From contig OX031059.1 of NCBI GenBank assembly GCA_943736015.1, positions 60,027,159-60,091,158 of the forward strand: DNA of 64,000 nt. The letters run 5' to 3'. The notes beneath the pieces were generated by a model. That model searched no databases. It was not told the origin of the DNA and saw nothing but the letters and a program-made list of their open reading frames with translations. Shown here piece by piece: positions 1 through 64,000 of the stretch (position 1 is its first letter; each line of letters opens with the position of its first letter). The stretch is from Tridacna crocea (taxonomy: Eukaryota; Mollusca; Bivalvia; Cardiida; Cardiidae). The position numbers were made by a program, and so were the translations under genes.

Positions 1-1
1 C

Positions 2-943
2 TTGCGATGTTTTAAATGCCAGCGGTACGGCCATCACATCAGTAAATGTCCTAACCAAGAAACATGTTCTAAATGTGCTCATCAAGGACCTGACCATGAC
101 AGCACTACTTGTTCAAATCCTCCTCTTTGTATTAATTGTAAGTCTCAACACTCTACTTTTTCAAGAGAGTGTCCTGTATGGAAGAAAGAAAAAGAAATCC
201 TTTCCATTAAATACAACTATAATGTTACCTTTCCACAGGCAAGGAAAATATTTGAACAACGCAAGAAAACCTCTTCTGGTCCTAGTTATGCAGGTGTTGT
301 TGGCTCGTCAACTGAAAAGGACGACTGCAGCACTTGTAAAATTCTTGCGAAAGTTCTACTTCAAAAATTTCCTGATGTAGCTTCTGAGCTGAAAGAACTT
401 CTCCCTCCATCCACCTTGCCCAAACTAATTCCTGACTCTCCATCTGCATCTAAAACAAACACAACCTCTTCGGCATCCTCAAAACCCACGAACTCTCAAA
501 ATAGTTCATCTCAAAAAACTTCAAAGCCATCTACACCTTCACAAAATTCTTCACGGAAAACTTCAAAGCCATCTCCCTCTTCACAACAGTCTCTTAAGAA
601 ACCACAACCTCCATCTTCACACTCTACAACAAAACCTTACGTCTCATCTAAGGATAACAATCCCAATCATACACCCCGACCTCCTAAAAGGTCTTCTTCC
701 AAATCCAAATCACAATCTAGAGATAACCAAGGATCTTGTGAAATCACAGTCAAAGTAAATAATCCTGTCCCTACCTCCAACAGATTTTCGGAGCTGGAGG
801 ACATGGATGCAGATGCTGAAAATCTGGAAGGTGAGGCTTCAGATTCAGAAGCCTCTATTTGGTCCACTTCCAAAGATCTTTGGAACAAGGATTTTGACGC
901 TTGGCAATCATCCAAACCCGAGACATCTGTAATTAACTCTTAA
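2..943 (+). CDS. LINE ORF1, gag-like RNA-binding protein (partial at 5' end)
   Basis: The frame is open from the window edge to a stop at 941. Three zinc knuckles sit in the first 60 residues: CFKCQRYGHHISKC, CSKCAHQGPDHDSTTC and CINCKSQHSTFSREC. A basic segment follows, then about 150 residues of low-complexity Ser/Pro/Lys/Thr sequence and an acidic C-terminus. This is the C-terminal half of an ORF1p of I/Jockey-type LINEs, which binds the element RNA to form a ribonucleoprotein. The true start lies upstream of the window. ORF2 begins 15-75 bp downstream, so the two ORFs are almost contiguous. This ORF is intact as far as seen, unlike ORF2. Confidence 0.85.
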   Translation: MRCFKCQRYGHHISKCPNQETCSKCAHQGPDHDSTTCSNPPLCINCKSQHSTFSRECPVWKKEKEILSIKYNYNVTFPQARKIFEQRKKTSSGPSYAGVVGSSTEKDDCSTCKILAKVLLQKFPDVASELKELLPPSTLPKLIPDSPSASKTNTTSSASSKPTNSQNSSSQKTSKPSTPSQNSSRKTSKPSPSSQQSLKKPQPPSSHSTTKPYVSSKDNNPNHTPRPPKRSSSKSKSQSRDNQGSCEITVKVNNPVPTSNRFSELEDMDADAENLEGEASDSEASIWSTSKDLWNKDFDAWQSSKPETSVINS

Positions 944-1015
944 CCAATCTATTTTAAGATGCATTGGTTTACGGCCTCGTTTTTTACTTTAGTTTTTATA
1001 CTTTACTCATGCACT

Positions 1016-2080
1016 ATGGATACCATAATCCAGTGGAATTGTCGAGGTCTGAAGTCAAACTTTGACGAACTTTCTCTTTTAATCAATAATCACAAACCAG
1101 TTGCTGTTTGTCTGCAAGAAACCTTCCTTAAACGGGAGGATGATGTCACAATTAAATATCATTCTATTTACCACAAGATCTTTACTGAAGGCGAAAAAGC
1201 AAGAGGTGGTATTTCTATTATTGTTAAGAACAACATTCCTCACAAAGTTATCTCTTTAAATACAAACTTGCAAGCTGTTGCTGTCAGGTTATCTTTACAC
1301 AGTGCTGTTACACTGTGTTCTTTATATCCCCCCTTCCCAAGCACACCTATCAATGAGACCAATCTGAATGATCTCATTTCCCAATTGCCATCCCCCTATA
1401 GTCTTGCTGGGGACTTTAATAGTCACAATGTTATGTGGGGTTGCAGTGACACCAACCAGAGAGGTCTACAGTTAGAGAACTTCATTTTGAACAACTCTTT
1501 GTCTTTTATGAATGATAATAAGTCCAAAACCTACTTGCATCCTGCAACTGGATCTTACTCTTCCATTGATTTAACATTATGCAGCCCAGTCTTACTTCCC
1601 AATTTTACTTGGAAAGTAACTGAGGATTTCTTTGGAAGTGATCACTTCCCCATTATCTTTTCATCTACACAACCGTCCAGCAGTGTACGACGGCAAAAAT
1701 GGAAGCTTTCCAAAGCTAATTGGAATAAATTTGAAACCCTATGTGAACAGACCATTACACATGATAAATTTGGAAATTGCGATGATCCTGCGAAACCTTT
1801 CACTTCCCTATTAATTGCTGCAGCTAAATAGCCTGTCCCTCAGATCCCGACAAACCCAAAACGTCCTGACAAGCCTTGGTACAATGATGATTGTAAACAG
1901 GCTGTCAGAGACAGAAAACAGGCCCTTAGAAAATTTAACCTCAGGCCTACCAAAGAAAATCTTAACTTATTCCGTATTTCAAGGGCAGAAGCCCGTCGTA
2001 GCATTAGAGAAAATAAACGCAAGGCCTGGAGACAATATGTCTCTAAGTTGAATAGTAGAACTACCACTAAAAAAACCTGA
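1016..2080 (+). pseudogene. LINE ORF2 N-terminus: APE-type endonuclease, broken
   Basis: From the Met at 1016 the frame shows the endonuclease signatures in order: QWNCRGL near residue 7, CLQETF, GDFNSHN with the catalytic Asp and Asn, SSIDLTL, and GSDHFPI with the Asp/His pair. This domain nicks target DNA to prime reverse transcription. An in-frame TAG at 1829 ends the open frame; the same frame resumes with family-like sequence (PWYNDDC...) until TGA at 2078, where a Trp codon is expected. A Met at 959 is also in frame but adds a hydrophobic leader not typical of the family, so I prefer 1016. Confidence 0.85.
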
Positions 2081-2083
2081 GAT

Positions 2084-3770
2084 ATGATCAGAAAGATAAA
2101 TGGCAAAGGCCAGCCCCCTCTAAGTCACCTTGAAGTTAATAATACTTCATTGGAATCACCCCAGGATATAGCTGATGCCCTTGCAGACACCTTTTGCAAA
2201 AGGTCTTCCTCTGCAAACTACACAGAAAAGTTTCAGAGGAATAAAACCAGAGAAGAAAAGAAAAAACTTAATTTCAATTCTTCTAATTCAGAGCATTATA
2301 ATAAACTCTTCACCTTTAAAGAATTAAAATCTGCTCTGAATAAAGCTCACGATTCTTCTCCTGGCCCAGATAAAGTTCATTATCAGTTTTTAAAACATTT
2401 ACCTTTTACTTCTCTCTCAGTTTTATTTGATATTTTCAATGATATCTGGCAGTCAGGTGATTTTCCTGCATCTTGGCGGGAGGCACTTGTCATTCCTATC
2501 CCAAAACCTGGCAAAGATGCTAGTGACCCAGCCAACTATCGGCTAATAGCCCTTACTAGTTGTCTCTGCAAGACCCTAGAACGTATGGTCAACGACAGGC
2601 TTGTCTGGTTTTTAGAGAAAAACAACCTCATTGTTGATGTTCAGAGTGGATTTCGTCGCCAGCGTGGCACCATAGATCATCTTGTCCGCTTTGAAACCTT
2701 TGTCAGAGAAGCCTTTATTAATAGACAGCATGTAGTATCTGTCTTTTTGACCTTGAAAGCGCTTACGATACAACTCAGAAATACGGAATTCTGAAAGACT
2801 TGCATAACTTTGGTTTTCGAGGCCGTCTTCCTCTTTTTATTTCAGCCTTCTTGGACGAACGTCTTTTCCGTGCCCGAGTTGGTAGTACTGTCTCGGGAGC
2901 CCGTGAACAGGAGATGGGTGTACCCCAAGGATGTATTCTCTCTGTTACACTTTTCAGTGTAAAAATAAACAGTATAGTTAAAGCTGTCTGTCCTGGTGTA
3001 GATTGTTCCCTCTATGTTGATGATTTCGTTATATGCTTCAGATCTCGAAATATGAATATTACTGAGAGACAACTTCAAGAGTGTCTCAACAAACTGCAAA
3101 CATGGTCTGATGAAAATGGCTTCAAATTTTCAAAGTCCAAACTAAGTGCATGCACCTCTGTAATCTACGAGGTGTTCATCCAGATCCTGAACTGTATTTG
3201 GACAAAACTAAAATTGAAGTCGTGTCCGAGTTTAAATTTCTTGGAGTCATCTTTGACAGAAAGCTTTCCTTCCTTCCTCACATCACTGCACTTAAAAAGA
3301 AGTGCAAGAAGGCTCTTAATCTTCTTAAGGTTGTGGCTCATTCTGAATGGGTGGCAGACCGTAAAGTCCTCTTGCGGCTTCATCGGTCTTTAGTTCGCTC
3401 CAAGTTAGACTATGGATCTGTTGTATACGGATCGGCCCGTAAATCCTGTCTGAAAATTCTCGATTCTATACACCACGAAGGTCTGCGTCTTGTACTTGGA
3501 GCTTTCAGAACTTCTCCCGTCAATAGTCTCTATGTTGAGGCTAATGAACCTTCCCTTTCTTACAGGAGAGAAAAACTCTCACTTCAATATATTTTAAAAC
3601 TTAAGTCGAATCGTTTTAATCCAACTCATAATGTTGTCTTTAAACCTGAATATAAATGTCTTTTTGAAAGGAAACCAAATGTTATTCCTCCATTTGGTAT
3701 CCGCATGGAGCCCATTGTAGATAACCTTAGCATAGACACTGAGTCTACTGCGGACTATAAAAATCTCTGA
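2084..3770 (+). pseudogene. LINE ORF2: reverse transcriptase, broken
   Basis: The RT runs over three frames. Palm and finger motifs are visible: SSPGPDKVHYQ, PIPKPGKD, NYRLIALTS, SGFRRQRG, then (after the frame change near 2747) VPQGCILSVTLF and the catalytic YVDDF near 3015. After another frame change near 3140 the thumb shows FKFLGVIFDRKLSF and the conserved LDYGSVVYG. The domain copies element RNA at the nicked target. At least two frameshifts separate the pieces, so no functional enzyme is encoded. Confidence 0.85.
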
Positions 3771-3807
3771 AATCCCTCCATGGACACTAAACAGTGCAGA
3801 ATTCTGA

Positions 3808-4619
3808 TTTGACCTTGCATCTGACAAAAAGTCTGTCACGGATAGAACTGTGTTTCATGCTAGATACAACGAGATAAAGGAGCATTATTTTTCCTTCAAA
3901 CCCATCTATACAGATGGATCTAAAGAAGGAAATTCTGTAGCAGCTGCCGCTGTTTATGGACAAAGGAGCTTAAAGTGCTGCCTTCCAAACAACTCCTCTA
4001 TCTTCTCTGCTGAAATTAAAGCAATTGATCTTGCCCCTAATCTAGTTGAAAGTTCTAATTCCAACCGTTTTATTATCTTTTCAGACTCTCTGTCAACATT
4101 ACAGGCCCTTTCAAATCAACAATTTGAGAATCCTTTAATCTGCAGTTTACTTGAAAGGATCTCAAAAATTTCTTCTAAGAATAGACTGGTGTTCTGCTGG
4201 CTTCCAAATCATGTAGGCATCAAAGGCAGTGAAAATGCCTCCGTTTTAACACATATCCAACCTTCTTGGCAATCCCAGTGGGATGCTGATGTTTTCAATA
4301 AGCTGCATTCAGTTAAACAATCCCTTGGTGAATGGTATCCCGTTTACAGGTCCGTTCGTCGAGAAGAAGTGATAATTGCACGACTTCGAATTGGCCATTC
4401 ACGCATCACACATTCCTGGCTCTTGATAAGAGATGATGCCCCTGAATACCATGCAATGCAACTTTTTCTGTAAAACATATCCTACTAGATTGCATTGACT
4501 TTCAGCCAGTTCGTTCAAAATATTTCAACGTCGATAATTTGAAAAATCTTTTTGATTCTGTCAGCGTTGAATCTATTATCGCTTTCATAAAGGAGATTGG
4601 CATTTACAATAAACTGTGA
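3808..4619 (+). pseudogene. LINE ORF2: RNase H and C-terminal domain, broken
   Basis: The frame shows YTDGSKEGN (first catalytic Asp), FSAEIKAIDL (Glu), IFSDSLSTLQAL (Asp) and NHVGIKGSENAS. In the last motif the expected final Asp (HVGIxGNExAD) is Ser, so the active site would be impaired. The I-type C-terminal block RREEVIIARLRIGHSRITHS follows. After a frame change near 4460 the frame continues with VKHILLDC to a TGA at 4617. RNase H after RT separates this element from most CR1, L2 and RTE LINEs. Confidence 0.8.
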
Positions 4620-5320
4620 TATTTACTCTTGAGTTTCTTACCCATCTTTTTACAACATTCTTTACTTCATTAATATTCAGTTTGCATCTCCTTCATGGGA
4701 GGATTGGCTCTCTTGGAGACATCTTATCCCATTGGAGACAGGACCTCTTTAATGGGAGTGTATTGATCCCATTGGAGGCTCCAATCTTTACCAGTTTTAA
4801 CCTCATTTCCAAGGAAAAACAATATTATCAGTCTTACCTTTTAATCTAAAGCTTTGGAGTAGGCAGGGACGCCCAGCCACTCAATATCATATTTTATGCA
4901 CATTATAAATGACACATATTTCTTCTCAACCTCTTTTTATCAAACCAGCATTGAGTTCAAACCTTTTTATCACATTCTTAAATCTCATCATTTAAAACTT
5001 TTGAGTATATAGGGATTGCCCTGTAACTCGATGATGCCCTTGATGCATTAAATTTTCTTAATTCAATTTTTTATTGTCATTCAAACTTTATTCAGTTTAA
5101 ACAACTCCATGTTTATTATCTTTTAACATAGATATGCGCGCTAAATGACCAAAGCTGTCGATGCTCCATAAAACAACATTCATTCATTCAACTGTTCTCG
5201 TGTATGAATGCCCATGACCATGTCGATTGAGAATGGCAATCAGTGCATTGGCATTGATATGATTAATTGTCATTAGTAGTATTAGTAAGATATACTTAGG
5301 TATGATCCATTTGTTATTGC

Positions 5321-5903
5321 TTAACATGAGTCCTTGCCAATGGAAGACGATAGTCTTTCCACTCTGTTTGTAATGTCTCGACCAGATTTACCACAAAAAA
5401 CTTGATGCAGAAAGTTCTTTATAATAGCAGGTTTGCATTGCCAAGAAATGAGATAACATAGTGAAGGTGGCCATGCTAGAGCCTGTCCATTGGCTTCATA
5501 AATATGCCTTCTGACTCTTGAAGGTGCTGTTGCTGCTAGATCAAAAGCCTGACCTTCGATGTCTGCTGCAACACACTTTTTGAGCTTGGTTGCCAAAATT
5601 ATAATTTTCCTGAAATATATTTGACCAGTTTATCTTCCAACTTACACGTATTACAGCTCTCATGTACAAATCAGGATGACTTTCGAACAGGGAAGAAAGA
5701 TATCTTTTCTGCAACACGTTCATCCTTTCTACATTCTTACCAAGAACTATGTGCTCTTCGATATACTGGCATATATACTTGAAGGCATTGCCATGCAATT
5801 GTTGGGGACTTATCTGACTATATGTCTTAGTGGAGATCATGTCTTTTTTCACCTCTTTTATACTTACTGCGACCACGATGGTGGTAATGCGCTTTTCTAA
5901 CAA
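5321..5903 (-). pseudogene. Fossil ORF of an unrecognised multi-copy protein
   Basis: Two overlapping minus-strand frames give sequence that looks once-coding, with biased composition and runs such as RRHIYEANGQALAWPPSLC and YLISWQC. I have a weak recollection of similar text in uncharacterised multi-copy invertebrate proteins but cannot name a family or function. It is degenerate and lies just beyond the LINE tail. It could also be chance open frame, so confidence is low. Confidence 0.3.
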
Positions 5904-6061
5904 CCAGATCTTGAATCACTTAACGACTTCTTCAGCACACCTAATTACACATTTGACTAGATTTTGTTTCACACTGTTCACTTTCATTGTACTCTTTCCA
6001 CAGAATATGCACTTATCAGTTGTCTGTTGGAAACAAAACTTTGCTGCATGATGAATCGGTT

Positions 6062-6666
6062 GATGATCGCCAACGCTTGGAAGTACTTGGTTGGTTCAAG
6101 CTTTCTGTTTATCTCTATAAACAGGTTTAGGCTTGGTTACTTTAGAGATATTGGAGAAAAATAAATAACATGTAGGATGGTGTCCATTTAGCTAAGCATT
6201 TAGTTCATTTGTTATGTTGCATGATATGTTTTCAAATCTTTGTTTCTCATTTGAAAGTTTCAACCTTTTCTAGGCAACATCTTTAATTTACTGGTAAGCA
6301 AGAGACGTTATTTTTATCTTCTCCTGTATTTTGAAAATGCACCAACAAATTCGATTACCCGTGTTGGTGTCTTTTACATGTATTGATGGTTTTGCCTTTG
6401 GCTGAGATGGTTTCAATATAACTAGTTTCTCCATGGTGGACTACATCACCAAACAGTAGAAATCAGAACAAACTTATTCACATAGAAGGTAGACTTTGAA
6501 TTTTCATCAGCCCATCGTGTGATAAACTCGCCTTTGCACATACGTCGTCATAAATCGTCTGATTATGTTACTGATATGTTTAAAAAGGGAGGTTTATTAT
6601 AAGATTAAGTCCGATTAATTCATGAATATCTGCAATTTAGTGCAATTACAGGAATTAAAAGGCATC
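6062..6666 (+). repeat. 605-bp direct repeat, copy 1
   Basis: This segment is repeated in the same orientation at 8547-9151 with the same length, no indels and only about nine substitutions by eye. It starts GATGATCGCCAACGC and ends AAAAGGCATC. Neither TG...CA ends nor TIRs are visible, so it does not look like an LTR; a recent local duplication is the simplest reading. Confidence 0.85.
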
Positions 6667-8368
6667 CGGTCTGTTAACTCCATTTTTTAGCAAAATGTTT
6701 ACACTCCGGACGAAAGCAACACATTTTGCATACAGTTAATAGACATCATTTCGAGTCATTTGCGCCTGGTGTGCCCGATTTCAGTGGCCTAGTTCATAAA
6801 TTACTGCCTATTTTATATTCGGATAGATGTAGTGTCCGAATATTTTTCCTGTGTACTTTCCTTTTATCAGAATACACGTCTTCGTATCTCACAATGATTT
6901 GATTTACTGAGGGTCGATCGAAACGTTTTCATATTTTAATAGAACTTTATTTTCTTTTTTTTATCGAGATTTTGATTTACTTTGTAGGTGGATTTTGATT
7001 TATTTTCAGCATTATAGTAATGAAACAATATAGAAATAAATCCGAAATAATACCAAGAAATGGCCTTGTTGGTATTTTTTTTTTCACTTTTATATTATGT
7101 TCGGAATTCTTGAAATGCCCCAAAAAACTTAAAACGGCCGTGCTGGTAGTTTTATTAATTATCTTTTTAGAAGACACATAGAAAAAAAACTGTCGTTTTA
7201 TCAGTCTTTCGGTAGACCTAAGAGAGTAAATCGGTATCATACGTAATCGCTGTCTCCTATCGGGCGTGTTGATACAACTTTTTGTATGCAGACTACATTA
7301 ACCCTTAGGCTGCAAGTGCGACTCATTGACCTCTTGTAGACAATATAGATCAAGATCAGACTACGAAGAACGTGCAGTCTGATCCTAGATCTACACTGTC
7401 CGATACGGAGATATTTTTCCTCGAGATATTCCTTTGAAAAAACATTTGGGATTTTACTATCGACTTTAAAAGTGCCATTTGATTTAATGTATTTAGTAGG
7501 ATTGGGTTTAATAACTTGAAAAATACCCCCCCCCCACTTCCGACGAAAGAAATAAGTGCAAATATACAATTAAACTGGGACCGGTAACACCAGGTTACAT
7601 AATTATAATAATGCTTTTGAAAATAAAAACCCCAAAAAATGTTCGGGCGGACAAATGCATCTTTTAGGGCCAGTAATTAGAACAGACTTATCCTCTGTAA
7701 CAGATTTTAACAATTCCAAACCTTTACAAGTGATCAACGTCAGGCTGAACGTGACAAACAATTATGATAAGTGTGTGTTAGTCGGTGCCTAAGAAGTACA
7801 TTACAGCTTTTCATATGAATCACCTACTTTGGCGGTGAAATACCGAGATCAGAAGAACTTAACTAGCTTTTCAATGAAAACAAGTATAGCACGTATTTGC
7901 TCACTGAAAATGAATCTCGAACTTCTGTTTTTCTAGAAAGAATGGGAGGTTTGAAATTTGAATTGAACTTTGTTATTATGAGAAGATAGTTAAAACAGGA
8001 GCATGACAAAAATGCAACTATAGAGATTTTAAATGTTTTTTTTTCAAAGTCAAGATTTTCTCTGTAAATTAAAAATGTATAATGTCCCAGTTAATCGGTA
8101 AATAGTCTGTCTCTGTCTATTTGCAGATACCGGAACGATCTTTTCTGTACAAAAATTATAACTTTAACAGTTTAAATAAATCAAACTACCGATTCCTGGA
8201 TTTCGAGCCTGTACATTACAAACTTAGAGCTATGGGATTCGGCAAACATCAGTTGACCAATCAGACGTAAAAATAGAAAAGGTCTATTGCACTTACATTA
8301 CTGTTATTTTCCCCCCTTTTCCCCATTTTTTTAAACACCGAATCTTCATTAAGGCTTTACCAAACAAC
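6667..8368. other. AT-rich non-coding stretch between the 605-bp repeats
   Basis: I see no recognisable gene. It has T-rich tracts (7068-7081), a short C run (7528-7537), and near 7340-7400 a small imperfect inverted motif (AGATCAAGATCAGACT ... AGTCTGATCCTAGATCT) of a kind that recurs in fragments near 42026 and 43245. A stretch open in one frame after a good-looking acceptor (TTTGCAG at 8134-8140, open to 8270) resembles no family I know. Confidence 0.4.
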
Positions 8369-8546
8369 GTTGTCTGCGCATGTCATATTCTTCGAAGATT
8401 CGACTGTCTTATATGACGCATCACTACTAGCCCCGAAAGCGGGCTGACTGTACATAATATTACGCTCTATAAAGTAGCAATGTTGAAAATAGCTTAAAAT
8501 TACGTATCAATACGTTTGAGGAGAAATGAGACTTGCTTTAGCAACA
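8369..8546 (-). repeat. Dispersed repeat E, copy 1
   Basis: The reverse complement matches 29818-29977, sharing GACATGCGCAGACAACG at one end and TATAGAGCGTAATATTA in the middle. The shared terminus is sharp in both copies. I see no coding content. Confidence 0.7.
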
Positions 8547-9151
8547 GATGATCGCCAACGCTTGGAAGTACTTGGTTGGTTCAAGCTTTCTGTTTATCTC
8601 TATAAACAGGTTTAGGCTTGGTTACTTTAGAGATATTGGAGAAAAATAAATAACATCTAGGATGGTGTCCATTTAGCTAAGCATTTAGTTCATTTGTTAT
8701 GTAGCATGATATGTCTTCAAATCTTTGTTTCTCATTTGAAAGTTTCAACCTTTTCTAGGCAACATCTTTAATTTACTGGTAAGCAAGAGACGTTATTTTT
8801 ATCTTCTCCTGTATTTTGAAAATGCACCAACAAATTCGATTACCCCTGTTGGTGTCTTTTACATGTATTGATGGTTTTGTCTTTGGCTGAGATGGTTTCA
8901 ATATAACTAGTTTCTCCATGGTGGACTACATCACCAAACAGTAGAAATCAGAAAAAACTTATTCACATAGAAGGTAGACTTTGAATTTTCATCAGCCCAT
9001 CGTGTGATAAACTCGCCTTTGCACATACGTCGTCATAAATCGTCTGATTATGTTACTGATATGTTTAAAAAGGGAGGTTTATTATAGGATTAAGTCCGAT
9101 TAATTCATAAATATCTGCAATTTAGTGCAATTACAGAAATTAAAAGGCATC
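8547..9151 (+). repeat. 605-bp direct repeat, copy 2
   Basis: Near-identical partner of 6062-6666, about 98.5 % by eye. It begins exactly where the dispersed repeat at 8369-8546 stops, so the duplication or insertion junction and that repeat may be mechanistically linked. Confidence 0.85.
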
Positions 9152-9864
9152 ATCTGACAATATAGTTTTCGTTTCTACCATGTATTTAGCTAGAAAAAGG
9201 TAGACATTGTTGCAATACTTTACATTGGCTGGTAGAATTTAAAGTTCTTCTATTTCGTTGACCAAGTTCAAAAAGTAAAGGAGGCACTGTAGCTTTTTTT
9301 GTTGTTGTTGTTGTTGTTTATTTTTTAATACAGGAGTTTAATGTTACACTAAATATCAGAATTTTAGTGCTTTGATATTGAATGCATGTTTCTTTTAACT
9401 AAAGTCTATATATTTTGATCATGGATTATGCTTACTGATTAGTTTTAGATAAATTTTTGGATTGAAGAGTAAATAATGACCAATATAATAGTCAACTTCT
9501 CAAAATCTAATATGAAATATTCAAAAGTAGATTTGATGAACTATGGATCCATGTACTTAAAAGATGTAAATTTAATCTGAAAGTTGACTGTAGATTGCTT
9601 CAAGAATATATTCAAGACATCTAGAATAATGAAAAAGTGCTTTAAATTTATAGTTCCCTTTTAGTTTCTCAGGTTCAAGACTTCTTAGAAGCTTCAAAAA
9701 TCATCTAATTTCAATACTTCCAGTGGTTTGATTTGCATTAGACACTCTTGCTCGCAGTGAAAATCACTCTCTCGCACTCCGGATCATTCACATTCACCTC
9801 TGTAGTGGGCTCAGAAAGTAGTCCGTCATTGTGTCATATTTTCGTCACATGACCATAACTCAAA
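9152..9864. other. Non-coding AT-rich stretch with (GTT)n
   Basis: I see no gene or repeat family here, only a GTT microsatellite at 9298-9327. Near the right end (9760-9860) base composition becomes more balanced and includes a TCACATGACC E-box-like site just upstream of the candidate first exon. Confidence 0.4.
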
Positions 9865-9951
9865 ATGGCGACACAAACGACGGTGAAAAAAAGACCAATA
9901 TCGATCGTTTCATGTGCTGTTCAAACAGCATGGGACCAATCAGACTTAGTG
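9865..9951 (+). CDS. Candidate first exon of an unknown gene
   Basis: CAAAATGGCG is a good animal start context. It opens 29 codons beginning MATQTTVKKRPISIV and ending QSDLV, followed at once by a donor-like GTAGGAAATG. Upstream sequence is comparatively GC-balanced and carries TCACATGACC, compatible with a promoter or 5' UTR. I recognise no family. The donor would be phase 0, while the FUT8-like exon at 10913 needs a phase-2 donor, so this is not simply its preceding exon. The same DNA is open in another frame (9831-10013), so the exon is only a candidate. Confidence 0.25.
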
Positions 9952-10912
9952 GTAGGAAATGTACAAAAGAGGGATTTTCTGAAAAGCCTTTAAGTATCTT
10001 TAAAGGACGATAACTTGATTTTAATCTTACAAACTTAGATCCACCGGTGTGTCAAATCAGTTGTCATCATTCATGGGCACAGCCATTTTTGTTAAAATTG
10101 GCGTAAGATTCTGATAAGTGAAGAAGCTCGATAAAAATAGTTCCATACTATACAGGTAAATTCATCAGTTTGAAAGCACCTATAATGCATCCAGAATCAT
10201 TTTTCCCTTGTCTATTTTATAATGTTACTAATGAAACAGTTAAACGGTAACAAAACATGTTTGCCTCGATTTGACGAGATTCTTGTCATTTAGCCCATTG
10301 CAGAGATGTATGGTGAGAGTAACGAACGACAACTCTGCTCGGAGATTGAGTGAAAATGTGTAGAAACATTAGTTTCTATACATTATTTGAGATCAGTTAG
10401 GACTTCAAGAATAAATTATCGCCTACCGCTGATCAAATGATAGTCAATCAAAGCACACCTAATGATCTCCGACCTCTATAACTTGCAAAAGTCCCAGCTG
10501 CTAGGTAAATACATGTATGTTCAAGAGACGTTCGGCTTTTAGAAATTGATAGTGCCAAAATTTCTCCCGGGGACGCAAGGGGGGGGGGGGGGGGGGAGTG
10601 GGGGAGCAAACACCCTGTTGGCTCATGAATAGTTTATTGGCATGACTCAAGGAGGTGTCCTATCGGCTTGGGGTCACATGGGTCAAAGATGACGGTAACC
10701 TAGAATTATTTCTGTTCTCTGATTGTGCTGCTTCAGTGACAAGGTGTTGGCTGTAGTGCGGGCATTTGTTCGACAGTTTTGGCTTTCTATGGCAGCGCTG
10801 TAAAATTACGGCGCAACTAATTTATATTTTGATTGTTAGCACTAGGTAATGGAAATGTCAAGCAGTATTGATAGTATCAGAAAGCATGGAAACATTTTCT
10901 CTTTTTTTTTAG
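9952..10912. other. Intergenic or intronic stretch with poly-G tract
   Basis: No gene seen. It contains an 18-base G run at 10579-10596 followed by AGTGGGGG. The right end has a polypyrimidine tract (10896-10910) that serves as the acceptor of the next exon. Confidence 0.5.
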
Positions 10913-11066
10913 ATATCCGGAATACATCGTTCTGAATGACGACAACTACACACGGACCGCAGAACATCTTTACGAGCGGAAAACGGCTCATGGAAAACTT
11001 GGGATCCTCCATGATACATACATGCTTTCTAAATGTGATTTCGTAGTCTGCACTTTTAGTTCAAAC
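10913..11066 (+). CDS. Alpha-1,6-fucosyltransferase (FUT8)-like, penultimate exon
   Basis: A T-rich tract ending in AG is followed by one base completing a codon and 51 codons, then the donor AAC|GTACGT. The peptide begins YPEYIVLNDDNYTRTAEHLY and ends KCDFVVCTFSSN. Human FUT8 has the same arrangement (YPNYEFISDN ... ADFLVCTFSSQVCRVAYE), so this is the GT-B catalytic region near the C-terminal half of the enzyme, which adds core fucose to N-glycans in the Golgi. The intron to the next exon is phase 0 and 2212 bp long, and holds four MITE or foldback insertions. Earlier exons were not found in the 5 kb upstream; they may lie beyond the LINE. Confidence 0.85.
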
Positions 11067-11155
11067 GTACGTAGATTTTTTTTCTGTGTGGGGAACAGTT
11101 GAAGGGTGTAGAAAGTGTAGAATTATATTTCATACTGAATATTAATGACCGCATA

Positions 11156-11412
11156 TGGCCTGCAAATTGCGAAAAGAGGCATTCGGACATTTGCGTAAAG
11201 TGTCGTTTCGGATCAGCCTGCGCAGTCCTCACAGGCTATTCCGAAACGACACTTTTCGTTTGTTTGTAACTTCTGTTTTGTGCAAGTTTGCTGTAGCACA
11301 AAATCTAATGTCGTCGTAAGTTCTTGGATTAGCCTGCGTAGACTGTGGAGGCTGATCCGAGACGACACTTTACGCAAATGTCCGAATGCCCCTTTTCGCG
11401 TGTTGCAAGCCA
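11156..11412 (+). mobile_element. MITE with about 50-bp TIRs (GACGACACTTT family)
   Basis: Ends are inverted repeats: GGCATTCGGACATTTGCG and the downstream AAAGTGTCG block are mirrored at 11364-11412. Internal palindromes (GATCAGCCTGCGCAGTC ... CACAGGCT) occur near both ends. It lies in the last intron of the FUT8-like gene. An older relative, split by another element, is at 45225-47455. No coding capacity; superfamily not assigned. Confidence 0.85.
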
Positions 11413-11522
11413 TCTGCATGCTAAGTTGATAAATCTATTCTTCTAAGCACAAAGGTTAGGCTGATAATGATGACTTGGCACGTGAAGAAATTCATGGTCT
11501 GCGAGGTACAAATATTAGAAAG

Positions 11523-11751
11523 TTTAACCCGTTACCACACAATCACTAGGTTTAACGACTCTGAAGATAAAGCCCTTCGAAAACATTGTGGTAAAAGGAG
11601 AAAATGCTGGTAAGCAGCATTTTTCCTTTTCCCACAATGTTTTCTACTCTTCCCAAAAAGAATTTCAATTTTTGAGTCACTATAATTTTGTCGTCTGCAA
11701 ATGCTATGAATCTGGACTAGTCTAAAATTTTGTTGTGTGGTAATGAGTTAA
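11523..11751 (-). mobile_element. TTAA-hairpin MITE, family A, full length
   Basis: Reference description for all family A entries. In + orientation the element reads TTAACCCTTTACCA, a 90-bp arm containing ACGACAAAATTTTAG and TTTGCAGACGACAAAAT, a 67-bp palindrome (GAAAACATTGTGGGAAAAGG ... GCTGGTTACCAGC ... to GTTTTC), a 50-bp arm with TTCTCAGGGTCGTCAAAA, and a terminal GGTAATGGGTTAA. Total 229 bp counting both TTAA. Only about 13 bp are true TIR. TTAA sites with CCCTTT termini suggest mobilisation by a piggyBac-type transposase (inference). This copy has small mismatches in the stem. Confidence 0.9.
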
Positions 11752-11841
11752 GACTGGAAGACGAAATAAGAGATATGACAAAAACTCAGAGATGGCATAA
11801 AATTAAATACAGAAACAAGCTCAGTGCGAATACAAACACTT

Positions 11842-12008
11842 ATAACTCTTTACCATACAATAAAAGTTAAGACTTGTCCAAATTGAAAGCGCTTGCTGAC
11901 GAAAAAACAAAGGTAACTTAAAAATTGAAATTTGTTTCTAGCAGGACCGAAAACATTGCAGAAAAATGAGAAAATCCTGCTTATCAAGAACTTTTGGTAA
12001 AGGGATGA
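11842..12008 (+). mobile_element. TTAA-hairpin MITE, family A, degraded
   Basis: The left arm is recognisable (AAATTGAAAGCGCTTGC) but the palindrome has lost its second half and the 3' arm is missing. Oldest-looking type of copy, in the FUT8-like intron. Confidence 0.6.
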
Positions 12009-12278
12009 AACAAACTTTTATTCCTTGGTAAACAGCATGCATATTGATACTTCTACCATCAAATAATGATATAATGATAATTCTCATAACAACAATGTTG
12101 ATAATATAAGACGCGAAATTAATAGTCCGGAGTTGACTTTTACAAGTCACAGGCTATGGTGGTGTCAGCTAATACCCCATTTCTAGCTGTGGGATATTTG
12201 AACGCAAAAATCTCACTTTCACTGAGACAGGGTAATTCATAACATCTGATACAGTTTCAATCCTTAATACTATTTTTC

Positions 12279-12398
12279 TGCCGATGTAATGCAGAGAAAT
12301 GACCCTCGCCTAAAGATGACCCGATCATTCTTCTACGTAGAGAAATGACCCATGGGTCATTTTTTAGGGGAGGATCATTTCTCTGGATTACACCGGCA
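12279..12398. mobile_element. 120-bp foldback element
   Basis: TGCCGATGTAATGCAGAGAA at the left is mirrored by the complement of TTCTCTGGATTACACCGGCA at the right, giving arms of about 36 bp around a core with GACCCATGGGTC. No clear target duplication. Intronic in the FUT8-like gene. Confidence 0.75.
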
Positions 12399-13278
12399 CA
12401 TGTCTTGTTATAATTTATATCACAATACTCTACTATAATCTCATTTTTGTTTGGTACACAATGTTGATAACTTTAAATACCTAACATGTTAGATTAAAGA
12501 AAGTCAAACTTTTTCATACTTAAATGATATGCTCTATAAGGCATCAACTCTGGGCTATTACGACGTCAAGCCCCTTTCGAAAGTTTGCTATCAAAGATTC
12601 ACTCAGGTTTTTCTCATCGCTCGACGAAAGTCAATCCTTTTGGAGCCAAGGTCTTCAATCTCCTTTTCTCTGTTAAGCTGGCAAAAGTTGATTTAAAGCA
12701 ATGTTAGGTAACATTCACTAAACACTATTTGCGTCTCTACACCTACTTCACATATAAGAATGGTCTAATCATACCACTGTCACTTAATGCAGCCCAGAGC
12801 GTATCATTTAAATGTTGTAAAAAGTTTGATCTATTTTATTTATAACTGAAGTATGTAAAGCACTTACCATAGTGTATCAAACAAAACTAATTATTGTATA
12901 GTATTGTAACAAAACTTTTGAGAAGGTATGTGCTACTGGGAGGAAAATATAACAGGATGAACCTGTATCAGATATTCTGAATCACCCTGTATTCATAAAA
13001 TCACAAAGGATACCGATTAACTAGTCAAACAGTGAGCTGTGTTACAATTGAAAATATGTTGTCGCTCTATGGTATAACCTGAAGACAAGATCATTATACT
13101 CAGCCATGGGGAAACTGCAACTTTTACTTTCATTTATTTATTTTTTTCAAAAACATATTAATATTGTTTGATAACTTGGGTAAACGTTTTTTGTTTTCTT
13201 TTAACAACTCAAAGGATGTAGTGTAAAATAATCAAATTATCACGGGCTGCTCTATACATGTATATGTGTATGTTTCAG
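12399..13278. other. Intron remainder, FUT8-like gene
   Basis: AT-rich with no repeat I recognise. A minus-strand stretch at 12598-12676 is open and Lys/Glu-rich after a CCAG acceptor-like site, but it matches nothing known to me. The polypyrimidine and TTTCAG acceptor of the last exon lie at its end. Confidence 0.45.
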
Positions 13279-13428
13279 ATATGCAGATTGACTCACCAGC
13301 TGATGCAGTCACAAAGGGGGAACGACACACAGAGTCTTATCTCTTTGGATGTAAAGTGGTATTTTATAGGAAGTAAAAAATTCAAGAAAAATACCAAAGT
13401 GCGGGCCAAAAATCCAGCCTTTCTATAA
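13279..13428 (+). CDS. Alpha-1,6-fucosyltransferase (FUT8)-like, last exon
   Basis: The acceptor TGTTTCAG is followed by 49 codons starting ICRLTHQLMQSQ and a TAA at 13426. Joined in phase 0 to 10913-11066 it gives CTFSSN-ICRLTHQLMQ, matching FUT8 CTFSSQVCRVAYEIMQ, and then SLDVKWYF against SLDDIYYF. Vertebrate FUT8 continues for roughly another 90 residues including an SH3 domain; here the frame stops about 29 residues after the SLD motif with a basic tail (KKFKKNTKVRAK). The stop lies about 8-15 bp from the left end of a large repeat (13436). Either this is a natural short paralogue or a truncated gene copy. Confidence 0.8.
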   Translation: MCRLTHQLMQSQRGNDTQSLISLDVKWYFIGSKKFKKNTKVRAKNPAFL

Positions 13429-13442
13429 TTAACCGTACTAAA

Positions 13443-15540
13443 GCCCCGGTCACATATTCACGGAAGACAACCACGGAAGAGCTACGATCTAATCGCTCAC
13501 GGATGACTACGGAAATGACAAATTCCGTTGTCCGCTACGGTTCCAATACGGATACACAACGGTGTGAGTACGGAGTTCGACTGATCTACAGCCAAACTGT
13601 AGGTCAGAGTTCCAGGAGTGATACAGACTGTTACGGTTGGACACGGTTTAATACGGAGCGACACGAATCAGGACGATTGTAGTACGGATACACTACGATT
13701 TGCTACGGTACAGGTACGGATTAGTACGAATAAGAATGATCCTATACGTAGTAGTACGAATCGTCACGAATCGATACAGACCTACCACGATTTAGCATTC
13801 CGTCCAAATGCTCTAGCCTGCTCACTCTCAAAATGCAACAAGTTCGGCCATGAGAACCTCATACTGGCCATTGACGGGTCTTCTTAAAAGCCAATCTCTA
13901 ATCCACATATTCTCTGTCTTTTATCACCTTATTGTTATAATCAATAACCCATCACAAGTTGACAAAATTTGGCCTCCACGAAATTGAAAGCATCTGCAGA
14001 CAACAACTGTAAATTTGGTAAAAATGAGCTTCCGTTCTATAATAGCACTGTGGGAAATGGAGAAATTGCCCATTTTGAGCATTCTTCTTTTTCGATTTCC
14101 TAGAATCAGAACGTTTTCTTGACTTGTCTGTTGCAGACCCATAAAAAGACGGGATTGAATGGCAAAGGGTTCAATGAAAATATTGATCAATAACGTTTCT
14201 CTCATGTTCATAAAATCTGCTGTTTATTTCACAATTAGACGGATTATCGTGAATGTTTATGTTTGAAAAGTAAAGTGCTTGTCTTTATAGTTAGTATCAC
14301 CCATTTCGAAAGGGCCAGCCTGGCACCGGGCAGGCAACCGTAACCATACATTTAACTAGCTGGCGGTTCACCAACCTGCCATATCAGAACAAGTTCCTGG
14401 CAGGGCTCGAACCTTTGACCTCCCGTTTTGTTGGCGGTTGCCGGGACCCCCAGAAACGGTGACAGTTTTATACTCGTACTATTTGGTCGTTTTACTTGCA
14501 TGTTTCGCATCGTTGTTTGGATACAATGTCACATTATAATATTGATGTTTATTCATTTTCGTACAATGTTTTGTAAAATATGTAACCTTAACCCTTTCCC
14601 AAACAATCCCTGGTTTTTACAGGTCTGAAATAGTAGCCTTTTGAAAACATTGTGGGAAAAGGAGAAAATGCTGGTAACCAGCATTTTCTCCTTTTCCCAC
14701 AATGTTTTCTACCCTATCACAGACAGAAATCATCTTTTCAGCAACTGTTAATTTGTCATCTGCAAATGCTTTCAATTTGGTCTAGTCCAAAAATTTGTCG
14801 TTTGGGAAAGGGTTAAATTAAAGGTATTATTAGTAGTACGATAAAAATATAATTATTACATCTACAATGTATGTATGTCATCAAGCTGCTGGACCAATGC
14901 CTTGACATTTTGTGCCATATCAATATCCAGTTGCAGCCAACTTATTGCAAACACCATATTTTGTTGAGGGTTCATGATTGTAAACTCAACAACAAAGCGC
15001 AGTTGCGTTGTATTCTACAAAGACAGAGTAAAAAATACCCTTGTTGAAGTACATGATTCTGAATTTATCTTACCAAACGATAGTGGTCCTTACAATTCCG
15101 TTCTGTGTCGTGTTGCAACGTAGTAAACCGTAAAAGACCGTGCGAATCCCTGCCTCTCCGTAGTTCAACGTAATAAGGTCGTGACTTTCCGTGACAAATC
15201 CGTATAGTGTAACCGTGCTAACACGTAGTTCTCCGTATCAAATATTGAAAAAAATTTGGGCCTACGGATAAGTACGGACTGTTACGGTTTTAATACGGAC
15301 CAGAACGTATCAGTACGGTCTAATACGGACTAGTATAAGGATACGCTACGGTCGTTTGATCCGTAGCGAATTTTTGTGCATGTTCAAAAATTGTCAAGGC
15401 CCGCTTCGGATATACAAGGACTACTACGAATGACTACGGTTACAATACGGAGAGCTACAGACTAGTACGAGTTGTCACGGACAATGCCGGAACGAATCCG
15501 TAGCTCTTCCGTGGCGGCCTTCCGTGATACTCCAGTCATA
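13443..15540 (-). repeat. TACGGA element, unit A (inverted)
   Basis: Reverse-complement copy of units B and C. It carries a full family A MITE at 14588-14816, which the other units lack, so that insertion is younger than the triplication or hit one unit only. The A/B junction is a palindrome around 15517-15556, with arms GGCGGCCTTCCGTGA and TCACGGAAGGCCGCC. Confidence 0.85.
14588..14816 (-). mobile_element. TTAA-hairpin MITE, full length, CCCTTTCCCAAA variant
   Basis: Inserted in unit A of the composite. The stem is perfect over the full 67 bp. TIRs read TTAACCCTTTCCCAAAC at one end and GTTTGGGAAAGGGTTAA at the other, a variant shared with the copy at 58059. Confidence 0.95.
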
Positions 15541-17360
15541 CATTCACGGAAGGCCGCCACGGAAGAGCTACGGATTCGTTCCGGCATCGTCCGTAACAAC
15601 TCGTACTAGTCAGTAGCTCTCCGTATCGTAACCGTAGCCATTCGTAGTAGTCCTTGTATATCCGTCGCGGTCCTTGACAATTTTGAACATGCACAAAAAT
15701 TCGCTACGGATCAAACGACCGTAGCGTATCCTTACTAGTTCGTATTAGACCGTACTGATACGTTCTGGTCCGTGTTAAAACCGTAACAGTCTGTACTTAT
15801 CCGTAGGCCCAAATTGTTCTCGGGATTTGACACGGAGACTATACGTATTAGCACGGTTTCACTACGTTTTAGTTACGGTTATGATATGGATTTGTCACGG
15901 GAAGTCACGATCTTAATACGTTGTACTACGGAGAGGCAGGGATTCGCATTGTCTCTTACGGTTTACTACGTTGAAACACGACACAGTACGGAATTGTAAG
16001 GACCACTATTGTTTGGTAGGATAAATTCAGAATCATGTAAGTTCAACAATGGGTATTTTTACTCAGTCTTTGTAGAATACAACGCAATCTGCTTTGTTGA
16101 TGAGTTCACAATCATGAACCGTCAACAAATGATGTTTGTAATAAATTGGCTGCAATTGGATATTGGTATGGCACAAAATGTCAAGGCACTGGTCCAGCAG
16201 CTTGATGACATACATAGATGAAATAATTATATTTTTATCGTACTACTAATAATACCTTTAATTTAAGGTTACATATTTTACAAAACATTGTACGAAAATG
16301 AATAAACATCAATATTATAATGTGACATTCTATCCTAACAACGATGCTAAACATGCAAGTAAAACGATCAAATAGTACGAGTACATAAAACTGTCACCGT
16401 TTCTGGTGGTTCAGGCAACCGGCAACGAAACGGGAGGTCAAAGGTTCGAGCCACACCAAGACCTTGTTCTGATATGGCTAGTTGGTGAACCGCCAGCTAG
16501 TTAAATGTATGGTTACTGGTTGCCTGCCTGGTGCCAGGCTGGCCCTTTCGAAATTTGTGATACTAACTATAATAGACAAGCACTTTACTTTTAAAACATA
16601 AACATTCACGATAATCAGTGTAATTGTGAAATAAACAGCAGATTTTATGAACATAAGAGAAACGTTATTGATCAATATTTTCATTGAACCCTTTGCCATT
16701 CAATCCCTTATTTTTATGGGTCTGTAACATTCTGATTTTAGGAAATCTAAAAAAAAATGCTCAAAATGGGCAATTTCTCCATTTCCCACAATGCTTTCTA
16801 CTTTATTGTAGAACTGAAGCTCGTTTGTACCAATTTTACAGCTGTTGTCTGCAGATGATTTCAATTTCGTGGAGGCCAAATTTTGTCAACTTGTGATGGC
16901 TTATTGATTATAATAATCAGGTAATAAAAGACAGAGAATATGTGGACTAGAGATTGGGTTTTACGAAGACCCCTCCATGGCCAGTATGAGGCTAGGCTAG
17001 AGGATTTGGACGGAATGCTAAATCGTGGTAGGTCCGTATCGATCCGTGGCGATTCGTACCGCTACGTATTGGATCGTTCTTATTCGTACTAATCCGTACT
17101 TGTACCGTAGCAAATCGTAGTGTATCCGTACTACAATCGTCCTGATTCGTGTCGCTCCGTATTAAACCGTGTCCAACCGTAACAGTTCGTATCTCTCCTG
17201 GAACTCTGACCTACATTTTGGCTGTAGATCCGTCGAACTCCGTACTCATACCGTTGTGTATCCGTATTGGAACCGTAGTAGACCACGGAATTTGACATTT
17301 CCATAGTCATCCGTGAGCTATTAGACCGTAGCTCTTCCGTGGCGGTCTTCCGTGATACCC
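15541..17360 (+). repeat. TACGGA element, unit B
   Basis: Left flank rich in CCGTA, then a switch to TACGG near 15800, a non-repetitive core (16000-16980), then CCGTA again. The core contains a short open frame (16009-16221) ending MAQNVKALVQQLDDIHR, and near 16436-16460 a tRNA B-box-like GGTTCGAGCC. The B/C junction reads CCGTGATACCCCGGTCACAT, so the two units abut with only a few bases between. Confidence 0.8.
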
Positions 17361-19250
17361 CGGTCACATATTCACGGAAGGCCGCCACGGAAGAGCTACG
17401 GATTCGTTCCGGCATTGTCCGTGGCAACTCGTACTAGTCTGTAGCTCTCCGTATTGTAACCGTAGGCATTCGTAGTAGTCCTTGTATATCCGTAGCGGTC
17501 CTTGACAATTTTTGAACATGCACAAAAATTCGCTACGGATCAAACGACCGTAGCGTATCCTTACTAGTCCGTATTAGACCGTACTGATACGTTCTGGTCC
17601 GTATTAAAACCGTATCAGTCCGTACTTGTCCGTAGGCCCAAACTTTTTTCAGGATTTGATACGGAGAACTACGTATTAGCACGGTTACGCTACGTTTTAG
17701 TTACGTTATGATACGGATTTGTCACGGAAAGTCACGACCTTAATACGTTGTACTACGGAGAGGCAGGGATTCGCACGGCCTTTTACGGTTTACTACGTTG
17801 CAACACGATACAGTACGGAATTGTAAGGACCACTATTGTTTGGTAGGATAAATTCAAAATCATGTACTTCAACAAGGGTATTTTTACTCTGTCTTTGTAG
17901 AATACAACGCAATTGCGCTTTGTTGTTGAGTTCACAATCATGGACCGTCAACAATGACGTTTGCGATAAATTAGCGATAACTGGATATTGGTATGGCACA
18001 AAATGTCAAGGCACTGGTCCAGCAGCTTGATGACATACATAGATGTAATAATTATATTTTTATCGTACTACTAATAATACCTTTAATTTAGGGTTATATA
18101 TTTTACAAAATATTGTACGAAAATGAATAAACATCAGTATTATAATGTGACATTTTATCCAAACAATGATGCTAAACATGCAAGTAAAACGATCAAATAG
18201 TACGAGTACATAAAACTGTCACCGTTTCTGGTGGTTCTGACAACAGCCAACTAAACAAGAGATCATAGGTTCGAGCCCCACCAGGAGCTTATTCTGATAT
18301 GGCTGGATGGTGAACCGCCAGCTGGTTAAATGTATGGTTACTGGGTGCCTGCCTGGTGCCAGGCTGGTCCTTTCGAAATGGGTGATACTAACTAAAATAG
18401 ACAAGCACTTTACTTTTAAAACATAAACATTCACGATAATCAGTGTAATTGTGAAATAAACAGTAGATTTTATGAACATAAGAGAAACGTTATTGATCAC
18501 TATTTTCATTGAACCCTTTGCCATTAAATCCCTTCTTTTTATGGGTCTGCAAAAGACAAGTCAAGAAAACATTCTGATTCTAGGAAATCGAAAAAGATGC
18601 TCAAAGTGGGCAATTTCTCCATTTCCCACAATGCTTTCTACCTTATTGTGGAACTGAAGCTCATTTGTACCAAATTTACAGTTGTTGTCTGCAGATACTT
18701 TCAATTTCGTGAAGGCCAAATTTTGTCAACTTGTGATGGGTTATTGATTATAATAATCACGTAATAAAAGACAGAGAATATGTGGACTAGAGATTGGCTT
18801 TTACGAAGACCCGTCCATCCATGGCCAGTAAGAGGCTCTCATGGCCGAACTTGTTGCATTTTGAAAGTGAGCAGGCTAGAGCATTTGGACGGAATGCTAA
18901 ATCGTGGTAGGTCCGTATCGATCCGTGACGATTCGTACTACTACGTATCGGATCGTTCTTATTCGTACTAATCCGTATCTGTACCGTAGCAAATCGTAGT
19001 GTATCCGTACTAAAATCGTCCTGATTCGTGTCGCTCCGTATTAAACCGTGTCCAACCGTAACAGTCCGTATCACTCCTGGAACTCTGACCTACATTTTGG
19101 CTGTAGATCCGTCGAACTCCGTACTCACACCGTTGTGTATCCGTATTGGAACCGTAGCGGACTACGGAATTTGTCATTTCCGCAGTCATCCGTGAGCGAT
19201 TAGATCGTAGCTCTTCCGTGGCGGTCTTCCGTGAATATGTGACCGGGGCT
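17361..19250 (+). repeat. TACGGA element, unit C
   Basis: Direct copy of unit B; the core is frame-disrupted relative to B in the 17836-18030 region. The right end is the outer terminus of the composite and the source of the three tandem 18-mers. Confidence 0.85.
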
Positions 19251-19287
19251 TGAATATGTGACTGGGGCTTGAATGTGTGACCGGGGT

Positions 19288-20511
19288 ATTAGGCTTTATT
19301 TACGCGGATATTAGCAAATCTATTAAGTACAGTCATTCTGACCAGAACATATAACACATCATACATATACACTCAAATGATTCTTAAGGTCTTTGTTAAT
19401 ACAAAACAACTCTATGCCATTCAGTCGATACACCAGTGATAAACTCTACTTGTTTAAATTCAAATTATTTACCAATTTTTTAACTCGGAAACAGAAATGG
19501 AACATTTTTATGGTAGAACTTGCGCAAAAACTTCATTTACATTATGGTAGGTATACAACCATAATATAAAACAAATATTGTTAAACACTGCGTGCAAAAA
19601 ACATTCAAACAGACAAACACAGACAAACAAACTACCTAAGACCATGAAACTCAAGGGGTGCATTATTTGAATGACTTAAAAAAGAAATTGCCCCTTTCCA
19701 AAAAACTAAACAATACTGATTATGTTTGGAGTGGTGACCTTCTAAATACATCAATGAATCGCATAAAAGAGATAATACATACAAATATACAGAGTTTATT
19801 TCATCAGCTTGTGGTTAATATCGGGAAATATTTGCGGAAAAAGGGAAAGGTATGCGAAAATATCTCGTGCCTTAATATAATAATAAAGATATATGGATAC
19901 CTTAAGTAGACTTCAACAATTTAAAACCTTCAGGACAGATCAAGAAACTTCAAACTATCTATCCTAATTCTTAAATTCAAATATTGAACCAATTGCTTTG
20001 CAACTTTGCTTTTGCAACTTTCTAGGTTTTTACTATTCTACAAACAAAAGGGATGTCTTTTTGAGAACAGGGAAAGGTCGCTGGATACCAGTGGCTAGTG
20101 TCTTCAAGCCAAAACAGGCTTAAAAGAGAAGCTCAAATTTCTTTTTTTTTTGTAATAAAAAGAATAAGTTCCTTCTAAATTTTAAATGCACAATTCAATG
20201 ATCGAAGTGTTAAAGAACTGTCCGTGGGTTTTGCTGGTTATACGCCTAAAGGGTCGTATTTGTGTTATTGACCTGGTCGTCTTTCCATCTGTCCAACTGT
20301 CTGTCTGTCCGTCTGTTAGCAATTTCTTGTGCGCGCAATTCCTCCTGCAGTTTTTATGGGAATAAGTTCAAACTTACTTAAATGACTCTCTATGATGTGA
20401 TGTGCATGTGACTTTTAAATTTTGGATATCTGCAGACGCTCTATACTTTAAGCCATTTCACTGACAAGCCTCTTCAGGCATATATATGCTCATCTTTGAG
20501 AAGCTATTAAA
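19288..20511. other. Non-coding stretch with repeat fragments
   Basis: No gene seen. Contains one arm (19811-19880) of the 126-bp hairpin element found whole at 58699, and near 20270-20330 a CTGTCTGTCTGTCCGTCTG microsatellite of the sort found near the 3' end of tandem-core elements, in minus orientation. Confidence 0.5.
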
Positions 20512-22834
20512 TAGCTCACCTAAGCACAAAGTGCTCAAGGTGAACGTTTGTTATCGCCTAGTTTCCGTCATCCACAGTTTCTTTAAACATCTTCTCCTCC
20601 TAAACAAATGGGCCGATCTTGATGAAACTTGGCAGGAATGTTCCTTAGGTTAAGCTCTACCAGTTTTTCAAGAGATAGAATTCTACCTACAACTCTGGTT
20701 GCCATGGCAACAAAAATAAAAAAAAATAGAAAAAAAATCTTTGAAAACCTTCTTCTCTGAAACCGGAAGGCGTAGAGCTTTGATATTTGGTATATATTAG
20801 CATCTCCTGGTAGACCTATATCAACTCATTACCAAACGACAAAATTCTAGGTTTGTCCAAATCGAAAGTATTTGCAAATGACAAGATAAAAGCGACTGAA
20901 AATTTGAAATTTGTTTTGTGAAGGGTAGAAAACATTGTGGGAAAAGGAGAAAATGCTGGTTACCAGCATTTTCTCCTTTTCCCACAATGTTTTCAAAAGG
21001 TTTCTTTCTCAGGGTCGTCAAAAGTAGGGATTGTGTGGTAATGAGTTAAGATGCCCCTATGGTTATGTGGTCGAAAATGGCCCCGGCCCGGGGGTCACAA
21101 GTTCGAACATACAGCTGTAGGAACAAGGAAGGAAAACTTAAAATTATTCTTTTCTGAAACTGAAAGGTGTTGAGCTTTGATATTTGGTATGGAGCATGTC
21201 CTAGTGGACCTCTACCAAGTTTGTTCATATGATGACCCTGCCTTGATATTTGGTATGTAGCATCTCCTGGTGGACCTCTACCAAGTTTATGTTCAGATGA
21301 TCCTGCTGGGGTCAAAATTGGTCCAGGGGTCACAAGTTCAAACATAGGAAGAAAGAAGGAAAATTTAAAATTCTTTTCTGGCTCTGAAAGCCGTAGAGGG
21401 TAAAATTTGGTATGTAGTGAACTTATTCTAAGTTTGTCAGGCCACCTGAGCACAACTTGTTCAGTTGAGTTCAAAATTGGGTTACCTGGGGTCATAAACA
21501 AGGTCACCAGCTTGTATTAAAGAAATATCTTTTGGGTACTCTAGAGGCCACATTTTTAGCTCCAATGACCTACATCTTAATCAGAATGTTTGTCCTGATG
21601 AAATATCGGATGAGTTTGGATTTGGGTCACCTAGGATCATACACTATGTCACTAGGTCAAATTAGACAAATACCTTATGGGCCATTTAGATGCCGCATTT
21701 TTTGCTCAATTTGAAAATTGAGAAATATGTGTCTGATGATGACATTTCACATGAGATAAAACTTTAGTCACCAGGGGTGATAATCTAGGTCACTAGGTCA
21801 AATTAGAGAAATACCTTTAGGGCCATTTAGATGCCGCATTTTTTGCCTAATTTGAAAATTGAGAAATATGTGTCTGATGATGAAATTTAATACGAGTTAA
21901 AACTTTAGTCACCAGGGGTCATAATCTAGGTCACTATGTCAAATTAATCAAATACATTTAGGGCACTCTAGAGGCCGCAACAATATTATTGCTCAATTGG
22001 CTTGAAAATTGGTCAGAATGTCTTGATAAAATATTGGAGGAGTTTGAAATTGGGTCACCTGGGGTCATAAACTAGGTCACTAAGCCAATGTAAAAAATTA
22101 CCTTAGGGGCATTCTAGATGCTACATTTATTGCTCAAATAACCTGAAATTTCGGCAGAATGTTGGTCTTTATGAAATCTGGAATGAGTTTTGATTTTGGT
22201 CACCTGGGATCATAAAGTAGGCCACTAGCTCAAATCAAATACCTTGTGGGCACTTTAGAGGCCACATTTTTAGCCCAACTGACTTGAAAATTGGTCAGAA
22301 AGTTTGTCCTGATAAAATTGCTTCAGAAGTTTCTCTTCATAAAGTCTAAAATGAGTTTAAAATTGAGTCACCTGGGGTCATGATCTAGGCTACTAGATCA
22401 AATTAAAATCCTTAGGATAATTTAGAGGCCATATTTCTTGCTTAATTGATTTGAAAATTTGTCAGAATGTTTGTCTTGATCAGATATCGGATGTGTATGA
22501 AATTGGATCACTTGAGGTCATAAACTAGGTCACTTGCTCAAATTAAAGACCTCGTGGGCACTGTAAAGGCCACATTTGTTGCTCAAATGACTTGAAAACT
22601 GTTCAGAATGTTTGTCTTGATAATTTTTTGATGCGTTCTAAATTGGGTCACGTATGCTGATAAAGTATGTCACTAGGTCTACTTACCGCAATTCCTTGTG
22701 GACGCTTTAGAGGTCAGAATTTAAGCTCAATTGACCTGACAATTGGTCAGAAAATAAATAATGCACGTAGAGGGAATTGCCCGAGTTGCCTAATGACTCA
22801 GGTGAGCGACCCAAGGCCATGATGACCCTCCTGT
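20512..22834 (-). mobile_element. Tandem-core element, type 1, copy 1
   Basis: Minus-strand element. The 3' terminus is at the left (AGCTCACCTAAGCACAAAGT, hairpin GAGCAC/GTGCTC form); the 5' terminus GGCCATG ... CAGGTGAGCGAC is at the right. The core has two repeat blocks: about 20560-21480 with units containing CAAACTTGTGACCCC-like text, and 21480-22760 with about eight units containing GGGTCACCTGGGGTCATAA. A family A MITE (20821-21049) sits inside. Sub-terminal inverted ends, tandem core and terminal hairpin fit non-autonomous Helentron-like (HINE/pearl) elements; that assignment is an inference. Confidence 0.75.
20821..21049 (+). mobile_element. TTAA-hairpin MITE, family A, full length
   Basis: Nested inside the type 1 tandem-core element. 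The palindrome is perfect. The left TTAA has mutated to TCAA; the right one is intact. Confidence 0.95.
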
Positions 22835-23426
22835 TTAAATAGCGGTTTCCACTTAATTAAGGGTTATTTTTGCACCTTTATATCTTTTTGGCTCACTTGA
22901 GCACAAAGTGATCAAGGGATGCTTTTAGGATCATAGTGTGTCCGTCGTGCGTCGTACATCGTCAACAATTCATCAAATATCTTCTCCTCAAAAATCGCTT
23001 GGCTAATATGGACCAAACTTGGCTGGAATGTTCCTTGGAAGCTTCTCTTTAAAACTTGTTCTCAGAATTTGATTCTATCAAAAAACTCTGGTTGCCATGG
23101 CCACCAAATAGAATTTTCCAAGAAATTCTTAAAACTTCTCTGAAACCACTGGTCAGATTTTAAAATTTCACAGAAATGTGCCTTGGGTGATCTTTTTCGA
23201 AATTTGTTCACAAAATCTTAATCCTTCTGAAAACTAAAAACAAAATGACTTTAGTGGAGGAAGGGGGCTCTTTGCGTCTGATGATGAAATTTAACATGAG
23301 TTAAAAGCGGTATCAACGATTCTTTAAACAACTTCTAAAGTGCTAGGCAGATTTGGACCAAACTTGGCTGTAATGTTCCTCGGGAGGTCCTCTTTAAAAA
23401 TTTGTTCACAGAATTTGTTTCCACTG

Positions 23427-24772
23427 ACTAGAACGCCCTGAAGGGCCTGAATATGCTCTACTGGCAGAGTTTGCTTTTATGCTTACATACATTATAAATT
23501 CATGAAGCAAAAAGACAAAGTAGATTTTCAATCCCTTAACGAATCTTCAAAAGAATGCATCAACACTGTGAACTTCATTGCCGAAACAAGAAGTGGAAGT
23601 TTTCAACATTGAATAGTTACATTTCCAAAACTGATTGTCAGATTTTTTTTTTTTTTTTTAATCAATAGGGTTCAAGCTGTTTAAAATACAAAGCAACTGT
23701 GCAAGTTTCGTGAAAATCCAGCCAAAACTGCTGACCTAATCACATAAACAAGAATTTGAAATTTTGGACTTTAGTTGGCTACTTCTCCGATATTGTTTAT
23801 TGAATTTTTTCAAAATCAATAGGGTTGAAGCTACTGATATGATAAACAAACTGTGTGATTTTCAAGAAAATTTGACAAGAAATGCAGACTATATCGTGTG
23901 AACAAGAATCAAAAATTTTCAACCTGAAATGGCTACTTTTTCCATATTGTTTGTTGGATTTTTTTTTTCAAAACCAATAGGGTTGAAGCTACTGATGAGA
24001 TAAACAAACTGTGCAAGTTTCACAAAAATCTGATTACAAATGCAAATTATATTGCGTAAACAAGAATTTGAAATTTTCAATTTGAAATGGCTACTTTTCC
24101 CGTACTACTTATTGGAAATTTTCCAAAATCGATAGGATTGCAGCTACTGATGGGGTAAAAAACTGTGCAAGTTTCATAAAAACCTGACAACAAATGAAGA
24201 CTTTATCGCATAAACAAGAATTTGGAATTTTCAACTTGAAATGGCTACTTTTCCCATACTGTTTGTTGGATTTCCATGAAAATCGATAGGATTGAAGCTA
24301 TTGAGGAGATAAACAAAATGTGCAAGTTTCATGTAATTCTGACTACAAAATGCAGACTTAATCGCGTAAACAAGAATTTGAAATTTTCCACAAGAAATGG
24401 CTACTTTTCCCATATTGTTCGTTGGATTTTTCTGAACATCAATAGGGTTGAAGCTATTGAGGAGGTAAACAAACTCTGCAAGGTTAATGAAAATCTGACA
24501 AAAAATGAAGACTTTATAGCGTAAACAAGAACTGGAAATTTCTAACCTGAAATGGCTACTTTTCCCATATTATTTGCTGGATTTTTCTCAAAATCAATAG
24601 GGTTGAAGCTATTGATGAGATAAACAAACTGTGCAAGTTTCACAAAATTCTGACCACAAATGCAGACTTTTTCAGGTAAACAAGAAAGACTGGATGGATG
24701 TACAGACGGACAGATGGACAGACAGACGGATGACGGCAACCCCGCCATTACATAAAGCCAGTGGAGCTAAAA
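23427..24772 (+). mobile_element. Tandem-core element, type 2, copy 1 (nested)
   Basis: Left end ACTAGAACGCCCTGAAGGGC contains a small hairpin and then CTCTACTGGCAGAG. The core is about seven units of roughly 155 bp, each with TGAAATGGCTACTTTTCCCA and AATCAATAGGGTTGAAGCT. The 3' side has a GACGGACAGATGGACAGA microsatellite and a terminal AAGCCAGTGGAGCTAAAA. Inserted in the type 1 element around it. Confidence 0.8.
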
Positions 24773-24923
24773 GCTCTGAATTTTCCAAGAAATTCTTTAA
24801 AAATAATCTCCTCTGAAACCGCTGTTTATTTTTCTTTAAATAATTTCACAGATATGTTCCTTGGGTGACCCTTTTGAAAATATGTTTGTGAAAGTTTGAT
24901 CCATTGAAAAACATGGCCATGAT

Positions 24924-24955
<32 letters not shown>
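24924..24955 (+). repeat. Poly-G tract, 32 bases
   Basis: Uninterrupted run of 32 G on the + strand inside the 5' part of a type 1 element. It may be a G-quadruplex former and may also be length-unreliable in the assembly. Confidence 0.9.
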
Positions 24956-24956
<1 letters not shown>

Positions 24957-25008
24957 CTTCTCCTAAAAATATTCAGGTGAGAGATCCAGGGCCATCTTGG
25001 CCTATTGT

Positions 25009-25358
25009 TTGTTTGTTTGTTTGTTTGTTTTGTTTTGTTTTTCTTTTAGGGGAGGGGGGAGGGGGTGGAAGGTAGCGTACTTTAGGGATTAGACTGGCAT
25101 TCCACACAGTCTGATCTATATCTATACTAATATCTGTACTATTAAAAATATGTTCAGGTAAGAAAACTGTCGGCTTTCAGCTAAAAATAGTAGTTTCATT
25201 AAACTGGAAAGTCTGCTAGTAATTTGAATGCCATGTTACACATTTTTTGTGGTGCTGGTGTCGAAGCCATTTTGGCAGTGGAAGACCAATGAAAATGATC
25301 TTTTCTGGTTAGCAATGCAAATGAAAAAAATAAAAAGTCCAAAGGAAATTACAGTATA
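25009..25358. other. Spacer between tandem-core elements
   Basis: (GTTT)n at 25009-25035, then AT-rich sequence with no feature recognised. Confidence 0.5.
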
Positions 25359-26567
25359 ACTAGAAGGCCCTGAAGGGCCTGAATATGCTCTACTGGCAGA
25401 GTTTGCTTTGATGATAGCATACATTATGAATTCATGATACAAAAAGACAAACTAGACATTCAATCCCTTGATAAATCTTCAAAAGGATGGGATTAACACT
25501 GTGAACTTCATTGTCTAAACAAGAATTGGAAATTTTCAAATCTGAATGGTTACATTTCCAAAACTGATTGTCAGATTTTTTTTTAAATCAATAGGGTTCA
25601 AGCTGTTTAAAATACAAAGCAACTGTGCAAGTTTCGTGAAAATACAACCAAAACTGCTGACCTAATCACGTTAACAAAAAGATCTTGAAATTTTGAACTT
25701 TCATTGGCTACTATATCTCATATTGTTTATTGATTTTTTTTTTTTTCAAAATCAATAGGGTTGAACCTACTAATAAGATAAACAAACTGTGTGATTTTCA
25801 AGAAAATCTGAAAAGAAATGCAGACTTTATCACCTAAACAAGAATCGAAAATTTTCAACTTGAAATGGCTACTTTTCCCAAACTGTTTGTTGGATTTTTT
25901 TCAAAATCGATAGGGTTGAAGCTATTGATGAGATAAACTTTGCAAGTTCCACAAAAATCTGATTACAAATGCACATTTTATCACGTAAACAAGAATTTAA
26001 AATTTTCAACTTGAGGTGGCTACTTTTCCCATACTGTTTATTGGATTTTTTTTTCAAAATCAATAGGGTTGAAGCTACTGATGAGATAAACAAGCTGTAC
26101 AAGTTTCATGAACATCTGCCAATAAATGAAGACTTTATCCCATAAGAATTTGAAATTTTCAACTTGAAATGGCTACTTTTCCCATACTGTTTGTTGGATT
26201 TTTCTCAAAATCAATAGGGTTGAAGTCTTTAAGTTATTGATGAGATAAACAAACTCTGCAAGTTTCACGAAAATCTGACCACAAATTAGGACTGAATCGC
26301 GTAAGCAAGAACTGGAAATTTTCAACTTGAAATGGCTACTTTTCCCATACTGTCTGTTGGATTTTTCTCAAAATCAAGAGAGTTGAAGCTATTGATGAGA
26401 TTAACAAACTGTGCAAGTTTCACAAAAATTGGACGTCAAATGCAGACTTTATCACGTAAACAAAAAATGACTAATGGATGGACGGACAGACAGACAGACA
26501 GACGGATGGACAACAGAAACCCAGCCATGACATAAGCTCTGCTGGCTTTCAGCCAGTAGAGGTAAAA
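25359..26567 (+). mobile_element. Tandem-core element, type 2, copy 2
   Basis: Starts ACTAGAAGGCCCTGAAGGGC and ends with the hairpin CTCTGCTGGC/GCCAGTAGAG followed by GTAAAA. The right-end GCCAGTAGAG is the inverse of CTCTACTGGC near the left end, the sub-terminal inverted repeat. The core has about six units of roughly 155 bp, and a GACGGACAGACAGACAGAC microsatellite precedes the end. More complete at the 3' end than copy 1. Confidence 0.85.
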
Positions 26568-26817
26568 AGGAGTTTAGAAGTTTTGCCAAGTGCATTCTAT
26601 GAATATCATATTTAACATGAAGTATACATGGACAGGTAGACTTTTTTTTTTATTAGAAACAGAATGTTTATCATAAACAGAATGGCCATCATAATTATGT
26701 TGTTTTTTTTTTAATACATGCACATGAACAATACAGCTATCTTTGAAGGTTTTAGGTCAAAAATTAGTGATAAAAATTTGTTAAAATTTAAGACATATTA
26801 TTGTTTCGAACATCATC

Positions 26818-27097
26818 TGATTCTTAATAAAATTTTCAGTTTGTATTGGAGTGTAACGCCATTTTATCAGCTTAGGTCATGTAATGGCAATGTTACACAT
26901 CCACAAGATCCACAAGATTCCTGGCTTTCTCACACCAGTACTAACACAATTTTCTTTCCAAAGTCACAGACTACTTCTCTCACATGCATCAGAGGTGAAA
27001 AATCGCCACAAAGAAAGTTTGCCACAACTGGGTATTGAACCCGCAACCTACAGGTCACAAGTCAGATACACTGACCACTGAGCAACCCGGCCGGGCT
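26818..27097 (-). mobile_element. tRNA-derived SINE, family S1
   Basis: On the minus strand the head reads GCTCAGTGGTCAGTG (A-box-like) and GCGGGTTCAATACCC (B-box-like), i.e. a Pol III promoter as in a tRNA. The body has a segment shared with 60360-60615, and in part with 28252-28430 and 39456-39520 (on + strand: TTTCTTTCCAAGCCACTGGC-like). Distal end not defined. Confidence 0.65.
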
Positions 27098-27177
27098 AAA
27101 AGATCCGTTCTTTTTTTACAATAAATTATACATTATGGTATAATGCGTCATTTGTTTATTTTAAAAGAATCAGTCTC

Positions 27178-27404
27178 TAACTCCTCACCACACAATCCTG
27201 AATTTTAACACCCTGAAAATGAAAGCCTTTGAAAACATTGTGTGAAAAGAAGAAAATGCTGGTAACCAGCATTTTCTCCTTTTCCCAAAATGTTTTCTAT
27301 CCTTCCTAAATCAAATTTCAGTGTTTGAATTACTTTTATTTTGTTGTCTTCAAATGCTTTCAATATGGACAAGTCTAAAATTGTTTTGTTTGGTTAAGAG
27401 TTAA
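27178..27404 (-). mobile_element. TTAA-hairpin MITE, family A, near full length
   Basis: Stem carries a few mismatches (GTGTGAAAAGAAG against CTCCTTTTCCCAAAA). The left terminal TTAA is altered. Confidence 0.9.
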
Positions 27405-27569
27405 AAAACAAATAATGCATTATACCCAAATGTATAATTCCTTGTAATAATTTTGGATAAAAAAAATCTGTTTGTAATTTGACAAAAATTATTAAAAGCA
27501 AAAGCTTTCACACAGGTCACCATCTGCCTTCTACTGTTTCCAAGATAACATCAATCCCTTGAGCTATAT

Positions 27570-27797
27570 TTTACCCTTTACCACGCAATCCCAACTTTTA
27601 CCGACCCTGAGATAGAAGACTTCCAAGAACATTGTGGAAAAAAGAGAAAATGCTGGTAACCAGCATTTTCTCCTTTTCCCACAAGGTTTGCTACCCTTCC
27701 TAAATCAAATTTCAATTTTTTAATCATATTTATTTTGTAGTCTGCAAATGCTTTCAATCTGAACCAGTCTAAAATGTTGTCATGTGGTGAAGAGTTA
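27570..27797 (-). mobile_element. TTAA-hairpin MITE, family A, near full length
   Basis: Both terminal TTAA are mutated (TTTTACCC and GAGTTAGG). The stem has several mismatches in its outer part, the inner 25 bp are perfect. Confidence 0.9.
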
Positions 27798-28179
27798 GGT
27801 ATTGTATGAAAGAACAGATTCTGTAAAGTCTAGTTCTTTTGTCTGGTACAGTTTGCACAGAGAATGAGATGTATCACAGGCTGTTAATCATTTCCACTAA
27901 ACTTTTACTGTATGCTGTCAATCATTTGGCTCTTTCTTTTTGTGGCTGGTCACTCCTGGGATACTTTCAAATACACCGTCGTACTTTGGAAATGGAACTA
28001 AAAGATAAAAGAATAATCCTATAAGACAATCTGACTAAATAAAATACTTATTTGTGGAAGACGCAAGTGTAGAGTTAACATGTAGGTCTCTCACACCAGT
28101 GGTACCGGGTCCTGGGTTCAAATCATGAGACGAGCTAGCTCACCTTATGGAATTACCCACATCACTGCCCACATACTGG

Positions 28180-28601
28180 TTAATCCTTTACTAAACAATC
28201 CCAAGGACCCTGAGATAGAAACCTTATGAAAGCATTGTAGGAAAAAGTTGATTGATTGTATGGTATTTAAAGCCATTTTCGCATTATTTCAGTTACAACA
28301 TGGCCGCCAGTGCACCTATCCATGTGTTCCTGGAGTTTCTTTTACCAGTACTTAGCACAATTTTCTTTCCAAGCCACTGGCTGCTTTCCCACATAATCAT
28401 TGTTGAAACAATGCTCAGCGGTGGGAGAGGAATGAATCATGTGGGAAAAGGAGAAACTGCTGGTAACCAGCATTTTCTAATTTTCCCACAATGTTTTCTA
28501 CCGTTTCCAAATCAATTTCAGTTTTTGTGCATTTGTTTTGTCATCTGCAAATGCTTTCAATATGGACTAATCAAAATTTTTGCTGTTTGGTAAAGAGTTA
28601 A
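28180..28601 (-). mobile_element. TTAA-hairpin MITE, family A, split by insertion
   Basis: The left arm and outer stem run to about 28247, then a foreign block of about 190 bp, then the stem resumes at about 28440 (GTGGGAAAAGGAGAAACTGC). The inserted block resembles the body of SINE family S1. Confidence 0.8.
28248..28438 (-). mobile_element. SINE S1 body fragment inserted in a MITE stem
   Basis: Shares CACAATTTTCTTTCCAAGCC and flanking text with the SINEs at 26818 and 60360 but lacks the tRNA-like head. Confidence 0.5.
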
Positions 28602-28645
28602 GATTTCTAGAGAGCAATTATTGAGATTAATGATTATAAGTATGA

Positions 28646-28677
28646 CTAATCTTTTACTACACAATCCTGAGTTCTAA
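28646..28677 (-). mobile_element. TTAA-hairpin MITE, family A, end fragment
   Basis: Only the first 30 bp (CTTTTACTACACAATCCTGA) survive; the next full copy begins within it. Confidence 0.6.
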
Positions 28678-28901
28678 CCCTTAACCAAACGACAAAATGT
28701 TGGACTGGTCCAAATTGAAAACACTTACAGACGACAAAATAAACTTAACTCAAAAACTAAAATTTGTTTCCAGTAGGGTAGAAAACATTGTAGGTAAAAG
28801 AGAAATGCTATATACCAGCATTTTCTCCTTTACCCACAATGTTTTCAAAAGGCTTCTATCTCAGGATTGTAAAAACCAGGGATTGTTTGGTAAAGGGTTA
28901 A
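28674..28901 (+). mobile_element. TTAA-hairpin MITE, family A, near full length
   Basis: Left end CTAACCCTTAACC has lost the clean TTAA; right end GGTAAAGGGTTAA is intact. Stem has three or four mismatches. Confidence 0.9.
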
Positions 28902-28992
28902 CTGCACTACAGAAATGGGCTTTTGAAAATATTGGGAAAAATGAGACAATGATTTTTACTTCGCTCTTTTTTTATACTGGACTGGAAGATAA

Positions 28993-30836
28993 AACAAGAG
29001 GACCATGATGGTGCTATATCGCTCACCTGAGTACTAAGCAGTAAAGGTCTACAATGAAGATAAATACCAAATATTGAGGTTCAAGGCCAAATGATAATGA
29101 AAGAAGAGCGGCAAATTGTTGCAACATATGCCCATCCCACCAGCAATTGTAGAGGAGGTATAATAGCTGCAAAGGGCAGGCAATACAACAAGTCTCAAGT
29201 CAATTTGACATACCAAATATCAAAGCTCTCCAAAGAATTTTATAGTTTCCTTTTTTTGTTCCTATGCTTAGAACTTGTGACCCCTTGGGTGGGGCCAGTT
29301 TTGACCCCTGGGGCATCTTCTGAACAAACTTGGTAGAAGTCCACTAGTAGATGTTACAAACCAATATCAAAAATCTACACTTTCTAGTTTCAGAGAAGAA
29401 GAATTTTAAATTTTTCCTTTTTAGTTCCCATGTTTAAACTTGTGACCCCCGGGGTTGTGCCAATTATGAACCCAGGGGTATCATATGAATAAATTTGGCA
29501 GAGGTCCACTAGGAGATGCTTTTTACCAAATTAATATCAAAGCTCAACAACTTCTGGTTTCAAAGAAGAAGAATTTTAAAGTTTTCCTTTTTTTTCCCCA
29601 TGTTCAAACTTGTGACCCACAGGGTGGGGTCAGTTTGGATTCCAGGGGCCATTATCTCCCGCTAGATGGCATTCTATAAATACTCATCTATCTAATTTGG
29701 GCATCCTGGGTACAGAACCGAACCACGACAACCGTTACTTTGAATTTCAACGTTTACTCAAGAAAACGCTCCCTTGTGCAATTCACTCAGCTATGATCAG
29801 CAGTCTAGAGAAATTTGGAGCTAATGCAGGTCTTGTTTCTCCTCTAACGTATTGATAAAAGCTATTTTCTACATTACTACTTTATAGAGCGTAATATTAC
29901 AGTCAGCCTGCTTTTGGGGCTAGTGATGTGTCACATAAGACAGTCGAATCTTCGAAGAATATGACATGCGCAGACAACGCCCCAGGGGCATCATATGAAC
30001 AAAATTGGAAGAGGTTTACTAAGAGATGCTTCATACAAAATATCAAAGCTCTAAGCCTTCCAGTTTCAGAGCAAAAGAATGTTAAAGTTTTCCTTATCCG
30101 TTCCTATGTTCAAACTTGTGACCCCCGGGACGGTGCCAGTTTTGACCCCTGGGGCATCATATGAACAAATTTGGTAGAGGTCTACTAGGAGATGCTACAT
30201 ACCAAATATCAAAGCTCTACTCCTTCCAGTTTCAGAGAAGAGGATTTTTAAAGTTTTCCTTCTTTGTTCCTGTTTCGAACTTGTGACCCACTGGGCAGAG
30301 CAAGTTTTGACCCCAGGGACACTATATGAACAAACATTGTAGAAGTCCACTAGGAGATTCTTTACACCAAATATTAAAGCCCTACATCTTCTAGTTTCAG
30401 AGAAGAATAGTTTTAAAGTTTTCCTTCTTTGTTCCTATGTTTCAAACTTGTGACCCCCTGGGCGGGGCCAGTTTTAACCCCAGGGGCATCATATGAACAA
30501 TCCTAGTAGAGGTCTACTAGGAAATGCTACATACCAAATATATAAGCTCTACACCTTATAGTTTCAGAGAAGAAGATTTTCAAAGATTTTGCTATTTTTT
30601 TTTCCTTTTGGTTCCCATGGCAACCAGAATTATGGGTGGAATTCAATCTCTTGAACAACTTTGGTAGAGCTTCACCCAAGGAACATCCCTGCCAAGTTTC
30701 ATCAAGATTGGCCCAGTGGTTTAGGAGGAGAAGATGTTTAAAGAAATTGTGGACGACGGACGATGGACGACAGACACCGGACATTGGGCGATCACAAAGC
30801 TCACCATGAGCACTTTGTGCTCAGGTGAGCCAAACA
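28993..30836 (+). mobile_element. Tandem-core element, type 1, copy 3
   Basis: Starts AACAAGAGGACCATGATGG with CGCTCACCTGAG and ends GAGCACTTTGTGCTCAGGTG AGCC, a terminal hairpin whose CAGGTGAGC is the inverse of the 5' GCTCACCTG. Units of about 165-170 bp contain ACCAAATATCAAAGCTCTA, TTTCAGAGAAGAAG and TTGTGACCCC. A foreign block at about 29650-29977 interrupts the array. Confidence 0.85.
29650..29977 (+). repeat. Dispersed repeat E, copy 2, inserted in tandem core
   Basis: The right 160 bp are the reverse complement of 8369-8546. The left part (CTAATTTGGGCATCCTGGG...) has no counterpart there, so the 8.4-kb copy is truncated. It is flanked by CCAGGGGC on both sides, which is array sequence and so not proof of a target duplication. 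Confidence 0.65.
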
Positions 30837-30851
30837 AGCTTCTTCATATAA

Positions 30852-31076
30852 GATAATTTTTTACCACACAATAAAAATTTACACTTGTTGAATGCATTTG
30901 GAGATGGCAATAACAAGTGTGACTTAAACATTGGAATTTGTATTTCCATAGGTAGAACACATTAAGGAAAAAGTTAAAAAGTGTGCTGACTACCATTTTC
31001 TCCTTTTTCCACAATGTTTTTAAAAGTCTTCCTCTGTAGGGTCATCTAAATTCAGAACAGTGTAGTTGAAGTTTAA
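30852..31076 (+). mobile_element. TTAA-hairpin MITE, family A, diverged
   Basis: Termini and arms are recognisable (TTTTTACCACACAAT ... GAAGTTTAA) but the stem is strongly mismatched. Confidence 0.6.
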
Positions 31077-31394
31077 GATCAAGCCTAGTATAACAAATTT
31101 GTTCTTTTCCACAATCCACATGTAGAGGTAAACCTTACAATATGGGGCAATTATCTTTCTGTCAAAGGTCACCTAGTATTATATTTCTGTACTTATTAAG
31201 ATAAAAGAAATGAATGGAATAAGGTTTCTTACACTTTATTTGTTCATATGATGTTTAATGCCAATTTAGTTGAAGCAGGCTAAAGCAGGCACATTAGTTA
31301 GAGCATGGTCTCAGATGACCCATTGTTATGGGAGACCACTCCTTCATGCACGGCTTCATTCAGGTTTAAATATAAAACCAAACATTTATGTTAG

Positions 31395-31600
31395 GGAGAA
31401 AATCTCTAGCTCAGTGGTTAATGTGTTGGCCTTTCGTCCGGGCGTTCTAATTTCAAATCCTGGCCTGTCTCTTTATTTCCTCTATGCATTTCTTCATTAG
31501 TTTGTTGCAGACTTTGTTTGCAAGACCATTTATATACATTGGCTGAAGTTTCCCAGACCAACATGCCTCTGTATCGTGCTCTGATAACTCTTACAGCAAA
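31395..31600 (+). mobile_element. tRNA-derived SINE, family S2, copy 1
   Basis: The head at 31398-31470 looks like a tRNA: TAGCTCAGTGGTTA as A box, TTTCGTC at the anticodon position, and GTTCTAATTTCAAATCC as B box. A second copy is at 40311. The body shares CTATGCATTT and AACTTTGTT-type blocks between copies. The tRNA origin (possibly Glu) is inferred from the head only. Confidence 0.65.
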
Positions 31601-31645
31601 ATCAGCCATAGCATATCAAAATATGACAAACTTTGAACCCTTTAC

Positions 31646-31837
31646 CAGAGCTCCAGATCAGAGGGAGTTATGGTATTCTAAATCCATTATTTCTTTTTTA
31701 AACCCTATGTTGTGGGTACTCATTACAACCGTTCCAATGAGACAATTCTAATGAGTACCCACAACAAAGGGTTAAGTGGAGAATAGTTAACATTTTCATT
31801 TTCAATTTTGAAATCATTCGCTCTATCTGAAGCTCTG
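31646..31837. mobile_element. MITE family P, 192 bp, with central hairpin
   Basis: TIRs CAGAGCTCCAGAT and the inverse of ATCTGAAGCTCTG. A 6-bp target duplication CTTTAC flanks it (31640-31645 and 31838-31843). The centre is a hairpin with arms ATGTTGTGGGTACTCATTA. Other copies: 38463-38654 (same length) and 53053-53480 (interrupted). Confidence 0.85.
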
Positions 31838-31854
31838 CTTTACCTTATAATCAT

Positions 31855-32047
31855 ATTTTTGGCAACCCTTTCAAAGAAGGATTTTGAAAACTTTAGGAAA
31901 AAAAAAAGAAAAAATGCTAGAAAAAGGATTTTCTCTTTGTCTGACAATGTTCCCTATTCTTTTCAAAGACAAATTCCATCATTTAACTACTCCTGTTTTG
32001 TTGGCTGTAAATGCCTCTTATTCCAGGGTTGTCAAAATGATTTAAAC
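31855..32047 (-). mobile_element. TTAA-hairpin MITE, diverged copy
   Basis: Keeps GATTTTGAAAACTTTAGG, an A-rich stem and CAATGTTCCCTATTC in the expected order, but the palindrome is badly eroded. Confidence 0.45.
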
Positions 32048-32326
32048 TAACAGATCAAAACAAAATTCTAACAGATCAGGGGTACCAGGGGGGTGAAGCT
32101 AGTAGTATTTGCTAAAATGCATTATATTTGCTCTTTGGAGATATTAAACTTTTTTTAATAAAATAGATCATTTGTAATTTGGTATTAAGATTTTTCGTGT
32201 ATATAGTGTCCTTCATCTTTTTTGTTATAAATGTATATTCTCGTGTCAATATTGTATGCATAGAAAAAATATATAAAATTTACATATACTTTGTCAAGCT
32301 TTACTGCCACAGAGATCTAACTGGGT

Positions 32327-33575
32327 AACAAGAGCGGCAAATTGTCACAAGATACGCCCGTCTTACCCCAAATTGTAAAGCTGGGGCATGCACCGGACAA
32401 AATTCAAGTATGAAAAACAACAAAAGGCAATAACACAAAAATTAGGCGAGCAAGAGTTATGATTCCTGTGCACTGCGCTCCCCCTTGATGAGATCTATCC
32501 ACCCATGAAATTTCATAACCCTAGCTAGTATAGTTTTGGAGATATCCTCCGGACAAAATTCAAGTATGAAAAACGACAAAGGGCAATAACTCAAAAAGTA
32601 AGCAAGCAAGAGTTATGGTTCCTGTGCACTGCACTCCCCCTAAATGAGATCTATCCACCCATGAAATTTCATAACCCTAGCTAGTATAGTTTTGGAGATA
32701 TGCTCCGGAGAAAATTCAAGTACGAAAAACAACAAAGGGCAATAACTCAAAAATTAACCAAGCAAGAGTTATGGTTCCTATACACTGCACTGCCCCTTGA
32801 TGAGATCTATCCACCCATGAAATTTCATAATCCTAGGTAGTATAATTTTGGAGATATGCTCCGGACAAAATTCAAGTACGAAAAACAACAAAGGGCAATA
32901 ACACAAAAATTAAGCATGCAAGAGTTATGGTTCATGTGCACTGCACTCGCCCTCAATGAGATCTATCCACCCATGAAATTTCATAACCCTAGGTAGTATA
33001 ATTTTGGAGATATGCTCCGGACAAAATTCAAGAATGAAAAACAACAAAGGGCAATAACTAAAAAATTAAGCAAGCAAGAGTTATGGTTCCTGTGCACTGC
33101 ACTCCCCCTAAATGAGATCTATCCACCCATGAAATTTCATAACCCTAGCTAGTATAGTTTTGGAGATATGCTCCAGACAAAATTCAAGTATGAAAAACAA
33201 CAAAGGGCAATAACTCAAAAATTAAGCAAGCAAGAGTTATGGTTCCTGTGCACTGCACTCCCCCTTGATAAGATCTATCCACCCATGAAATTTCATAACC
33301 CTAGCAAGTATAGTTTTGGAGATATGCTCCGGACAAAATTCAAGTACGGAAAACAACAAAGGGCAATAACTCAAAAATTAAGCAAGCAAGAGTTATGGTT
33401 CCTGTGCACTGCACTCCCCCTCGATGAGATCTATCCACCCAAGAAATTTCATAACCCTAGCTAGAATAGTTTTGGAGATATGTTCCGGACAAAGAACTGG
33501 ACGCCGCCCGCCCGCCCGCCCGAACGCCACGGGTGATCCCATAATACGTCCCGTCTTCGACGGGCGTATAAAAAA
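32327..33575 (+). mobile_element. Tandem-core element, type 3, copy 1
   Basis: Starts AACAAGAGCGGCAAATTGTC with ATACGCCCGTC; ends with hairpin ATACGTCCCGTC-TTC-GACGGGCGTAT and AAAAA. The terminal GACGGGCGTAT is the inverse of the 5' ATACGCCCGTC. Seven core units start GGACAAAATTCAAGTA at 32395, 32551, 32707, 32863, 33019, 33175 and 33331, exactly 156 bp apart, plus a final partial unit at 33487. Because 156 is a multiple of three, frames run across units (e.g. 33168-33464) but these are not genes. Confidence 0.9.
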
Positions 33576-33708
33576 TGTATTTATATCCCTTAAAACGAGT
33601 GTATATTTGTACAAGCCATTCCTGGTATTTGGCATCTGCTTGCGAAAAAATTAAGCAACCTTTAAATTTCTGACAACATACATGTACCTGAGTCATAACA
33701 ATCCATGG

Positions 33709-33937
33709 TTAATTCATTACCAGCCGACAAAATTTTAGGTTTGTCCAAATTGAAAGCATTTGCACGCAACAAAATAAAAATGACCCAAAATTTGAAATTT
33801 GTTTTGTGAAAGGTAGAAAACACTGTTGGGAAAGGAGAACATGCTGGTTACCAGCATTTTATCCTTTTCCCATAATGTTTTCTAAAGGCTTCTTTCTCAG
33901 GGGTGTCAAAAGTAGGGATTGTGTGGTAATGGGTTAA
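33709..33937 (+). mobile_element. TTAA-hairpin MITE, family A, full length
   Basis: Lies between the two type 3 elements. TTAA present at both ends; stem with about four mismatches. Confidence 0.95.
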
Positions 33938-34052
33938 GCTTAAATTCAGCAAATTCATCGCCTTTCCAGATTTATCTTTGGGATCCAACAGGAATCACAA
34001 ACTTTATTATCTGGGTGCCCGCCTGATTATCAGGGATCTCTCCCAAGTTACA

Positions 34053-34985
34053 AACAAGAGCGGCAAATTGTCGCAAGATAAGCCCGTCTTACCCCAAATT
34101 GTAAAGCTGGGGCATGCAGCGGACAAAATTCAAGTATGAAAAACGACGAAGGGCAATAACTCAAAAATTAAGCGAGCAAGAGTTATGATTTCTGTGCACT
34201 GCGCTTCCTCTTGATGAGATCTATCCACCCATGAAATTTCATAACCCTAGGAAGTATAATTTTGGACATATGCTCCAGACAAAATTCAAGAATGAAAAAC
34301 AACAAAGGGCAATAACTCAAAAAGTAAGCAAGCAAGAGTTATGGTTCCTGTGCACTGCACTCCCCCTTAATGAGATCTATCCACCCATGAAATTTCATAA
34401 CCCTAGCTAGTATAGTTTTGGAGATATGCTCCGGACAAAATTCAAGTATGAAAAACAACAAAGGGCAGTAACTCAAAAATTAAGCAAGCAAGAGTTATGG
34501 TTCCTGTGCACTGCACTCCACCTCGATGAGATCTATCCACCCATGAAATTTCATAACCCTAGCTAGTATAGTTTTGGAGATATGCTCCGGACAAAATTCA
34601 AGTACAAAAAACAACAAAGGGCAATAACTCAAAAATTAAGCAAGCAAGAGTTATGGTTCCTGTGCACTGCACTCCCCCTCGATGAGATCTATCCACCCAT
34701 GAAATTTCATAACCCTGGGTAGTATAGTTTTGGAGATATGCTCCGGACAAAATTCAAGTACGAAAAATAACAAAGGGCAATAACTCAAAAATTAAGCAAG
34801 CAAGAGTTATGGTTCCTGCGCACTGCACTCCCCCTCGATGAGATCTATCCACCCATGAAATTTCATAACCCTAGCTAGAATAGTTTTGGAGATATGCTCC
34901 GGACAAAGAACTGGACGCCGCCCGCCCGCCCGGACGCCACGGTCGATCCCATAATACGTCCCGTCTTCGACGGGCGTATAAAAAG
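34053..34985 (+). mobile_element. Tandem-core element, type 3, copy 2
   Basis: Same termini as copy 1. Units start at 34121, 34277, 34433, 34589 and 34745, again exactly 156 bp apart, then a partial unit from 34901 leading into CGCCCGCCCGCCCGG and the terminal hairpin. The 3' end abuts possible NDUFAF2-like coding sequence on the other strand. Confidence 0.9.
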
Positions 34986-35093
34986 TAAGTTTTGATTGAT
35001 CAACTTGATATTTCATTTGATTTTCATTGAATTGATTAGATTCATTAGCATTTTGTACACTGTCTTGAGCCAACAGATCATCATCCTGCTCCT
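34807..35093 (-). CDS. Candidate terminal exon of the NDUFAF2-like gene, reading into a transposon
   Basis: A minus-strand T-rich tract, a possible branch point and GATGCAG precede AGGAGCAGG at 35093. Two bases complete the phase-1 codon left by the exon at 38729, and the frame then reads EQDDDLLAQDSVQNANESNQ with a Gln/Asn-rich acidic run to QSK. No convincing donor follows; the frame continues through the terminal hairpin of the type 3 element to a stop at 34807. The host part is 34986-35093. Either it is a transposon-derived (exonised) C-terminus, or a donor or exon was missed. An alternative acceptor (AATAG at 35101) breaks the phase. Confidence 0.35.
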
Positions 35094-35339
35094 CTGCATC
35101 AATTATCTATTGTACTTCAAAAAAAAAAAATGGATGCAGATCACACAAATATGACCCAGACATTTATGGATTTTTTTTTGTGCGTGTGTGTGATACAATA
35201 AAAAAAAATGACTAAAAACGGATTGGCTATAGCAAAGTAGGTATTTATACATGTGAAAAGAAAAGAGATTTAGGCCTGTGTCACAAGAAATTCAGTGCTG
35301 ACAACTACTCAAGTAACTTATAGTGCAATGTTTTGTTCT
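35094..35339. other. Intronic stretch
   Basis: T-rich tract, short GTGT repeat near 35180, no feature recognised. Confidence 0.4.
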
Positions 35340-35617
35340 GTGACGTTCTTTACACCTAATGTATGGCTTTGTTTTGTTCAAACCTTTTACTTTTGCACTT
35401 TTCACCCATTTATCCCTTGATACATGTAGATAGGTTCAAATCCTTTTTTTTTACTTTCCACCCTTTTAACTTGATAGATAGGCAATCCACATGGTCAATA
35501 CATACAGCATCATGGAATTAGGTTCGTAACAAAAAATTAATGGAAATTACAAATTAAGGTTTAAAAAATGAAGGTTTGAATAAAATAAAGTCATGTGTTG
35601 GGTGTAAAGAATGTCAC
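35340..35617. mobile_element. MITE Q, copy 1 (about 278 bp)
   Basis: Ends are inverted: GTGACGTTCTTTACACC at the left and the inverse of GGTGTAAAGAATGTCAC at the right, with similarity extending about 47 bp. Repeated at 36034-36310 in the same orientation. Confidence 0.7.
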
Positions 35618-35640
35618 GATACGTCAACACTATAATACTA

Positions 35641-36014
35641 GTAACTGCTTTGTTCCGAAACATCCAATTGATTTACTCTATAAGTCTATGTTACCGAACT
35701 TGTCTGTTACCGGAACATCCGTAAATCTTCATCATAAAGTAGGCCTATCCTTTTGAAATCGTCCGTCCAATTTTGGAGACAGGGGATCCGGCGCTTTGTT
35801 TTACACACGCTTTGCGTTTCAAGACGCTTTTCCGATGTATTCTTTCCTTTTTCAGCATGCCGAGATGTGTTTGAAAAATAAGAAAAAATCCGCGCCGCGA
35901 AAACTGAAGACAATAATCTGCCAAAACCATAACGGGTGACAGATGTTTCAATGACAGATGAGTTTGGTTATATAGACTTATAGAGTAAATCAATTGGATG
36001 TTTTGTTAACAAAG
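35641..36014. mobile_element. Inverted-repeat element R (about 374 bp)
   Basis: AACATCCAATTGATTTACTC near the left end is mirrored near the right end (35975-36003). A third arm of the same family is at 36322-36410. It lies exactly between the two MITE Q copies. Confidence 0.65.
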
Positions 36015-36033
36015 TAATTACATGTTTATGTTC

Positions 36034-36310
36034 TGAGACGTTTTTTACACCTAATGTATGGCTTTGTTTTGTTAAAAACCTTCTACTTTTGCACTTTTCA
36101 CCCATTTATCCCTTAATAGATGAGTTCAAACCTTTTATTTTTCACTTTCCACCCTTTTTCACTTGATAGATAGGCAATCCACATGGTCAATACATACAGC
36201 ATGAAATGAGGTACATAACAAAAAATCATTTTTGATATATAGTGGAATTTACAAAATAAAGGTTTTAAATAACGAAGGTCTGAACAAAACAATGCCATAC
36301 ATTACGTGTA
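36034..36310. mobile_element. MITE Q, copy 2
   Basis: Collinear with 35340-35617 (shared GCAATCCACATGGTCAATAC) but more diverged at the right end. Followed by a partial arm of element R (36322-36410). Confidence 0.65.
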
Positions 36311-36610
36311 ATATATAATTGCTTTGTTACCGAAACATCCAATCGATTTATTCTGTAAGTCTATGTTACCGAACTTGTCTGTTACCCAAACATCCGTAAA
36401 TCACCGTAACAACTTGACGCTTGACAAAGTCATTTGATTTTAAAGAGCGTCTCAATGATTCAGTAGGTTACAAGACGTTGCGATTGACATACAAGCTGTA
36501 TTTACTTTTAGACTGGATTTTTCGAATATCGTTCAAGGGCACGGTGTGTGAGCAGCAGGCCTCTCGTTCAGCTTGCATTTCTTATAAAACGTCTTAAAAA
36601 CTCAAGAATT

Positions 36611-38196
36611 AAACAAGAGGGCCAAGATGGCCCTGGATCGCTCACCTGAATTTTTGAGATGACCATAGTCTATTTTTTTTTAGGTATTGAAACATTGGAA
36701 CCAAATTTATAAATTTGCCAAGCAATTTTCAAAAGGTCACCTGTAAAGGTCATTTCGAAATCTGACCATCAGTTTCAAAAAGAAGAATTTTTAAGAATTC
36801 TTCATTTCTGTATAAGAGCAAGTAGCCCCCATCCACGAGAGCCATGTTTCTTGAAGGATCAAAATTTACGAACAAGTTTTGAAAAGGGTCACCCAAGGAA
36901 CATCTCTCTGAAATTATTTCAAAATCTGACCAGGGGTTTCAGAGAAAGAGAATTCTAAAGAATTTCATCATGTCCGTATAGTGCAAGTAGCCCCCATTCA
37001 CAAGAGCCATGCTTCTTGACGGATCAAAATTATATGTACAACTTTTGGAAAGGGTCACCCAAGGAACATCTCTGTCAGATTATTTTAAAATCTGACCACG
37101 GGTTTCAGAGAAGAAGAATTTTCAAGAATTTCTTCATTTCCATATAGTGCAAGTAGCCACCATTCAATAGAGCCATGTTTCTTGGCCAATCAAAATTTTG
37201 CCAACAATTTTAGAAAAGGGTCACCCAAGGAATATCTCTGTGAAATTATTTCAAAATCTGGCCAGCGGTTTCAGAGAAGAAGAATTTTTAAGAATTTCTT
37301 CATTTCTGTATAGTGCACGAAGCCCCCATTCACCAGAGCCATGTTTCTTGACGGATCAAAATTTCGCGAACAATTTTTGAAAAGGGTCACCCAAGGAATA
37401 TCTGTGTGAAATTATTTTAAAATCTGGCCAGCGGTTTCAGAGAAGAAGAATTTTTAAGAATTTCTTCATTTCTGTATAGTGCAAGTAGCCCCCATTCACC
37501 AGAGCCATGTTTCTTGACCAATCAAAATTTTGTGAACAATTTTTGAAAAGGGCAACCCAAGGAACAAGTCTGTGAAATCATTTCAAAATCTAACCTGCTG
37601 TTTCAGAGAAGAAGAATTTTTAAGAATTTCTTCATTTCTGTATAGTGCAAGAAGCCCCCATTCACCAGAGCCATGTTTCTTGACCAATCAAAATTTCGCG
37701 AACACTTTTTTAAAAGGGTTACCCAAGGAATAACTCTTTGAAATCATTTCAAAATCTGACCAGCGGTTTCAGAGAAGAAGATTTTTTAAGAATTCCTTCA
37801 TTGCTGTGCAGTGCAAGAGGCCCCCATTCACCAGAGCCACATTTTTTGACGAATCAAAATTTCACGAACAATTTTTGAAAGGGTCACCCAAGGAACATAT
37901 CTGTGAAATTATTTCAAAATCCGACCAGCGGTTTCAGGGGAGAAGATTTTTAAAGAATTTGCTAAAAAATTCCATTTGGTTGCCATGGCAACCAGAGTTT
38001 TTGATGGAATCAAATTCTGTGAACAATTTTCAAAGAGGACCTCCCAAGGAACATTCCTGCCAAGTTTGGTCCAAATCCGCCCTGCGGTTTAGGAGGAGTT
38101 GATGTTTAAAGAATTGTTGACGACGCACGACGGACGACGGACGACGGGTGATCCTAAAAGCTCCCCTTGAGCACGTTGTGCTCAGGTGAGCTAAAA
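36611..38196 (+). mobile_element. Tandem-core element, type 1, copy 4
   Basis: Starts AAACAAGAGGGCCAAGATGG with ATCGCTCACCTGA and ends ACGGACGACGGGTGATCC, then TTGAGCACGTTGTGCTCAGG hairpin and TGAGCTAAAA. The CAGAGAAG block recurs at 36940, 37106, 37272, 37438, 37604, 37770 and 37936, exactly 166 bp apart. Cleanest copy of this type. Confidence 0.9.
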
Positions 38197-38462
38197 AAAA
38201 AACACCTCGCATCAACAGCAAAACTAACCGACCAAACACAATTTTAAGCGATGATTTTGATCGCCAATCGGCTTATTCTGACAACACTGTTATTCAGACC
38301 ATGTTTCCTCCTTTTTCCACCATGTTTTATACCCTTTCATAAATTGAACTGTTCTGTATTAGTTTTCTCTTCATGCTACCTTTATGGACTTATATAAAAC
38401 TTTATGTTCTAGAAAACAATTCATATCAGTAATATGTTGACACAACTAAAATGTATATACCT
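38197..38462. other. Intronic stretch with a MITE remnant
   Basis: At 38298-38400 a strip resembling the 3' half of the TTAA-hairpin MITE (CCTTTTTCCACCATGTTTTA) is just visible. Nothing else recognised. Confidence 0.35.
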
Positions 38463-38654
38463 CAGAGCTCAAGATAAAATGGAGTGATAGTAGCCTAAAT
38501 CAATTATTTCTCTTCCAAACCCTATGTTGTGGGTACTCATTAGAATCATCTCAATGAGGCGATTCAAATGAGCATCCTTAACATAGGGTTTAGTGGAGAA
38601 TAAACAATATTTTCATTTTTGAACTCAAAATCACTCCCTCTGTCTGGCACTCTG
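38463..38654. mobile_element. MITE family P, copy 2, 192 bp
   Basis: Same length and central hairpin (ATGTTGTGGGTACTCATTAG) as 31646-31837. Termini are mutated and no target duplication is evident. Confidence 0.75.
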
Positions 38655-38728
38655 ACACTTTATTGGTTTTTAATTTTAGGAGAAGACATTTACAGACAAA
38701 TCTAGGGGGAAAAAAAAAAGAAAAGTAC

Positions 38729-38801
38729 CTCTTTTGGGGTTGTCTTTAGATCTTTCAACTTCAGTTACAGATGTGGTCACCTCATTCCCTGATTCAACAG
38801 C
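38729..38801 (-). CDS. NDUFAF2-like gene, exon 5
   Basis: Acceptor TGTTTAAG, then 24 codons plus one base (AVESGNEVTTSVTEVERS ...), then the donor GAG|GTACTT. Phase 0 at its start fits exon 4. The sequence is acidic and probably disordered, as is the C-terminal region of NDUFAF2. No specific motif, so the assignment rests on phase and position. Confidence 0.6.
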
Positions 38802-38854
38802 CTTAAACACAGAAAACAGACAATGAAATGGCATTCACTAACCTAGCTAGATTC

Positions 38855-39010
38855 AATTCTAAATGAGCCACGCTCTGTGAAAAGGAGGCTTCATGCTTCT
38901 GCAAAAAGTATCAACACAGACCAGTTGGTGCAGTCAGCACAGGCTGACCACGGAAAAACTTTTTACTATTGCCATAATCGGTTCATTTTCTGTATGTCAA
39001 AGGACCAGTT
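38855..39010. repeat. Degraded MITE of the GACGACACTTT family
   Basis: GTGCAGTCAGCACAGGCTGACCAC-like palindromic text and CGCTCTGTGAAAAGGAGG resemble members of the family at 11156 and 55189. TIRs not traceable. Confidence 0.35.
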
Positions 39011-39055
39011 TACTAGAAGATTCAGCTTGTTGTAAGGCAAAATGGATCTGCTGGA

Positions 39056-39284
39056 TTAACCCTTTACTCCATAGATACTCATTTTAATGCATTGCTTGTA
39101 GGAGCCTTTGGAAAACATTGTGGCAAAAGGTGAAATTGCTCGTGACGAGCAATTTCACCTTTTGCCACAATGTTTTCTACACTTTCAAAAGGTGTCATAT
39201 ACACCTATGAAATGGCTTCATCCTTGCTGTTATTTAGGGTCAATTAGAGATACTGTAGAAATGCCTTATGGGGTAAAGGGTTAA
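39056..39284 (-). mobile_element. TTAA-hairpin MITE, subfamily B, full length
   Basis: TIRs TTAACCCTTTACTCCATA and TATGGGGTAAAGGGTTAA. Same size and plan as family A, but the arms differ and the stem reads GTGGCAAAAGGTGAAATTGC with a loop CTCGTGACGAG; every stem difference is matched on the opposite arm. Confidence 0.95.
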
Positions 39285-39455
39285 TTATCCTGTAATGAAT
39301 TACTTGATATAAAGCATCATGTCATGGTATGTCTTCAAAGACAAGGTATTTGATTGGCTATTATATTTTAGCTCTGCCAATCATTTTGCAAGTATCAGAG
39401 TTTACGTGCAGGCATCATCAATGATTGTAAGGTGTTGAATGCTGCTTCAACCATA

Positions 39456-39520
39456 TTTCAGTTAAATTGTGGCAGTGAGTTCACCTCTTTATGCTCTTCT
39501 GGATTTTCTTTTTACGAGTA
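39456..39520 (-). repeat. SINE S1 body fragment
   Basis: ATATTTCAGTTAAATTGTGG and the following 45 bp align with 28290-28345. No head. Confidence 0.4.
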
Positions 39521-40049
39521 AAAGGATGAACCTATCTCATACTTAAGTCTGTTACTAGAAAATATGAGTTTTATTGATCCATAATCATAATGATGACTTG
39601 CTAGGTACGACGCATCCTTGAATTAAACTCCCTTTTCACAAAGCAATATACATGTTGTTTACACAGAGGGTGCTTGAAGCAACTTTTTTTCAAAAGTCCT
39701 GTTTCAGAATGTCTATCTGACAGTTCATTAGTTTTCTTCCATAATTTTTTTTCAAGACTGACTGCAAACTTCAAAGTATCATAAAAGTCAATAACAATGG
39801 CAAATAAAAGTGTAATTCAGGTAAGATACACACCAACAATTATACTGTGGTAGAATTTTTGTTCTAAATTTGATGACTAAACATCTGATTGGCTGACAGA
39901 AAATAATACATCCAATCACATGGTTAGTATTGGAAATCAGAATAGGAATTGTGGCGGTTGGTCCTTGAGCCATTAATTCCATTTGTTGTCCAAAAACTGA
40001 CTCTCTGCCAAAAAGGCTTCGAGTCATCAATAAATGACTTCATTCTGCT

Positions 40050-40279
40050 TTAACCCTTTACTCCATAGACACTCATTTTGACGTATCAACAACAGACAGC
40101 TTCTGAAAACATGGTGGGAAAAGGAGAAATTGCTCGAAACGAGCAATTTCTCCTTTTCCCACAATGTTTTCCTCTCAATCGGATATTTGTATCCTCATTT
40201 GTCTATATTTTTGACATCATATCTTTATTTGCTGCTGAAATGGAAGAGCCTCAAATTGGCATATCAGGTAAAGGGTTAA
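40050..40279 (-). mobile_element. TTAA-hairpin MITE, subfamily C, full length
   Basis: Termini as in subfamily B (TTAACCCTTTACTCCATAG), stem half as in A (GTGGGAAAAGGAGAAA) and inner stem as in B (TTGCTCG/CGAGCAA). An intermediate between A and B with a fully paired stem. Confidence 0.95.
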
Positions 40280-40310
40280 ATACACTAGCTAACAACTGCA
40301 TTAGGGAGAA

Positions 40311-40450
40311 TTCTCTTTAGCTCAGTGGTAATAGTGTAAACCTTTTGTCTGGGCGTTCTAGGTTTGAATCCTGCCTGGTCCCTATATTTCTGCTATGCAT
40401 TTTGTTTCTTTATTACAAACTTTGTTCATAAGAGAATTGACTTCAAGACT
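40311..40450 (+). mobile_element. tRNA-derived SINE, family S2, copy 2
   Basis: Head TTTAGCTCAGTGGTAATAG and GTTCTAGGTTTGAATCC match copy 1 at 31395. It ends within about 30 bp of the NDUFAF2-like exon 4 donor. Confidence 0.65.
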
Positions 40451-40480
40451 TTTGGCAGACAAAGCTTCTGTATTACTTAC

Positions 40481-40561
40481 AAGTCTTTCTGCTTCTTTCA
40501 TTTCTAGCTTTCTTATTTTTTCTGCCATCTTCAATTTGTTGATTTCATTTCTTTCAATTTC
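40481..40561 (-). CDS. NDUFAF2-like gene, exon 4
   Basis: Acceptor TTTGACAG, 27 codons, donor CTT|GTAAGT, phase 0 at both ends. It encodes EIERNEINKLKMAEKIRKLE followed by MKEAERL, a charged helix. Joined to exon 3 it gives PPSPE-EIERNEI, matching NDUFAF2 PPTMEEILKNEKHRE and the Lys/Glu-rich helix that follows. Confidence 0.8.
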
Positions 40562-40678
40562 CTGTCAAAGAAAATTGGTTCTGGAAATTGTTATCCTCTA
40601 TCTATGATAAGACATTGTATGGGTACATTCTGTGCTTTTTATATCTTACAAACTGACTTAGAAAAAAAAATAAACTAT

Positions 40679-40907
40679 TTAACCCATTACAACTCAATCC
40701 CTACTTTTGACGCCCCTGAGAAAGAAGCCTTTTAAAAACACTGTGGGAAAAGGAGAAAATGCTGGTAACCAGCATTTTCTCCTTTTCCCACAGTGTTTTC
40801 TACCCTTTCCAGAACAAATTTCTATTTTTCAGTCACCTTTATTTTGTCGTCTGCAAATGCTTTCAATTTGGACCAGTCCAAAATTTTCTCGTGTGGTAAT
40901 GAGTTAA
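40679..40907 (-). mobile_element. TTAA-hairpin MITE, family A, full length
   Basis: Both TTAA intact; stem perfect, with CACTGTGGG on one side and CCCACAGTG on the other (a paired A-to-C / T-to-G difference from consensus ATTGTGGG). Confidence 0.95.
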
Positions 40908-40921
40908 AATAAAACAGGCTT

Positions 40922-41104
40922 TTAACTCTCTTCCACAGAGTCCAGACTTTTAATGACCCTGAGAGAGTATCCATTTGAAAAAATTGTGGGAAGAGGAGAA
41001 AGGAAATTTGGCTTTGAAAAGGTAGAAAACATTGTGAAAAAAGTCCTTGTAACAAGCATTTTCTCTTTTTCCAATATGTTTTCAAAAGCTCAATACTCAT
41101 GATC
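40922..41104 (-). mobile_element. TTAA-hairpin MITE, family A, rearranged
   Basis: The left arm and first half-stem are followed by a second GGTAGAAAACATTGTG start, as if two copies had recombined inside the palindrome. No right TTAA. Confidence 0.7.
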
Positions 41105-41148
41105 ATATACATAAAACATTACTTATCTTCAGACTTCTCAGTTATCAA

Positions 41149-41192
41149 TTCATTACCCAAGGACAAAAGTTTAGACTGATAATTTATCCATG
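41149..41192 (+). mobile_element. TTAA-hairpin MITE, end fragment
   Basis: ATTCATTACCCAAGGACAAA and AGTTTAGACTGAT are the first 40 bp of the + orientation. Confidence 0.5.
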
Positions 41193-41229
41193 ATTACACT
41201 GCTAACTAATGTCTACACACTGTAAAGTT

Positions 41230-41458
41230 TTAACCCTTTACCACATAATGCCGACTTTTGACGACTCTGAATAAGAAGCCTTTTAAAAACATTGTGGGAA
41301 AAGGAGAAAATCCTGATAACCAGCATTTTCTCCTTTTTCCACAATGTTTTCTACCCTATCAAAGAAAATTTGCACCATTTGAGCCACACTGAAATTGTTG
41401 TCTGTAACTGCTTTCAATTTGTACCAGTCTAAAATTTTGTCATTTGATAAAGAGTTAA
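41230..41458 (-). mobile_element. TTAA-hairpin MITE, family A, full length
   Basis: Both TTAA intact. Stem has unpaired changes (AATCCTGATAACC). Confidence 0.95.
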
Positions 41459-41493
41459 CAGTATTTGTTTACTCTCTGACTGTATGGATGTAG

Positions 41494-41710
41494 TTAACTC
41501 ATTACCAAACGACAAAATTTTAGGCTTGTCCAAATTGAAAGTATTTGCAGACGACAAAATAAAAGTGACTGAAGATTTGAAATTTGTTTTGTGAAGGGTG
41601 GGAAAAGAAGAAAATGTTGGTTACCAGCATTTTCTCCTTTTCCCACAATGTTCTCCAAAGGCTTCTTTCTCAGGGTCGTCAAAAGTAGGAACTGTGTAGT
41701 AATGGGTTAA
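41494..41710 (+). mobile_element. TTAA-hairpin MITE, family A, 12-bp deletion
   Basis: Missing the outer part of the left stem arm (GAAGGGTGGGAAAAGAAG), otherwise complete. Confidence 0.9.
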
Positions 41711-41765
41711 AGCCATGTATGTGGGTTGTGCTGATAACAAAACTTACTGCAGCTTTACGCTACTC

Positions 41766-41991
41766 TTAACCCATACTAAACAACAGTTTTCCATTTGTCC
41801 AAATCAAAAGCATTTGCAGACGACAAAAGGAAAGTGACTGAAAATTTGAAATTCATTTTGTGAAGGGTAGAAAACATTGTGGAAAAAGGAGAAAATGCTG
41901 GTTACCAGCATTTTCTCCTTTTCCCACAATGTTTTCTAATGGCTTCTTTCTCAGGGGTGTCAAAAGTAGGGATTGTGTGGTAATGGGTTAA
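41766..41991 (+). mobile_element. TTAA-hairpin MITE, family A, near full length
   Basis: Left end TTAACCCATACTAAACAAC lost three bases of the TIR. Stem nearly perfect. Confidence 0.95.
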
Positions 41992-42131
41992 CCTGCTAAA
42001 GGACAACATACTTTGTTGCAAGGAGTACTGTGAGTGTAGATTAAGATCAGACCATAAAGAAGGTGCAATCTGATCTCTGAATTCCTCCTTTATAGCATAT
42101 ACATGTACTATCTTTCAGGCTACTGTAGCCC

Positions 42132-42360
42132 TTAACCTATTACCACACAATCCCTACTTTTGACGCCCCTGAGAAAGAAGCCTTTAGAAAACATTGTGGG
42201 AAAAGGAGAAAATGCTGGTAACCAGCACTTTCTCCTTTTCCCAGAATGTTTTCTACCCTTCACAAAACAAATTTCAAATTTTCAGTCACTTTTATTTTGT
42301 TGTCTACAAATGCTTTCAATTTGGACCAGTCTAAAATTTTCTCATGTGGTAATGAGTTAA
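42132..42360 (-). mobile_element. TTAA-hairpin MITE, family A, full length
   Basis: Its right TTAA (42357-42360) is also the left TTAA of the next copy. Confidence 0.95.
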
Positions 42361-42562
42361 CCCTTTACTAGACAAAAAAATTTTAGTCTTGTCCAAACTG
42401 AAAATATAAGTGTAACTCAAATGATGCACATTTTCTTTGATAGGGTACAAAACATTGTGGGAAAAGGAGAAAGCGCTGGTTACCAGCATTTTCTCCTTTT
42501 CCCACGTTTTCAAAGCCTTCTTCCAGGGTTGTTAAAAGTCGGCTTTGTTTGGTAATGGAATA
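42357..42562 (+). mobile_element. TTAA-hairpin MITE, family A, abutting copy
   Basis: Joined directly to the previous copy through one shared TTAA. Internal deletions shorten the left arm and remove CAATG from the stem; the right TTAA has decayed to ATAG. Confidence 0.9.
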
Positions 42563-42695
42563 GATCAATACAGACTATCATATTTATCAAAGCCCATGTT
42601 TTTAAAATCTGACCTCAACTTCGAGGGGAGAGAAGAAGTTTTAAAAGCAACAAAATCTTCATTAATATATATATACACATAAAACTTTCACTTAC

Positions 42696-42736
42696 TTCCG
42701 GTGATGGGGGATTTTTTCTCATGCCTCGTAACCAAG
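42696..42736 (-). CDS. NDUFAF2-like gene, exon 3 (41 bp)
   Basis: Acceptor AATTTCAG, two bases completing a Ser codon, 13 codons (WLRGMRKNPPSPE) and donor GAA|GTAAGT. With exon 2 it reads PIEWNS-WLRGMRKNPP, against NDUFAF2 PTEWEAWIRRTRKTPP. The signature Trp, basic patch and PP are all present. TTAA-hairpin MITEs lie about 130 and 60 bp away on either side. Confidence 0.85.
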
Positions 42737-42798
42737 CTGAAATTAATGTGAAAAGTGTATGATAGAGAAAACAAATTATTCTCATAAGTGTGCTAAAC

Positions 42799-43040
42799 TA
42801 AACACATTACCAGACACTCTGCCGACAGAGTAAATCAAATTAACTGAGTTTTAACGACCTTGAGGAAATGACCTTTGAAAGACATTATGGGAAAAGGAGA
42901 AAATGCTGGTAACTAGCATTTTCTCCTTTTTTCGTGATGTTTTCTACCCTATCAAATACAAATTCCATCACTTGAGCAACATTTATATGGTATTCTGCAA
43001 GGGATTTCATTTTAATTAAGTCTATCTACTTTATTTAACC
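42799..43040 (-). mobile_element. TTAA-hairpin MITE, family A, diverged
   Basis: A 25-bp insertion lies after the left TIR (about 42817-42842) and the right arm is eroded. Stem core GGGAAAAGGAGAAAATGCTG is intact. Confidence 0.75.
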
Positions 43041-43370
43041 TTACCCAGGTCAAAATCATTTACATAAACTTATATTCTGATTTTTACCCTCAGCATATGT
43101 CCCGAATGATCTCTAAAATATTTCGTCCCATTTATGCTAATTCTTCACAAGATAAATTAAAACTTTCTGGTCTATCATCAAACACACAAATATTGCAATT
43201 TGTAAGTTTTTTTGTTTTTAGGAAAACACCTCCTCATTGTCTTGTGCAGTCTGATCTTGATCTACACGGACTGCATTTTTTTTTTAACTATGTTAAAAAT
43301 TACTGGATAGAAAATATGGACTACAGAAAGCACACAAGGTTATAGAGAGAACTGTCCCAGTAGCCTACTT

Positions 43371-43606
43371 TTTAGCTCTTTACCAAACGACAAAATTTTA
43401 CGCCGGTCCAACTTGAAGGCATTTGTAGATGACAAATTAAATGTTGTTAAAGTGGTGGTTTCTTTTTTTCGATGGGTACCGTAGAAAATGTTGTGGGAAA
43501 GGGAGAAAATGCTGCTTATCAGCATTTTCTCCTTTTTCACACAATGTTTTCAAAAGGCCTCTTCCTTAAGATCGTTAAAAGTCAGGACTGTGTGGAAAAG
43601 GGTTCA
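43371..43606 (+). mobile_element. TTAA-hairpin MITE, family A, near full length
   Basis: Left TTAA mutated to TTTAGC, right to GGTTCACC. Arms contain small insertions. Confidence 0.85.
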
Positions 43607-43719
43607 CCAACCCTAACCCATTTTCAAAGAGGGTTGAGATACCATCAAACAAGATATTCTGGCCAATTTTCATGTACATGTATGTCCGACCGAAAATGTG
43701 GTCTCTAGATAGTACAAAA

Positions 43720-44170
43720 CACGGCGGGGAATCACGTGACACAACAACAACAACAATGACCGTTATTTGAAAAAATTCCCCAACTTCAGGTAAGAAAATC
43801 TTCAATAATTCCGTTAATACGTGACCGATTGGAATTTGGTTTGAAGCAGAGAAGGCGGAAGGACTCTGGGGATTTGCTTGATGTGTTAGATTTTATAAAC
43901 AACACCAGATAAAAAAGTTATTGGCGAGCAAACAAATTATCCAGGGTAAAAAATTTGTTTGCTCGTCAATAACTTTTTTATCAGGTGTTGTTTAAAAAAT
44001 CTAACACATCAAGCAAATCCCTGGAGTCCTTCCGCCTTCTCTGCTTCAAACCAAATTCCAATCGGTCATGTATTAACGAATTTATTGAAGATTTTCTTAC
44101 CTGAAGTCGGGGAATTTTTTCAAATAACGGTCATTGTTGTTGTTGTTGTGTCACGTGATTCCCCGCCGTG
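43720..44170. mobile_element. 451-bp foldback element with target duplication
   Basis: Near-perfect inverted arms of about 215 bp, from CACGGCGGGGAATCACGTGA to its inverse TCACGTGATTCCCCGCCGTG, around a spacer of about 15 bp (43938-43952). A 5-bp duplication CAAAA flanks it (43715-43719 and 44171-44175). Arms include (CAA)n and no coding sequence. In intron 2 of the NDUFAF2-like gene. Confidence 0.95.
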
Positions 44171-44284
44171 CAAAAGGTTTTCCTGAATTTTTGTATCAGT
44201 GACATTCTTTTTGACAGCTATGATTCATTTTCAAACCTATTAAATACATGAAAACGATGAACACAAGTATTCTGACTAACTTCC

Positions 44285-44504
44285 TTAACCCTTTACCAAA
44301 CGACAAAATTTTAGACAGGTCCAAACTGAAAGCACTTACAGACCACAAAATAAATGTGACTCAAAAATTGAATTTTGTTTCCAGCAGGGAAGTAAACATT
44401 GTGGGTAAAGGAAAAAATGCTGGTTTCCCACCATGTTTTGGTTGTTTTCAAAAGGTATCTATCTCAGGGTCATAAAAACCACAGATTGTTTGTTAAAGGG
44501 TTAA
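44285..44504 (+). mobile_element. TTAA-hairpin MITE, family A, stem-deleted
   Basis: Both TTAA intact, but most of the right stem arm is gone (GCTGGTTTCCCACCATG). Confidence 0.9.
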
Positions 44505-44549
44505 GTACACAAAAGGAATTGGCACTCTAGAGAGCACAAAATGTAATCC

Positions 44550-44784
44550 TTAACCTATTGCCACAAAATCCCTACTTTTGACGACCCTGAGAAAGAAGCC
44601 TTTTTAAAACACTGTGGGAAAAGGAGAAAATGCTGGTAACCAGCATTTTCTCCTTTTCCCGCAATGTTTTCTACCCTTCCCATAGCAAATTTTAACTGTT
44701 CAGTCACATTTATTTTGTTGTTTGCAAATTCTCTCAATTTGGACCAGTGCAAAAATTTGCAAAAGTTGTCTGGTAAAGGGTTAA
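44550..44784 (-). mobile_element. TTAA-hairpin MITE, family A, full length
   Basis: Both TTAA intact; small duplication near the right end (GCAAAAATTTGCAAAAG). Confidence 0.95.
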
Positions 44785-44819
44785 AATTTTCAGGATGGAA
44801 ACAACACAACATAGACAGC

Positions 44820-44875
44820 AGAATCACAAAAGCTCAACTTGAGTATTGTGTGCACAGGTGAGCTAAACAAGTATT
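44820..44875 (+). mobile_element. Type 1 tandem-core element, 3' end only
   Basis: AAAGCTCAACTTGAGTATTG then TGTGCACAGGTGAGCTAAAC matches the type 1 terminal hairpin without any core. Confidence 0.55.
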
Positions 44876-45224
44876 AGCTTTTGTCAAGAACTACTCAAAC
44901 AAGAACAAGGCATGTGAGTGCCACAACTGCAGTAACTGTTGCCTTTTCAGGGTCTAAGCCAAAAAAAAGGACAAAACTGTGTCAAAATACCTCAAAGATT
45001 ATCTGGCCTTCTGATATGATACCTTTCTGCAAAAAAAAAAGCCCCAGTTCTTAAACTTTTTCACAGATGTCAAAAAGCACCAATCTTTTGGTACAACAAC
45101 AATGCATAACGTGGGGGCACTGACAAAGCCTTGATGCCTTCTTTGAAAAGATAATGCTTTGCTAAAAATGCTGGATTCATCAGATTTGCAGCTCAACAGG
45201 AAGGAAAAAACTTATATGCCTAGT

Positions 45225-47455
45225 AAAATGCAAAAAGGAGAATTCAGACATTTGTGTGAACTGTGAAGTGTTGCCTTGGATCATCAGCCTATGCAGTCTA
45301 ATCTAAAACAACTCTTTTCTGTTTTTATGTAGTGTTCTGTTTAGCAGAAGTCTACAAATTCTAATGTACCAGTAGTCCTAAAGTGCTGTCTCAGAGTAGC
45401 TTGCACAGACAGCACCAGGGATGTAAAAGTTTTTCTTTGTCTACTTGTCCTGTAGGATGAGTGGGTAGCAGAAGTTACTCGTCCTTATGACATTATCACT
45501 CATCCGAACTTGCGGACTTGAATGACCGTTTTTATTGCATATATGCCCTTTTCTCAAAGATTTGTGAACCTTACTGGTGTTTTCATTCTTTCAAAGAGAC
45601 AAACAAAGCAATGATTTAATTCCGGCACATTAATAGACAAAGAAAGTGTCAGAAATCATTTCTGGGCAAGGGAAAATAGACTTAATTCATTTTGTCATGG
45701 CAAAATCACCATAAAAATATATTACAATCAAAATGTTCTGCTTTATTCAATACCATCCATTTTTTTTTCATATATTTTAATTTCCAAACAAGTTAAAAAA
45801 GAATCAGACATATTTCAAGCATTTGCAGATGACACCATCTTCTCCCCCTACGCCCCCGCCCTCCGCTACAGATCTATATTTTCATAAAACAACATTCTTT
45901 TTCACTCCTGAATGAAAATTGAGCTTCTATTTATTGCTTAATTCAGAGATTTGTGTAAATTCACTGTTTACATTCATTATTAAAGATAATAAGACAATCT
46001 GAAGTCCCCCATTTGGTATACCTCGGGTGATGGGAGCCATCATATCCCTCGGCTGTAACTGGTGGAATGATATGCGTCAGATCGATGCATTCATCCCCGG
46101 AGATATGCCGCTTTACCGTTCTGAAAATTGTATGGCTCCTCTTACAAAAGAAAACTTGAGTTTCAATTTTCTATCAAAATCTTTGATATTGTTTACATAA
46201 TTTCCTCTGATTTAACAATGCAATTTTATCGAATTTGTTGATCACTCTTTTTGATCAGTCTTATTTTTTATTCAAAATCAACAAGGAATTTGTTCTGTCG
46301 CCACACCGCGCTTTCGCGGCATTTTCAATTTTCGCTTTTGATGACGTCACCATGGAAGTCCCCTGATCGGACGATGCCATGCTGCTCATTGTAGTGTCAT
46401 GGGTTTTCACGCTTTTTTGGCGATCTATTTTTTGTGACAATTAATTTATGGAGAAGTACTACTACACGATTTGACATCAATTAGTCAGTTTAAATAGCAT
46501 GTAACTTAAAAATCTGCTACTTTACTCTAGATAAGAGGAATAACACTTTTGCTACTCTGTCATGAATGACTCGCCAGCTTCACTATCATGCATGTGTCCT
46601 TCGCATTTCATACTTATCATGTTTAGCCCATATTTCTGCCGGATGCGCACAAGCTAGGTTATATGAAGCTTTAGATGATAATTTCATGTGTCATATTGAC
46701 ATTTAGGCAGATATTTTTCATTGTCAAAGACAGGTCATTTCAAATTTCCAATTGCCAAAACCAAGACTCGGGGATAAAATGAGAAGCAAGTTGAGTTGTC
46801 AATTTTTGTCAAGACATTGTTGGACAAAAATTTCTTTCTCATTTTTCCACCCAATTTTCATGTTTGTTATCCACTAATCTATGTTTAATCGAAGATTGTG
46901 ATTAATTATAGTCATGAAACCAAGAATTCAAGTTTAGGCACCAAGCGAGTTCAGGAATCGACTACAATCGATTCCGGGATTTCTCAATCATTCATATCAG
47001 AGTCGGAAGCCAAAACCAACTGACTTTCGACCATAGTCTGTCATCGGCCCACCAGTAAGGTATACTATTCTAACCGACACCGTGAACAGAAAACTAATCA
47101 AGCACTCGACAGATGTGCATGCGTAATAAACATAAACATCCTGTATTGTGATCGAAGAGGCGCTCTGAAATTTCAGTTTTACTTTCGTTTTGTGTTCGCT
47201 GTGAATTAACCTGCAATTTCAATTTTACGGGACAAATTTAAAATTTGATAGTTTTAAAAGTCCTCGTCCAACAGGACGAGCTTGGCATTTTTTCTACTCG
47301 CCCGAAGCCAAATGTTACTCGTCAATACGAGCGGACGAGTGGAATTTTACATCCCTGAGCACAGGTTAATTCCAGACAACACTTTACAATCAGGTCAATC
47401 CAAGACAACACTTTAAACAATTGGCTGAATCCCCCTTTTAGTGTATTGCAAGCCA
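45225..47455. mobile_element. Old MITE of the GACGACACTTT family, split by a hAT-like element
   Basis: Left half (ATTCAGACATTTGTGTGAAC ... GCACAGACAGCAC) and right half (GCACAGG ... GACAACACTTTA ... TTGCAAGCCAT) match the ends of 11156-11412. It ends about 37 bp from the exon 2 donor. Confidence 0.7.
45416..47357. mobile_element. Non-autonomous hAT-like element, 1942 bp
   Basis: Termini CAGGGATGTAAAA and its inverse TTTTACATCCCTG, flanked by the 5-bp repeat AGCAC (45411-45415 and 47358-47362). Sub-terminal blocks with CTCGTCC motifs occur at both ends. No ORF over 60 codons. CAGGG ends suggest hAT; the usual hAT duplication is 8 bp, with 5-bp lineages known, so the class is tentative. Confidence 0.75.
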
Positions 47456-47491
47456 TATACCTAACTCCGAATTAAAGAAAAATACTCATAC

Positions 47492-47608
47492 AATTCCATT
47501 CTATTGGTATTTCCATCTCCATTCCATAGTTTGTAATATCGTCATGTTTAACAAATGTCTCTTTCGGTGGTTCTATCATTCTGGACTCTTTGCCTGTCAT
47601 TGACTTGG
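47492..47608 (-). CDS. NDUFAF2-like gene, exon 2
   Basis: Acceptor AATTTCAG, two bases completing an Ala codon, 38 codons, one base, donor T|GTATGAGT. The peptide runs KSMTGKESRMIEPPKETFVK ... GMEMEIPIEWN. It aligns with NDUFAF2 after the YYxIP block, including the spacing to P-x-EW. Phase 1 at both ends fits exons 1 and 3. Confidence 0.85.
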
Positions 47609-47644
47609 CTGAAATTGTGAAATAAGAGATACTTGACAATCATT

Positions 47645-47820
47645 GGTTTTCATGATACTGAGAAAGACGCCTTCTGAAAACACTGTCGGATTAGGAAAAA
47701 ATACACAATGTTTTCTAACTTTCCCAACACAACTATCAGTTTTTGAGTCACGTTCATTTTGTCATCTGCAAATGTTTCCAATTTAGACTAGTCTAAAATA
47801 ATGTAGTATTAAAGAGTTAA
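47645..47820 (-). mobile_element. TTAA-hairpin MITE, 5' truncated
   Basis: Begins in the 50-bp arm (TACTGAGAAAGACGCCTTCT); a stem arm is largely deleted; ends in TTAA. Confidence 0.75.
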
Positions 47821-47835
47821 CAAACTATAATCCTG

Positions 47836-47981
47836 AAATCTTTTACCACATAAGCCAGACTTTTAACTACCCTAAAAGAGAGACTTTTGAAAACACTGTC
47901 AGAAAAGGAGCAAATGCTGGTAACTACCATATTCTCCTTTTCCAACAATGTTTTCTATCCAATAAAGGACAGGATATTCAA
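47836..47981 (-). mobile_element. TTAA-hairpin MITE, 3' truncated
   Basis: Arm and eroded stem present, lost after TATCCAATAAAGG. Confidence 0.7.
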
Positions 47982-47982
47982 T

Positions 47983-48102
47983 TAACCCCTTACCTGACGA
48001 CAAAATTTTAGACCTGTCCAAATTCAAAGCATTTGCAGATGGCAGTTTCATTGTGGCTCAAAAGGTGCAATTGTTGAATGATTGGTTAGAAACCATTAAC
48101 CT
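47983..48102 (+). mobile_element. TTAA-hairpin MITE, truncated
   Basis: AATTAACCCCTTACC, then the long arm, lost in the stem. Confidence 0.7.
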
Positions 48103-48343
48103 GTCTATTAACCTTATGCAACTTCATAATACGACATCTACTGCAAGTTCTCTATTTGAAATCGATAAAAAATTATCAGGTAGTTACGTAATCCGAAGTA
48201 AAAAAATATTTACAAACAAATAACACATAGCCAAAAGCCTTATAAAAACTCTGCTACAGCAATCATTTCATCAACAAGAAATGACATTATATTCCGACAC
48301 GAAAACACATGACAATATAAAAAATTAGGTTCAGTGAAGCTAC

Positions 48344-48485
48344 CTGCAGGAATTATGTAGTATTTGTTTCCAACATCGTCGATACCGACAAGTTCCCTAA
48401 CTTTCTCTTTATCAACAGGTCTTACTTTTTTGAAATATCGCAAAATGCTTTGGAAAAGCCCAAGGGTTCTTCGATCCCCAGACAT
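48344..48485 (-). CDS. NDUFAF2: NDUFAF2-like complex I assembly factor, exon 1
   Basis: Mitochondrial NADH dehydrogenase assembly factor 2 (mimitin, B17.2L) is a paralogue of subunit NDUFA12 and binds a late assembly intermediate of complex I in the matrix. This exon gives 47 codons plus one base: MSGDRRTLGLFQSILRYFKK, then VRELVGIDDVGNKYYIIP, then donor GCAG|GTAGCT. LVGxDxxGNKYY is the family signature (human HVGTDQFGNKYYYIP). Exons 2-5 follow at lower coordinates with compatible phases, about 151 residues in total against 169 in human. A further in-frame Met at 48518 would add 11 residues; I prefer 48485 because the family starts close to the LF block. A truncated tandem-core element begins about 50 bp upstream of this ATG. 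Confidence 0.85.
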
Positions 48486-48538
48486 CTTGTTTGTTTTGCA
48501 GTTTTTCCAGCGTGACATAACACTGTTCTGAAAGTTGG

Positions 48539-48795
48539 TGGAAATTTCGAACTTGAAATGGCTACTTTTCCCATACTATTCGTTGGGATTTTGTTGAAAT
48601 CAATATGTTTCAAGCTATTGATAAGATAAACAAAGTGTGTAAGTTTCACAAAAATCTGATGATAAATGCAGACTTTATCGCATAAACAAGAAAAAGATTA
48701 ATGGATGGAAAGATAGACAGACTGACAGACGGATGGCCGGGCAGACAGACGGACAGATGGCGCAAACCTCGCCATAACATAAACATTAGAGTTGA
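48539..48795 (+). mobile_element. Tandem-core element, type 2, truncated
   Basis: One core unit (GAACTTGAAATGGCTACTTT), the GACAGACGGATGGCCGGGC microsatellite and CCATAACATAAAC remain; the left end and terminal hairpin are missing. It lies directly upstream of the NDUFAF2-like start. Confidence 0.8.
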
Positions 48796-49575
48796 AAACA
48801 AGAGAAAGCTCCTAAATACCGCTTTGGATGGGTATCGGGTCTGTCCCAGATATGTTCTCCATCAGATACAATTGTGATTTTATGGTTAAAGGGAAAAAAC
48901 TCAAACAATCTGGCATCTATTAATTATGAAGAGTACTCTCCCTTATTGTTACCCCATTTCTCCCCTGCAGGGTTACTACCCATTCGGTCTATCGAAATAC
49001 CCGAACCCTCTGTAAGTTTACACTTATTCTACTAAATAAGTAAAATGAGACTTTTGTAGCCAATTTTGAAACTCAATCTTTGCTATTTCAAAAGGAGTTT
49101 TCTTTTGGAAAAATGTTTTGAATAGACCGTGTAGATTCAAGATCAGCCTGCACCTTCCTTCATAAGTATACACCCGAGTTAATTAAGTCTGTGCTGATGG
49201 TTTCCCCACTGGTAATTTTAAGTCAAAGGCAGGGTGCTGTTGCGTTATTTTGATGTTAAAATCAATTTATTGTCTCGGGGATTAAGTGTTCAAATTAATT
49301 GAGAGGGACCTCCCATCTTATAACTCCGCCAAAAAAGAAATTGGGTCTAAACTGAGATCAACATTAATAAAATCTGGGAAAAGCTCAGCTTTCATCTCTA
49401 TTTATCAGCTTGAAAGATTCAGACCTGTATGCTTTCACTATTTACGGCCAATGATCAAAGAAATGATTGGAATTTGACAATTCTGTAAATATTGTAACAT
49501 CGGAAACTTAGTTGGACGAAAACATGTCACGGGTTCATAAGATTAGATATTGTAACATAATGAAGATTATTTATC
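48796..49575. other. Region upstream of the NDUFAF2-like gene
   Basis: Begins ACAAGAGAAAGCTCC, like the 5' end of a further tandem-core type. A splice-like window at 48970-49012 (CCCTGCAG ... GTAAGT) falls in weak inverted-repeat text, so I do not call it an exon. An open frame at 49286-49477 is not recognised. Confidence 0.35.
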
Positions 49576-49720
49576 CACAGGAATTTGACATTCTATAGCC
49601 AAAATAAATGATCAAATATGAAAAAAAAACTCCCCTATATAATATGAACACTTATATAGGGGGGATTTTTTTTTTCATACTTGATCATTTATTTTGGTTA
49701 CTGAATGTCAAATTCCTGTG
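49576..49720. mobile_element. 145-bp hairpin MITE with 7-bp target duplication
   Basis: CACAGGAATTTGACATTCTA and its inverse form about 68-bp arms around a short loop (ATGAACAC). ATTTATC is repeated on both sides (49569-49575, 49721-49727). One arm recurs alone at 50769-50838. Confidence 0.9.
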
Positions 49721-49727
49721 ATTTATC

Positions 49728-50554
49728 GTACTGTATACATTCATCAGTTGAAACATTTAATAGTAAAAAAATACATTTAGATTCTGCGTGAGCTCTAACT
49801 TTGATGGTCGAATTGTTAGGGACTTCCAAGTTAAAATTTCGGTGGTCGCCTTGTTTACAAATGTGACGAAATACAAGGGAGACTACGACCTATTTACAAA
49901 ATAGTAACCACCTCTGCATTTTTTTTTTTTTTTTTTTTTTTCTTTCTTTTGTCTTCTGTCATAACATTTCAGAAGTAGCAACATCTGCAATCCTACCTTA
50001 AACTTTACCAGAAATAATGACAGCTCTATGAACATTTTTTTTTTTTCGATACAGGTCGTCTTCACTAGCTGCAATGATGCTCATTCGTCTTTGGTTTTAT
50101 GATGTTTAAAAATTTAAGGGATGTAACTGTGCCATGAAAAAGTGATGTCAGTAAATAGGAGTTTTCTCGCTTTGACTATAAAATTGATAATTTAACCCGT
50201 TTTGGTTCGTGCCACACACAACTTTACATTGACGTAAATCATTGTAAACAGAGTGGAGAGAAAGTAAAAGTGATCATGAAATACAGGTACTTATAAAATG
50301 AAAATAGGCAAAGCTGAGAAACGGGCGAAAGAGACTTACTTTTATCTTAGGCATATAGATCTACAACAATAATCCGTACAACAACGAATCTGTGCAGATC
50401 TACATGTTTATTCGACACTTACGGGCATTTTTTTAATGGCAGTAGATATGTATACAGCTTTAACTACCAGACGATGAATTATTCACTCTTCTGAATTGAA
50501 AATTTCAGCAAAAAAATTCGAAAGTGAGACAAATGAAACAATCGCCATCATCAG
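49728..50554. other. Non-coding stretch with T-runs
   Basis: T-run at about 49920-49941 and a second at 50035-50046. No gene or repeat family recognised. Confidence 0.4.
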
Positions 50555-50690
50555 AATCGATGACATTGTGGAAAATGGGGGCGGGCGGGAAACGAAGGTT
50601 ACCACAATTTTCTCCTTTCTGCGCAAGGTCTTCAGAATCCTTCTCATCCAGGTTTGTTTAGACTGTGGATTGTGTTGTAGAGAGTTAACC
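50555..50690 (+). mobile_element. TTAA-hairpin MITE, degraded half
   Basis: GATGACATTGTGGAAAATGG, AATTTTCTCC and a terminal AGAGAGTTAA in the right order; stem destroyed. Confidence 0.5.
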
Positions 50691-50768
50691 TGTGAACACA
50701 GTTAACTATGTACAGATTATATGAAATACACAAAATATAAATGCTTTATTTATGTCTTTTAAATAGAT

Positions 50769-50838
50769 CACAGGAATTTGACATTCTATAACCAAAATAA
50801 ATGATAAAATATGAAAAAAAAATCTCCCCTATATAATT
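50769..50838 (+). repeat. Single arm of the 145-bp hairpin MITE
   Basis: CACAGGAATTTGACATTCTA through CCCCTATATAATT matches the left arm of 49576-49720; the second arm is absent. Confidence 0.85.
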
Positions 50839-50995
50839 AAAAACACAAGGAATGCAACGTCTCGATTGCTGGCGTTAGCACCCGACAGCCTTTCCAAACC
50901 AAAATCACCCACGAAACAAACACTGATCATAATCTCCTTTAGCCTAGCGATAGACAACACAATAATGTACCTGCGACATCCGGCGATACCTCAGT

Positions 50996-51359
50996 AGACA
51001 CCTTTCAACCGGAGATATCCGTCATGTTTTACAACTTTATCAGAAAAATTTAATTTGTCTTGGACACCATTCGCTGACGTCACAAGAAGAGCCAGGAAGC
51101 GTATTTTCGTATTACTTATTACTATTATTTTTTTCATTTTTAAGACATTTATGGACATCACATGTTACTAAAAATTTTTCTAGAAGTAACCAACAAGATT
51201 TGAGCCCATTCCTTTTTAAAGAAAAGATATTTGACTTTTGTGAATAGGGATGGACCGTTCACGGGAATCACGTGACGTCAGCGAATGGTGTCCCAGACAA
51301 ATCAAAACTTTCTGATAAAGTTGTAAAACATGACGGATATCTCCGGTTGAAAGGTGTCT
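50996..51359. mobile_element. 364-bp foldback element
   Basis: AGACACCTTTCAACCGGAGA at the left and its inverse at the right; arms of about 90 bp continuing through ATTCGCTGACGTCAC, around a 170-bp core. No clear target duplication. Confidence 0.85.
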
Positions 51360-51374
51360 TTATATATATGCTAA

Positions 51375-51520
51375 TGCCATTTTGGCTTATCAGTAAATTC
51401 CAAAGCCCTGATGAAGGCAGTTATGGCTTACATGCTATTGCTATTTTGGCTTATCAGTAAATTCAAAACCTCTGATGAAGGCAGTATGCCGAAAGCGCTC
51501 GGGTAAAATTATTATTTCAA
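51375..51520 (+). ncRNA. Hammerhead-like motif in a repeat, possible retroelement remnant
   Basis: Two direct copies 64 bp apart of TTTGGCTTATCAGTAAATTC ... CTGATGAAGGCAGT. The second continues GCC-GAAA-GCGCTCGGGTAAA. CTGATGA, a short GGC/GCC stem and GAAA are the hammerhead core in the right order; such small hammerheads are known in Penelope-like elements. Stem III is poorly paired and stem I unclear, so this is tentative. Confidence 0.3.
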
Positions 51521-51579
51521 CTGTAGAGCACATGACATTTCTCATTTATATTTAATCAAACATTTGCGCTCATGTATCC

Positions 51580-52031
51580 TCTGGATCCAGTTGTCTTAAA
51601 GGAAATTCGTTGATGTTCTTTACTATTTTTCTCACACATATATATTTCTGCTTCAGACCACAATTCTGGAAACGAGTGGTAAATAAACTCCCTCGCACGA
51701 GCGTTTGTACCACTGAACGCAAGATCGCACGAGTGCCCCACGACCAATCGCATTGACGTACGTTCAACCGTCCGATCCACCTGATCAATCGCACGATCCT
51801 ATCACATTATCTTACAACACTCGCTTTCATTGTACAATAGTCGTATATAGACGCAAGATATATCGCAAGATTTAATGCGTTTGCATGGCACAACGATCGC
51901 TTTGGATCGTGCGAATTTCGTACGAATATTTGTTCATATGCGATTATTTCGGCAACTGTTTACGATCCAAACCAAAATCGCACGAATATTTTGTCGCTTC
52001 TACTCGTGCGCCATTGTGAAAGGGGCTTTAG
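51580..52031. mobile_element. Element with ATCGCACGA sub-terminal repeats, one end visible
   Basis: Degenerate repeats of (T)CGCACGA and its inverse fill the block, ending CGTGCGCCATTGTGAAAGGGGCTTTA. The end (inverse TAAAGCCCCTTTCACAATGG) resembles TAAAGCCCCGGTCACATATT of the 13.4-kb composite. The other end is not found. Confidence 0.5.
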
Positions 52032-52042
52032 GGTGTTTGGTT

Positions 52043-52085
52043 TTTGGAAACATTGTGGAAAAAAAGAAAATGCTGGTTACTGTCA
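52043..52085 (+). mobile_element. TTAA-hairpin MITE, stem fragment
   Basis: GGAAACATTGTGG ... GAAAATGCTGGTTAC only. Confidence 0.5.
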
Positions 52086-52102
52086 CAGAGGGATGAATCC
52101 TG

Positions 52103-52327
52103 TCAACCCATTACCACACAATCCCTTCTTTTGACGCCCCTGAGAAAGAAGCCTTCAGAAAACATTGTGGGAAAAGGAGAAAATGTAACCAGCATTTTCT
52201 CCTTTTCCCACAATGTTTTCTACCTTTCACAAGACAAATTTCAATTTTTCAGTCACTTTTATTTTGTCATCTGCAAATGATTTTGATTTTGGCAATCCTA
52301 AAATTTGGCCGTTTGGTAATGAGTTAA
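52103..52327 (-). mobile_element. TTAA-hairpin MITE, family A, near full length
   Basis: Left TTAA now TCAA; four to six bases lost at the hairpin tip (AAAATGTAACCAGC). Confidence 0.95.
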
Positions 52328-52486
52328 AATGATGACGATTAAATTCTAAAAACGAGTTTGGCAGGCAGGGATCAGGACCTTTGGTTGATCTCTTTCTTTG
52401 TATGGTCTATCTATCATCATTTTCAGCTAAATATCTCATTTAGATCTCTGATGTCAGTGTACCAATTCACGTTTCCCTTAAATTCC

Positions 52487-52715
52487 TTAAACCCTTTACC
52501 AGGTGACATAATTTTACCCCCGTCCAAATTAAAAGCATTTCCAGATGACGATTTCAGTGTTGCTCAAATGGTGCAATTGCTTATTGATAGGGTAGAAAAC
52601 ATTGTGGGAAAAGGAGAAAATGCTGGTTACCATCATTTTCTCCTTTTCCAACTATGGTTTCAAAGGCCATATTCCTTAGCATCGTTAAAACTCATGTTTA
52701 TGTGGTAAAAGGCTA
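52487..52715 (+). mobile_element. TTAA-hairpin MITE, family A, diverged arm
   Basis: The 90-bp arm carries GACGATTTCAGTGTTGCTCA instead of the consensus, a variant also seen at 47983. Right TTAA decayed. Confidence 0.9.
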
Positions 52716-52777
52716 GGCCATGATTGTGTGTTACTTACTCACCTAGTAGCCTCTGTCTAGTTGACAAGCCATGTACT

Positions 52778-53007
52778 TTAACCCATTACCACACAATCCC
52801 TACTCTTGACGCCCCTTAAAGAAAAGCCTTTTGAAAACATTGTGGGAAAATGAGAAAATACTGGTAACCATCATTTTCTCCTTTTCCCACAATGTTTTCT
52901 ACCCTTTTACAAAACAAATTTCAAATTTTCAGTCACTTTTATTTTGTCGTCTGCAAATGCTTTCAATTTGGACCAGTCTAAAATATTGTCGTCTGGTAAT
53001 GGGTTAA
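52778..53007 (-). mobile_element. TTAA-hairpin MITE, family A, full length
   Basis: Both TTAA intact; a few stem mismatches (AAAATACTGGTAACCATC). Confidence 0.95.
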
Positions 53008-53052
53008 AGGCCAAGGCCTTCTTCTACAAGGTTGTTTAAACTTGGTATAATT

Positions 53053-53480
53053 AGAGTTCAAGATGGGAGGGGGGAGTGATGGTATTCTAAATCCATTATT
53101 TCACTTCCAAACCCTACATTGTGGGTACTCATTAGAATCGTCTCTATGAGACGATTCTAATGCATCCTCGGATACCCCGGGGTCTCCCTATTTGTTACGC
53201 TACATCGACCCTGGGACAATTGACTGATAAAACTTTGAATCAGTCGCCGAAAATCGATACGAATTGTCATAGCGTACAGTACACTCGCCCATCACAAAAT
53301 GATGATGGAACCAATGAAAAGCCAGCATTCGGCCAGCGGTAAAGCGAGGGAAATACAACTAATTGTCCCAGGGGTCGATGTAGCGTAGCAAATAGGGAGA
53401 TCCCGGGGTATCCGAGGATGATTCTAATGAGTACCCATAACATAGAGTTTAGTGGAGAATTATTAATATTTTCTACTCTG
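53053..53480. mobile_element. MITE family P, copy 3, interrupted
   Basis: Hairpin arms CATTGTGGGTACTCATTAG and AATGAGTACCCATAACAT are separated by the 258-bp element at 53163. Termini degraded. Confidence 0.75.
53163..53420. mobile_element. 258-bp MITE, possibly Mutator-like, inside MITE P
   Basis: TIRs of about 60 bp with few mismatches: CATCCTCGGATACCCCGGG at the left and its inverse at the right, continuing through CTCCCTATTTG and CGCTACATCGACCC. Flanked by a 9-bp duplication ATTCTAATG (53154-53162, 53421-53429), a length typical of Mutator-like elements. Confidence 0.9.
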
Positions 53481-53888
53481 AATACATGGTGAAAGGTTGA
53501 GCCATGTATGTTACTAGTACTACAGGCCTTCGAAGCATTATTGGTCTATCATGGAACACTAAAATTGTCCTTGGTCGATCATCGGTCACTTATACCACAT
53601 TGGTGCATTGCCTGTATATCAAGGAATATCTATTCAAATTTTCTTTGATACTGTCTCTATAACTAGAGTTATAACTTAACATGATTATATCCCCCCCCCC
53701 CTCACACACACACCCAGCTCCTTGTCACAAAAACAGGTCTTTGTCACAGAATGGTGTAGTACAAAAGTAAGAGTTGAAAAAGTTTAAGGGGAGATAATTC
53801 CACAACAAATCACAGCAGGGTCATGAAAATTGCACATGTACAACTTCATATAAATAAAAACACAGAGTGAAAATTTGAGTTCAGTACC
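53481..53888. other. Non-coding stretch with poly-C/(CA)n
   Basis: C run and CACACACACACC at 53690-53715; nothing else recognised. Confidence 0.45.
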
Positions 53889-54106
53889 TTAACTCTTTCG
53901 CACACAAGAAAATTTTAGACTTTACCAAATTGAAAGCATCTGCAGACGACAAAATAAAGGCGACTAAAAAATATATAATTTGTTCTGGTAAGGGTAGAAA
54001 ACTCTGGGAAGAGGAGAAAATGCTGGTTACCAGCATTTTCTCCTTTTCCCACAGTGTTTTCAAAAGGCTTCTTTCTCATGGGCGTCAAAAGTAGGGATTG
54101 GGTTAA
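53889..54106 (+). mobile_element. TTAA-hairpin MITE, family A, near full length
   Basis: Lost about 10 bp near the right end (GGGATTGGGTTAA) and shares its right TTAA with the next copy. Confidence 0.95.
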
Positions 54107-54331
54107 CCCATTACCAAACGACAAAATTTTAGGTTTGTCAAAATTGGAAGGAATTGCAGACGACAAAATAGAAAGGACTGAAAATTTGCCATTTGTTTTG
54201 TGAAGGGTAGAAAACATTGTGGGAAAAGGAGAAAATGCTGGTAACCAGCATTTTCTCCTTTTCCCACAATATTTTCTAAAGGCTTCTTTCTCAGGGGCGT
54301 CAAAAGTAGGGATTGTGTGGTAATGGGTTAA
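54103..54331 (+). mobile_element. TTAA-hairpin MITE, family A, full length, abutting
   Basis: Same orientation as the copy before it, joined through a single TTAA at 54103-54106. Stem nearly perfect. Confidence 0.95.
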
Positions 54332-54339
54332 AAAGTCTT

Positions 54340-54450
54340 GGAGTATTGCGCCAGACAAATTTGTGTCTGTGGACAGATGGATCGACAGACAGACAGACAG
54401 ACATGGCAATTCCAGTATACCACCCTCCACTATGTTATGGGGGGTATCAA
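54340..54450 (+). mobile_element. Tandem-core element, type 4, 3' end only
   Basis: GACAGATGGATCGACAGACA microsatellite, then a terminal hairpin ATACCACCCTCC ... GGGGGGTAT. Same 3' plan as types 1-3 but a different sequence; no core present. Confidence 0.55.
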
Positions 54451-54847
54451 TAGCACATCAATAGCACATTGGTGACTCCCTGTTTATCATATATAGTAAC
54501 TATATACAATACAGATGGAATCTCCAATGTGCTATTTATAGTAACAGTGTCCGAAAATGAACATTTCATTACCCCTTTATAGACCAATGAAGTTTCAGAG
54601 GCCTATGATGTTACTTACTCAACACCCAGGCTCTGTCCTAGTTTACTAGCCTTGTACCTACCTGACTGGAAAAAAAAAGACTTTTTAAACAGATTCCTCT
54701 TCTGCAATAACAAACACGCAAACAAACAAGACTTCATAAAAATCTATTTTAATTTTTCTTCATAAAATATGCATTTACAATTAACATTTTCATTTCATGT
54801 TTTGAATGCACTAACAATCAAAAGAAATTGTGTTCAGAATTATCATT
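54451..54847. other. Spacer
   Basis: Nothing recognised apart from a short A run at 54669. Confidence 0.4.
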
Positions 54848-55075
54848 TTAACCCTTTACCAAACAATCCTGATTTTCAACGAACCTAACAAACAAGGGTT
54901 TTGAAAATGTTGTGGGAAAAGAAGAAAATGCTGGTAACAGCATTTTCTCCTTTTCCCACAACATTTTCTGCTGTTTCAAAGACGAATTCTATCTTTCGAA
55001 CACAGTTTTGCTTGTCATTTGTAACCACTTCCAATTTGGACATGTCTACAAGTTTGCTATCTGGTAAAGGGCTAA
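54848..55075 (-). mobile_element. TTAA-hairpin MITE, family A, near full length
   Basis: Outer stem reads GAAAATGTTGTGGGAAAA and its partner TTTTCCCACAACATTTTC, so the A-to-G change in one arm is matched in the other. One base lost at the tip. Confidence 0.95.
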
Positions 55076-55188
55076 TCATCAAGATATTTACAGTGTGGAC
55101 TAACTACACATATAAGCTTACATCAAGCTGGTCCCTGTTTCACAATCGATTTCTAAGAATAGCACAAAAATTTATTTGTATTTCAGTC

Positions 55189-55330
55189 ATGCTCCATGAA
55201 AAGGGGGGTTAAATGCAGCAGCAAAAAAAAAATTGACCAGCATCAGCAAGAGCAGTCCACACACAGACTGATATAGGTTGAAACTTTTCTGTGTTTATAA
55301 ATTTTCTACACTTTCAGGGACCATTTGACA
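55189..55330. repeat. Degraded MITE of the GACGACACTTT family
   Basis: CATGCTCCATGAAAAGGGGG, GCAGTCCACACACAGACTGA and GAAACTTTTCTGTGTTTATA recall family members at 11156 and 38855. Confidence 0.4.
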
Positions 55331-55367
55331 GTGTGATTTGGTCGGTCGTCAAGTTAACTCTTGAGTC

Positions 55368-55595
55368 TTGACCCATTACCACACAATCCCGAGTTTAACG
55401 ACTCTGTAAAAGAAGGCTTTTGATAACATTGTGGGAAAAGGAGAAAATGCTGGTAACCAACATTTTCTCCTTTTCGGACGATGTTTTCTACCCGATCCTA
55501 AACAAAAATCATCATTTAAGTTACATTTAATTTGTCATCTGCAAATCCTTTCATTTTGGACCTGTCTAAATTTTTGTTGTTTTGGAAAGATTTAA
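55368..55595 (-). mobile_element. TTAA-hairpin MITE, family A, near full length
   Basis: Left TTAA decayed to TTGA; right TTAA (55592-55595) shared with the next copy. Confidence 0.9.
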
Positions 55596-55813
55596 CCAAA
55601 CAACAAAATTTTAGACTTGTCCAAATTGAAAGCACTTGCAGGCGATAAATTAAACGTAACTCAAAAATTGAAATTTGTTTCCTGTAGGGTAGAAAACAGT
55701 GTAGGAAAAGGAGAAAATGCAAGTAACCAGCATTTTCTCCTTTTCCCACACTGTTTTCGAAAGCCTTCTACCTCAGGGTCGTAAAATCCAGGTACTGTTT
55801 GGTAAAGGGTTAA
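55592..55813 (+). mobile_element. TTAA-hairpin MITE, family A, abutting
   Basis: Joined through the shared TTAA; lacks CCCTTTA of the left TIR (TTAACCAAACAAC). Stem reads CAGTGTAGG against CCACACTG. Confidence 0.9.
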
Positions 55814-55888
55814 AAGGCTTCACTCTATCCTAATTATCTGAAGGTTTCCAGGATAAAATTTCCTGGATAAAAAGCATCATAGAGGTGT

Positions 55889-56117
55889 TGTATCCCATTA
55901 CCACACAATCCCAATTTTTAACAACCCAAAGAAAAGAAGCCTTTTGACAACACTGTGGGAAAAGAAGAAAATGCTGGTAACCAGCACTTTCTCCTTTTCC
56001 CATGTTTTCTACCCTTCCCCAATCAAATTTCATTTATTTGATTCACATTTATTTTGTCGTCTGCAAATGCTTTCAATTTGGACTAGTCCGAAATTTTGTC
56101 ATTTCGAAAGAAGTTAA
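55889..56117 (-). mobile_element. TTAA-hairpin MITE, family A, near full length
   Basis: Stem lacks ACA in the right arm (CCCATGTTTTC); left TTAA decayed. Confidence 0.9.
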
Positions 56118-56156
56118 ACTACCTTTTCCCAGAGTGTGGCTCTTTTGTTATCATCT

Positions 56157-56386
56157 TTAACTCTTTACCACACCAGAAAATTTTAGACTGGTCCAAATTG
56201 AAAGCATTTACAGACGACAACAAAAAATGTGAATCAAAAATTCAAATTTGATTTGGAAAGGGTAGAAAATATTGTGGGAAAAGGAGAAAATGCTGGTTAC
56301 CAGCATTTTCTCCTTTTCCCACAATGTTTTCTAAAAGCTTCTTTCTCAGGGGCGTCAAACATGGGGATTGTGTGATAATGGGTTAA
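56157..56386 (+). mobile_element. TTAA-hairpin MITE, family A, full length
   Basis: Both TTAA intact; stem perfect over the inner 50 bp. Confidence 0.95.
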
Positions 56387-56608
56387 AAAGTAAACCTCCT
56401 ATTCAGCTTCACTGATCATTTATTGCACAGAGTCCTAACCAAAGCTAGGAAAAGCTGTTTACTAGGAAAAAAAAAAGATTATTTTGTCTTGTGGCAGAAC
56501 ACTTAGAATACATTTTGACAAATAAAGAAACAGCTTGTGTCAAGCTACATCTATTACATAGACTGCAAATACTTTCAGTAACAAAAAGATTCAAATGTGG
56601 TCTGTGTA

Positions 56609-56825
56609 AGCCTTTGCCCAACAACAAAATTTCAGACTGATCCAAATTGAAAATATTTGCAGACGACATATAAAATATTAGTCAAAAATTGACTTTTTTA
56701 TTTTCAGCAGGGTTGAAAACATTGTGGAAAAAGGAGAAAATGCTGGTTACCAGCATTTTCTCCTTTTCCCACAATGTTTTCAAAAAGGTTTCTATCTCAG
56801 GGTCGTTAAAAGTCAGGATTGGGGT
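56609..56825 (+). mobile_element. TTAA-hairpin MITE, family A, 3' trimmed
   Basis: Stops at CAGGATTGGGG without a right TTAA; left end AAGCCTTTGCCC. Confidence 0.9.
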
Positions 56826-56826
56826 C

Positions 56827-57478
56827 ATATCACTGCCACAGCTCACATGTTAATGTATGTCCTTGCTTTCAATGGTACTCGGCTTGGGCACTTGCATATC
56901 TTGCCTAAGGTCACTCCAATCAAAAGAAACAGTGCTTCCAATGAAACTTTAACTCCAGACCTTCAGGTAACAAGTTCTAGACTTCATTACTAAGCTAAGC
57001 AAGGCCCATATTCACCAACCATTCTTGAGAATATTCTCAGTCTTATTCTCCAAGGTTTTCTACATCTGTACTCAGTCTTATTCTCCAAGGTTTTCTACAT
57101 TTGTAAGTAACACAACTTTTGATTGGCTTAAACAAATAGTCATGAAGAATAAGATAAAGAACGTTCTTAAAAATTGTTAGTGAATAAGAGCGCTGGCAGG
57201 ACCCAAAAGCAAAAATTAATCTTCGCTTATCACAAGCACTTTCTCGTTTTTTTTTTCAAAAGTGGCCCACAACAAGTCAAAATAGATTGTCTGCTACAGG
57301 TTGTGAGATCAGACACAAAATTTAGGACTTCTACTGGAGAAGAGGAAATTATCCCTGATATCTTTTCATAAAATTTTATATAAAAACAGATGTCTCTTCT
57401 CTGCTAAACATGCACCACAACAGTCTGCTTATTGTTAACAATTTCTTTCTTTTTTTAAGTTTTAACCTGCTAAATAAT
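56827..57478. other. Non-coding stretch
   Basis: Contains a tandem duplication CTCAGTCTTATTCTCCAAGG (57037-57098). A weak exon-like window at 57290-57369 (CTACAG then VRSDTKFRTSTGEEEIIPD, stop) is not supported further. Confidence 0.35.
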
Positions 57479-57664
57479 TTAACTCTTTAACAGAAGAAAT
57501 AATTTTAGACTTGTCAAAAATGAATGCTATTGCAGACGACAAATTAAATGTGACTCAAATGATGAAATTCGTTTGTGACAGGATTTGCCCCTTTTTCCAC
57601 AGTTTTTTCAGTAGCTTTCTGCTACAGGATCGTTGAAGGTCAGGATTGTGTGGTAAAGAGTTAA
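57479..57664 (+). mobile_element. TTAA-hairpin MITE, family A, left stem arm deleted
   Basis: Both TTAA intact but the left stem arm is missing (GACAGGATTTGCCCCTTTTT), giving 186 bp. Confidence 0.85.
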
Positions 57665-57714
57665 ATATAAAACTTTTTATAATATAAGCCCACATGTTGA
57701 TATTAGAAAGTTAT

Positions 57715-57943
57715 TTAAACCTTTACCACACAATCCCTACTTTTGATGCCCCTGAGAAGGAAGCCTTTTGAAAACACTGTGAGAAAAGGAGAAAATGCTG
57801 GTTACCAGCATTTTTTCCTTTTCCCACAGTGTTTTCTACCCTTCCCAGAACAACATTCAATTTTTCAGTCACCTTTAATTTGTCACCTGCAAATGCTTTC
57901 AATTTGAACCAGTCTAAAATTTTGTTGTGTGGTAAAGAGTTAA
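57715..57943 (-). mobile_element. TTAA-hairpin MITE, family A, full length
   Basis: Left end TTTAAACC; right TTAA shared with the next fragment. Stem CACTGTGAG against CCCACAGTG. Confidence 0.95.
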
Positions 57944-57993
57944 ACCTTTACCACACAATGCAGATTTTTGACGATCCTTGAAAAGAAGCCATC
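57940..57993 (-). mobile_element. TTAA-hairpin MITE, abutting fragment
   Basis: TTAAACCTTTACCACACAAT and 35 more bases only, joined through TTAA 57940-57943. Confidence 0.8.
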
Positions 57994-58058
57994 TTACAGA
58001 GTAGTCTGATCCTTATCTTCATTGTCTGCAAAAGGTCCTTGAGTTTTGCTTAGCAACC

Positions 58059-58286
58059 TTAACCCTTTCCCAAACAGCAAATTTTGGACTAGACCAAATT
58101 GAAAGCATTTTGCAGGTGAAAATAAACAGTTGCTAAAAAGATGATTTTTCTATATGATGGGGTAGAAAACATTGTGGGAAAAGGAGAAAATGCTGGTTAC
58201 CAGCATTTTCTCCTTTTCCCACAATGTTTTCAAAAGGCTTCTATTCCTGACCCATAAAAACCAGGCATTGTTTGGGAAAGGGTTAA
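58059..58286 (+). mobile_element. TTAA-hairpin MITE, full length, CCCTTTCCCAAA variant
   Basis: Same termini variant as 14588-14816 (TTAACCCTTTCCCAAAC / TTTGGGAAAGGGTTAA). Stem perfect. Confidence 0.95.
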
Positions 58287-58698
58287 CAATAGATGAAAAC
58301 ATAATTATATTGTTTACTTCAATATCTACAAATGATTCATTTGTGACATAGTAAAATAAAACATAACTAGCATGCCTAATGTTGTAAAAGCTTCTATATG
58401 CAGAGAAATCAGAAGTGCACTGGACAATTTTTACTTTACCCTTTGTAAGTTACCTATTTGTTTATATTATATTACATGTGTCTATTTTTGGAAATGTTAT
58501 GGGTAAAGAAATGTCGTAATTTAAGCTAGGGGGAATTATTTCCCCATCACAGTGAATATTTTCCTCCTGCCGAAAATCTGGAACTACTTTTTTTGAAAAT
58601 ATCGGTTATCCGATTAATTGACTTGAGATCACTAGTTTTAAAAGTGGCATTCATTGACAAAATAATCAGAGGAAATATATAATTCATTTCATCCGATT

Positions 58699-58824
58699 GT
58701 GGTTAATATGGGGAAATATTTGCCTCAAAAGGGAAAGGTCTGCGAAAATAACTTGTGCCTTACAGTACTCGTTATTTTCGCATACCTTTTCCTTTCTCTG
58801 CAAATATTTCCCCATATTAACCAC
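58699..58824. mobile_element. 126-bp hairpin MITE
   Basis: GTGGTTAATATGGGGAAATA and its inverse TATTTCCCCATATTAACCAC form arms of about 57 bp. One arm recurs at 19811-19880. Confidence 0.85.
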
Positions 58825-58825
58825 A

Positions 58826-58972
58826 CTTACAATCCTGAGGAAAAGAAGAGGACTTCTGAAAACTTCAGAAAGGGACAAAATACTGGTAACCACCATTTTC
58901 TCTTTTTCCTACAATATTTTTCAAAGCTGTTTTTCTAGTAATCATTATAACTGGGGATTGAGAAAGGCTTAA
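58826..58972 (-). mobile_element. TTAA-hairpin MITE, degraded
   Basis: ACAATCCTGAGGAAAAGAAG and GGGACAAAATACTGGTAACC keep the order; right arm short. Confidence 0.55.
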
Positions 58973-58979
58973 ATTTGAT

Positions 58980-59211
58980 TTAACCCATTACCAAACAATC
59001 CCTGATTTATACAACTCTAAGACAGAAGCCTCTAAAAAAATATCATGGGAAAAGGAGAAAATGCTGGTAACCACCATTTTCTCCTTTTCCCACAAATGTC
59101 TTTTACCATGTTGGAAACAAATTTCAATCTTTGAGTTGCATTTACTTTGTCGCCTGCAAGTGCTTTCAATTTGAACCAGTCTAAAATCATAGCACTTGGT
59201 CATGGGATTAA
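58980..59211 (-). mobile_element. TTAA-hairpin MITE, family A, full length
   Basis: Both TTAA present; outer stem eroded, inner stem good. Confidence 0.9.
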
Positions 59212-59326
59212 CACCTTTCCTCTCACAGATACCTTCCATCACAGAAAATTGAATATCTATCCAATACATATGAGAAACATTATCATTGCACATTTTTCAC
59301 CATATCTTATGGTTCACCAGTAAATG

Positions 59327-59532
59327 AATAACCCATAACCAAAACATTTGGTGTCATAATGCCATTAAGGAAGAAGGTGTATGAAAACATTGTGGGAAAA
59401 GGAGAAAATGGTGGTAATCAGCATTTTCTCTGTTTTCCATTATGTTTTCTACCATTTAAAAGACACGGTCAACTTTTGAGCTACATTTGATTTGTCCACT
59501 GACTATGCTTTCAATCTGATCACATGTAAAAT
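59327..59532 (-). mobile_element. TTAA-hairpin MITE, diverged, truncated
   Basis: AACCCATAACCAAAACATTT, stem GGGAAAAGGAGAAAATGGTG; right end replaced by the next copy. Confidence 0.75.
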
Positions 59533-59741
59533 TAAATTTTACACTGCTTCAAATTGAAAGTACTTGCAGACAACGAATTAAACATAACTCTAAAATTGAA
59601 ATTTGTATCGAGCAGGGTAGAAAACATTGAGGGAAAAGGAGAAAATGCTGGTGACCAGCATTTTCTCCTTTTTCCAAAATGTTTTCAAAAGACTTCTATC
59701 TCAGGGTTGTAAAAACTAAGGATTGTTTGGTAAAGGGTTAA
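59533..59741 (+). mobile_element. TTAA-hairpin MITE, 5' truncated
   Basis: Begins inside the long arm (CACTGCTTCAAATTGAAAG); right TTAA shared with the next copy. Confidence 0.9.
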
Positions 59742-59953
59742 CCCATTACCACACGATCCATACTTTTGACACCCCTGAGAAAGAAGCCTTAGAAAATATT
59801 GTGGGAAAAGGAGAAAATGCTGGTAACCTTTTCCCACAATAGTTTCTACCCTTCACAAAACAAATTTCAAATTTTCAGTCACTTTTACTTTGTCGTCTGC
59901 AAATGCTTTCGAGTTGGACAAACCTAAAATTTTGTTGTTTGGTAATGAGTTAA
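59738..59953 (-). mobile_element. TTAA-hairpin MITE, family A, stem-deleted, abutting
   Basis: Joined through TTAA 59738-59741. The second stem arm has lost its inner part (GGTAACCTTTTCCC). Confidence 0.95.
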
Positions 59954-60359
59954 CTTCGAGACCATTAAGGAAGATTTGTAAGATCAAAGCATGGGAGAAA
60001 TGGTGTTATCAGAGTACACACACTGCAACAAACAACTTTAAACACAAGTATATCATCGTTAAACATGGATAATAAACATCAGTCATAGTCCCATGTACAA
60101 ATATCTATGAAATAGCGGCACCAGAATGAGATGTTTCAAGAAAGTTTTCCCCTTGCCACAATATTTTCAAAAGTGAGAAAAAGCTGCAAGACAAGAAAAG
60201 CCAAATGCAAATAGGACTGTTTCAGAGAATGGCAAATAGGACTGTTTCAAAGAAAAGAAGCATTAGCAATTGAATAGTATTACAATAACGCTAGTAATTT
60301 GTAAGTATCATACAGAAAAACAAAATTATTTTGAAAAAAATTATCGTCTAAACATTCAA
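59954..60359. other. Spacer
   Basis: Short tandem duplication of AATAGGACTGTTTCA (about 60209-60254). Nothing else recognised. Confidence 0.4.
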
Positions 60360-60615
60360 CATATTTCAGTTTATTTGTATTGAAATTTATCGCCATTTTA
60401 ACAGCTAAATTTATATTATGGTAGCCAAATGCACCTACACGTCTTTCTCACACCTGGACTGACACAATTTTCTTTCTAAGCCACTGACTATTGTATTTCA
60501 TGCATTAGAGGTGAGAGGCAGAAAATTGCCTGAAAGAAGGTTTGCTGTAACCAGGTATCAAACCTGCAACCAACAGTCAGATACAGTAACCAATGGGCTA
60601 CCTGGCCAGGCAAAC
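60360..60615 (-). mobile_element. tRNA-derived SINE, family S1, copy 2
   Basis: Minus-strand head with TAGCCCATTGGTTACTG and TTGCAGGTTTGATACC; body aligned with 26818-27097 (CACAATTTTCTTTCTAAGCC). More diverged than copy 1. Confidence 0.6.
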
Positions 60616-60803
60616 ATATTTCAGACATTACATTGACTACTTCAAGTGACAGAAACGAGAAGAAAAATTTAAGGGAAAGGAAATGGGCAAATTTCTCTGA
60701 AAAGTTTTCAAAGGCTGTTTTCAACAGGGGCTGAAGATCATATTTGCATGATAACTGCAACATAATTTCTTTGGTTTAGTTTCGGTTGGTATGTGTACAA
60801 ATG

Positions 60804-61045
60804 TTAACCCTTTACCACACAATACAGAATTTTAACAATCCTGATGACAAAGTCTTAAAAACTTAGCGGGAAAAGCAAAAAATTTTGGCAATTAGTATTT
60901 TCTCCTTTCCCTACAATATTTTCTACCTTATAAAAGATTGTCATTACACTGATAGCACTTCCAACTTTATCACCTTTGGTTTCTTCTATTCCTAGTTGGC
61001 TTAAATTTTTTGTTGGCTTAAATTTTTTGCTTGGTAAAGACTTAA
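60804..61045 (-). mobile_element. TTAA-hairpin MITE, family A, diverged
   Basis: Both TTAA present; stem badly mismatched; a tandem TTGGCTTAAATTTTTTG near the right end adds length. Confidence 0.8.
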
Positions 61046-61422
61046 ACATATTCTTTTTGTTCTAGTAAAAATGTAGACATAGATTAATTTCTTAAATTTT
61101 AATAAATAAATGAGTATTTTGCCTGACAAGATGTGCCTTAAAAACTTTTCTGATTATATATTGTATAAGTTATATTCCATGAAGTAGAAGATAATGTTCT
61201 TAATAAAAAATGGTCTTTTTCAAGGAACAAAAGCAAAGCTGAGCAAGCACTGAACAATATTCAAACATCAGTTTCAATTCTATAATAAAAAGCAGCCACC
61301 TTTTTAGCTGAGACATGAGATATAAGCCAATCCAGTAACTGCCATAAAATTAAAATGACCTTTTGAACTGTTGGTCAATACAACATCTGTTTTTATGAAC
61401 TGTGATAAATTCAATAAATGAT
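61046..61422. other. Spacer
   Basis: AT-rich, nothing recognised. Confidence 0.4.
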
Positions 61423-61651
61423 TTAATTCATTAGCAAACAACAAAAGTTTAGCTTTGTCCAAATCGAAAGCATTTGCAGACGACTAAATAAGAGCGACTG
61501 AAAATTTGAAATTTCTTTTGTGAAGGGAAGAAAACATTGTGGGAAAAGGAGAAAATGCTGGTTACCAGCATTTTCTCCTTTTCACACAGTGTTTTCCATA
61601 GGCTTCTCTCTCAAGGTCGTCAAAAGTAGGGATTGTGTGGTAATGGGTTAA
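61423..61651 (+). mobile_element. TTAA-hairpin MITE, family A, full length
   Basis: Both TTAA intact; stem with two mismatches. Confidence 0.95.
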
Positions 61652-61857
61652 CATGAAGTATTTGCTTGTTTTGGACTTTTACTACTGGCTCAATATACAA
61701 TTGAAATGTTCGGCAGATTTGTTGTAGTCTGAATCTTTTTTTCTGACAAAATATCAAGCAGTTTAGAACCAAAATGAGACTACACTTACTATGCATGCTG
61801 ATTCTGACCTAGATACAGTGATTCTGATCTTGAATTAACTTTACCAGACCACAAAAT

Positions 61858-62059
61858 TTAACCCATTACCAAACGACAATATTTTAGACTGGTCCAAACT
61901 GAAAGCATTTGCAGAAGACATAATAAAGGTGACTGAAAATTTGAAATTTGTTTTGTGAAGGATAGAAAACATTGTGGGAAAAGGAGAAAATGCTGGTTAC
62001 CAAACACTTTCAATTTCGACAATGGTTAAATCTGTTAAAAGTTATAAAAGGATGTTTAA
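61858..62059 (+). mobile_element. TTAA-hairpin MITE, family A, right half replaced
   Basis: Long arm and left stem arm intact to GCTGGTTACC, then unrelated sequence to the TTAA shared with the next copy. Confidence 0.85.
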
Positions 62060-62266
62060 CCCTTTACCACACAATGACGCCTTTTAACACCCCTAAGAAA
62101 GAAGCCTTTAGAAAACATTGTGGTAACCAGCATTTTCTCCTTTTCCCACATGTGTTTCTACCCTATCAAAGCCAAAGTGCATGATTTCAGCCACTTTGAA
62201 ATTGTCATCTGCAAAATGCTTTCAATTTGGATAGGTCTAAAATTATGCTGTGTGGTAATAGGTTAA
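62056..62266 (-). mobile_element. TTAA-hairpin MITE, family A, stem-deleted, abutting
   Basis: One stem arm lost (ACATTGTGGTAACCAGC), both TTAA present, joined to the previous copy. Confidence 0.9.
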
Positions 62267-62309
62267 ACAGTAAATACAACAGTAACTTTGTGTCAGGAGG
62301 TACCGGGTC

Positions 62310-62543
62310 TTAACCTTTTACCCCATAAGGTATTTATTTCTATGGTATCTCTAATTGACCCTAAAATAACAGCAAAGATGAAACTGTTTCTTATGTGTAT
62401 ATGAAACCTCTTGATATTATAGAAAACATTGTTGCAAAAGGTAAAATTGCTCGTCACGAGCAATTTCACCTTTTGCCACCATGTTTTCCAAAGGCTCCCA
62501 CATGCAATGCGTAGAAATGAGTATCTATGGAGTAAAGGCTTAA
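62310..62543 (+). mobile_element. TTAA-hairpin MITE, subfamily B, full length
   Basis: Opposite orientation to 39056. Stem TTGCAAAAGGTAAAATTGCT against AGCAATTTCACCTTTTGCCA, tip CGTCACG. Confidence 0.95.
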
Positions 62544-62874
62544 AAAAAAAAAAGAAAAAAGAAAAACAGCTACAGGAAACAAACACAGTGCTTCGTCGGT
62601 ACTTTTGACTGTCAACCAGACAGAGCATCAGAGAGTGTCAGTATTAACATCAAACTGCTTATTTTGTGAACACAAGTTCAATAGTTCAATAGTGAGTCAG
62701 TACCTATTACTCCATACTGTGTATTCACATATAACAACAAAACAAAGATTTAATTGCTAAGAATTCCATAATTGAATAAATAAACATCTTTCTTGACAAA
62801 GGAAAAAAATTGCACCCTATTTGGACACATAAAAGAAGATAATCTAGGTACTATACTACATGATGATGAGTTTG

Positions 62875-62976
62875 CTATGAAACATTTTCTGTTAATGTGG
62901 CCTTGATATCACTAAGTAGATTGGATATTAAACTTGCGTCAGAGCTTTTACCATCCACAGTTAGCTCCCCATTCAC
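62875..62976 (-). CDS. Last exon of an unidentified gene
   Basis: Minus strand: acceptor CATTTCAG, 33 codons beginning VNGELTVDGKSSDASLISNL and ending ATLTENVS, then TAG at 62877-62875. Codon pattern and acceptor look genuine, and the peptide alternates hydrophobic and polar residues as in a folded C-terminal helix. I cannot assign a family. The rest of the gene lies to the right, beyond the window or hidden in small exons. Confidence 0.55.
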   Translation of the reverse strand: MNGELTVDGKSSDASLISNLLSDIKATLTENVS

Positions 62977-63260
62977 CTGAAATGGAACAAAAGAATGATG
63001 TACAAGGTTACACCCCAACAAAATGCCACCCATAAAACAGTTATTCCAAATCATAATCCTTTCTGCAATCCAACAATATCTGGCACTAATGAACTTTAGT
63101 CTATGCGTTCCGTGTCTACTAAGTTTCAGTCATAAATGTCCAAAAGTCTTAATCACCACCCCAGGATACTGATTATGCTCAAAATGTGTACCTTCGCATT
63201 TGCAAGCCTCATGTAAAATTGACAGTAACTATGACACACTTGTCCTTCAGATCCATTATA
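62977..63260 (-). other. Intron of the unidentified gene (likely)
   Basis: No feature recognised. No further exon could be identified with confidence. Confidence 0.35.
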
Positions 63261-63701
63261 TATGTCGTAGTCCAAACTGGAATTCAGGCAGATCCGAAAT
63301 CTGCCTAGACCAAACTGGAATTTGTCTATAACAAATCAGGATTCCAGTTTAGCTTTGCAGCTCTACAATCTGCCTAAACCAAATTTTGATAATTTCTCGT
63401 TGAATATAGGGCGTCTGCATATGAATCATCTTACTTTTAAACGTAAACCCCAAAATAAAAGAAGTTTTAGTCAGAAATTCAGAATAAATATAAATGTTGA
63501 ATGTTTTGAACACGGAGCGATTGTGGAAAAATCATATAAAATGCTTTAATTGAAAATACCTCTCAATTGTAAACATTATTAAATCAATATGTTTAAAAAA
63601 ATATTTGAAAACATTGCATTTTGATCTACACAAAATTTGAATCCTAATTTGGTCTAGGCAGATTCCGGATCTGCCTAGATTCCAATCTGGCCTACGACAT
63701 A
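63261..63701. mobile_element. 441-bp MITE with about 55-bp TIRs
   Basis: TATGTCGTAGTCCAAACTGG with CAGGCAGATCCGAAATCTGC at the left is mirrored at the right end (63645-63701). It sits in a TATATA context, so the duplication may be TA or TATA. The open frame inside (63322-63549) is not recognisable. Confidence 0.85.
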
Positions 63702-63709
63702 TATATCAA

Positions 63710-63858
63710 ATGATGGGATTTTTCTTTGATAAAGTAAAAATTATTATGGGAAAAAGAACTAAAGCTAGTTACCAGCATTTTCTCTGTTCCCTGCAATGTT
63801 TTCAAAATCCCATTTCATCCGGGTTGCTAAAACTCAGAATTGTGTAGTAAAGTGTTAA
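63710..63858 (+). mobile_element. TTAA-hairpin MITE, 5' truncated
   Basis: Stem eroded (TTATTATGGGAAAAAGAACT), right end TAGTAAAGTGTTAA. Confidence 0.7.
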
Positions 63859-64000
63859 GAAAAGGAAGCATGACAGAGTTGAAAATACACCAACATATCT
63901 GATTCATCTACAAAAATAGCACCACATGTAACCCACTCCAAAGAAAGGCTTTATAACTTTATCCTTTTGATGCTTTATGACTTTTTTAGAATTTCATCTA

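Follow-up and report, generated by a model that had tools for sequence, protein, structure and literature searches.

Matched changes in a 67-bp palindromic core point to a probable need for symmetry in the amplification of an abundant Tridacna crocea MITE

When the arms of a palindrome differ between subfamilies of a mobile element by changes that match across the stem, is the symmetry itself needed, or is one arm copied from the other? This question is raised by a stretch of 64,000 nt from the genome of Tridacna crocea, which was analysed as a whole and is called the window here. The sequence-only reading of the window had proposed both causes; our results support a need for a symmetric core during amplification, but lend no support to a wholesale templating of arms in resident copies.

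All three groups, A, B and C, belong as subfamilies to a single piggyBac-like MITE of 229 bp, which is flanked by TTAA, has a palindromic core of 67 bp and occurs in roughly half a million copies in the genome. The whole window contains 54 core copies; allowing up to three mismatches, 82 stem matches were found, compared with a mean of 0.05 in 100 shuffles, which excludes chance. Genome-wide, 121,361 matches to exact stem patterns were counted; note that genome counts comprise exact patterns only and leave out decayed copies. The same core is found with three sets of arms (A, B, C), which have nearly the same register: about 55 bp on the left, 107-108 bp on the right, and TTAA on both sides. 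The element has the TTAA target site duplication of piggyBac-type MITEs: in raw counts, 88 of 142 core copies have the motif TTAAYY at 55-75 bp to the left of the core and 100 of 142 have RRTTAA at 85-130 bp to the right of it, the commonest distances being 55 and 107. The terminal repeats begin with CC[C/T]T, the motif given in the consulted parts of PMC2872659. B, C and old A copies start with CCCTTTAC, and the young A consensus starts with CCCATTAC, whose fourth base departs from the motif; the ends of the MITE read CCCTTTACC...GGTAAAGGG. With 229 bp, the element is short and, judged by this length, non-coding and unable to encode a transposase. A TTAA target site and ends of the form CCC(T/A) are shared with other MITEs of the piggyBac superfamily, to which the present element adds its symmetric interior. 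The piggyBac transposase family PF13843 has at least 118 matches in the genome, many with open frames. An autonomous partner carrying the MITE ends was not found at one locus and in six 751-base upstream slices inspected by eye: two ends were recognised (TTAACCCTTTATATAC, TTAACCCTAGTCATGC), which differ from those of the MITE, and none was recognised in the other five slices.

Table 1. Copies and cores of the MITE in the window. The right TTAA of the copy at 54848 is decayed, so its end coordinate is approximate.
Feature	Position	Strand	Basis
Subfamily B MITE, 229 bp, TTAA to TTAA	39056..39284	+	sequence; B arm cluster
67-bp palindromic core, B type, 33/33 pairs	39111..39177	.	stem pairing and fold
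Subfamily B MITE	62310..62543	-	sequence; arm cluster
B core with three one-arm changes (30/33 pairs)	62422..62488	.	stem pairing
Subfamily C MITE	40050..40279	+	sequence; arm cluster
C core with mismatches at pairs 9 and 33; pairs 14 and 21 as in A, pairs 26 and 31 as in B	40105..40171	.	
Family A MITE, pair-8 C-G subfamily	40679..40907	+	sequence; stem comparison
Core of the 40679 copy: pair 8 C-G, mismatch at pair 1	40734..40800	.	
Family A MITE with perfect core (core 14643-14709)	14588..14816	+	
Older A-type copy (core 54903-54968) with matched changes at the neighbouring pairs 6 and 7	54848..55077	+	
Stretch with most of the listed A-type palindromes, both orientations	40679..61650	.	

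Stem A (GTGGGAAAAGGAGAAAATGC, tip CTGGT/ACCAG) and stem B (GTGGCAAAAGGTGAAATTGC, tip CTCGT/ACGAG, in the copies at 39056 and 62310) are present where the sequence-only reading had placed them, and the C copy at 40050 mixes the two as described (Table 1), differing from A at two of the four pairs that separate A from B. These four pairs, 14, 21, 26 and 31, are all matched, which confirms the claim of at least four co-varying positions; the centre base differs as well, and 29 of 33 pairs are retained between A and B. At each of the four, the two bases have traded sides in a mirror-image swap (A-T to T-A, G-C to C-G), two of the swaps being also the A-C changes, and the weak/strong class of the base pair is kept in every A-B stem change. 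Given the one-arm mutation spectrum, mirror-image swaps at all four pairs are expected about once in a thousand by chance. Folded as single-stranded DNA, the perfect B core reaches -38.3 kcal/mol, a stability attained by none of 200 shuffles. At the four A-B pairs the opposite arm carries the complement, as claimed. Unmentioned in the sequence-only reading were the unmatched changes of many copies: 118 A copies contain 465 one-arm versus 49 matched changes. Three unusual cores (14050, 16739, 18564) were rejected as independent evidence; by eye, they lie within one duplicated, inverted larger unit. ARAGORN found no tRNA in the window.

The covariation test that had been suggested was run on a sample of copies and, for a few pairs, genome-wide. 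Inside a subfamily, a mismatch usually affects a single arm, and matched changes are at or slightly above chance; between source lineages, matched change dominates. The sample consists of 20 ten-kb stretches at fixed, not random, positions on C1-C5. For a first count, only good palindromes were retained (160 of 246), with 113 A copies that were not seeded by the exact-core search. It gave 428 one-arm, 39 matched (13 of them at pair 8) and 22 double-unmatched changes, and column frequencies, with copy age disregarded, predict 13.4 matched ones. In this set, one diagnostic column was off by one, which touches the tally of B letters and, at the margin, the A/B split. Because of the filter, copies were recounted from their arms alone: 191 were found and 135 aligned (not seeded, core length 60-75, full arms), although the arms used as seeds were taken from copies whose cores could be recognised, which leaves some bias towards kept cores. 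Without pair 8, the matched changes of A copies numbered 34 against a null of 20.9 +/- 3.9, the largest of 2000 shuffles giving 35. After the removal of four copies of other subfamilies, which was decided after the fact, once the untrimmed result was known, the remaining 114 A copies had 423 one-arm, 25 matched and 22 double-unmatched changes outside pair 8; the null for matched changes was 18.9 +/- 3.7, and 25 or more were seen in 136 of 2000 shuffles. When the partner was slid by 1-3 columns, 31-38 cells had both sides changed, compared with 77 in register.

For B, the assignment of copies matters. One A copy (L040_8627) was put into the B group by a motif elsewhere in the copy and is therefore missing from the A counts of the arm-based sample; all five matched changes reported for the B group come from it. 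The 12 true B copies have, by our own count of the listing, no matched and 20 one-arm changes. One B copy (62421) fell into a C-like group in the untrimmed count.

Single pairs were followed genome-wide. At pair 8, 67,218 copies are unchanged, 19,435 carry a matched C·G and 7,379 are changed in one arm; the change of the copy at 40679 from T-A to C-G at this pair, which had been taken as private, is thus a common one. The adjacent changes in the copy at 54848 are, as a combination, unique among the 118 A copies counted. By our rough estimate, about 6,400 of these 7,379 one-arm copies at pair 8 arose by mutation after insertion, and sources mismatched at this pair gave roughly 1% of copies. Pair 11 served as a control: here 3,484 one-arm copies swamp 67 matched ones, compared with about 45 expected if the arms mutate independently, and we conclude that resident copies decay mostly one arm at a time without strong in-place hairpin repair. 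Such repair as the main cause is supported neither by pair 11 nor by the trimmed shuffle test. Compared with independent mutation, matched changes are close to chance at pair 11 and after trimming of the sample, above it in the untrimmed sample and clearly so at pair 21, where 36 matched A>T copies were counted and about 3 expected; the number of unchanged copies is approximate here, because some elements among the subtracted B hits were found on either strand. The excess at pair 21 is more than independent decay would yield.

Could the copying of arms alone, then, explain the palindrome? If template switching during replication (quasipalindrome correction) rewrote one arm from the other, matched changes would arise with no need of the palindrome for mobility. 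The mechanism is known to make and maintain perfect stems (consulted parts of PMC8794818), and it would fit the excess at pair 21, the two adjacent matched changes of the 54848 copy, and the difference between B and C, which lies at pairs 14 and 21: of the 121,361 stem matches, 36 and 36 are matched copies that have one of these two changes alone. Set against this are about 22 matched copies beyond chance at pair 11 next to 3,484 one-arm changes, by our own reckoning too low a rate to preserve the stems over the time in which the arms became almost random in identity, and the letters unchanged at 29 of 33 pairs, which copying leaves unexplained. As the sole cause, arm copying is unlikely.

That drift is evident from the arms, which had been said to diverge freely and indeed do. 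The arms of A and B have nearly lost homology (identity 57% on the left and 46% on the right, with 45% in shuffles) while their stems stay alike; the left arms of B and C are 73% identical. Young and old A consensus sequences differ at 21 of 154 arm positions and at none of 67 core positions (Fisher p 0.0007). From source to source, the flanking arms have drifted around a nearly constant core. A founder effect, by which a few young masters had perfect palindromes by chance and without constraint, would agree with the huge copy number and the few subfamilies seen. It is disfavoured and very improbable, as both old and young A sources have the identical core and B and C keep it after near-complete divergence of their arms. 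An exchange of the palindrome as a module between MITE families, by recombination or gene conversion, would make cores younger than arms and could also keep cores alike; the three arm sets with one core and the occurrence of C-G at pair 8 with both A-type and C-type tips are in line with it. We regard it as quite unlikely, given that the shared register and the B-C left-arm identity fit common descent and that, in pairwise comparison, core distance climbs slowly and steadily with arm distance.

Per-copy divergence is also lower in cores than in arms: it is 0.039 in the core and 0.073 in the arms of young A, and 0.036 and 0.074, respectively, in B (here a 15-copy group defined by a looser rule that includes the above motif and hence L040_8627). 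We read this as hidden subfamily drift in the arms of the broader groups. Lower mutation or some repair in the core would give similarly low values. In a tight pair-8 subfamily, a small control of seven copies, core (10/455) and arms (24/980) diverge alike, which does not support a lower mutability of the core as the full explanation.

The matching of the arms is inherited from amplifying sources, and symmetry seems to matter for spreading, not for residence in the genome. The matched changes at the source level and the stability of the core while arms drift support a need for the symmetric core in amplification, and the explanation we favour, with somewhat better than even confidence, is an abundant non-autonomous piggyBac-type MITE whose intact, two-fold-symmetric core is needed in cis to amplify. 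Only copies with an intact core would amplify well, mismatched copies would rarely become sources, and a new core would become a subfamily only after both arms agree. A matched variant may originate either through a second mutation or, rarely, when template switching copies one arm from the other; the numbers at pair 21 leave room for arm copying in starting new subfamilies.

What the core does in cis is a less certain part of this proposal: during transposition or replication it might form a hairpin or cruciform, or be a palindromic site for a dimeric factor. The first form, a folded DNA needed for multiplication, with selection both on the pairing and on how weak and strong pairs are placed along the stem, is put forward tentatively. 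The second, a double-stranded site bound by a dimeric or paired factor, either the transposase or a protein of the host, with no hairpin, is likewise a possibility that we hold at less than even; being one form of the favoured explanation, it overlaps with it in probability. A shift in the specificity of the factor would change both halves of the site together. In its favour, letters and not pairing alone are kept between A and B next to near-random arms, and symmetry is held at the source level, not in resident copies; however, the preserved weak/strong class fits structure as well as sequence, and a dimer site would not usually be perfectly symmetric over as much as 67 bp. Hairpin and protein site both fit the present evidence.

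Among known systems, the CMITEs of Acropora corals are the nearest precedent. According to the consulted parts of PMC2872659, they are TTAA-flanked, linked to piggyBac and more conserved between families in their interior than in their terminal repeats, as is the case here, and their authors suspected that the internal region acts in transposition. They differ in length (about 100 bp) and copy number (about 1,600 estimated in A. millepora), and the printed 60-bp consensus has another core sequence which, by eye only, is non-palindromic and has no likeness to ours; covariation in CMITE cores is not reported in these parts. Template-switch hairpins (PMC8794818, in part) resemble the MITE in having matched changes in perfect stems, often several at once; there, correction acts on the gene itself, whereas resident MITE copies show little of it at pair 11. 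Central domains of SINEs, such as the V domain (PMC6887750, in part), are likewise kept while the rest of a non-autonomous element changes. Unlike the MITE, SINEs are retrotransposons. We know of no palindrome in the V domain. Four core pieces of 18-21 letters had no match in the text of the literature searched, and among papers on bivalve or mollusc piggyBac MITEs and on palindromic or compensatory MITE cores, compared mostly by title, none was recognised as describing this element.

It has long been asked how MITEs can multiply to hundreds of thousands of copies, and few of their internal sequences are known to affect mobility. A family of roughly half a million copies is a natural experiment, in which the decay of resident copies gauges mutation and the rare changes tolerated in sources show what amplification demands. 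If the symmetric core is indeed a cis signal, it would give a function to MITE interiors, one that could be assayed with standard piggyBac reporters.

The MITE measures 229 bp in total and is laid out as TTAA, 51 bp, a 67-bp palindromic core, 103 bp and TTAA; the core consists of two 33-bp stem arms around a 1-bp centre. Folded as single-stranded DNA, five cores gave -31 to -38 kcal/mol, and for each of them 0 of 200 shuffles was equally stable. In a set of about 359 kb, composed of the window, 20 ten-kb stretches at fixed positions, 30 search loci and the locus L051, 246 core copies were detected (window 54, stretches 100, remainder 92). The genome, taken to be that of an animal, comprises 1.05 Gb in 31 contigs; extrapolation from 100 copies per 200 kb gives about 520,000 MITEs, a number which assumes representative stretches and is only rough, because the counts per stretch span 0 to 17. 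A single exact 35-mer from the core of subfamily A has 115,836 genome matches. Palindrome pieces are gone from three window copies (see table), as though the core were deletion-prone.

By its TTAA flanks and CCC(T/A) ends the element belongs with piggyBac-type MITEs, and the piggyBac transposase family has at least 118 matches in the genome. One locus and six upstream slices were inspected, and in these no transposase with the MITE's ends was found. At L051, an intact-looking piggyBac element (576-3340; 624-aa open frame; ends TTAACCCTTTATATAC) adjoins copies of the MITE. As a precedent, the coral CMITE group comes nearest. According to PMC2872659 it is likewise TTAA-flanked and piggyBac-linked; between its families the internal region is more conserved than the ends, but its core sequence differs from the palindromic core studied here.

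Features of the window
Feature	Position	Remark
Partial-palindrome MITE copies	52167-52211, 59801-59840, 61974-62149	portion of palindrome absent
Large duplicated and inverted unit	13600-19000	CGTA/TCCGTA-rich; hairpin centres near 15535 and 17363
Tandem arrays, several	21600-38000	periods 141-170 bp
Long inverted repeat outside MITE family	43700-44180	centre near 43944
Other inverted-repeat elements	11225, 31736, 38553, 53110-53440	
tRNA-like stretch	40307-40386	A-box- and B-box-like motifs, by eye

The duplicated unit contains three related MITE remnants (14050, 16739, 18564), and one family among the other inverted-repeat elements has ends resembling ACCCTATGTTGTGGGTACTCATT. The tRNA-like stretch, on which ARAGORN made no call, is possibly a tRNA-derived SINE.

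The sequence-only reading had proposed matched changes, complementary in both stem arms, between the MITE subfamilies, and these are confirmed. Four stem pairs distinguish B (copies 39056 and 62310) from A, with G replaced by C at pairs 14 and 31 and A by T at pairs 21 and 26, all four complemented on the opposite arm, and the centre base differs too; the C core (40050) departs from A at pairs 26 and 31 only. Private paired changes had also been claimed for two A-type copies. At 54848, pairs 6 and 7 carry matched changes, in a combination present in none of the other A copies (118 counted). The change at 40679 (pair 8, T-A to C-G) is paired but not private, as 19,435 copies have C-G. This state also occurs in copies with C-type tips (L002 around 403, L012 around 129) besides A-type ones; therefore it is ancestral, recurrent or exchanged.

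Hairpin repair, one of two causes suggested earlier for the pairing, would, if acting in place, often transfer one arm's change to the opposite arm. Among 118 A copies defined by their outer arms, i.e. the element sequence flanking the core, one-arm changes numbered 465, matched ones 49 (15 of these at pair 8) and double-unmatched ones 28. With pair 8 excluded, the matched changes number 34, where the null gives 20.9 +/- 3.9 (maximum among 2000 shuffles, 35), and four copies of other subfamilies contribute 9 of the 34. Without these four (n = 114), the one-arm changes fall to 423, the matched ones to 25 and the double-unmatched ones to 22, the nulls being 18.9 +/- 3.7 matched and 22.4 +/- 3.9 double-unmatched; 25 matched changes were reached in 136 of 2000 shuffles. 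The 42 younger A copies (outer-arm distance under 0.2) hold 96 one-arm, 3 matched and 0 double-unmatched changes outside pair 8. In a cruder control, both sides were changed in 77 cells in register versus 31-38 with the partner shifted by 1-3 columns; this gap stems partly from pair 8 and other subfamilies and partly, we think, from in-register partners having a common base type and hence a common mutation rate. At pair 11, the control for pair 8, the T to C change is genome-wide one-armed in 3,484 copies, matched in 67 and absent from 67,218; independence predicts 45 matched, an expectation which unequal copy ages would raise. Among 12 true B copies, no matched changes relative to the B core were found. 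From the shuffle tests, the pair 11 counts and the B copies it follows that the stem arms of resident copies, which decay where they were inserted, do so largely independently. The near-chance matched counts among the 114 A copies and at pair 11 disfavour hairpin repair as the cause in resident copies.

The changes separating B from C are rare singly: pair 21 alone is matched in 36 and pair 14 alone in 36 of 121,361 stem matches. With 1,130 one-arm copies at pair 21, chance predicts about 3 matched versus the 36 counted, and the roughly 33 extra ones may be what is left of an intermediate subfamily or have arisen by arm copying. If one-arm changes at pair 11 had yielded matched copies at an equal rate, about 100 extra ones would be expected there, versus about 22 seen. 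All four A-B stem changes are mirror-image swaps, which preserve the weak/strong class; the one-arm spectrum (231 changes) comprises 139 transitions, 42 mirror swaps and 50 others. In this test, devised post hoc on four pairs, p for four swaps out of four is about 0.001 under mutation of one arm followed by copying and about 2e-5 under independent mutation of both arms. The pair-8 change, an ordinary transition, lies outside this pattern. According to PMC8794818, stems can be made and kept by template switching, and this process may have started some subfamilies of the MITE.

At the level of sources, the lineages that amplify, pair 8 is matched in 19,435 copies versus 7,379 changed in one arm, and mutation alone predicts about 200 matched. 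Some 6,400 copies with a change in one arm are estimated, not fitted, to be post-insertion mutations (scaled from pair 11 and the faster G-to-A and C-to-T decay); therefore, sources mismatched at pair 8 gave an estimated 1% or so of copies. Old and young A consensus sequences differ at 0 of 67 core and 21 of 154 outer-arm positions (p 0.0007), and in pairwise comparisons of 111 non-seeded elements the core distance averages 0.05 where the outer arms are 0.08 apart and climbs to 0.22 where they are 0.47 apart. Outer-arm identity between A and B is 57% on the left and 46% on the right, the latter barely exceeding shuffled sequence (score reached in 15 of 500 shuffles); the left arms of B and C share 73%. 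An intrinsically less mutable core would also lower core divergence, and in groups with hidden substructure it is about half that of the outer arms (young A, 106/2,729 vs 416/5,737; B, 33/930 vs 135/1,831; old A, 440/3,915 vs 1,499/6,420). In the tightest subfamily, however, a small control of 7 copies, core (10/455) and outer arms (24/980) are alike, and with this control we take the half-level divergence as outer-arm drift among sources. The pair-8 counts and the contrasts between core and outer arms thus indicate that at source level the core is constrained, or exchanged, and that symmetry belongs to what is retained. Of the two causes suggested earlier, a need of the symmetric core for mobility is therefore the one favoured for the sources, and a hairpin and a two-fold protein site are both compatible with the data.
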